A stretch of DNA of 30,852 nucleotides from a virus (IMGVR_UViG_3300020195_000121:1-30852), one strand, 5' to 3'; counted from the first letter of the stretch, positions 1 through 30,852 are shown. Numbers and translations are program-made. The notes: generated from the letters alone by a model not told the origin.

Positions 1-1
1 G

Positions 2-487
2 CAAGGCTTGTCCGCGAAACAAACCCGAAATTTGTATTTCTCGAAAACGTACCAGCAATTAGAACTCGCGGGCTTAATGCCGTTGCGCAAGCATTTACCG
101 AATTACGGTATGATTTCCGGTGGACAACTCTTTCAGCCGCCGAAGTTGGTGCCTGTCACATTAGAAAAAGGTGGTTCATGCTTGCCCACTCCAACGGCAC
201 AACCATGCGGCCACAACCAAGGCGGGGCCGCCGGGCGCAATGGAAAGAGAAGACATTCACTCGAGTCGATGGCAAGCCGCGGCCTTTTGCCTACGCCAAT
301 GGCACGGGACTGGAAGGGACCGGGCGGGGCGAATCGAGAATCACCCGACCTGCCGTTTACAATGGGTGGAAGTCTGAACCCACAATTTGTCGAGGAACTA
401 ATGGGCTACCCCATAGAGTGGACAGAATTAAAGGATTGGGTAATTCCGTGGTTCCGCTCCAAGCCAAAGTCGCGTTTGAAAAATTAA
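2..487 (+). CDS. C-terminal part of a phage cytosine-5 DNA methyltransferase (5' end outside window)
   Basis: The frame is open to the left edge of the window, so the TTG at 8 is probably not the start and the catalytic part lies outside. The visible part has the two 'LPTP.A' stretches and a 'GGSLNPQFVEELMGYPIEWTEL' type segment (split here: GGSLNPQFVEELMG, then YPIEWTEL), typical of the C-terminal region of phage Dcm-like enzymes that methylate cytosine C5. The frame ends in a basic tail at 487. The expected motif X (RIKxLGNSVVP) is not in this frame but in the -1 frame at 418-522, so the reading frame is probably broken near 400-430. Alternatively this basic tail is a genuine variant end. 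The family call is good; the exact 3' structure is uncertain. Confidence 0.7.
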   Translation, partial: QGLSAKQTRNLYFSKTYQQLELAGLMPLRKHLPNYGMISGGQLFQPPKLVPVTLEKGGSCLPTPTAQPCGHNQGGAAGRNGKRRHSLESMASRGLLPTPMARDWKGPGGANRESPDLPFTMGGSLNPQFVEELMGYPIEWTELKDWVIPWFRSKPKSRLKN

Positions 488-522
488 TGGGAATAAAACA
501 AATCAAGGGCGGTGAGGGATGA
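418..522 (+). pseudogene. Motif X of the cytosine methyltransferase in a shifted frame
   Basis: Read in the -1 frame relative to the upstream methyltransferase segment, this stretch encodes VDRIKGLGNSVVPLQ followed by AKVAFEKLMGIK. This matches motif X, the C-terminal helix of C5 methyltransferases that packs against the SAM site. Its stop codon TGA (520-522) overlaps the ATG of the next gene as ATGA, the tight coupling expected of a true gene end, whereas the upstream frame stops 31 bases earlier. I infer an indel or a frameshift between the two frames. No classical slippery heptamer is visible, so a pseudogene, a sequence error or an unrecognised recoding event all remain open. Confidence 0.5.
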
Positions 523-893
523 GTGACCAAGACGAAAAGATTAAAAGCCTAGACGCTGGCGCTGGCTTTGGCGATGGTTTTGGCGATGGCTCCGGCGATG
601 GCGAGGGCTCTGGCGATGGCTTTGGCTATGGCTATGGCGATGGCTCTGGCAATGGCAATGGCAATGGCGATGGCGATGGCGATGGCAATGGCAATGGTTC
701 CGGCTCCGGCTATGGTTCCGGCTCTGGCGATGCCGATGGCGATGGCGATGGCGATGGTTCCGGCTTTGGCTATGGCTTTAGCCTCGGCAGTGGCTTTGGC
801 GATGGTGTTGCCGATGGTTCCGGCTTTGGCGATTGCTCCGGCTATGGCTCTGGCGATGGTTCCGGCTTTGGCGATGGTGATGGTGATGGATGA
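519..893 (+). CDS. Glycine-rich (Gly-X)n repeat protein, 124 aa
   Basis: After a short charged start (MSDQDEKIKSLDAGAG), almost every second residue is Gly, alternating with Asp, Ser, Phe, Tyr or Asn for about 105 residues. There is no globular domain, signal peptide or membrane segment. At DNA level it is a hexanucleotide-like repeat of GGCGATGGC and GGCTCTGGC type, so all forward frames look open; the +1 frame reads as Ala-Met repeats and is a shadow. The ATG is preceded by GGTGAGGG and overlaps the upstream stop as ATGA. The Phe and Tyr spaced in a Gly background resemble low-complexity, self-associating or adhesive proteins, but the function is unknown. Similar Gly-Asp runs occur at 927-1031 and on the minus strand at 30415-30495. 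Confidence 0.65.
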   Translation: MSDQDEKIKSLDAGAGFGDGFGDGSGDGEGSGDGFGYGYGDGSGNGNGNGDGDGDGNGNGSGSGYGSGSGDADGDGDGDGSGFGYGFSLGSGFGDGVADGSGFGDCSGYGSGDGSGFGDGDGDG

Positions 894-926
894 ACTTTGA
901 GAGACGAGAATGTGGAAGGAATAAAT

Positions 927-1031
927 ATGTCAGAGCAAACAATCTCGGGCGCGGGCGATGGCGATGGCGATTGTGACGAAGGTTTCACCCTTAATACCCT
1001 TTGTTGGGCTGCATCCAGCAATTTGAAATAG
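927..1031 (+). CDS. Small protein with a Gly-Asp run, 34 aa
   Basis: ATG at 927 follows GGAATAAAT. The product begins MSEQTISGAGDGDGDCDEG and ends with a Cys/Trp-containing tail (TLNTLCWAASSNLK). It shares the MS-Q start and the GDGDGD run with the preceding gene, 33 bp upstream, so it may be a truncated relative produced by repeat duplication. No function is recognised. It is too short for homology to be judged by eye, and it could be a non-functional remnant. Confidence 0.35.
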   Translation: MSEQTISGAGDGDGDCDEGFTLNTLCWAASSNLK

Positions 1032-1037
1032 CTAACC

Positions 1038-1117
1038 ATGGCCCCTTGGCATCCGCATGGGGTGATCGCTTGACATATTCTGCATGGTTCTGCAACTTCC
1101 ATGAACACTAAGCTACA
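1038..1117 (+). repeat. 80-bp dispersed repeat, copy 1
   Basis: Eighty bases here recur at 24232-24311 in the same orientation with 77 of 80 positions identical; flanking sequence shows no similarity. It contains CCCC...GGGG (1042-1062) and CATGG...CCATG (1084-1103) inverted repeats. Both copies lie outside confident genes. A minus-strand reading would give a Cys-rich peptide, but all three base differences would change amino acids, so a non-coding DNA or RNA role is more likely. Confidence 0.85.
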
Positions 1118-1321
1118 GACTGAGATGTGGTTCAGTGAGCGGTAACTATTAACGGCAAAGTGCATGGCAAGGCAGTATCTAGTGACTACGGATAAAACGT
1201 CCCTATTGATTTAGACGATGACACAGACGTTGGAGACGTGACCGCACGAGTGGCACTCGCAAAGATTAAAGAGATGGAAAAGTAGGAATCTGCTTATGTT
1301 AAGCAGAATGGAGAAATAAAT
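1118..1321 (+). other. Stretch without a confident gene; possible split small ORF
   Basis: An ATG at 1164 opens MARQYLVTTDKTSLLI and stops at 1214. In the overlapping -1 frame, DLDDDTDVGDVTARVA then LAKIKEMEK runs to TAG 1283-1285 and looks protein-like (acidic, then amphipathic). Together they may be one roughly 40-residue gene with a frameshift near 1200. Neither part is recognised, so I do not call a gene. Confidence 0.3.
1289..1307 (+). promoter_or_regulatory. 8-bp perfect hairpin upstream of small ORFs
   Basis: TCTGCTTA and TAAGCAGA pair perfectly around a TGT loop. No T-run follows, so it is not a clear intrinsic terminator. It ends just before GGAGA (1310-1314), the likely ribosome-binding site for ATG 1322, and could affect translation or protect the 5' end of the transcript. 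Confidence 0.45.
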
Positions 1322-1363
1322 ATGGGAATAGAGATTAAGGAAATGACGTATGAGTCAGCCTGA
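1322..1363 (+). CDS. Possible 13-residue leader peptide
   Basis: ATG at 1322 lies 7 bases after GGAGA, next to the hairpin at 1289-1307. The product MGIEIKEMTYESA ends at TGA 1361-1363, overlapping the start of the next ORF (ATG 1350) in another frame. This geometry fits a translational-coupling or leader ORF. Nothing else supports it. Confidence 0.25.
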   Translation: MGIEIKEMTYESA

Positions 1364-1499
1364 CGGGAATGTCCACACGATGCCGACCGATGGACCTGAG
1401 CATATCGAGTCTGCGGACTGCTGGTGCGAGCCTGAGCTTGTAGCGGACTACTTTGATCAAGACGGCGTGAAATGTTACCTTCATAAGGAGATACATTGA
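1350..1499 (+). CDS. Small conserved-type phage protein with a CWC motif, 49 aa
   Basis: The ATG at 1350 gives MSQPDGNVHTMPTDGPEHIE, then SADCWCEPELVADYFDQDG and VKCYLHKEIH. The pattern 'H..S.DCWC.P...' followed by a short loop and '(V)..YLHKE' resembles small phage proteins seen in replication or late regions, whose Cys/His residues could bind a metal. Three Cys and several His are present. It overlaps the tiny ORF at 1322-1363. A second ORF could start at TTG 1496 behind AAGGAG (1485-1490), but it runs into the opposing gene and I do not call it. Function unknown. Confidence 0.55.
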   Translation: MSQPDGNVHTMPTDGPEHIESADCWCEPELVADYFDQDGVKCYLHKEIH

Positions 1500-1557
1500 C
1501 CCACATCACCGAGTTTACAAAAAGCGCCGCAAAGCCCCTGGCTTTAGCTATGGGGAG

Positions 1558-1571
1558 GATAGTCAACTATC
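1558..1571. promoter_or_regulatory. 14-bp palindromic hairpin
   Basis: GATAGT-CA-ACTATC is a perfect inverted repeat overlapping the last codon of the minus-strand gene that ends at 1570. It may end or stabilise the minus-strand transcript. There is no T-run, so terminator function is only a guess. Confidence 0.3.
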
Positions 1572-1803
1572 ACTGCGGATTATCCTCATCAGCTTGTTCT
1601 ACAAACATGCCGAGCTGTAGGCCAACTTTCTCGACATGATCTCTGAGGCTCAGCCAGTATTTCATTAAATTAAAATCAGAATCTGATGCTTTGAGTTTTA
1701 TGCTGATCTCGCGTCGGCCTTTGAACTTTAATTCATGAGTGACGTCTGATATATCAAACAGCTCAAAATCCATGCGTTCTTTTGGGAGCCACTTTTTCGA
1801 CAC
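1570..1803 (-). CDS. Hypothetical protein, 77 aa, minus strand
   Basis: GTG at 1803 is the only upstream start available, because TAA lies two codons before it; the internal ATG at 'MDFELFDIS' is an alternative. The protein is mixed charge with a predicted helix (DFNLMKYWLSLRDHVEKV) and an acidic C-terminus (EQADEDNPQ). There is no signal peptide, membrane segment or recognised domain. It is the second of two minus-strand genes between plus-strand blocks. The terminator-like palindrome between them suggests it is either separately expressed or reached by read-through. Isolated opposite-strand small genes in phages are often regulators or host-interaction genes, but the sequence does not show which. 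Confidence 0.5.
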   Translation of the reverse strand: MSKKWLPKERMDFELFDISDVTHELKFKGRREISIKLKASDSDFNLMKYWLSLRDHVEKVGLQLGMFVEQADEDNPQ

Positions 1804-1833
1804 ACATTAAGCATCGCCTAATCTAGCGCGGAA

Positions 1834-1859
1834 TTAAAAGAGGTCTGGACCTTTTTTAA
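1834..1859. terminator. Bidirectional intrinsic terminator
   Basis: TTAAAAGAGGT-CTGG-ACCTTTTTTAA forms a near-perfect stem (one G-T pair) with A-tract on one side and T6 on the other, so it can terminate transcription in both directions. It overlaps the stop codon of the minus-strand gene 1856-2092. On the plus strand it would end transcripts coming from the left. Confidence 0.7.
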
Positions 1860-2092
1860 GCCGAGATTTTGGCGCGATCAATGGCGCTCTTGATGACTTT
1901 TTTAAGGAGCTTGTGGAATTTACCGTTGGATTTGGCCTGTACGAGTTCGTACTTTACTTTGTAATCATCAGTGAGCCAGAAGGTCACGCCTTTGCCCCGG
2001 CTCAATCCCCGAGCCTCGGACTCACTAAAATCAAGAGTTTCAATCTGCTCCAGTAACTCGTCGATTGATTGGCTGTCATCTTTTTCATTCAT
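1856..2092 (-). CDS. Hypothetical protein, 78 aa, minus strand
   Basis: ATG at 2092 opens MNEKDDSQSIDELLEQIETL; the N-terminal half is acidic and helical, the C-terminal half basic and helical (KFHKLLKKVIKSAIDRAKIS). Such charge separation is common in small DNA- or RNA-binding proteins and inhibitors, but no family is recognised. It diverges from the ParB-like gene at 2193 across a 100-bp shared promoter region and ends in a bidirectional terminator. No good Shine-Dalgarno lies upstream; a -10-like TATCCT ends six bases before the ATG, so its mRNA may be leaderless. Confidence 0.6.
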   Translation of the reverse strand: MNEKDDSQSIDELLEQIETLDFSESEARGLSRGKGVTFWLTDDYKVKYELVQAKSNGKFHKLLKKVIKSAIDRAKISA

Positions 2093-2128
2093 ACAATTAG
2101 GATATTCTGCCTACTTTAATGACGTAAA
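2093..2128 (-). promoter_or_regulatory. Putative leftward promoter
   Basis: On the minus strand, TTTACG (2128-2123), an 18-bp spacer and TATCCT (2104-2099) precede ATG 2092. Only six bases separate the hexamer from the ATG, placing transcription start at or next to the start codon. Assignment is by eye. Confidence 0.4.
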
Positions 2129-2147
2129 GTAAAATGTTTAGAAAACA

Positions 2148-2192
2148 AAACGTAATAGTAGTGTAAACAACAGAGATACTTAAAGTGAGTGG
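2148..2192 (+). promoter_or_regulatory. 45-bp start-proximal promoter box, copy C
   Basis: The 21 bases at 2148-2168 match the boxes at 5752 and 20292 in 16 of 21 positions, keeping both half-sites (AAACGTAA and TGTAAAC, GTAA elements 11 bp apart). TAAAGT at 2181-2186 occupies the shared TANNNT position, and ATG 2193 starts exactly 45 bases after the box begins. Confidence 0.6.
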
Positions 2193-2828
2193 ATGAGCAA
2201 GAAGTCTGGCGGCAAAAAAGCTGCTGTGAAACGTACTCAAGAGGCCGCAGAACCTAAACCTGATGAGATTCAGGTTATCTGCAAATACGCGGCGCTAGTT
2301 CCAATCGCAGAGCTAAAGACTAAATTTAATCCAGACAATCCTAACAAACACCCACAAGAGCAGCTTGAGCGCATAGCTAAGATTTTTAAGTACAACGGCA
2401 TCAGAAAAGCCGCAGTTATATCTGAGCGGTCGGATCTATTAACAATCGGACACGGTCGCATTATGGCGGCAGAGCAAATGGGTATGACTTATTATCCCGT
2501 CGAGTATCAACCCTATCTGTCCTTTGAACATGAGTACGCCGATATGGTCGCTGACAACGCCCTACAAGAGTGGTCGGGCATGAATCTAGCGAGTGTAAAT
2601 GCACAGGTGCCAGAGCTTGGGCCTGACTTTGATTTAGATGTGCTGGGACTGAAGGATTTTACGCTTGATGCAATGGACAAATTTGACCTTGATGACAAGC
2701 CTGACACTGACACTGACGCCGCAGTCAAACTCTCTCTCAATATTTCGTTTCCTAACGAGAGCGACATGCAGGTGGTTCACGATGAACTATTGGGGCGTGG
2801 ATACATAGTTAAGGTCGTCAATGGCTGA
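2193..2828 (+). CDS. ParB-like N-terminal (ParB/Srx fold) domain protein
   Basis: 211 aa. After a Lys-rich start, residues about 29-115 carry the ParB N-terminal fold signature: 'V.IAELK.....NPNKHPQEQLERIA', then 'IRKAAVI', 'LTIGHGRIMAAEQMGM' and 'YPVEYQ'. The GHGR box binds nucleotide in ParB/Srx proteins. The C-terminal 90 residues lack the ParB helix-turn-helix and are acidic. In phages such proteins commonly sit beside DNA methylases and terminase genes, sometimes as nucleases or modification cofactors. Here it overlaps the Dam-type gene by 8 bp (ATGGCTGA), so the two are likely co-translated. It may guide or regulate methylation or packaging rather than partition DNA. A regulatory box precedes it by 45 bp. 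Confidence 0.8.
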   Translation: MSKKSGGKKAAVKRTQEAAEPKPDEIQVICKYAALVPIAELKTKFNPDNPNKHPQEQLERIAKIFKYNGIRKAAVISERSDLLTIGHGRIMAAEQMGMTYYPVEYQPYLSFEHEYADMVADNALQEWSGMNLASVNAQVPELGPDFDLDVLGLKDFTLDAMDKFDLDDKPDTDTDAAVKLSLNISFPNESDMQVVHDELLGRGYIVKVVNG

Positions 2829-3804
2829 GTACGGAATACCATACATGGGGTCCAAGGGATCAATAGCTAACGAAATTATTTGCCGCCTGCCAAAGGCTGA
2901 AAACTTTTATGACATATTTGGCGGTGGCTTTAGTATTATGCACGCAATGCTTCAGCGGAGACCGAAGGACTTTAAGAGATTCCACTTCAACGAAATAAGG
3001 CCAGGCATTTGCGAGCTTATAAAGGCCGCCATTTCTGGTAAATATAGTTACAAGAACTTTAGCCCGCCATTTATTTCATCTGATGAGTTTAAAGAGAGAA
3101 AAAGCACTTGCGCCTACACGCAAATGCTTTGGTCCTTTGGCAATAATGGTGAGAATTATCTTTTTTCCAAGAAAATCGAGCCATATAAAAAATCAATGCA
3201 CAATGCAGTTGTGTTTAATAAGTTCGATGATCTTGCTAAAAAAGTGTTTTGCATGGACAGATTTAAAGAAGGATATTCTGTAAAAGATAGACGACTCTTT
3301 TTGCGCGCCAAAATTGAGTATTATCGTATAAATGGAATCCCTGACTTTCTTCTTGTATATTTGAATGCGAAGCAGTTGGTGCAGTTGCAGCAGTTGGAGG
3401 CGTTGCAGCAGTTGCAGCAGTTGCAGCAGTTGGAGGCGTTGCAGCGGTTGGAGGCGTTGCAGCAGTTGCAGCGGTTGGAGCCGTTGAAGCAGTTGGAATT
3501 TTATTCCACAAGTTATAATGAGATTAAAATAAAGCCCGATTCTGTTGTGTATTGCGATCCACCCTATGAGGGTACTGCCTCATACTCAAACGAATTTGAC
3601 CATAAGGCTTTTTTAGACTGGGCAGATGCGCAGACAGAGCCAGTGTTCATTTCCGAGTACAAAATAAATGATAATCGTTTCTCCCTCCTTTTTGAAATCC
3701 ACAAACTGTCCCTGCTTGGCCCATCATCAGGGAGAAAAAAGATGACCGAGCGTCTTTACGGAAACAAAGCCGCTCAAAATCTTAAGAAGGAATTAAATGC
3801 CTAA
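2821..3804 (+). CDS. Dam-type (D12 class) N6-adenine DNA methyltransferase
   Basis: 327 aa. The SAM-binding start is YMGSKG (residues 8-13) and YDIFGGGFS (about 30-38); the catalytic motif IV is DPPY (246-249) within VVYCDPPYEG. Together these define a D12-class adenine methylase acting on phage DNA, probably for protection from restriction or to time packaging. Residues 186-227 form 14 leucine-led triplets (LQQ, LEA, LQR) encoded by a 9-bp minisatellite, inserted just before motif IV. It overlaps the ParB-like gene upstream and the small terminase gene downstream. Host Dam enzymes are slightly smaller and lack this insert. The recognition sequence cannot be read from the protein. Confidence 0.9.
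   Translation: MAEYGIPYMGSKGSIANEIICRLPKAENFYDIFGGGFSIMHAMLQRRPKDFKRFHFNEIRPGICELIKAAISGKYSYKNFSPPFISSDEFKERKSTCAYTQMLWSFGNNGENYLFSKKIEPYKKSMHNAVVFNKFDDLAKKVFCMDRFKEGYSVKDRRLFLRAKIEYYRINGIPDFLLVYLNAKQLVQLQQLEALQQLQQLQQLEALQRLEALQQLQRLEPLKQLEFYSTSYNEIKIKPDSVVYCDPPYEGTASYSNEFDHKAFLDWADAQTEPVFISEYKINDNRFSLLFEIHKLSLLGPSSGRKKMTERLYGNKAAQNLKKELNA
3376..3501 (+). repeat. 9-bp minisatellite encoding Leu-x-x triplets
   Basis: Fourteen 9-bp units of GTTGCAGCA / GTTGGAGGC type, offset here to codons TTG-CAG-CAG and TTG-GAG-GCG, keep the reading frame of the adenine methylase whatever the copy number. Slippage would lengthen or shorten the Leu-rich arm without frameshift. Confidence 0.9.
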
Positions 3805-4219
3805 ACCCAAACCCAAATCAAAATCTCCAGCAAAAAAACTAGGTCAGCCGCCGGTGCCAATCAACATGGATCAACTGGCCGTACTCATGCGCTATAAACC
3901 GACACAGAATGACTGTGCAGCGTTTTTTAAGTGCTGTGCAGATACTATTGAGCGCCGCATCCGAGAGCACACGGGGCTTACATACGCAGAGTATCGTGAC
4001 CAACATTTCGTTCACACAAGATTTTCCTTAATTCAAAACGCCATCAAACGCGGCCTTGCCGGTGATAATGCCATGCACATTTTTAGCTTAAAGAATTTAT
4101 GCAATTGGAGTGACAAGGTGCCGGGCGAGGAGAACAAGACGATTGTTCTTAGTGGCAATATTCAAGTCGAGCGGGCCGAGCTTGATGACCGGATCAAGTT
4201 AATCAAGGAAAAAAAGTGA
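3797..4219 (+). CDS. Terminase small subunit-like protein
   Basis: 140 aa. A Lys/Pro-rich N-terminus is followed by a helix-turn-helix-like segment (about residues 32-65: 'PTQNDCAAFFKCCADTIERRI') and the 'HIFSLKNLCNWSDK' region common in phage small-terminase-like proteins. It should recognise the packaging site on concatemeric DNA and load the large subunit. It overlaps the methylase by 8 bp and the large terminase by 4 bp (GTGA), which supports this role. Sequence conservation in small terminases is low, so the family is inferred partly from position. Confidence 0.75.
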   Translation: MPKPKPKSKSPAKKLGQPPVPINMDQLAVLMRYKPTQNDCAAFFKCCADTIERRIREHTGLTYAEYRDQHFVHTRFSLIQNAIKRGLAGDNAMHIFSLKNLCNWSDKVPGEENKTIVLSGNIQVERAELDDRIKLIKEKK

Positions 4220-5733
4220 TTGCCTCAGGGCTCACTAGGGAACAATCAAATAGTCTTTATCTAGATATTCTGAGCGACGAGGATACCAAGGCCCTTAAAA
4301 CATTATGCACTGACGACTTGTTTTTCTTTTTAACCATTGCGTGCAAACGAAAAGACATAAACCGCGATTGGCTCTATGAGAGGTGCCGCGAGGTGGAGTC
4401 AAGCCCCGATGGCCATTTGGATTTGTGGGCAAGGGAGCATTATAAATCGACAACTATTACTTTTGGCAAATCCATTCAGGATCTACTTAAAGATCCAGAC
4501 AACACCACCATTGGTATTTTTAGTCACACGAGGCCCATTGCTAAGGGATTTCTCGAGCAGATCAAGCGAGAACTAGAGTCCAATGTTTTTCTTAAGGGTT
4601 TATTCCCAGAAGTTCTTTACGATAACCCAAAATCCGAAGCGCCGAAGTGGTCACTTGATCACGGCATCATTGTAAAACGCAAAACCAATCCAAAAGAGGC
4701 CAACGTTGAGGCGTGGGGCTTAGTAGATGGCCAGCCCACATCGAAGCATTTTAGTCTTTTGATCTATGACGACGTTGTGACAAGAGAGTCAGTGACAACG
4801 CCAGAGCAGATTAAAAAGGTCACTGCTGCTTGGGAGCTGTCATTAAACCTAGGAGCCCAAGGCGGGCGTAAGCGCCACATCGGCACTCGTTATCACCAGA
4901 ACGACACTTATAGAACCATGATGGACCGTGGCTCCGTAGTGCCAAGGATTTATCCAGCTACAGACAACGGCAAGATGGACGGCAATGCCGTGTTGTTCTC
5001 GCAAAGTGATTTAATGGAAAAGCGCCGTGATATGGGGCCGTACACTTTTGGCACTCAAATGTTGCAAGATCCAGTTGCCGATAAGTCGATGGGATTTAAA
5101 GAAGAGTGGTTGAAATACTATGAAACCATTGGCGATACATCCGAATGGAATAAGTATATTTTAGTTGATCCAGCCTCAAAGAAAAAAACCACGAGCGACT
5201 ACACGGTAATGGAAGTCATAGGCTTAGCGCCTGACGGCAATTACTATTTGATCGACGCTATCCGGGATAGACTTAATCTCACACAGCGGGCGTCAAAACT
5301 GTTTTCACTTCACAGAAAACATAAGCCACTGAATGTCGGCTATGAGCAATATGGAATGCAATCAGACACCGAGCACATCAGGTATGTGATGGAGCAAGAG
5401 AATTACAGATTTAATATTGTTGAGCTGAAGGGCCAGATTGCCAAAGAGGACCGCATAAGAAAACTAGTGCCAGTGTTTGAACAGGGGCGATTCTATATGC
5501 CTCACAGACTTTTCTTTGTGACCGCCGATGGCAAGAGTACTAACTACATTGAAGCATTCCGGGATGAGGAGTATCTATCCTTTCCCGTCTGCCTTCACGA
5601 CGACATGCTCGATTGTAGAGCCAGGATTCTAGATCCAGCACTTGACGCCAAATTCCCAGAGTTAGAGACATCTCCACCGACTGAGCGCCGCGCCTTTCAC
5701 TCTGGCGCTAGTTCAACAAACTGGATGGGCTGA
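4216..5733 (+). CDS. Terminase large subunit (packaging ATPase and nuclease)
   Basis: 505 aa. The ATPase half has an unusual Walker A, REHYKST (73-79), in place of GxGKT, as in several phage families with a 'R(G/E)HxKST' loop, and Walker B LLIYDD (181-186). The RNase H-like nuclease half has the acidic cluster D318 (ILVDPASKKKTTSDYT), E377 (YEQYG) and D462/D463 (HDDMLD). It cuts concatemers and drives DNA into the procapsid through the portal encoded next. GTG start overlaps the small subunit stop (GTGA). The gene ends 63 bp before the portal start, leaving room for the 5752 promoter box. Confidence 0.93.
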   Translation: MIASGLTREQSNSLYLDILSDEDTKALKTLCTDDLFFFLTIACKRKDINRDWLYERCREVESSPDGHLDLWAREHYKSTTITFGKSIQDLLKDPDNTTIGIFSHTRPIAKGFLEQIKRELESNVFLKGLFPEVLYDNPKSEAPKWSLDHGIIVKRKTNPKEANVEAWGLVDGQPTSKHFSLLIYDDVVTRESVTTPEQIKKVTAAWELSLNLGAQGGRKRHIGTRYHQNDTYRTMMDRGSVVPRIYPATDNGKMDGNAVLFSQSDLMEKRRDMGPYTFGTQMLQDPVADKSMGFKEEWLKYYETIGDTSEWNKYILVDPASKKKTTSDYTVMEVIGLAPDGNYYLIDAIRDRLNLTQRASKLFSLHRKHKPLNVGYEQYGMQSDTEHIRYVMEQENYRFNIVELKGQIAKEDRIRKLVPVFEQGRFYMPHRLFFVTADGKSTNYIEAFRDEEYLSFPVCLHDDMLDCRARILDPALDAKFPELETSPPTERRAFHSGASSTNWMG

Positions 5734-5751
5734 CTAGTTCGCACCTAAACG

Positions 5752-5796
5752 AAACGTAAAGCTTTTGTAAACGTAAGGATGCTCTAGGTTTATGGT
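5752..5796 (+). promoter_or_regulatory. 45-bp start-proximal promoter box, copy A
   Basis: The box AACGTAAAGCTTTTGTAAAC (5753-5772) differs from the 20292 copy at one position. GTAAA elements start at 5756 and 5767, 11 bp apart, with a CTAAA at 5745 in the same phase. TAGGTT at 5785-5790 is the TANNNT position, and GTG 5797 lies 45 bases from the box start. No strong Shine-Dalgarno precedes the GTG. Confidence 0.65.
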
Positions 5797-7899
5797 GTGC
5801 AGGATCAAGAAAAGCCTACCGAACCTAAAAATGATGAGGATCTTCTTGCTACTGCGAGGAAGCGCTTTGACCTTTGCGTTGAGGCTGAATCTGAAAACCG
5901 AAAACTTGCCCTTGAGGATTTAGAATTTAGAACTGGCAATCAGTGGCCAGCGGAAATTAAAGCTGAGCGCAATCAACAAGGCAGACCATGTCTTACAATC
6001 AACAGACTTCCACAATTCTTACGCCAGGTCACAAATGACCAGCGCCAAAACAGGCCTGCGATAAAAGTCTCGCCAGTTGATGATAGAGCCGACGTTGAAA
6101 CGGCTAAGATTTTTCAAGGACTGATCAGACATATCGAGTACAACTCAAATGCGGACGTTGCTTACGACACAGCTTTTGAGGGCGCAGCATCTGGTGGCCT
6201 AGGCTACATGCGAGTCATCACCGAATACTGTGACCCGTATTCATTTAATCAAGAAATTAAAATCAAGCGAGTTAGAAACAGATTTATGGTCTATCTCGAT
6301 CCGCACTCACAAGAGCCGGATGGATCTGACGCTAACTTCGGCTTCGTTGCCGAGGACGTTCCTTGGGAAACTTACAAGGCTATGTACAAAGAAGCCAAGG
6401 GTCAGGGAGCTGATGATTGGACATCTGTCGGCGACACTGCCCCTTCTTGGCAGAGCGACAAGACGGTCAGAGTCGTTGAGTATTTCTACAAGACTTTTAA
6501 AGAAGTCGACATGGTTCTTCTCGAGAACGGCTTTGTCGCTGAGAAATCAAAACTTCCAAAAGATAATCCACATAAAATATTAAAAGAGCGCAAGGCCGTT
6601 ATGCCAGCAATCAAGTGGTGCAAGACAAACGGCATTGAAGTTCTGGAGGAAACCGATTGGGCCGGACAATGGATACCAATCGTTCCGGTCTTGGGCGACG
6701 AAATTGATGTTGATGGCAAGCGCGTCCTTGAGGGCATCATTCGCCACGCCAAAGATCCTCAGCGCATGTACAACTACTGGGCGTCTGCTGAAACCGAGAC
6801 AATAGCCCTTGCTCCCAAGGCTCCCTTCATCGGCTATGAAGGTCAGTTCAAAGGCCATGAGCATAAGTGGGAAGCGGCCAATATAAAAAATCATGCCTAC
6901 CTTGAAGTAAAAGCCGTCACATTAAATGGCGTTACGGCACCACTTCCCCAGCGGAACGTATATGAGGCGCCCGTTGCTGCGATCACGAATGCTAGAATGC
7001 AGTCCTCTGAGGACTTAAAAGCCACGACTGGTATTTACGACGCAGCTCTTGGAAACAGATCAAATGAAAGTTCTGGCGTTGCAATTCAAAGACGCGCGAC
7101 ACAGGCGCAAACGTCAAACTTTCACTTTGTAGACAATCTCTCTAGATCACTTCGACACCTTGGCCGAATCCTCATCGATTTAATTCCTAAAGTTTACGAC
7201 ACCGAGAGGTCGGTCAGGATTATCGGTGATGATGGCGAGGCCGAGATTGTGGCGCTTAATCAAATCTTTGAAAAGGGCGGCAAAAAACTTCAATACAATC
7301 TCTCGGCCGGGAAGTACGACGTCACCGTTTCAACAGGCCCGTCTTACGCGACCAAGCGACAAGAGGCCGTGGACTCGATGCTTGAGCTGACAAAGGTCTA
7401 TCCGCAGATGGCACAAGTCGCTGGCGATTTGATTGTCAAAAATATGGATTGGCATGGCTCGCAAGAAATTGCAGAGCGATTAAAACGACAACTCCCTCCC
7501 GGCGTTGCCGATCAAGACGGCAAAGACAAGCCGCCAGTTCCTCCAGAAATCCAAGCACAACTCCAGCAGATGGGTCAAATGGTGGAGCAACTCACCAAGA
7601 CATCCAACGATCAGGCGCAAATTCTTGAGAACAAAAAAATGGAACTTGAATCCCGCGAGCGCATTGAGTTTAAGAAACTCGAGGTTCAAATCGCAATTAA
7701 AGAGGCCGAGCTTGGATCAAGAGAATCCATGGCGCTTCTGCAACACCAAGTCTCAGAGATCCACGAGCGCCTACAGCTCATTGGCATCGATGAGCCAATT
7801 GATATCGGAAATGAAGGGTCTGGCTTTGAGCAAGCTGAGATCCCAAATGAACAACAACAACCTACTGGTGGGCTCTCATCAGGCGAAACTCTGGAGTAA
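5797..7899 (+). CDS. P22-type portal protein
   Basis: 700 aa, the normal size for a P22 gp1-like portal. The N-terminus ('RKLALEDLEFRTGNQWP', 'RPCLTINRLPQFLRQVTNDQRQNRP') and 'GGLGYMRV' followed by 'VYLDPHS' are characteristic. Twelve copies form the ring at one capsid vertex through which DNA enters and leaves and to which the gp4-like tail factor binds. The C-terminal third is helical and Gln-rich (about 590-660), compatible with the barrel. The GTG start is chosen because it fits the conserved N-terminus; an overlapping ATG at 5792 is out of frame. It heads the head/neck gene run and has its own promoter box. Confidence 0.92.
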   Translation: MQDQEKPTEPKNDEDLLATARKRFDLCVEAESENRKLALEDLEFRTGNQWPAEIKAERNQQGRPCLTINRLPQFLRQVTNDQRQNRPAIKVSPVDDRADVETAKIFQGLIRHIEYNSNADVAYDTAFEGAASGGLGYMRVITEYCDPYSFNQEIKIKRVRNRFMVYLDPHSQEPDGSDANFGFVAEDVPWETYKAMYKEAKGQGADDWTSVGDTAPSWQSDKTVRVVEYFYKTFKEVDMVLLENGFVAEKSKLPKDNPHKILKERKAVMPAIKWCKTNGIEVLEETDWAGQWIPIVPVLGDEIDVDGKRVLEGIIRHAKDPQRMYNYWASAETETIALAPKAPFIGYEGQFKGHEHKWEAANIKNHAYLEVKAVTLNGVTAPLPQRNVYEAPVAAITNARMQSSEDLKATTGIYDAALGNRSNESSGVAIQRRATQAQTSNFHFVDNLSRSLRHLGRILIDLIPKVYDTERSVRIIGDDGEAEIVALNQIFEKGGKKLQYNLSAGKYDVTVSTGPSYATKRQEAVDSMLELTKVYPQMAQVAGDLIVKNMDWHGSQEIAERLKRQLPPGVADQDGKDKPPVPPEIQAQLQQMGQMVEQLTKTSNDQAQILENKKMELESRERIEFKKLEVQIAIKEAELGSRESMALLQHQVSEIHERLQLIGIDEPIDIGNEGSGFEQAEIPNEQQQPTGGLSSGETLE

Positions 7900-7902
7900 T
7901 CC

Positions 7903-8844
7903 ATGTCAATAGTAGTTACGTCCAATACTGAGGAACCAAAAGTTGAGGCTAGCAAGGATGCCGGTCTCGAAAATAAATCCGCTGATAAAAAAGCAGATAA
8001 CGGTGACGAAGTAGAGGACACAAAATCCGCGTCGGCTAGTGCTGATGAAACCGCTGAGGAATCGGACACCTTAGATAAAGAGGACCAAGACGGTGAAGTC
8101 GATGAGTCAAAACTTGAGGACAGACCTAAGAAGTCAAAGAACGGATTTAAGCGCCGTATTGACAAGCTGAATTCAAAGCTCTCCCTAAAGGATCAAGAGA
8201 TTGATTACTGGCGCCAAGAGGCACTGCGTACCAAATCAAAGCCTGAGGAAAAAGCTGTTGAGTCAAAGCCAAAAACTGACGGGCGTCCAAAGGAGGATGA
8301 TTTCGACACGCACACAGAATTCGTCGAAGCATTAACTGATTGGAAGATCGAACAACGTGATACCAAGAAGGCTAATGAGTCGAGAGATTCTCAACTGAAA
8401 TCGGAGCACGAAACTTTAACCAAAAGCCATACCGACAAGGTTAATGAGTTCAAAAAAGATCATGACGACTTTGAGGAAGTTATGGAAGATGTCGCTGACT
8501 TCGCCGTATCGGCCACAATTGAGCATGTGATTTTATCCTCCGACGTAGGCCCAGCGATTATGTATGAGCTGGCAAAGGACAAGAAGGAGCTGGAGCGAAT
8601 TAATAAGCTCTCACCCTTGTTCGCCGCCCGTGAGCTTGGGAAAATTGAGGCCAGGGTTCAAAGGTCTTCTGATAGCGATGAAAAACCTGAAATCAAAACA
8701 ACAAAAACCCCGGCACCTATAAAGCCAGTCGGAACAAGCGGGTCAGGATCTAAGAAAAGATCAATTAGCGATCCAGAAATCCCGCAAGTCGAGTACGAGG
8801 CTTTGCGCCGAGAGCAAATGAAGCAAAGAAAAGCATGGGGCTGA
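7903..8844 (+). CDS. Scaffolding protein-like, highly charged
   Basis: 313 aa, lying between portal and coat as scaffold genes do. Residues 1-80 are Asp/Glu/Lys-rich and low complexity; 85-220 are strongly helical and coiled-coil-like (repeated E/K with Leu), and the C-terminus is basic (KKRSISDPEIPQ... KQRKAWG). A basic C-terminal helix-turn-helix is what P22-type scaffolds use to bind coat protein during procapsid assembly. Call rests on position and composition, not on a clear sequence match. ATG 7903 is 4 bases after the portal stop with GGAG just upstream. Confidence 0.75.
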   Translation: MSIVVTSNTEEPKVEASKDAGLENKSADKKADNGDEVEDTKSASASADETAEESDTLDKEDQDGEVDESKLEDRPKKSKNGFKRRIDKLNSKLSLKDQEIDYWRQEALRTKSKPEEKAVESKPKTDGRPKEDDFDTHTEFVEALTDWKIEQRDTKKANESRDSQLKSEHETLTKSHTDKVNEFKKDHDDFEEVMEDVADFAVSATIEHVILSSDVGPAIMYELAKDKKELERINKLSPLFAARELGKIEARVQRSSDSDEKPEIKTTKTPAPIKPVGTSGSGSKKRSISDPEIPQVEYEALRREQMKQRKAWG

Positions 8845-8869
8845 TCTTTGAAACTAAAAGGAGTTTTTA

Positions 8870-10108
8870 ATGAGTAACAGTCTTCTAACTAACGACACAA
8901 TTACAAAAGAGTGCCTGATGGCTCTCAAAAATAATCTTGTTTTCACTAAGGGTGCAAACCGAGAATACAGCGACGAGTACGGTAAGAAGGGTGCTAAAAT
9001 CGGAAATGTTTTAAACATCCGAAAACCGTCTCGCTACGAAGTAACCTCTGGCGCCACATTGAACATTCAAGACACCGCTGACAAGTCGGTAGCGTTGACG
9101 CTTGACAAGCATTACCACGTTGGCATGGCCTTCGGTAATGTTGATCGCACACTATCTATCGATCAATTCCGCGAGCGTTATATTGAGCCCGCAATGATCG
9201 CCTTGGCGAACAAAATTGACTCTTCATTTTACGCTGATATGTACAAGGCGACTTACAGCTCTGTCGGCGTTCCCAGTGCATCGGCACTCCCCTCCACTCT
9301 TAAGGGTTTCGTTTTGGCAAAAGCTAAAATGGAATTGCTTGGCGCTACGGGCGGCTCTGCTTCTGCGGTAGTTGATCCTCTTGTCCAGGCTTCACTTGTC
9401 GACGGTCTTAAAGGATTGTTCCACTCTTCTGAGAAGATTGCTGAGCAGTATGAATCTGGTCTTATGGGAATCGCTGGCGGCTGCAAGTTCTCCTCGAGTG
9501 CGAATGTGGTAAAGCACACGATCGGCGCATTGGGCGGAACCCCGCTGGTAAACGGCGCGTCTGTTGCTGGCGACACTACTATAGTCACCGATGGATGGAC
9601 ATCCGCCGCTGCCACTCGTCTTAAAGCAGGCGATATTATTTCAATTGCAGCTGTTAACGCTGTAAACCCACAAACTCGCCAATCAACTGGTGAGCTTGCG
9701 CAATTTATAGTTACCGCAGACGGCGCATCTGATGGCTCTGGAAACATGACTATCACTATTGATCGCGCGATCTATGCTAGCGGCCAGTATCAGAATGTTG
9801 ATGCGCTACCTGCCGACAATGCTGTGATCACTGTTTTCGGCCACGCCTCAAGCTATGCAAACGTAGTCGCTCCGCAGAATCTTGTTTATTACAAGCAAGC
9901 TTATGCAATCGGCGTTGCTGATCTTGAGTTACCGGACGCTGGAGTCAAGGCGACAAGAGCTGCGGACAAAGATGCTGGGCTGTCTCTGACTATGACTGAG
10001 GCATTCGACATCGTGAATTACCGCATGATTCACCGGATTGATTTTCTCGGTGGATGGAAATGTATCTATCCCGAATTCGGGTGCCGCGTAGTCGGTCAGC
10101 CCGCTTAA
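8870..10108 (+). CDS. Major coat protein, P22 gene 5 type
   Basis: 412 aa, close to the P22 coat (430 aa). The N-terminus ('MSNSLLTNDTITKECLMAL', 'NREYSDEYGKKGAKIG', 'LNIRKPSRYEV') and 'VGMAFGNVDRTLSIDQFRERYIEPA' match the HK97-fold coat of P22-like phages. The strong AAAAGGAG (8857-8864) upstream of ATG fits the high expression needed for several hundred copies per capsid. An inserted segment at about 220-310, rich in Gly, Ala and Thr, corresponds to the surface-exposed insertion-domain region. A hairpin follows the gene. Confidence 0.92.
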   Translation: MSNSLLTNDTITKECLMALKNNLVFTKGANREYSDEYGKKGAKIGNVLNIRKPSRYEVTSGATLNIQDTADKSVALTLDKHYHVGMAFGNVDRTLSIDQFRERYIEPAMIALANKIDSSFYADMYKATYSSVGVPSASALPSTLKGFVLAKAKMELLGATGGSASAVVDPLVQASLVDGLKGLFHSSEKIAEQYESGLMGIAGGCKFSSSANVVKHTIGALGGTPLVNGASVAGDTTIVTDGWTSAAATRLKAGDIISIAAVNAVNPQTRQSTGELAQFIVTADGASDGSGNMTITIDRAIYASGQYQNVDALPADNAVITVFGHASSYANVVAPQNLVYYKQAYAIGVADLELPDAGVKATRAADKDAGLSLTMTEAFDIVNYRMIHRIDFLGGWKCIYPEFGCRVVGQPA

Positions 10109-10125
10109 TAGTTAGAAAACCCTGT

Positions 10126-10148
10126 GCGGCTCGAATTAATCGGGCCGC
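10126..10148 (+). terminator. Hairpin after the coat gene
   Basis: GCGGCTCGA and TCGGGCCGC pair over nine positions (one G-T) around ATTAA. No T-run follows, so it may protect the coat mRNA 3' end or only weaken read-through rather than terminate. AAGAAGGAG for the next gene lies just downstream. Confidence 0.6.
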
Positions 10149-10178
10149 CTAACAATTCTCAAGAAGGAGAAATTAAAT

Positions 10179-10448
10179 ATGAATACAGCGACAGATACCA
10201 TTATCCACAAGCTTCCCGTAACCGCTGGCGAGGGCGCGGCTCTCACTGCTCAGCTAACAACAATTACTATCGCCGATGCGGCTGGTACTCCTGACTATGC
10301 AATTCAGGCGATTACTAGCTCCACTCCATACGGTTTTGTGAATGCTGCTGAGTGCATCACGCTTTTGTATGTGGTTAAAAACTTGCAAGTGCGCCTCGCT
10401 GAAGTTGAAGCGCGTCTTGAGGCCGTAAATCTCGTAGTAAGCAATTAA
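10179..10448 (+). CDS. Hypothetical virion-associated protein, 89 aa
   Basis: Sits between coat and neck genes behind AAGAAGGAG. The N-terminal 60 residues are Thr/Ala/Ile-rich, suggesting beta structure; the last 27 (LLYVVKNLQVRLAEVEARLEA then VNLVVSN) form a heptad-like coiled coil, fitting a small trimer. A capsid decoration or head fibre role is plausible from position, but no family is recognised. It has an intrinsic terminator directly downstream, so coat plus this gene could form a strongly expressed unit. Confidence 0.6.
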   Translation: MNTATDTIIHKLPVTAGEGAALTAQLTTITIADAAGTPDYAIQAITSSTPYGFVNAAECITLLYVVKNLQVRLAEVEARLEAVNLVVSN

Positions 10449-10458
10449 TTTTAATTTG

Positions 10459-10488
10459 CCCCGGTGGACTTACTCTTCCGGGGTTTTT
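10459..10488 (+). terminator. Intrinsic terminator
   Basis: CCCCGG (10459-10464) and CCGGGG (10478-10483) pair around a 13-base loop and are followed by TTTTT. It separates the coat block from the neck genes and probably lowers expression of the latter. Confidence 0.85.
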
Positions 10489-10503
10489 CTGGAGGGTTTA
10501 CAA

Positions 10504-10692
10504 ATGAGTATTTATCCGTCTTGGAGATATCACAAAAATCTTGAGCCGAAGCTTATTCAGTCAAAGGACGAGGAAAATTCTGAGTGGAGGGATTCTCCCG
10601 CCGCGTTTTCCGATTGCCCAGTTGTTGAAGCACCGCTTGTTAAACCAAAAGCTCAAAAGGCTGGCAAACAAAAGCAAGCTGAGGCTCAGTAA
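10504..10692 (+). CDS. Hypothetical small protein, 62 aa
   Basis: ATG 10504 is preceded by GGAGGG (10491-10496); an in-frame start further upstream would fall inside the terminator and is rejected. The product begins MSIYPSWRYHKNLEPKLIQS, has 'EWRDSPAAF', and ends in a Lys/Gln/Ala-rich tail. Short proteins with a 'YP.W.YH.....ILV.S..E' start followed by 'W.DSPA' occur between coat and neck genes of podovirus-like phages. Function unknown. Its stop overlaps the next start (TAATG). Confidence 0.65.
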   Translation: MSIYPSWRYHKNLEPKLIQSKDEENSEWRDSPAAFSDCPVVEAPLVKPKAQKAGKQKQAEAQ

Positions 10693-11399
10693 TGGCCACA
10701 CTTCGGGATGTCATAAAGGCGTCTCTACAAAGCATTGGTGCGCTCGCTCAAGGTGAGTCGCCAAGTGCTGATGAAGAGGAAGAGGCGCGTCTTGTTTGTA
10801 ACCGAATGCTGGGCTCCTGGGCCGCCGAGGGTTTGCTTGTTCACGCTAAGGTCAGAGAGGAATTTACTCTTGTCGCCGCGAGCGCATCTCGCACTATTGG
10901 CGCTACAGGAAATTACGCCACAACAAGGCCTGTTAGATATTTACGCGCCACGATTGAAGATCAAAGTGCTAGCGGCACACCAGAATCGCCAGTCGAAATG
11001 ATCACCACGCAGCAGTGGGCAGATATTACCGATAAGGCCACAACGGCTGCGTTGCCTACAAAAATCTATTTAGAAAATACATATCCAAACGACACTATTA
11101 ATTTTTGGCCCGTGCCGAGTGCTGCTAATAAGTTGGTTCTCTACACAGAAAAACCACTCACGGCTTTTACTTCGGTGTCGACCACATTCTCGTTCCCTGA
11201 GGGATATGAGGAAGCCGTTGTTTTAAATCTAGGCAAGCGCCTAGCTAAGAACTACGGGAAAATGATTGATCAAGACTATTTGAATGAGGCCATTAATTTA
11301 AAGGCCAATTTACAAGTTAACAACTCGGAGCCCAGGTATTTGACGTGCGATGCGGCTCTCTTAGGCTCTGGTGGATACGACATATATAAGGGGTATTAG
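10692..11399 (+). CDS. P22 gp4-like tail accessory factor (head completion)
   Basis: 235 aa. 'ADEEEEARLVCNRMLGSWAAEGLLV' followed by 'F.LV...SRTIGATGNYATTRP.RYLRA' and 'INFWPVPSAANKLVLYTEKPL' is the typical N-terminal helical domain and barrel of P22 tail accessory factor gp4, which binds below the portal after packaging and starts tail assembly. P22 gp4 also has muramidase activity, but I cannot assign catalytic residues here. It directly precedes the gp10-like gene, as in P22. Confidence 0.85.
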   Translation: MATLRDVIKASLQSIGALAQGESPSADEEEEARLVCNRMLGSWAAEGLLVHAKVREEFTLVAASASRTIGATGNYATTRPVRYLRATIEDQSASGTPESPVEMITTQQWADITDKATTAALPTKIYLENTYPNDTINFWPVPSAANKLVLYTEKPLTAFTSVSTTFSFPEGYEEAVVLNLGKRLAKNYGKMIDQDYLNEAINLKANLQVNNSEPRYLTCDAALLGSGGYDIYKGY

Positions 11400-11401
11400 G
11401 T

Positions 11402-12832
11402 TTGAGATTTGCTGGCTTCATAGGTCCAAGTTATACGCTCAGATCCAAGAATGTGGATTGCCAGCGTTGTATTAACCTATATCCAGAGATCAATGAGCTT
11501 GGCACCGGCAAAGAGCGCGAAGTGGCGGCACTCGTCTCAACGCCTGGCCTATTGCTTCTTCAGACCATTGGCACTGGCCCTATACGGGGCCTTATTTATG
11601 CAAGTGACTCGAAACTTTATGCAGTCTCAAATAACAAGATTTACTCAGTGTCGTCACTTTGGGTCGCCACGGAGCTTGGCACTTTAAACTCTACTTCTGG
11701 CCAGGTAAGCATGGCCGACAACGGAATCTCGCTTGTGATTGTGGATGGCACTGACGGCTATGTTGTAACTTTATCTAGCGGCGCATTTGTTGAGATTACA
11801 GATCCTGACTTTCTCCCAGCTAGTCAGGTCGCATTTCAAGACGGCTATTTCATTTTTGCCCGCACTGGCACAGGCCAGTTTTTTATCTCATCTCTAAACG
11901 GCGTCACGTTTGACGCTCTCGATATCGCAACAGCCGAGGGTGCGCCAGATGATTTGATTGGATTGCTGTCATCAAATCGTGACTTATGGCTTGCGGGCAC
12001 TGATTCAATTGAAGTGTGGTTTAACTCTGGTGACGCTGATTTTCCTTTTCAAAGAGTTCAGGGCGCATTCATTGAAGTAGGTCTTGCTGCCACGCACTCA
12101 CTCGTCAAAATGCGAAATACGATGTACTGGCTGGGCCAAGACAAGAGCGGCTCCGGCATGGTGTTTGAGGCCACGGGTTATCAGCCAAAGCGCATCTCAA
12201 CTCACGCGATTGAAATAGCTATTCAAGGCTATGCCAGTATTAGTGACGCCGTTGCATGGACTTATCAGCAAGACGGTCATTTCTTTTATGTTCTTAATTT
12301 TCCATCAGCCAACACCACTTGGGTTTTTGATGCCTCGACGAATTTGTGGCATGAGCGGGCCTACACTAACAACGGCGATCTTGAGAGGCACCGGGCCAAC
12401 TGCCACGCGTTTGCTTACGGCACTCACGTCGTTGGAGATTATGTAAACGGAAAAATTTATCAACTAAGCCCTACGACTTACACTGACAATTCAGTCGAAA
12501 TCACGAAACAACGCGTCTCGCCTCATGTAACCGAAGGATTAGCGAAATGGATTTTCCACGCATTTCAGCTCGACATGGAAACAGGCATTGGTCTTGATGG
12601 CGTAGGCCAGGGGACAAATCCCCAGGTCATGCTTCAGTTCTCAGATGATGGCGGTCACTCGTGGTCAAACGAGAAATGGGCATCTGCTGGTGCCATTGGC
12701 CGAAGGCTTACGAGAGTAATTTGGCGAAGACTTGGAATGTCTAGGGATAGGGTTTGGAAACTTACAATTACAGATCCAGTTAAGGTCACGCTCATTGGCG
12801 CTGAAGTAACTGCCGAAAAGGCGGTGAACTAA
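11402..12832 (+). CDS. P22 gp10-like tail hub / packaged-DNA stabilisation protein
   Basis: 476 aa, similar in size to P22 gp10. The start 'MRFAGFIGPSYTLRSKNVDCQRCINLYPE' and internal 'VSTPGLLLL..IG.GPIRGL' are typical of this beta-propeller family that forms the hexameric hub below gp4 and keeps packaged DNA inside. The TTG at 11402 fits the conserved N-terminus and has AAGGGG upstream. No frameshift is seen. The stop overlaps the next ATG as TAATG. Confidence 0.85.
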   Translation: MRFAGFIGPSYTLRSKNVDCQRCINLYPEINELGTGKEREVAALVSTPGLLLLQTIGTGPIRGLIYASDSKLYAVSNNKIYSVSSLWVATELGTLNSTSGQVSMADNGISLVIVDGTDGYVVTLSSGAFVEITDPDFLPASQVAFQDGYFIFARTGTGQFFISSLNGVTFDALDIATAEGAPDDLIGLLSSNRDLWLAGTDSIEVWFNSGDADFPFQRVQGAFIEVGLAATHSLVKMRNTMYWLGQDKSGSGMVFEATGYQPKRISTHAIEIAIQGYASISDAVAWTYQQDGHFFYVLNFPSANTTWVFDASTNLWHERAYTNNGDLERHRANCHAFAYGTHVVGDYVNGKIYQLSPTTYTDNSVEITKQRVSPHVTEGLAKWIFHAFQLDMETGIGLDGVGQGTNPQVMLQFSDDGGHSWSNEKWASAGAIGRRLTRVIWRRLGMSRDRVWKLTITDPVKVTLIGAEVTAEKAVN

Positions 12833-13110
12833 TGGCCGTTACGGTTCCGACACCTCCTTATAAAACTCCACTTCTTGATGTGAATGGACTTCTCACTCCT
12901 TCATGGACAGCATGGTTTAGGGATCTTTACAGGCGCGTGGGCGGAACTATTGCGCTCTCAAATACGGAGCTTTATGCTGCGGCGTCCCTGACGAGTCTAA
13001 CTGCCAATGTCGCAACTATTCAAACTCAGGTAAATACGAACACTGGCGACATTCAAGACTTACAAGTATCGGTTGGCTCTAGCGGCGTTGGCGTGGGGAG
13101 GCAATTGTGA
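12832..13110 (+). CDS. Small tail-associated protein with C-terminal coiled coil, 92 aa
   Basis: Begins MAVTVPTPPYKTPLLDVNGL, then 'TPSWTAWFRDLYRRVGG', a motif often found in short phage proteins placed just after tail tube or hub genes. Residues 45-80 (TSLTANVATIQTQVNTNTGD) are a heptad-like helix. In P22 the gene after gp10 encodes the trimeric needle gp26; this one is much shorter, so it may be a needle-like plug or a fibre chaperone. Function is inferred from position only. Confidence 0.6.
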   Translation: MAVTVPTPPYKTPLLDVNGLLTPSWTAWFRDLYRRVGGTIALSNTELYAAASLTSLTANVATIQTQVNTNTGDIQDLQVSVGSSGVGVGRQL

Positions 13111-13445
13111 GCGTTACGCCTAAGGGTTTAATCAGCGCCAAATATGCTTCAGACACGGACACTACTGAGTATACGTCTCCGGCTGACACTAAAACTATTA
13201 TCGATAAATTCACGGCTACAAATAACGATGCGAGCGATAGAACGCTTACGGTGAACATCGTTCCAAATGGCGGAACTCTTGGCAACGACAATCTGATCAT
13301 GATTGCCACTTCAATTGCAGCGGGTGCCACTCGTGACTTCTCTGAGCTTCAAAATCAAATTCTAAATGACGGCGATTCTGTAAGCGTCGTCGCGAGCGTC
13401 GCTAGCATGGTGATCATCCGAATGAGTGGGAGGGCGAGCACATGA
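13107..13445 (+). CDS. Small beta-sandwich phage structural-type protein, 112 aa
   Basis: The pattern 'YTSPADTKTIIDKFTATNNDASDRTLTVNIVPNG' (shown in pieces: YTSPADTKTIID, then DRTLTVNIVPNG), followed by 'SIAAGATRDFSELQNQILNDGDSVSV' and 'MVIIRMSG', matches a widespread small beta-rich family in phage tail regions. It likely forms an Ig- or jelly-roll-like domain decorating the virion. GTG start overlaps the previous stop (GTGA). Exact role unknown. Confidence 0.65.
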   Translation: MSVTPKGLISAKYASDTDTTEYTSPADTKTIIDKFTATNNDASDRTLTVNIVPNGGTLGNDNLIMIATSIAAGATRDFSELQNQILNDGDSVSVVASVASMVIIRMSGRAST

Positions 13446-13783
13446 TATCCGACACGCTATATGGAAAATATATTCAAGAGCGCCAGGGCGCTAAGATCTT
13501 AGAAAACCCAAGCGCATTTATTATTTATGTCCTCAATGGCCGAGAATGTTTCATCGTCGACATGTCTGTGGACACCGAGATGCGCCGAGAGGGCTGCGGT
13601 AGAGAGCTTGTTGATAAGCTGACGGTCATAGCTAAGGATTATGGCTGTGAATTCATCACTGGCAATATTCATATTAAATTTGAAAATCACACAGAGGTTT
13701 TGTCTGCTGCAATTCGATGCGGATTTTATCTCGTTGGTGCACATGACGGCACCATTACAATTGCAAAGAAAGTGGAGGTATAA
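13442..13783 (+). CDS. GNAT-family acetyltransferase-like protein, 113 aa
   Basis: The acetyl-CoA loop is visible as 'MRREGCGRELVDKL' (about residues 44-57), matching R-x-x-G-x-G, after a beta strand 'ECFIVDMSVD'. 'CEFITGNIH' and 'VLSAAIRCGFYLVG' correspond to later elements of the fold. It is short for a GNAT, lacking some N-terminal strands, so activity is not certain. Such genes recur in the tail/ejection regions of podovirus-like phages; they might modify a virion or host protein. Starts ATGA-coupled to the previous gene. Confidence 0.65.
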   Translation: MISDTLYGKYIQERQGAKILENPSAFIIYVLNGRECFIVDMSVDTEMRREGCGRELVDKLTVIAKDYGCEFITGNIHIKFENHTEVLSAAIRCGFYLVGAHDGTITIAKKVEV

Positions 13784-14740
13784 ATGGGATCACAACTTAC
13801 ACAAGTCGCGGGCTCACTTACCGGGCAGAAAAGCCCCCATGGTCAGGCTGGAAGTTTCATTGATCGGCAGTTTTTAGGAGGAGCGCAAAGGGACGCCGCT
13901 GAGCAGCAAGCTCGGGCTGGGCACGCTGCCCTGGCAACTCAGAAATATATTTTTAACCAAACTAGAAAAGATGCTGAGCCCTGGAGACAATCGGGACTCA
14001 GGGCACTTAATCAGTTGAACGAACAAATGCCCGACCTTAATAAATCTTTCTCTATGGCCGATTACCAAGCAGATCCTGGGTTTGATTTCAGAATGGCCGA
14101 AGGCTCAAAAGCAATTGAGCGATCAGCCGCAGCTCGCGGTGGTCTTAACTCCGGCGCTACGATGAAGTCCCTCACCAGGTTTGCGCAGGGAACAGCAAGC
14201 GATGAGTACGGAAGAGCCTATGATCGATTTAATAATGACCGCACCAATCGGTTTAACAAACTCTCGTCACTTTCTGGTGTGGGCCAGGTAGCTAATTCTG
14301 AAATGGCCGTCGGTGGCCGAAACTACGGCAATCAGGCCACACAAATTCAACAAGGGATTGGTAACGCTAGGGCTGGCGGAATCATAGGGCAATATGACGC
14401 CATCAACCACACCATGGACCAGGCCGCCAAATATGGGGCGATGATGTCGGATGTAAATCAAAAAACTAACATCGCACCAGCGCATGATGAGATTTCGCAA
14501 ATCCTTGATGGACTTAGACCTTACACTTTTGATTATAAAGAAGCTGCGTACGGCGTGACGCCGCAAATCGGTATACTTGCTCAAGACCTAGAAAAAACTG
14601 AGTTTGGCCGAAGCATTGTGCAACAAACTCCAAATGGGAAAATGATTATGGTTCCGCAGGCCGTTGGCGCACTTCTCGCGGCGGTCGCATCTCTACACAC
14701 AAGAGTGAAGCAACTTGAGGGGAAATCATGGCAGAGCTAG
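13784..14740 (+). CDS. Ejection-type virion protein with C-terminal S74 chaperone domain
   Basis: 318 aa. Residues about 30-170 resemble phage DNA-transfer/ejection proteins ('YIFNQTRKDAEPWRQSGLRAL', read as two parts, and 'DPGFDFRMAEGSKAIERSAA', 'YDRFNNDRTNRFNKLSSLSG'). From about 218 a peptidase S74-like (intramolecular chaperone) domain follows: 'MSDVNQKTNI', then 'LRPYTFDYK', 'IGILAQDL', and 'VGALLAAVASLHTRVKQLE'. Ser222 and Lys227 have the five-residue spacing of the catalytic dyad used for self-cleavage. Usually S74 domains end tail fibres or spikes, so the pairing is notable. First of three probable ejection genes. Confidence 0.75.
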   Translation: MGSQLTQVAGSLTGQKSPHGQAGSFIDRQFLGGAQRDAAEQQARAGHAALATQKYIFNQTRKDAEPWRQSGLRALNQLNEQMPDLNKSFSMADYQADPGFDFRMAEGSKAIERSAAARGGLNSGATMKSLTRFAQGTASDEYGRAYDRFNNDRTNRFNKLSSLSGVGQVANSEMAVGGRNYGNQATQIQQGIGNARAGGIIGQYDAINHTMDQAAKYGAMMSDVNQKTNIAPAHDEISQILDGLRPYTFDYKEAAYGVTPQIGILAQDLEKTEFGRSIVQQTPNGKMIMVPQAVGALLAAVASLHTRVKQLEGKSWQS

Positions 14741-15966
14741 ACCCAAGCATTATCTTATCAGGAAAACATTCAGACATTATGGGCTCAATAGCCAGCGGTC
14801 TAAAAATGAAGGACCTAGGGATTGAGAGAAAAGCCAAGGCCGATGATGCTGCTAAGTCCCTGCGGATTCAAAACGCATATAAAAGCAATGTTCAAGTCAA
14901 TCCTGACGGCACGACGTCGCTTAATGAAAAAGCTGTGCTCGGCGATCTTTACAAAGAAGATCCAATGGAAGCGCAGAGGTTTGAGAAACAGTCAGCGGCT
15001 GATAAAGAACTTCAGCGCCAGCAGAAATTCAATGCGCTCAAGGATGAAACTATGGCGGGCCGAGAAATCGCTTATTCTATCGCCGATGAGGCGAGCTATC
15101 AAACTGGAATTAAGCGGGCCGAGGAGCTTGGACTTTCAAGGCCAGGGGATCATCCGCCGAACTATGATCCCGGCTATGTTAAATCATTTCAAAATAGATA
15201 CCGAACAGCGGCGGAGCAAATTGCCCAGGCGGAGAAACAAAATCAGTGGGGCCATGAGGATAAATCTAAGGCTGATGAGCGCGATTTTGAATTGAAAAAA
15301 ATCAACCGACAAGAAGAGCTTAGGCGCGGAGGATCTGTGCTCACACAGAGGGCGGAGAGGGAATTTCAAGAACTTAAGAATAAGCAAGCACAAGGTCTCC
15401 TCACACAGCAGGGCGAGCAGAGAATGCAAGAGCTTCAGGCGAAGAGTGTGCAAAAATCATCGAATCCCGCCAAGATGAGCATTAGTCAGGCCAAGCAGAA
15501 AGGGCTGTATGACTCGGGCGCGGAGGCTGAGAGGCAATATCAAGCCGCAGCAGACCCTAGCAAGAGCTGGTGGAACAGCTTTGATCCGGCGTCTAGTTTC
15601 CAGTGGGTAGACAAGAATGATTGGGCGCCCAATTTTCTTAAATCCTCGGAAGCTCAGGTCGCCCATAGCGCACAGGACAGATGGATTGAAGCCTTCCTTC
15701 GCGATGCTTCGGGCGCCGCAATCCCTCCGAGCGAGCGGGGCGCGTACGCCAAGGATTTTTTCCCAATGTCCGGTGATAGCGCCCAGGTCGTGGCAGATAA
15801 AGCCGCGGCTCGCAAAATTAAAATGGAAAACGCAAGGCTCGCGTCTGGCGAAAATGTCGACCACCAAGAAACCCCAACGGCTGGACACGTTGAGGACGGT
15901 TATGTTTTTCAGGGCGGTGATCTTTCTGATCCAAAAAACTGGGTCGAACAAACGGCGGGTAAATAG
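14728..15966 (+). CDS. Ejection (internal virion) protein 2, coiled-coil rich
   Basis: 412 aa, overlapping the previous gene by 13 bp. Residues 30-240 are rich in Glu, Lys, Gln and Ala with long helical heptad runs; the C-terminus has 'GHVEDGYVFQGGDLSDPKNWVEQ', a motif common at the ends of podovirus injection proteins. By P22 analogy (gp7, gp20, gp16) it would be packed with DNA, leave through the tail and help form a channel across the host envelope. No lytic transglycosylase motif is visible. The role is inferred from position and composition. Confidence 0.65.
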   Translation: MAELDPSIILSGKHSDIMGSIASGLKMKDLGIERKAKADDAAKSLRIQNAYKSNVQVNPDGTTSLNEKAVLGDLYKEDPMEAQRFEKQSAADKELQRQQKFNALKDETMAGREIAYSIADEASYQTGIKRAEELGLSRPGDHPPNYDPGYVKSFQNRYRTAAEQIAQAEKQNQWGHEDKSKADERDFELKKINRQEELRRGGSVLTQRAEREFQELKNKQAQGLLTQQGEQRMQELQAKSVQKSSNPAKMSISQAKQKGLYDSGAEAERQYQAAADPSKSWWNSFDPASSFQWVDKNDWAPNFLKSSEAQVAHSAQDRWIEAFLRDASGAAIPPSERGAYAKDFFPMSGDSAQVVADKAAARKIKMENARLASGENVDHQETPTAGHVEDGYVFQGGDLSDPKNWVEQTAGK

Positions 15967-18330
15967 ATGGCCGCTCCATGGGAGAAATATCAAGCACAGA
16001 CAAAGGCTACTGCCAAAGAGGGGCCTTGGACTAAGTTCGAAAATGAGACGGGGCTTCCAAAGTCGCGCGAAGAGAAGATCGCGCTCATCCAACAAAAATC
16101 TAAAGAGTCAGGCGATGGAGCTGGTTTTCTCGACAGCCTTCTCTCGGGCGCCGTTTCCGTCGGAAACACAATTGATTCCTACACTGGCGCCCCTATGAGA
16201 GCGGCGATTTCGTCCGCTCAGCGCATTCAAGAGCCAGGCTCACAAAATCCTATCATGGCCGCTGTTCGTCAGTTTGGCGAGAATCCGCTTCTTGCGCCAA
16301 CAGGCCGAGACATTGTTCGCAAGGCCGGTGTTCCAGACACGGCGCTAAGCGAAGTAGCCCCATCGGTGTTCACGACTGATCCAGAAAAAGCGAAGGACTG
16401 GTTTAAATTTGAAAAAGGCGGCGCCGCAGACATTACAGCAAGCGGAGCTGCGGGCCTCGGCATGGACCTCGCCGCAGATCCTCTAAATTTTGTTCCTGTC
16501 ACTAGGGTAGCAAAGCTAGTGAGCGATGGAGTTGGCGCGGGAGCGCGTGGCATAACAAAAGCCGCATCAAAGGTCGGATCGGTAGCCGCACGGGGCGGAG
16601 AGGCTGCCTTGCAAACGGCGGCCAAGATTCCAGGCGCACGACCGGTTGGAGTTGTCGCAAATGTCATAGGGGAAACCGCCACGGAAACGGCGTCTGCCAT
16701 TAAAAATATGTTTACGCCGAGACAGGCCGGTGACTATGTGAAGCTCACTCAGATTGCCAAAACTCACGGGATAAATCCTGCGGATTTGCCAGACGCCATT
16801 GAGTTTGGCACACACTCAGTCATATCAAGGGCCGCCAGACATAAGGCAGAGGGGCCGCTTGGTGAAAAGTCTCTAACGAAATTTCATTCGGCCCTTGAGA
16901 GCGTTAGGGATGCCACTGAAAACAGCATTATGAAAATAAGCGGTGGAGCCGTGCCATCTCAGATTGAAGCCGGGGACATGATCAGAAAAGGCTTTGACCA
17001 GGGAGTCTCCAATTTCTTTCAAAATGTGGGAATGACTCATAATAAGGTGATGGATGCAATGCCTGGCCTTCAGGTAGCGCCTGATTCTTTAGCTAAAATT
17101 GATTCAAAATTAAATGGAATTGAAAAGTGGGCCAAGGGTCAGTCCATCCGTGGAATCACGCAAACTAAGCGCACCCAGTCCGACCAGTTACTTGCGGCTG
17201 TCAACGCTGCGCGGGCAGGCAACGGTTCCTATAAGCAAACAGTAGAGGCGCTCAGAGACATTGGCGAGATCGCTTTTATGTCCGAGAATTCGCTAGCCGA
17301 CATTCCGGCTGATATTGCCAAATTTCGGGACCTATACTTCACTATCGATGACGCCCTGATTGATACTGTTGAAAAATCTGCGGGGGGGCCTGTCGCCGCT
17401 GAGCTGCGAGAGAGCAACAAGGCCATTTCGGAGTTTTTGGGAGAAAAGTCTGTAATTTCGTCAATTGTTGGCAATAAGCGATTAGCACCTGAAAAAGTGT
17501 TCAAAGCCTTGGTCGAACATGGTGACACGAAAAAGATTGCGGCGTTGAAAAAGATCCTGCCGCCAGAGACTTTCAACCAACTGAAGGGGTCGTTCCTTCA
17601 ATCGCAGCTTAGGAAAAATGCCACCGATGTTTTCACGTTCAACGGCTTCCACAACAATCTTAGAAACAAAAAGAACGTCCTCGGGAGTTTACTCGACGCC
17701 CGAGAGGTCCAAGAACTTGATGACCTCATTCACCTTGGAACTCGCTTCGGTGATCCAGTCTTATCTTATTCCGGCACTGGTGCATCTAATGTATTTAGCA
17801 ATATGGCTACGGGCGTTCGCAATGCTGTCGCGAACGAATCAGTAGTCGGCCTTTTAAAAGACTCTGCTCGCAATCGCTCTGCAAAGGAAGCCGCTCAGAT
17901 TGTTGCAAAGGAAGCCGCTCAGATTGTTGCAAAGGAAGCGCCGATGCTGGGTGTCGGCAAGGCCGTGAGTGCCAATGCTCCAAAAACTCCACCGGCCGTG
18001 CTTCTCAACGATAATTATAAGAAGCTCGCAAACTTAAGTCCATTTGCCGCCCGTGTGCTCTCAAAGGGCTCAGATAAAGACGAGAAGTCTGACGGCAAGC
18101 CTACGGGGCCTAAACTGTGGGCTCTTAATGGGTTTGGGAAAATGCTTGAGCATGACAAAACTAAAATGAATGCAGCCCTGGCCGAAAAATTGGTGACCTC
18201 TCAAAAAGGCCGCGACATGCTCGTCCAAGCATCCGACCTGAAGCCGGGTTCAAAGGCCATGAACAACCTTTTCGATCAAATTAAGGCACGACCCGAATTC
18301 AATGTCGCAAAGTTCTTAGGACCTAAATAG
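15967..18330 (+). CDS. Ejection (internal virion) protein 3, 787 aa
   Basis: Large Ala/Lys/Gly-rich, mostly helical protein with no signal peptide. The N-terminus has a repeated short motif ('PWEKYQ' and 'GPWTKFE'), also seen at starts of other phage ejection proteins. Segments rich in small residues (about 140-240, 'GAAGLGMDLAADPLNFVP') could be membrane-active, as proposed for gp16-like proteins. Residues 638-658 contain two perfect copies of an eight-residue unit (AKEAAQIV) from a 24-bp tandem duplication. Position after two other ejection genes and before the tail fibres supports the call; catalytic motifs are not seen. Confidence 0.65.
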   Translation: MAAPWEKYQAQTKATAKEGPWTKFENETGLPKSREEKIALIQQKSKESGDGAGFLDSLLSGAVSVGNTIDSYTGAPMRAAISSAQRIQEPGSQNPIMAAVRQFGENPLLAPTGRDIVRKAGVPDTALSEVAPSVFTTDPEKAKDWFKFEKGGAADITASGAAGLGMDLAADPLNFVPVTRVAKLVSDGVGAGARGITKAASKVGSVAARGGEAALQTAAKIPGARPVGVVANVIGETATETASAIKNMFTPRQAGDYVKLTQIAKTHGINPADLPDAIEFGTHSVISRAARHKAEGPLGEKSLTKFHSALESVRDATENSIMKISGGAVPSQIEAGDMIRKGFDQGVSNFFQNVGMTHNKVMDAMPGLQVAPDSLAKIDSKLNGIEKWAKGQSIRGITQTKRTQSDQLLAAVNAARAGNGSYKQTVEALRDIGEIAFMSENSLADIPADIAKFRDLYFTIDDALIDTVEKSAGGPVAAELRESNKAISEFLGEKSVISSIVGNKRLAPEKVFKALVEHGDTKKIAALKKILPPETFNQLKGSFLQSQLRKNATDVFTFNGFHNNLRNKKNVLGSLLDAREVQELDDLIHLGTRFGDPVLSYSGTGASNVFSNMATGVRNAVANESVVGLLKDSARNRSAKEAAQIVAKEAAQIVAKEAPMLGVGKAVSANAPKTPPAVLLNDNYKKLANLSPFAARVLSKGSDKDEKSDGKPTGPKLWALNGFGKMLEHDKTKMNAALAEKLVTSQKGRDMLVQASDLKPGSKAMNNLFDQIKARPEFNVAKFLGPK
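17881..17939 (+). repeat. 24-bp tandem duplication inside the ejection protein gene
   Basis: Two identical 24-bp units (17881-17904 and 17905-17928) and an 11-bp partial third copy keep the frame and encode AKEAAQIV repeats. Perfect identity suggests a recent slippage event. Confidence 0.9.
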
Positions 18331-18340
18331 GTGGAGTTTT

Positions 18341-19657
18341 ATGGCACATCTTCTCGCTAACCCAAGGCTAAAGTTCTACGACTCGGCGGGGGCCGCTCTA
18401 GCCGCTGGGAAAATCTATACTTACGCAGCGGGAACGACGACACCGCTTGCATCCTACACAGACAAGACAGAGGGCGCGGCTAACGCTAACCCCGTAGTGC
18501 TTGATGCGTACGGTGAGGCTGACATTTGGCTTAGCAGTTATGCTTACAAGATTGTAATCAAGACCTCGGCTGATGTGACTATTCGAACCTACGACAATGT
18601 CACTCAAGTAAATGCTGACACGATCACTACGGCCAAAATTAATGACCTTGCCGTCACTACGGCCAAAATTAATGACCTTGCCGTCACCGCGGCCAAGATC
18701 GATGCTCTCACGATTACTGCGGCGAAACTTGCGGCTGACGCTGTGACTACTTCAAAGATCACTGACCTCAACGTTACGACGGCCAAGATTAATGACCTCG
18801 GCGTGACGACTGGAAAACTCGCGGCCAACGCTGTGACTGCGGCTAAGATTGACGCGGATTTTGTGAATGATTTTACGACAGCCACGCCAGAGTCAGTCGA
18901 CTATCTGTTGTTCGGTGATACCAGCGATTCGAACAATGCAAAGAAGGCGCTGATTTCAGACCTTCCAGAAAACACCACAAAGCGGCTCATGTCTTATTAC
19001 AAGAACCAAGGTGCTTCGACCGCGACGAACTTAGGATTTCCGGCAGCGCCGACGCTTAAGGCCACAGTGTCTGCGATAGATAACGTCAACGGCACCTATC
19101 TTCGCCACACGACGGGCGCTGTGATCGGAAATTCGAGCGGCGTAATCTCCACGACATTTACCGTTGTGCAACCCAGATGGCTTCCAGAGTTTTTAATCAA
19201 GATGGCGTCTGGCCAAAACGTGTCAGCAATCAGTCGCGGCTTTGTTGGCTTCTTTTCCGCAAGCCCCGACGCCGCAGGAGATGTTGCGGAGCTTTCGTCC
19301 ACACCGGCCACTGCATTTGCAGCGTTCGTTTATGAGCGCCCAGCAGTCTCCGCTCCGGCATATCTCGACACATGGGTCGCGATTACTTCGAACGGCACGG
19401 CTGGGGCTGGCAATTACACAAGAACAGAGTGTTTGATCGCTGGTGCGAAGATTTCGCCCAACACCGCATGTACTCTTCGAATTGCCTTTGTTTCATCGTC
19501 TGACGTTAGATTTTATATTAACGGCACACTGTACGCGACGCACACAACGACTCTTCCAACGTCTAATCAAGCTCTTGGTTTTGGCGCTAGAATAGTCACC
19601 GCCGAGGCATTGGCAACAGACATCGAATGGTCGCGCATAGAGGTTCGTCATTTATGA
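18341..19657 (+). CDS. Tail fibre protein 1 with repeat shaft and lectin-like end
   Basis: 438 aa. Residues 1-88 are a conserved phage tail N-terminal domain ('NPRLKFYDSAGAALAAGKIY', 'TPLASYTDKT', 'ANPVVLDAYGEADIWL'), probably the virion attachment module. Residues 93-185 are ten-residue repeats of 'TTAKINDLAV' type forming a shaft. The C-terminal 240 residues are beta-rich with 'GNGTYLRHTTG'-like features and 'FYINGTLYATHT', suggesting a jelly-roll, lectin-like host-binding head. The first 90 residues are paralogous to the next gene. GGTGGAG precedes the ATG. Receptor unknown. Confidence 0.8.
   Translation: MAHLLANPRLKFYDSAGAALAAGKIYTYAAGTTTPLASYTDKTEGAANANPVVLDAYGEADIWLSSYAYKIVIKTSADVTIRTYDNVTQVNADTITTAKINDLAVTTAKINDLAVTAAKIDALTITAAKLAADAVTTSKITDLNVTTAKINDLGVTTGKLAANAVTAAKIDADFVNDFTTATPESVDYLLFGDTSDSNNAKKALISDLPENTTKRLMSYYKNQGASTATNLGFPAAPTLKATVSAIDNVNGTYLRHTTGAVIGNSSGVISTTFTVVQPRWLPEFLIKMASGQNVSAISRGFVGFFSASPDAAGDVAELSSTPATAFAAFVYERPAVSAPAYLDTWVAITSNGTAGAGNYTRTECLIAGAKISPNTACTLRIAFVSSSDVRFYINGTLYATHTTTLPTSNQALGFGARIVTAEALATDIEWSRIEVRHL
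18626..18685 (+). repeat. 30-bp perfect tandem repeat in the fibre shaft
   Basis: Two identical 30-bp units encode TTAKINDLAV twice, followed by diverged copies up to about 18860. It allows in-frame change of shaft length. Confidence 0.9.
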
Positions 19658-19673
19658 ATAATCGGAGTGCACA

Positions 19674-20288
19674 ATGTCTGAATTAGCTCCTTTCCTACGG
19701 CCTCAATTTTTCGACGACAATGGAGATCCGCTCTCAGGCGGTAAACTCTACTCGTACATTGCCGGCACCTCGACTCCGCTCTCGACCTACACAAACGCTT
19801 CGGGATCAACGCCAAACGCTAATCCAGTTGTTTTAGATGCCTCTGGTAGAGCGGCCATTTGGATTGGCTCTGGTAGTTACAAGTTTTTGCTGGCCACATC
19901 AGCCGACGTCACTATATGGACCGAGGACAACGTCACAGCAAACAACTCTGACGTGGACTCCGGATGGGCTGAGCACACAATCACTGATGGACAAGCCGCG
20001 ACTGACCTTTCGGGCGAAACCGTTAACTTGGTTCTCTACTCATCGGCACTTTATGAAGTGGAAGTTATGAGAGGCTCACCTGTCGCTTATCAATCAAGCG
20101 GCTGGATTGCAGTGCAAGTGCTAGCCGGCACGGCCCGAGTTGTGGCCGGCGCCTTTATTTCAGCAGAAGCTCATGGCGTAACGTTCTCTGTCTCACAAGT
20201 CGCAACGACGGCGCAATTAAAAGCTGCGACGTCATCGGGTCCTGGCGTTGGAACAATTAAGCTCAGGCGTCGTCTGGTTCCAACGTAA
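19674..20288 (+). CDS. Tail fibre / adaptor protein 2, paralogous N-terminus
   Basis: 204 aa. Residues 1-90 ('RPQFFDDNGDPLSGGKLYSY', 'STPLSTYTNASG', 'ANPVVLDASGRAAIWIGSGSYKFLL') repeat the attachment domain of the preceding fibre, so the two proteins may compete for or share a docking site. The remaining 110 residues are beta-rich ('LVLYSSALYEVEVMRGS', 'IKLRRRLVP') and resemble small trimeric head domains. No shaft is present. The gene ends just before the third promoter box. Confidence 0.75.
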   Translation: MSELAPFLRPQFFDDNGDPLSGGKLYSYIAGTSTPLSTYTNASGSTPNANPVVLDASGRAAIWIGSGSYKFLLATSADVTIWTEDNVTANNSDVDSGWAEHTITDGQAATDLSGETVNLVLYSSALYEVEVMRGSPVAYQSSGWIAVQVLAGTARVVAGAFISAEAHGVTFSVSQVATTAQLKAATSSGPGVGTIKLRRRLVPT

Positions 20289-20291
20289 AGA

Positions 20292-20336
20292 AAACGTAAA
20301 ACTTTTGTAAACTCTCATGCAGCTTAGCATTGGGCT
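20292..20336 (+). promoter_or_regulatory. 45-bp start-proximal promoter box, copy B
   Basis: Box AACGTAAAACTTTTGTAAAC (20293-20312). GTAAA elements start at 20285, 20296 and 20307, exactly 11 bp apart. TAGCAT at 20325-20330 is the TANNNT hexamer, six bases before GTG 20337. No Shine-Dalgarno is visible between the box and the GTG. Confidence 0.65.
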
Positions 20337-22106
20337 GTGGCCTCACTTTCAAAATTAATAGTCTTAATTTTATTTGTTCCGTTGGTGGCCTCTGGCCAAA
20401 TCTATGTTGATCAACTCAATGTCGATAATATCCGACTTGACGGCAACACGCTATCAACTACAAACACAGACGGCGATTTCACAATTGATATAAATGGTGC
20501 TGGATCTACAGTCCTGGCCGACCTTACTGCTACAACGGTGCCTTACCTTGATGCTAGTAAGAAAATAAAATCGTCCGCGGTCACGCCGACAGAGCTTGGC
20601 CGCCTTACTGGGGTTAGCTCAACTCTATGCGGAATCTCTGACGCCTGCACGCTGACAAATAAGTCAATCGATGCCGACACAAACACGCTCACCAATATCG
20701 AGAATGCGGACGTCAAGGCTGCGGCGGGGATTGCTTATTCAAAGCTCAATCTTGGAACCAGCATCGTCAACGCCGATATTAACGGCTCAGCAGCGATTGC
20801 TTATTCAAAACTAAATCTTGCGACATCAATCGTTAATGCCGACATTAGTGCGTCCGCCGCGATTGATGACACAAAGCTTGCAACCATTTCAACAGCGAGC
20901 AAGGTCTCAAACTCGGCGACCACGGCAACAGACGTCAACACGAATAGCGCCATAGTAGCTCGAGACGGATCGGGGAATTTTTCGGCCACGACTATTTCAG
21001 CCGCGCTTACTGGTAACGCTTCAACGGCCACGGCCTTGGCCGCAAATCCCGCCGACTGCTCTTCAGATACATACGCAACAACTATTGCAGCGAGCGGCGC
21101 ACTCACTTGCGCGACAGTCACAAATGCGGGTCTTGCAGGCTCAATTGCAGCATCAAAGTTGGTTGCCACCGACATTACAACTATCGGCACAATCACAAGC
21201 GGCACATGGACCGGAACAACTATAGCACTGGCAAACGGTGGCACGGGTCAAGCGACTAAGGCCGCCGCTTTTGACGCTCTCTCTCCAATGACTACGGTGG
21301 GCGACATAATTATCGGTGGCGCCTCGGGAACGGGAACGCGCTTTGCAAAGTGTTCCGATGGCCAGATAATTAAGTATGCCGCTGGAACAGTTGGGTGTGG
21401 CGCCGATACAACGGGGGCAGGCTCACTAGGATATCGCGCAGTCGCTAGCGCCGACAGCACAACGGCTAGCGACGGTTTTGTAAAGCTAAGCGGCGCTAGC
21501 TTTACGCTAACGCTCCATACAGCGGTCGGAAATACAGGTCAGATTTTAGAGCTAGGTCATCAGGGAACTTCGCTTACTCAGATTTACACTCTTGCGACTA
21601 CTTCGAGCCAAACAATCGGCGGGATTGCCTCTGGTGTCTACATTTTGTATACAAAAGGCGAAACCCTGAAACTAATCTCTGATGGCGCGAATTGGCTTAT
21701 TGTAAGTCACGCGGCTAATACCGCCCCGGCATCTTACACGCCCGCCACTCATCAAGGATTCGGCACAGTTACCGCCACAACATATACTTGGTGGCGCATT
21801 GGCTCGACCTGCTTTGTCCAGGCGACGTGGACGAACGGAACAGTAAGCGGCTCGCAGGCGCAAGTTAGTATTCCGGATAACATCACTCACGCGGTAACAA
21901 TCGCAACACCCGGAACAGCGGTAGGGACATTCGTAAGTAACTCTGCAACGTCGCCGTCGACCGTAAATTTAATTAGCGGTAATGCCTTTTTCACGCTTAG
22001 TGGCCCAGGAGTTAACATGGGGCCTACTTCGGGAAGCACAGCCTCGAATAACTCGCTTAAAATGACTATTTTTGCGTCCTTTCCCGTCTCAGGCTGGCAG
22101 CCATAG
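20337..22106 (+). CDS. Tail-fibre-like repeat protein with N-terminal signal peptide, 589 aa
   Basis: Residues 1-20 (MASLSKLIVLILFVPLVASG) have a Lys, a hydrophobic core and a small-residue cleavage site (VASG-Q): a Sec signal peptide. The mature part has fibre-type repeats ('IAYSKLNLGTSIVNADI' twice, residues about 130-180), 'GTWTGTTIALANGGTG', and a beta-rich C-terminus. Such repeats are common in phage tail fibres, but those stay cytoplasmic for assembly. The product may therefore be exported to the host envelope, or the hydrophobic start may be a virion-attachment helix. GTG start, with its own promoter box; next gene lies 8 bp downstream. Confidence 0.7.
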   Translation: MASLSKLIVLILFVPLVASGQIYVDQLNVDNIRLDGNTLSTTNTDGDFTIDINGAGSTVLADLTATTVPYLDASKKIKSSAVTPTELGRLTGVSSTLCGISDACTLTNKSIDADTNTLTNIENADVKAAAGIAYSKLNLGTSIVNADINGSAAIAYSKLNLATSIVNADISASAAIDDTKLATISTASKVSNSATTATDVNTNSAIVARDGSGNFSATTISAALTGNASTATALAANPADCSSDTYATTIAASGALTCATVTNAGLAGSIAASKLVATDITTIGTITSGTWTGTTIALANGGTGQATKAAAFDALSPMTTVGDIIIGGASGTGTRFAKCSDGQIIKYAAGTVGCGADTTGAGSLGYRAVASADSTTASDGFVKLSGASFTLTLHTAVGNTGQILELGHQGTSLTQIYTLATTSSQTIGGIASGVYILYTKGETLKLISDGANWLIVSHAANTAPASYTPATHQGFGTVTATTYTWWRIGSTCFVQATWTNGTVSGSQAQVSIPDNITHAVTIATPGTAVGTFVSNSATSPSTVNLISGNAFFTLSGPGVNMGPTSGSTASNNSLKMTIFASFPVSGWQP

Positions 22107-22114
22107 GAGATGTT

Positions 22115-22402
22115 GTGTTTGATGTTTTAGGAATTTTTGACCTTCAAATTTTAGAGCACTGGCTGGGCGAATTGTTCTCTTACGAAATAACAAAGATGAC
22201 CATTGCCTTTACGATTGCGGCCCGGCTGCATAGGGCGTGGGTTAGGAAAGACATAAGAGAGCAGGTCTCTCATGTGACTGACGCCATCGATAGAGTGGCC
22301 ACAGTTCTCGCAGCAGATATCAGAGACATTAGAAGTGATGTTGGTGGACTTGGGGCCAGAGTAACGACGCTTGAAAAAGTTAACCCATTAATGGGCGCGT
22401 AG
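22115..22402 (+). CDS. Small lysis-region protein with hydrophobic N-half and helical tail, 95 aa
   Basis: GTG at 22115 lies behind AGGAGA (22105-22110). Residues 25-38 (ITKMTIAFTIAARL) are a weak membrane segment, followed by Arg-rich 'HRAWVRKDIREQ' and a long helix (VSHVTDAIDRVATVLAADIR and on) with heptad pattern. This topology, one membrane anchor plus a soluble coiled coil, would fit an inner-membrane spanin-like or holin-associated protein. The family is not recognised. It opens the lysis block. Confidence 0.55.
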   Translation: MFDVLGIFDLQILEHWLGELFSYEITKMTIAFTIAARLHRAWVRKDIREQVSHVTDAIDRVATVLAADIRDIRSDVGGLGARVTTLEKVNPLMGA

Positions 22403-22403
22403 C

Positions 22404-22514
22404 GTGAATGTCACACTCTGGGGCGTGATGGCTGATCATCCTGGCCAGTGCGCGCTCATTGGTGCTTGGTTTATCGTTTTAGTTTTAAGTGTTTTAAAAA
22501 TATTTTCCCAATGA
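22404..22514 (+). CDS. Small single-pass membrane protein, 36 aa (holin-like candidate)
   Basis: GTG 22404 starts one base after the previous stop. The product MNVTLWGVMADHPGQCALIG continues into AWFIVLVLSVLKIFSQ, a 17-residue hydrophobic helix. In a lysis block, a tiny one-helix protein may be a pinholin-like or accessory membrane protein. Coding status rests on spacing and hydrophobicity only. Confidence 0.4.
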   Translation: MNVTLWGVMADHPGQCALIGAWFIVLVLSVLKIFSQ

Positions 22515-22546
22515 CTGGGAATCAAAAAACTCTAAGGAGAGAAAAA

Positions 22547-22774
22547 ATGGAAAAGGAAATTGGAGCCGAAGGCAAATTGAAGGCGTCTATGGTTGACGGC
22601 AAAATCAAATTGGAAGTCGCATACGATGGCAAGCAATTAGATGCGGGCGCTTATATTTCGTCTGATTCTGACGCTCTCATTGACGCTATCGGCGGACTTA
22701 TCCCCGGCGATTCGGCTTTTGAAAAGGGCGCACTCGCTCTGCTCAAAGTGGCGCTTAAAAACGTCAACATCTAA
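22547..22774 (+). CDS. Hypothetical protein, 75 aa
   Basis: ATG 22547 has AAGGAGA (22534-22540) upstream, so longer in-frame starts are unlikely. The product begins MEKEIGAEGKLKASMVDGKI, with alternating strands (KIKLEVAYDGKQLDAGAYIS) and a C-terminal amphipathic helix (AFEKGALALLKVALKNV). No membrane segment. It abuts the next gene without a gap. Function unknown; position suggests a lysis or late role. Confidence 0.6.
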   Translation: MEKEIGAEGKLKASMVDGKIKLEVAYDGKQLDAGAYISSDSDALIDAIGGLIPGDSAFEKGALALLKVALKNVNI

Positions 22775-23140
22775 ATGCCGCTGACAGGAAAGTACGACTT
22801 CCCAGGAATTAAAAAGTTTGGCGCTAGAGGATTGTCTCTAGTGCTGGCTTCATTTTCTTGGGGCGCTTGGCTTATCCAGTGGGGCTTCGGCCCGGTCATA
22901 GATTTCCTGTTTAAAGAGTTCAGCAATTGGCTTGCGAACAAGGGGCTGATCGTTCTTAACATCGGGGCCATTGTTGTTGAAGGTGAGTTTAATCAGAAGA
23001 GTTTCGATAAGGCCATGGAAGAGGGTTTGCATAAGGTTTTGGCTGGTGGACTGACCGACCAGCAAAAGAAAGAGATTGATGACAAAGTTATCAAAGCTGC
23101 AAGGCGCTTTTTGGTTTTTACTCGCACTAACTCTAAGTAG
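22775..23140 (+). CDS. Membrane-associated lysis-block protein, 121 aa (putative holin)
   Basis: ATG directly follows the previous stop codon. Residues 18-40 (RGLSLVLASFSWGAWLIQWG) and 42-66 (FLFKEFSNWLANKGLIVLNI) contain hydrophobic stretches with Trp; the C-terminal half is charged and helical. One or two membrane passes plus a soluble tail, just before a lipoprotein and an endolysin, fit a holin-like role. The 3' end overlaps the lipoprotein gene by 62 bp in another frame, an arrangement known from spanin pairs, so an inner-membrane spanin-like role is the alternative. Confidence 0.55.
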   Translation: MPLTGKYDFPGIKKFGARGLSLVLASFSWGAWLIQWGFGPVIDFLFKEFSNWLANKGLIVLNIGAIVVEGEFNQKSFDKAMEEGLHKVLAGGLTDQQKKEIDDKVIKAARRFLVFTRTNSK

Positions 23141-23423
23141 CTGTGCGATGGCGATTGAAGACTTCCAGCCGAACATTCGGCTGCCCGCCTCTGGTGACTG
23201 CTGGGGCGTGAATGTTATCTCTCGCGAGGAGCACAGAATCCCCGCCGCTCAGTGCACCGAAATGATGAAGCGGTCTGTGTTTATGGATTCTGAGAACTGG
23301 AAAAAGGTTAAAAAGTCCTTTCTTAAGAATTGTCAGAAGTTCCAGTGCAAACAAATCGCAGGCGCTTTTGATGAGCTATTTCTCACTATTGATGAAGCAC
23401 TTCGAAGTATGCCAATTCCCTAA
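23079..23423 (+). CDS. Lipoprotein, candidate outer-membrane spanin
   Basis: 114 aa from ATG 23079 (a TTG three bases upstream is in frame). The signal sequence (MTKLSKLQGAFWFLLALTLS) leads to lipobox LSSC with Cys22 as the lipidated residue, followed by AMAIEDF. The mature part has four further Cys and basic helices. Starting inside the upstream gene in another frame, and just before the endolysin, it resembles Rz/Rz1-type o-spanins that fuse outer and inner membranes at lysis. It lacks the usual Pro-rich tail and is long for an o-spanin, so a different envelope role is possible. Confidence 0.6.
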   Translation: MTKLSKLQGAFWFLLALTLSSCAMAIEDFQPNIRLPASGDCWGVNVISREEHRIPAAQCTEMMKRSVFMDSENWKKVKKSFLKNCQKFQCKQIAGAFDELFLTIDEALRSMPIP

Positions 23424-23434
23424 GGAGATAAATT

Positions 23435-23863
23435 ATGGGAGAAGATTTGGAACAAAATCTTGTTGCACCTAAGTTTAAATTTAGTAAAAAATCCTTAGAG
23501 CGAATCTCTGAGTGTCATCCAAACCTTCAGAAAATCGCCCATGAGTTAATCAAGGAGCTTGACGTGACTGTGCTCTGTGGACACAGAGGGGAGCGCGATC
23601 AGAATCATGCGTTCAACACTGGAAAATCCAAGCTCCGCTGGCCCAGATCGAAGCACAATCAGGCGCCATCGCTTGCTATTGATATAGCTCCATATCCGAT
23701 TGATTGGAACAACATTCCTAGGTTTGAGGATATGTGCGACCGTATTAAGCGCATTGCCTCTAGTCTAAAAATTAAGATTCGTCAGGGGCGCGAGTTCTCT
23801 TTTTCCGATTATCCGCACACCGAGCTTCACGACAAAGAAAAGAAAATTCCAGAGAGAGTTTGA
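23435..23863 (+). CDS. Endolysin, M15-type peptidoglycan L,D-peptidase
   Basis: 142 aa. 'VLCGHRGERDQNHAFNTGKS' (residues 47-65), 'RWPRSKHNQAP' with His74, 'SLAIDIAPYPIDW' with Asp83, and 'DYPHTEL' with His128 give the zinc ligands and surroundings of the VanY/L-Ala-D-Glu peptidase fold (T5-endolysin-like). It cleaves the peptide stem or cross-link of the cell wall. The stretch before DYPH is shorter than usual and the common GGDW motif is replaced by QGREF. There is no signal peptide, so a holin is needed. AAGGAG precedes the ATG. Confidence 0.88.
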   Translation: MGEDLEQNLVAPKFKFSKKSLERISECHPNLQKIAHELIKELDVTVLCGHRGERDQNHAFNTGKSKLRWPRSKHNQAPSLAIDIAPYPIDWNNIPRFEDMCDRIKRIASSLKIKIRQGREFSFSDYPHTELHDKEKKIPERV

Positions 23864-23881
23864 CTCGTACCTCTGGAACAA

Positions 23882-23911
23882 TTTACATTTGGGTTGCACA
23901 ACAAATGTAAA
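23882..23911. promoter_or_regulatory. 10-bp perfect inverted repeat, operator-like
   Basis: TTTACATTTG and CAAATGTAAA flank ten bases, with an inner GTTG-CA-CAAC palindrome, just after the endolysin gene. No T-run follows. The arms contain the TTTACA/TGTAAA element that also occurs in the promoter boxes, so the same protein might bind here; alternatively it is a late-transcript 3' hairpin. Confidence 0.55.
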
Positions 23912-23939
23912 ATAAATCTACCAAATTTAATTTTACAAT

Positions 23940-24231
23940 TCAAGTGCCAGTCAGCCAAAAGCCCAAACTTATCTGGTCAAAGAGCCAGTGGCATTGGGGA
24001 GTTCACGCCCGTCATAGGGGCTACCTACCGACTGAATACACCCAGGCTTGCCTAAGGTGTGACAAAGAGTGTGGAGATCTATGATCCGAATAAGGGGACT
24101 CAAGGGAAGGGAGAAATCTTCGCCTTGCCGAATACGGGAAAACGGGTAGCCTCAACCACGTGCGTCAGTACGGGGGGTTGGGGGGTAGTACCCTTTCCTC
24201 GGGGATCTAAGGGAAGCGAGGATTAAATACA
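23940..24231 (+). ncRNA. Candidate structured non-coding region
   Basis: No convincing ORF exists between 23864 and 24317. This part is much more GC-rich and hairpin-rich than the AT-rich spacer before it. Visible elements: TGCCA (23945) with TGGCA (23989), enclosing CTGG/CCAG; ACACC/GGTGT (24038-24060) enclosing AGG/CCT; a degenerate 20-bp direct repeat (24094-24113 and 24201-24220, 16 of 20 identical); and a G-rich tract. It may be a phage ncRNA, an origin or a packaging region. I do not recognise an RNA family. Confidence 0.35.
24172..24185 (+). other. G6-TT-G6 tract
   Basis: Two runs of six G separated by TT, flanked by AGTAC on both sides (24167-24171, 24187-24191), with GGGAAAACGGG nearby upstream. 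It could form a G-quadruplex in RNA or single-stranded DNA. Confidence 0.6.
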
Positions 24232-24311
24232 ATGGCCCCTTGGCATCCGCATGGGGTGATCGCTTGAAATATTCTGCATGGTTCTGCATTTTCCATGAAC
24301 ACTAAGCTACA
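24232..24311 (+). repeat. 80-bp dispersed repeat, copy 2
   Basis: Same orientation as the copy at 1038-1117, with differences only at three positions. It ends 25 bp before the -35-like element of the promoter for the small regulator at 24372, so it could act as an upstream regulatory region here. Confidence 0.85.
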
Positions 24312-24335
24312 ACGCGCTTGACCCCGACAAAAGGC

Positions 24336-24364
24336 TTGCATGTGCGCGGCTTGCCGTTTATATA
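24336..24364 (+). promoter_or_regulatory. Putative promoter of the small regulator
   Basis: TTGCAT (24336-24341), 17-bp spacer, TATATA (24359-24364). The ATG at 24372 follows seven bases after the hexamer and has no Shine-Dalgarno, so transcription may begin at the start codon. A second -35-like TTGACC is at 24318. Confidence 0.45.
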
Positions 24365-24371
24365 TCGTCCC

Positions 24372-24578
24372 ATGAATGAAAAAGACTTAAGATCGGATGT
24401 TGAGAAATGGGCGAAAGAGATCGGTGAGAGGTCCGCGCAATCACGACTAGTGCAGGCGCGCGTCTCGCCGGGAGCGGCCCAAAAACTAACGAATGGAAAT
24501 TACCCCAGCAAGCCTGGCCGCCTGATGGAAGGTGCGATCCTTCGTGCAATGGGAAGGCCTGACCAAGAGGCCTCCTAA
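24372..24578 (+). CDS. Small helix-turn-helix-like putative regulator, 68 aa
   Basis: The product begins MNEKDLRSDVEKWAKEIGER; residues 26-57 ('LVQARVSPGAAQKLTNGNYP' then 'SKPGRLMEGAILRAMG') read like a helix-turn-helix of a small Cro- or Arc-type DNA-binding protein: first helix, short turn, Gly-Asn turn, then a second helix. Longer in-frame starts (TTG 24318) would pass through the promoter and lack a ribosome-binding site. It stands alone between the non-coding region and the iterons, upstream of the recombination genes, where an early regulator would be expected. Family not certain. Confidence 0.55.
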   Translation: MNEKDLRSDVEKWAKEIGERSAQSRLVQARVSPGAAQKLTNGNYPSKPGRLMEGAILRAMGRPDQEAS

Positions 24579-24616
24579 ATTTAAACTGACTCATCTTTAG
24601 CGGGATTTATGCCTAT

Positions 24617-24696
24617 TTAGTAGGCAATTGTATTGGTTAGTAGGCAATTGTATTGGTTAGTAGGCAATTGTATTGGTTAGTAGGCAATTGTATTGG
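24617..24696 (+). repeat. Four perfect 20-bp iterons
   Basis: TTAGTAGGCAATTGTATTGG occurs four times head to tail without a mismatch, each containing the palindrome CAATTG. The array ends 15 bp before AAGGAGAG of the exonuclease gene. Near-helical phasing suggests cooperative binding of an initiator or repressor; the array can be an origin or an operator. Confidence 0.9.
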
Positions 24697-24723
24697 TTTG
24701 TCTTTTTTATAAGGAGAGTTGAA

Positions 24724-25602
24724 ATGGTTGCAAAGCAAATTCATATCACGCAAGGAACCCCAGAGTGGCATACTTGGCGCGGCACTGGCCTAGGCGCGAG
24801 CGACATCGCGGCCCTTTTTGGCGTCTCTCCATATAAAACCAAGCGCGATCTGTGGTTTGAAAAAGCTGGTTTTGGCGAGCCTGACGATGAGGACCGCTCT
24901 TATATATTCCAGCGGGGTCATGAGGCCGAGGCCGAGATTAGAGAGTTGTTTTCAAAGCACGTTAAAATTGAAATAAGCCCGACTTGTTTTCAAAATGGCT
25001 TTTTCCTAGCCTCGCTTGATGGTTATGCAAAGGGCGTTGGAATTCTCGAGGCTAAGCTAGTTGGCAAAGACGCTCTTAAAAAGATCGCTCAGGGCGAGAT
25101 TCCAGAGCATCACCGCATTCAGGTCCAGTCCCAGCTTTACACTTCTGAAGAGGACAAGGCGTTTTATGGCGCCAAGGCTCCCAAGGTAAAGGGCGGCCAC
25201 ATTGTTGAAATGGGCCGTGATGAAAAGTTGATCGCAAATATTGTTGAAGAGGGCCAGCGATTTATGGAATCCGTTGCCACTGGCAAAATTCCTGAGTTCT
25301 CGGCGCAAGACACGTTTTTTATCACTGACCCCACGCAAGTCGCTGTGTTCACAAAACTGGCGGCCCTTAGGGCTAATAAAGTTCAAATTGAAAACGAATA
25401 TGCAGATCTCGAGAAAATGGCCAAGTCCTTTGCTGCGCACCAACGGGTTCGTTGTGGGCACATGAGCATTACGATGTCCGAGCGTTCTGGCTCCGTAGAT
25501 TACACTCGCATTCCTGAAGTGAGTGCCTTGTCTGATGAGTACGTCGAATCATTCCGCAAGAAATCGTCGTTTATTAAAACGCTTAGATTTGGGAAGGAAT
25601 AG
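24724..25602 (+). CDS. YqaJ / lambda-Exo family recombination exonuclease
   Basis: 292 aa from ATG 24724 with AAGGAGAG upstream. Motifs: GASDIA (24-29), RGHEAE (64-69), SLDG with Asp99, the E-x-K pair Glu109/Lys111 (ILEAK), and QVQSQLY (134-139). These form the PD-(D/E)xK core of the toroidal 5'-3' exonuclease that resects double-stranded ends to leave 3' tails for the annealase encoded next. A C-terminal helical extension (about 215-292) is present. It starts the recombination/replication operon, immediately after the iteron array. Confidence 0.92.
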   Translation: MVAKQIHITQGTPEWHTWRGTGLGASDIAALFGVSPYKTKRDLWFEKAGFGEPDDEDRSYIFQRGHEAEAEIRELFSKHVKIEISPTCFQNGFFLASLDGYAKGVGILEAKLVGKDALKKIAQGEIPEHHRIQVQSQLYTSEEDKAFYGAKAPKVKGGHIVEMGRDEKLIANIVEEGQRFMESVATGKIPEFSAQDTFFITDPTQVAVFTKLAALRANKVQIENEYADLEKMAKSFAAHQRVRCGHMSITMSERSGSVDYTRIPEVSALSDEYVESFRKKSSFIKTLRFGKE

Positions 25603-25605
25603 CCC

Positions 25606-26235
25606 ATGCAACAATCGGCTGACGTCAAGGAATTAGTGGCGGCACTACACAAAGCACAGTGGGAAATTGGGGTCGCTGTTTTTGACTCTGAGAACCCTCA
25701 TTTTAAATCACAATTTGCTTCGCTAAATGCTGTGGTCGCGGTCCTCAGTGGTCCATTTCAGGCGCACGGTCTATCGTTTACTCAATGCGCAGAGGACTTG
25801 GGCGAGCGCGTGGTTTTAACTACAACGCTGTTTCATATTTCTGGGCAATTCATTCAATCCTCTATGCCACTTCTTATAGTTAAGAACGACATGCAGGGAT
25901 TGGGCTCGGCGATGTCCTATGCGAAAAGGTATGCGCTCCAGGCCCTGGCTGGCGTCGTATCTGACGAAGACGATGACGGGAATAAGGCGGTTGGTTTTAC
26001 TATGACAAAGGAAAAGGCCCCCCCACAGGCGGCTTCAAAAAAGGAAATCAAGAACCACGCGCCTCAAGCTAGGGACTTCAAAATCCCTGACGGTAAGTTT
26101 AAGGGCCAGATGTTCTCGGTGGTCGACAAAAAAGAATTGAAAACGTACATCGACGAAATACTGGCCGCAGTATCTGCTTCTGGGAGGAAACCGCCGAAGT
26201 GGTTTGTCGAACTTAGAGAGGCGGCTGGTTTATGA
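25606..26235 (+). CDS. ERF-family single-strand annealing protein
   Basis: 209 aa. The conserved core is 'ALHKAQWEIG', 'PHFKSQFASLNAV', 'GLSFTQC', and 'MQGLGSAMSYAKRYALQALAGVVSDEDDDGN', quoted here in short pieces up to the last (SAMSYAKRYALQALAG and VVSDEDDDGN). It is typical of ERF recombinases that anneal complementary strands produced by the neighbouring exonuclease. The C-terminal 70 residues ('KFKGQMFSVVDKKELKTYID', 'GRKPPKWF') form a separate basic module. It starts 4 bp after the exonuclease and overlaps SSB by 4 bp. Confidence 0.92.
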   Translation: MQQSADVKELVAALHKAQWEIGVAVFDSENPHFKSQFASLNAVVAVLSGPFQAHGLSFTQCAEDLGERVVLTTTLFHISGQFIQSSMPLLIVKNDMQGLGSAMSYAKRYALQALAGVVSDEDDDGNKAVGFTMTKEKAPPQAASKKEIKNHAPQARDFKIPDGKFKGQMFSVVDKKELKTYIDEILAAVSASGRKPPKWFVELREAAGL

Positions 26236-26585
26236 ACAAAGTCATAATTTTAGGCCGCCTCGGCGCGGATCCAGAACTAAAAGAAACCAAGGGCGGCTTT
26301 GTTTGCAAGCTCAGCGTGGCCACGAGTGAAAAGTGGTCTGGCGACAATGGCCCCGTTGAGCGCACTGAATGGCATAGCATTGTTATATGGGGAAAGCTCG
26401 CTGAGATTTGCGCCAAGTATTTACGCAAAGGCTCGCAAGCGGTGTTCGAGGGAAGGATACAAACCCGGTCATGGGACGATGAGAGCGGCGCCAGGCGCTA
26501 TGCGACTGAGATTGTGGCGAATAACGTCCAGTTCTTGGGTTCCAAGAAATCTGAGGACGATGATAGCGGGGAATTGCCGCTATGA
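26232..26585 (+). CDS. ssb: Single-stranded DNA-binding protein
   Basis: 117 aa, typical phage SSB length. The OB fold starts 'MNKVIILGRLGADPELK' and continues 'LSVATSEKW', 'RTEWHSIVIWGKLAEICAKYL', 'KGSQAVFEGRIQTRSWDD', in canonical order. The acidic tail ends DDDSGELPL, a variant of the bacterial D-D-D-I-P-F tip used to recruit partners. It protects single strands during recombination and replication. It overlaps ERF (ATGA) and the next gene by 4 bp. Confidence 0.95.
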   Translation: MNKVIILGRLGADPELKETKGGFVCKLSVATSEKWSGDNGPVERTEWHSIVIWGKLAEICAKYLRKGSQAVFEGRIQTRSWDDESGARRYATEIVANNVQFLGSKKSEDDDSGELPL

Positions 26586-26878
26586 TCCTCACCGATCAAT
26601 TTGAAATTGAAATCGATGGTGTTGTGGCCATAGTTGAGGTAACTGCTGGTTACACGACTGAGGTTGACAAGTATTACGGCGCCGATGCCGACGGCAATCG
26701 TGGCTTAGAGCGTACTGAGATCATACTAGAATGGGTTCGCATCTATGACACTGACGGCAAAAATCTCACGCAGATATTAAAGGAAAAGCATCCCTCAGAG
26801 TTCACGCGAATCATGGAATGGGCGCGTAACGATTTATCAGAGAGGACGCGGGGAGGGATAGATGAGGCACATAAGTAA
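26582..26878 (+). CDS. Hypothetical protein, 98 aa
   Basis: ATGA-coupled to SSB. The start MILTDQFEIEIDGVVAIVEV and 'GYTTEVDKYYGADADGNRGL', then 'ILEWVRIYD', suggest a small beta-rich fold followed by a helix; it is acidic in its first half. Phage replication regions often carry such short conserved genes after SSB, but I do not recognise this one. No Cys or metal motif, no membrane segment. Confidence 0.6.
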   Translation: MILTDQFEIEIDGVVAIVEVTAGYTTEVDKYYGADADGNRGLERTEIILEWVRIYDTDGKNLTQILKEKHPSEFTRIMEWARNDLSERTRGGIDEAHK

Positions 26879-26963
26879 ACTGGTTACGATGGCGGAATTT
26901 GTGTTTGTCACGGTAGTGATGTGCATAGTTTGGGTAATCGTCTTTGCCATTAGTCAGTTTTAG
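26862..26963 (+). CDS. Small single-pass membrane protein, 33 aa
   Basis: ATG 26862 lies 3 bases after GGGAGGGA (26851-26858), overlapping the previous gene by 17 bp in another frame. MRHISKLVTMAEFVFVTVVM then CIVWVIVFAISQF is a basic start and one long hydrophobic helix. Strong ribosome-binding site plus a membrane segment support a real gene. Role unknown; an anti-host or superinfection membrane peptide is possible. Confidence 0.5.
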   Translation: MRHISKLVTMAEFVFVTVVMCIVWVIVFAISQF

Positions 26964-27007
26964 AGATTTGCATTAGTGCCGCCGAGGGCGGTCAATTTGG
27001 GGATGTT

Positions 27008-27724
27008 TTGGGCGACATTGATTTGAAGATTAGAAATTTTAGTTCATTCAAAGGGCGCTCTGACGTTGTGCACAATAGTTGGTTCCGATTGTCGAACCGA
27101 ATTTGCGAAGATCATGAGTTTTTTGACTTCGATGGCGCGGAGCTTAAAGCCTGGATTTACATCCTCTGTCTCGCAAGTCAAAAAAACCACGATACTGTCC
27201 AGGTGTTCTACCAGCACGCTACCCACGTTTGTAAACTATCAAAAACCACTATTGATTCAACCATCAAAAAACTGACTAGAAACAAGTGCATAGAGGTGCT
27301 GCGTAAAAAGAACGAACGCGGACGTTACGTCGGCGATACGCCTACGGGCGCTACAAGACATACAGAACATAACAGAACAGAACAAGAGAGTACAACAGAA
27401 CCGGCTTCGCCGCTTCCGGCACTCGCTACAATTTGGAATCAGAATTGCGGGGACAGGCTGGCGAAGGTCAGGAAAACAAATTCCGGCAGAACAAAGCTGG
27501 CCAACCGCATCCTTGGTGAGAATTCCCCAGAAGAATGGGGAGCTATCGTTTCGCGTATCGCCGCGTCAGACTTTTGTTGCGGGCTTAGTGATCGTGGATG
27601 GAGAGCCACGTTTGCCTGGCTGCTTAAGCCCAGCACGCACTTGAAAGTTAGTGAAGGGGAGTTCGATAACAGAAAGACACAAGGGCTAAAGCCAGCCGGC
27701 GGCATCTGCGGTGTTGCCGAATGA
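27008..27724 (+). CDS. Replication initiator-like protein (winged-helix N-terminus)
   Basis: 238 aa. Residues 22-100 ('SWFRLSNRICEDHEFFDFDG', 'KAWIYILCLASQKNHD', 'HVCKLSKTTIDSTIKKLTRN', 'CIEVLR') look like the winged helix of lambda-O/DnaD-type initiators. A Thr/Glu-rich linker follows (about 108-138), then a domain with 'FCCGLSDRGWRATFAWLLKP', a motif typical of the C-terminus of phage replication proteins ('W.A.FdWLLkP'). It lies just before the helicase gene, overlapping it as ATGA, so it probably loads the helicase at an origin. The TTG start (GGGGA four bases upstream) is the best available. Confidence 0.75.
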   Translation: MGDIDLKIRNFSSFKGRSDVVHNSWFRLSNRICEDHEFFDFDGAELKAWIYILCLASQKNHDTVQVFYQHATHVCKLSKTTIDSTIKKLTRNKCIEVLRKKNERGRYVGDTPTGATRHTEHNRTEQESTTEPASPLPALATIWNQNCGDRLAKVRKTNSGRTKLANRILGENSPEEWGAIVSRIAASDFCCGLSDRGWRATFAWLLKPSTHLKVSEGEFDNRKTQGLKPAGGICGVAE

Positions 27725-28773
27725 TGTTTACTCGGGCGTCAGACGCTGCACACGTCGAGTACAACGAAAGATTAACGGCCTCCGACCGAATTCTTAGATT
27801 TGGCATTGAGTTTCTTGACGATGCACTCAGGGGAATATTCCCAGACGATTTAATTCTTCTTGGCGCTCCGAGTGGCATGGGGAAAACTCAGCTTTGCTGC
27901 AACATTGCCTTAGCTAACCTTGAGGATGGAAAACGAATCCACTACATCGCCCTTGAGGCCGGAAAGTTTGAGATTGAGCGACGGCTGAAATATCCATTAG
28001 TGCTCGAGAGGTACTATGGCGACCCACAGCGGCCACAACTAGCCGCTAAATTAAATTATACAGACTGGTGCCTTGGAAAATTCAAGGAGCTTGGTCCATA
28101 CGAAGAGCAAGCCGCAATTTTCTTCGATACGGCCTTTAAAGACTTACTCCTTTACTACAAAAAAGATCGCTTCGGCGTGGCAGAGCTTATCGAAACGATT
28201 CTTTACTGCTCAAGCGACACAGATCTGATCATCATCGATCACGTCCATTATTTCGACCTTGATGACGACAACGAAAACAGGGCCGTTAAGGAAATTGCTA
28301 AAACGGTTCGCACATTGGCGATTGAAGAGCAAAAACCCATAATTCTTGTGGCACATCTCAGGAAGCGGGACAGACAAAACGAAGAGGTGGCAGCGGGCTT
28401 GGATGAGTTTCACGGATCTAGTGACCTTTACAAGATCGCTACAAGAGTAATCACGATGGCGCCAGGGCGCATGACCGCTGGCGGGGAGTTTGAAACTTTC
28501 TTTAGAATTCCGAAGGACCGGCTTGACGGTGGGAATACTAGATTTTTAGGCAAAGAATTATTTTCTCCGAAAAAAGGTGGGTATGAAAAAAGGAAATATC
28601 AAATCGGTTGGGCCAATCAAACAAGACGAGAAGGATTTGCAGAAATTGACCAAAGTCTTCTCCCAAGCTGGGCCAGGGGAAGTTATTCCAGCGGCCATTC
28701 TAATTCAGTTTTTCAGAGACAGCCCAAGGTACTTACAAGCCAAAGATGGCAGGTCTCTGATGAAAATTTGTAG
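27721..28773 (+). CDS. DnaB-type replicative helicase, RecA-like core
   Basis: 350 aa. Walker A GAPSGMGKT (48-56), Walker B LIIID (169-173), 'ILVAHLRKR' (208-216) and 'HGSSDLYKIATRVI' (231-244) follow the order of the DnaB C-terminal domain, with an insertion at about 95-150. The N-terminal primase-binding domain of cellular DnaB is absent, as in several phage helicases. It unwinds the phage fork. The last 60 or so residues are read from DNA that also encodes the start of the next gene in the +1 frame and look unconstrained, so the original C-terminus was probably near residue 290. Confidence 0.85.
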   Translation: MMFTRASDAAHVEYNERLTASDRILRFGIEFLDDALRGIFPDDLILLGAPSGMGKTQLCCNIALANLEDGKRIHYIALEAGKFEIERRLKYPLVLERYYGDPQRPQLAAKLNYTDWCLGKFKELGPYEEQAAIFFDTAFKDLLLYYKKDRFGVAELIETILYCSSDTDLIIIDHVHYFDLDDDNENRAVKEIAKTVRTLAIEEQKPIILVAHLRKRDRQNEEVAAGLDEFHGSSDLYKIATRVITMAPGRMTAGGEFETFFRIPKDRLDGGNTRFLGKELFSPKKGGYEKRKYQIGWANQTRREGFAEIDQSLLPSWARGSYSSGHSNSVFQRQPKVLTSQRWQVSDENL

Positions 28774-29005
28774 CAACAGAATTCGCGGCACCGAGTGGGA
28801 CGTGGCGCTCAATGAGCCAGAGTCAAAAGAGACAAAGTCTAGGTTTGTCGAGGGTGACAAATGGTATCGGGAAATGGAGGAGCGGCTAGCGCGTACAAAG
28901 GAAAAACTTTATCAAGACACAAGGGAGAGATTGAGAAAGAGTGTGCGTCCAAAAGGCCAGGAACCAAAGTCGCGACTTAACGACGACGGGCCAGACGCTG
29001 CATGA
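28583..29005 (+). CDS. Hypothetical protein, 140 aa, overlapping the helicase
   Basis: ATG 28583 follows AAAAAGGTGG; a GTG six bases upstream is also possible. The first 63 codons overlap the helicase 3' end in another frame. The sequence (MKKGNIKSVGPIKQDEKDLQ, 'VIPAAILIQFFRDSPRYLQA') is basic and helical, and the C-terminal half is strongly coiled-coil-like (KWYREMEERLARTKEKLYQD) ending in a Lys/Arg-Pro-rich tail. A small DNA-binding or helicase-partner protein is plausible. No family recognised. Confidence 0.6.
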   Translation: MKKGNIKSVGPIKQDEKDLQKLTKVFSQAGPGEVIPAAILIQFFRDSPRYLQAKDGRSLMKICSNRIRGTEWDVALNEPESKETKSRFVEGDKWYREMEERLARTKEKLYQDTRERLRKSVRPKGQEPKSRLNDDGPDAA

Positions 29006-29241
29006 TCCGCGATAAGTGCATTTGCCAAACTTCTGTCTCAGTGCGTAAGACTATGTGTGTTAGTTGTTTGACCATTTTTTCGAGCAGGGCGGGTGCTGTG
29101 ATGGCCGACAGATATGCGTTTAAAACAAAAGGCACCGAGTCGCTGGCCACGCAAACGCAAAACGCTAGTCTAGGTGTGCGTTGCCAAGAAATAAGGGTTC
29201 TGGCGGCGACCAGCGATGACGCCGGTCCGGAGGATGCATGA
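29002..29241 (+). CDS. Cys-containing hypothetical protein, 79 aa
   Basis: Starts ATGA-coupled to the previous gene. The first residues MIRDKCICQ and CVSC give C-x-C and C-x-x-C pairs, and the DNA around the start is nearly identical (18 of 20) to the start of the next gene, a zinc ribbon. The rest (from Met34, MADRYAFKTKGTESLATQTQ) has no motif. It may be a decayed or recombined paralog of the zinc-ribbon gene. Coding status is moderate. Confidence 0.45.
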   Translation: MIRDKCICQTSVSVRKTMCVSCLTIFSSRAGAVMADRYAFKTKGTESLATQTQNASLGVRCQEIRVLAATSDDAGPEDA

Positions 29242-29429
29242 CCTGCGATAAGTGCAAGGCGCCAATTAAGTCGCTCCATATGTCAGGCATGTGCAAGGCC
29301 TGCCGAGAGATTACTTGCGAGTGTGGCAAGAAATTTACAAGACGAATCGATGGCTCAGAATATTGCTCAGAATGCGCAGGGGTTTTGAGAAATACGAACA
29401 GGTACGTTCGTAGACGCAGGCACGTATGA
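29238..29429 (+). CDS. Zinc-ribbon protein, 63 aa
   Basis: Cys pairs CDKC (3, 6), CKAC (19, 22), CEC (27, 29) and CSEC (43, 46) could bind two zinc ions; the C-terminus is very basic (NRYVRRRRHV). Small basic zinc ribbons in phage early regions often bind nucleic acid or RNA polymerase. It is ATGA-coupled on both sides, in a tight run with the VRR-NUC nuclease. GGAGGA lies just before the start. Confidence 0.7.
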   Translation: MTCDKCKAPIKSLHMSGMCKACREITCECGKKFTRRIDGSEYCSECAGVLRNTNRYVRRRRHV

Positions 29430-29794
29430 CAGCCCTTAGATTCGGCCAATCAAAGCCTAAAATAAAAGAGTCAGACATTGAGCGCGGCATTCTAGAATTC
29501 CTAGCTCTAAAGCGGATTTTCGCGTGGAAAATAAAGACCACTGGCACATTTGATCCGCATAGGAAAATATTTAGAAGCACACCAAATCATTACAGAAAAG
29601 GTGTGGCGGATATCATCGGCATCTTTCAGGGCAGACCCTTTGCTATCGAAGTGAAGAGCAAGGCTGGAAGTTTATCGCTCGAACAGAAAGAATTCTTAGC
29701 GCAATTTAAAACAGAGGGCGGGCTAACACTCGTCGCAAGGAGTGTTGATGACGTCGCCGTGGCCTTGGTGCTTTGGATAAAGGAAGTTGCGTGA
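29426..29794 (+). CDS. VRR-NUC domain nuclease, 122 aa
   Basis: Stand-alone PD-(D/E)xK nuclease of the VRR-NUC type: 'KGVADIIGIFQGRPFAIEVK' carries Asp62 and the E-x-K pair Glu75/Lys77, followed by 'GSLSLEQKEFLAQF' with Gln87 and 'GGLTLVARSVDDV'. 'ESDIERGILEFLALKRIFAWK' (split by me as ESDIERGILEFL and ALKRIFAWK) is the usual first helix and strand. Such phage nucleases are thought to resolve branched DNA during late replication or before packaging, replacing an RusA-type resolvase. Overlaps both neighbours by 4 bp. Confidence 0.88.
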   Translation: MTALRFGQSKPKIKESDIERGILEFLALKRIFAWKIKTTGTFDPHRKIFRSTPNHYRKGVADIIGIFQGRPFAIEVKSKAGSLSLEQKEFLAQFKTEGGLTLVARSVDDVAVALVLWIKEVA

Positions 29795-29895
29795 ATCGCT
29801 TCAACGAGGAAATATTCTTACGCGGTTGGTGGTTCTTGCTTGGAATGGTTTTCGGAATTTTATTGCTTCGATGTTGTATCGAATGCGGGATTTAA
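29791..29895 (+). CDS. Small membrane protein, 34 aa
   Basis: GTG 29791 overlaps the nuclease stop (GTGA). Sequence MNRFNEEIFLRGWWFLLGMV then FGILLLRCCIECGI has one hydrophobic helix and three Cys at the C-terminal end (CCIEC). Coding support is the coupling and the membrane helix. Role unknown. Confidence 0.4.
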   Translation: MNRFNEEIFLRGWWFLLGMVFGILLLRCCIECGI

Positions 29896-29911
29896 CAATA
29901 AAGGGGAGTGC

Positions 29912-30100
29912 ATGCCGACAAAAAAAGGATTTATTTGGATCAACAAAACACTAAGGGCTTACAAGAGATGGCAAGCCAAAGGATCGTACTCAACATGGCG
30001 AGGTGATCGTCATTTTATTCTCACAGATACTATCACGAAGCAAACGAGAGTGTTTGAGAGCCCAGCGGTTGCTGAGAGAGAAGAATGGAAAAAATTATAA
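29912..30100 (+). CDS. Hypothetical basic protein, 62 aa
   Basis: ATG 29912 is preceded by AAGGGGAG (29901-29908), better than any upstream start. MPTKKGFIWINKTLRAYKRW then 'GSYSTWRGDRHFILTDTITKQTRVF' (in two parts, GSYSTWRGDRHF and ILTDTITKQTRVF) is basic and beta-rich. Not recognised. Its stop overlaps an ATG of the next gene (TAATG at 30098-30102), so the two are likely co-translated. Confidence 0.6.
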   Translation: MPTKKGFIWINKTLRAYKRWQAKGSYSTWRGDRHFILTDTITKQTRVFESPAVAEREEWKKL

Positions 30101-30330
30101 TGGGAGGTCTTAGCTTTTCCGTAGCACTTGGCGCAATCAAAGACGGTGAGAAGGTTTACCGCCTTGGATGGAATGGAAAAATTCAGTGGTTACAGCTTCA
30201 CAAGCCTGAGTTTGGTGGGCGCATGACAAAGGCGTTCATCTGCATCCGAAGCGTGCAAGGCGATTTCATTCCATGGACGGCGTCGCAGATGGACCTACTA
30301 AGCGAGGATTGGGATTACTATAGAGAATAA
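30085..30330 (+). CDS. DUF2829 / Tad2-like protein (candidate anti-Thoeris)
   Basis: 81 aa from ATG 30085, or 76 from ATG 30100, which is TAATG-coupled to the upstream gene. 'LSFSVALGAIKDGEKVYRLG' with 'GWNGK' (28-32), 'FICIRSVQGDFIPW', and 'WTASQMDLLSEDW' (64-76) match the DUF2829 pattern (GWNGK, then P-W-xAS-Q-x-D-x-L-x-x-DW). Tad2, a member of this family, binds cyclic ADP-ribose signals (1''-3' gcADPR) and so blocks Thoeris defence. Function here is inferred from family; many members are untested. It is slightly shorter than typical, with a reduced loop between the two motifs. Confidence 0.75.
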   Translation: MEKIIMGGLSFSVALGAIKDGEKVYRLGWNGKIQWLQLHKPEFGGRMTKAFICIRSVQGDFIPWTASQMDLLSEDWDYYRE

Positions 30331-30336
30331 TTTCGT

Positions 30337-30410
30337 CGGCGGTAGTGATTGTGCCATCGCTAGTGGCGGGCCAGCATGGTGCTGGATCAGAACACCGATC
30401 ACTGCCGCCG
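30337..30410. other. Hairpin-rich 74-bp element
   Basis: CGGCGGTAGTGAT (30337-30349) pairs with ATCACTGCCGCCG (30398-30410), 12 of 13. Inside are GCCA/TGGC (30353-30367) and CCAGCA-TGG-TGCTGG (30371-30385), a perfect 6-bp hairpin. This gives a three-way-junction shape. It follows the Tad2-like gene; no T-run is present. It is not a tRNA. Confidence 0.6.
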
Positions 30411-30414
30411 AAGT

Positions 30415-30495
30415 TTATGACTGCGCAATCGCGGCGATGGCCCCGCCGGAACCATAACCATCGCCATCGCCAAACCATTCACCGTCAAATGCCAT
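30415..30495 (-). CDS. Minus-strand mini-ORF with Gly-Asp run, 26 aa
   Basis: Reads MAFDGEWFGDGDGYGSGGAI then AAIAQS. It repeats the GDGDGYGSG style of the 519-893 protein on the opposite strand. No ribosome-binding site is evident. It may be a remnant of a (Gly-X)n gene rather than a working gene. Confidence 0.25.
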   Translation of the reverse strand: MAFDGEWFGDGDGYGSGGAIAAIAQS

Positions 30496-30562
30496 ATGCC
30501 ACATCTAGCGCCTATTCAAATCAATTTGAGGCGTATTTAATATATTAGTAGACTGCGCGATG

Positions 30563-30585
30563 ACACATGTGTTATACTATATAAG
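30563..30585 (+). promoter_or_regulatory. Extended -10 promoter with overlapping palindrome
   Basis: TGTTATACT (30570-30578) is an extended -10 (TGn-TATACT). The 10-bp palindrome ACACATGTGT (30563-30572) overlaps it, so a dimeric repressor could block it. The gene at 30609 has AAAGGAGAG 5 bases upstream of its ATG. Confidence 0.5.
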
Positions 30586-30608
30586 TAGTAATAACAAAGG
30601 AGAGTATT

Positions 30609-30852
30609 ATGGAAAATTTAGGTCCAAGATTCGCAAATAAATCAGCACTAAAAATAGCCAACAGAGTTTTAAAAAGTTTGAATCAAGAATTAAAAGAAAA
30701 ATCAATAAAATTGTCGGTGCCAGTTTTACAGTTAATGACAAACTTAGAGCGCGCAAAGCTGGAGTTGTTAAGTGACGGGCGGTATGAGATCACGCGATAT
30801 AATGATATCGCAAAGTACGAACACTCGAGAGCAGATACAAACATAAGGCTTT
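30609..30852 (+). CDS. Hypothetical protein, 3' end outside window
   Basis: 81 codons are visible without a stop. The sequence (MENLGPRFANKSALKIANRV, 'SVPVLQLMTNLERAKLELLS', 'GRYEITRYNDIAKYEHSRAD') is helical and basic. Codons are AT-rich (TTA, AAA, ATA), unlike most genes here, and it has a conventional ribosome-binding site and its own promoter, which suggests separate, probably early, expression or a different origin. No family recognised. Confidence 0.65.
   Translation, partial: MENLGPRFANKSALKIANRVLKSLNQELKEKSIKLSVPVLQLMTNLERAKLELLSDGRYEITRYNDIAKYEHSRADTNIRL

Follow-up and report, generated by a model that had tools for sequence, protein, structure and literature searches.

Phased direct repeats ahead of late gene blocks in P22-like podoviruses and a candidate phage-encoded activator

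Three boxes at the heads of late gene blocks

Which factor, if any, reads the similar 21-bp boxes that stand ahead of three late gene blocks in this podovirus, and how would it switch those blocks on? The stretch of DNA analysed, called the window here, is an incomplete linear virus record of 30,852 bp with a P22-like podovirus gene order: a ParB-like protein, a D12 methyltransferase and terminase lead to portal, scaffold and capsid, after which come genes for head closure, DNA ejection and tail fibre, the lysis region and finally the recombination/replication genes. Megablast of the window against phage records returned no match, and a plasmid search using the window methyltransferase as query found nothing. 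The packaging block opens with the ParB-like gene (PHROG 620; 2193..2828, plus strand), downstream of which lie the D12 methyltransferase and then the terminase genes. The head block opens with the P22-like portal protein gene (5797..7899, plus strand). The first gene of the third block (20337..22106, plus strand) encodes a tail-fibre-like protein with a signal-peptide-like N-terminus, which looks like a secreted product encoded upstream of the lysis genes that come after it.

The original prediction described a 21-bp box at 2148, 5752 and 20292, and the sequence confirms the existence and coordinates of all three, each on the plus strand. Box 1 (AAACGTAATAGTAGTGTAAAC, 2148-2168) contains the hexamers GTAATA (2152-2157) and GTAAAC (2163-2168), 11 bp apart. 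Box 2 (AAACGTAAAGCTTTTGTAAAC, 5752-5772) and box 3 (AAACGTAAAACTTTTGTAAAC, 20292-20312) share 20 of 21 bases, as had been claimed. The distance from box start to start codon is indeed 45 bp in every case (ATG 2193, GTG 5797, GTG 20337), and the TANNNT element also keeps its offset, beginning 34 bp after the box start. These -10-like elements, again on the plus strand, are TAAAGT (2182..2187, 13 bp past box 1 and 5 bp ahead of the ATG), TAGGTT (5786..5791) and TAGCAT (20326..20331).

Two details are absent from the earlier description. In box 3, GTAA recurs three times at 11-bp intervals (GTAAAG at 20285, GTAAAA at 20296 and GTAAAC at 20307; full array 20285..20312, plus strand), and site 2 carries an extra CTAAAC at 5745, followed in 11-bp steps by GTAAAG at 5756 and GTAAAC at 5767 (full array 5745..5772, plus strand).

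The pattern is specific to these sites. A search of both strands of the record for AAACGTAA-N6-TGTAAAC with at most two mismatches recovers the three sites only, all on the plus strand, and the same pattern read backwards, at the same threshold over the whole record, gives none. The next-best site, with three mismatches (20281), is box 3's own upstream repeat with its register shifted by 11 bp. No equally good match lies inside genes. GTAA-N7-GTAA, the 11-bp pairing noted originally, is likewise confined to the three boxes plus the extra copy at 20285.

A shared promoter layout in relatives

Relatives were gathered through their capsid and terminase, and their portal, packaging and tail genes were then located. 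The exact box word was rejected as a conserved signal: among 2.9 million viral contigs, the exact window box with a nearby TG occurs in 27 stretches, about the number given by a rough chance estimate, and the matches fall in unrelated phages. Conservation therefore had to be sought in the grammar of the promoters and not in the word. Across a wide P22-like podovirus family, that grammar is constant. Two to five hexamers stand 11 bp apart (5-bp gaps) with the last at -30/-31, followed by 12-13 bp, a TANNNT-like -10, 5-8 bp and the start codon (26 promoters).

Several comparisons describe this spacing. In 16 family contigs there are 10 pairs of the form [GT]TAA-N7-[GT]TAA whose second half stands 28-32 bp ahead of a start codon; eight are genuine promoters and two fall within capsid genes. 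Every other spacer from 2 to 15 occurs zero to two times. When 26 promoters from 14 phages are aligned at the start codon, identity between the hexamer at -30/-31 and the one 11 bp upstream is 69-71%, against a mean of 30% over the offsets tested; start codons and half-sites in this set were picked by inspection, with the grammar partly guiding the choice. L110 and L117 carry CTATA[G/C]-N5-CTAT[A/T][G/C] arrays at late promoters only, with no other spacer from 0 to 15, and in L117 the hexamer copies reach upstream to about -63. There are exceptions: the spacing in L114 is 12 bp, and the L116 packaging promoter matches the grammar poorly. When the regions upstream of all portal genes are autocorrelated at lag 11, z is only 2.0, a low value because many family members lack the boxes.

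The 11-bp spacing and the box-to-start distance are thus both kept in relatives while the exact word varies, and the conserved geometry supports the boxes as activator sites of a late promoter class, in line with the predicted factor that would act on direct repeats one helical turn apart. That the resemblance arose by chance and has no regulatory function is extremely unlikely; the window itself offers just three sites, but the grammar recurs in about 16 phages at orthologous genes, and this conservation contradicts a chance origin.

The elements around the boxes suggest how such promoters might work. In the 26 promoters, candidate -35 elements match TTGACA no better than shuffled sequence does (2.62 and 2.80, respectively), and without a -35 element the promoters look activator-dependent. 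In sigma70 promoters, +1 lies at an established distance past the -10. As the -10 here ends 5-8 bp before the start codon, +1 is predicted, from promoter spacing, to coincide with the gene's first base or adjoin it. A Shine-Dalgarno-like 4-mer is found at none of the 26 box promoters, compared with 24 of 26 capsid genes, and at 16 of 24 members of another late gene family. The window behaves in the same way: its three box genes, the ParB-like gene among them, have no well-placed Shine-Dalgarno sequence, and most neighbouring late genes have one. A +1 at the start codon together with the missing Shine-Dalgarno sequences therefore predicts leaderless mRNAs, from which the first gene of each late block, including all three in the window, would be translated. 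In the packaging block of G004, the box-N12-TACCCT arrangement is kept, the start codon lies further downstream and a GAGGAG site precedes the gene.

This layout has a close parallel in T4 middle promoters, where the MotA box replaces the -35 at about -30 and lies 12 ± 1 bp from the sigma70 -10 (PMC2988021). MotA, however, is a double-wing monomer that acts with AsiA on one 9-10-bp box, whereas here the hexamers recur every 11 bp, the genes are late ones and the candidate factor, described below, is a ribbon-helix-helix-like protein of about 75 residues. The box layout is best read as a counterpart of the T4 middle promoter that works through another type of factor.

Recognition words and host CtrA

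Which hexamer is used depends on the phage. The words include GTAAAC, TTAAAG, CTAAAG and CTATAG, and they occupy the same positions, with CTAAAG in L004 and L118 and CTATAG in L110, L114, L116 and L117. Agreement between hexamers is 0.88 within a phage and 0.68 between phages (permutation p=0.0002), and within-phage agreement holds for the upstream hexamer as well (permutation p=0.0014). In the portal tree, the CTATAG phages L110 and L117 are sister to the CTAAAG phage L004 (99/99), and a second sister pairing joins L116 (CTATAG) and L118 (CTAAAG) at 100/100. The word has therefore changed at least twice while the geometry stayed fixed, as would be expected of a phage-borne factor and not of a conserved host regulator. 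CTATAG is palindromic and GT..AC and CT..AG are partly so, which fits the expectation for binding by a dimer.

Host CtrA, or another OmpR-family response regulator, would bind TTAA-N7-TTAA-like boxes over the -35 and turn on late genes. CtrA was considered first as the general factor and was dropped once the CTATAG and CTAAAG relatives appeared. Several relatives do have exact TTAA-N7-TTAA boxes, for instance G005 (GTTAAAGTTTTGTTAAC), located where CtrA-activated promoters carry theirs. There is also precedent, since host CtrA controls genes in some Alphaproteobacteria phages (PMC9437464). Those CtrA-regulated (LPEG) phages resemble the present ones in their direct, promoter-proximal half-sites 11 bp apart, but their TTAA-N7-TTAA sites lie mostly in terminal repeats or the gap region before genes of unknown function (PMC9437464), whereas those of the window stand at the starts of the packaging, head and tail blocks. 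The TTAA half-site is absent from all three window boxes, each of which has GTAA-N7-GTAA, and close relatives carry CTAAAG or CTATAG at identical positions. The word is phage-specific, in contrast to CtrA recognition, which is reportedly conserved (PMC9437464).

GANTC depletion, examined as a host clue, gave no consistent signal across the box phages. TerL relatives (57-62%) do occur in genomes that encode CtrA, although neither boxes nor close head genes were found beside them; a prophage in G020 (TerL 57%) was set aside, its head genes being distant and boxes absent. The PF00486 (Trans_reg_C winged-helix) domain is absent from 10 related virus records, which speaks against a phage-encoded OmpR/PhoB-type activator there and counts in favour of a host-encoded one. 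Because the word differs between phages and agrees within them, CtrA cannot be the general factor, and we regard its control of these late genes as quite unlikely.

A small divergent gene as candidate activator

An all-against-all comparison found one small protein common to the box phages, whose gene lies immediately ahead of the packaging block in divergent orientation. Of the box phages in this comparison, all have it at the same place, and it is the sole small, non-structural, non-packaging gene of which this holds. In the window this gene (1856..2092, minus strand, 78 residues) is divergent from box 1. In 12 phages, a divergently oriented homologue adjoins the packaging block. A six-member profile recovers the protein in L004/G010 and L038, and later matches were obtained in L108, L110, L111, L116 and L117. 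The gene is divergent and adjoins the box promoter in all members but L038. G007 and G008, family members without boxes, are also without the small protein. The box phage G001 has a 15-bit match only, on the opposite strand before its terminase; there is no clear match in the box phages L107, L114 and L118, where the contig stops about 0.6 kb or less from the terminase gene.

The homologues have 69-88 residues, are 19-41% identical to the window protein and share the core [VIL]T.W[LIV]P..YK.KYD..Q..S.RKF.K.L.E....AID, which resembles a ribbon-helix-helix domain. In an AlphaFold2 monomer (mean pLDDT 75), an extended, unassigned stretch precedes helices at 42-55 and 58-77. Searches of Pfam, PHROGs, NCBIfam and PDB sequences with the protein gave no ribbon-helix-helix match, and Foldseek/VIA gave no usable match. 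Profile-profile comparison with known ribbon-helix-helix members produced a weak alignment in the right register (score 18.1, P 0.003), to be read against 400 controls with a 99% level of 14.7 and a maximum of 18.8, above the score seen. Support for a ribbon-helix-helix fold, which we infer, is accordingly modest.

In the profile alignment, residue 35 of the window protein aligns with Gln9 of Arc, one of the base-contacting residues of that repressor. This putative DNA-facing position is Thr in four of four phages with a TATA word (L110, L116, L117 and L038) and Gly, Pro, Ala or Leu, never Thr, in nine of nine others; the association was noticed post hoc and includes the weak L038 site.

We propose the small protein (1856-2092, minus strand) as the box-binding activator. 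Of the dedicated activator or sigma factor envisaged originally, the activator stands, with this protein as candidate; a sigma factor is less apt, because the -10 resembles that of sigma70 and the replacement affects the -35 region alone. A different DNA-binding or sigma-like phage factor might read the boxes instead, leaving the small protein as an unrelated early regulator. The weak ribbon-helix-helix assignment would allow for this, as would an incomplete window from which further regulators may be missing, and the co-location may come from common ancestry of a small regulator acting at its own promoter only. We consider such a factor unlikely, given that the small gene alone holds the same place in all box phages compared and that residue 35 covaries with the box word.

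Phage ribbon-helix-helix proteins such as Arc are repressors, and the sites cover the -35 region, so the small protein could also bind the boxes and repress the late promoters early in infection, with something else activating them. This seems fairly unlikely for promoters whose want of a -35 gives them an activator-dependent appearance, and the L117 copies extending to about -63 fit an activator array at least as well. That the small protein binds the boxes, and that it activates and does not repress, is the reading we prefer, as an inference.

Known systems offer partial models for such an activator. Lambda CII is a helix-turn-helix protein whose site, TTGC-N6-TTGC, is found at lysogenic promoters; compared by site sequence only, it is similar in that a pair of direct repeats, spaced by roughly one helical turn, straddles the -35, and different in its word, its fold and the promoters it serves. 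Omega dimers bind one heptad each, in direct or inverted arrays (PMC4803016). Like Arc, MetJ and omega, the candidate is a short protein with a predicted extended segment and two predicted helices, and would place dimers on tandem short sites. The characterised proteins of that group are, however, mainly repressors or partition proteins, whereas the sites here suggest an activator that replaces the -35, and the window protein matches no family profile. Within the literature searched, no paper unites ribbon-helix-helix, phage, late promoter and activator.

Taken as a whole, a phage ribbon-helix-helix-like activator acting on 11-bp-phased boxes with leaderless late starts is, judged from sequence, a moderately probable model. 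The small protein would be expressed from the divergent gene beside box 1, and its dimers would bind the (pseudo)palindromic hexamers every 11 bp, stacked along a single face of the DNA near -41 and -30; in some phages, additional copies lie upstream of these. The stacked dimers would substitute for the absent -35 element and bring host RNA polymerase to the TANNNT -10 about 12 bp downstream of the boxes. Transcription would begin at the start codon's first base or immediately adjacent to it, giving a leaderless first gene in each late block. The further idea that the protein and its hexamers co-evolved to several words, while the geometry and the leaderless start stayed fixed and the late activator replaced the -35, is in our judgement evenly balanced.

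P22-type phages are known for antitermination as their means of late gene control. In a large P22-like family, most of it uncultivated, a defined set of activator-dependent late promoters seems to be used instead, and there transcription start and translation start appear coupled at a single base. A TTAA-N7-TTAA box in a phage does not necessarily point to host CtrA, since close relatives have the same geometry with other words. The family may also supply naturally paired activators and sites that differ in recognition word, a series in which the co-change of a protein and its target can be tested.

Packaging genes and the candidate activator

The packaging operon of the window begins with a ParB-like gene and the gene for a D12 adenine methyltransferase (2193-3804); in several relatives the former is present and the latter is absent. 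The terminase large subunit encoded by the viral contigs G006, G001, G003 and G007 differs from that of the window (30249-31706 in G006 versus 4216-5733 in the window), and the predicted box promoters are retained in G006, G003 and G001 despite this difference. The small ribbon-helix-helix-like protein, the candidate box-binding activator, has a more distant second copy within one phage (G005, 6066-6296, 27 bits).

Spacing variant and chance matches

Upstream of the portal gene of another contig, L114, three copies of the hexamer CTATAG are spaced by 12 bp instead of 11 bp (2416-2445), and this array is a natural variant in spacing. Arrays with a 17-bp period, such as AAACGTAAAAAGATTGT, were found in L016 (about 80-213) and L025 (179-385 and 2080-2188). 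Both viral contigs are unrelated, and the match of these arrays to the box pattern is due to chance; the arrays are possibly replication iterons.

Contig make-up, host and the fibre-like protein

The 58,198-bp contig G002 carries a terminase-portal pair close to its start (6583-10289) and, close to its end (52953-56939), two ORFs of another type, one terminase-like (505 aa) and one of 723 aa. It is either a chimaeric assembly or one contig with two phages.

GANTC is strongly depleted in G008, a 35,409-bp contig without boxes (26 observed versus 97 expected), and the box phages differ in this respect. The depletion may hint at a CcrM-bearing host.

The third block of the window opens with a gene for a tail-fibre-like protein (20337-22106) with a signal-peptide-like N-terminus, MASLSKLIVLILFVPLVASGQ, a feature shared by its homologue in G006 (13245-15926, minus strand). 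Both products are possibly exported fibre-like proteins made late in infection.
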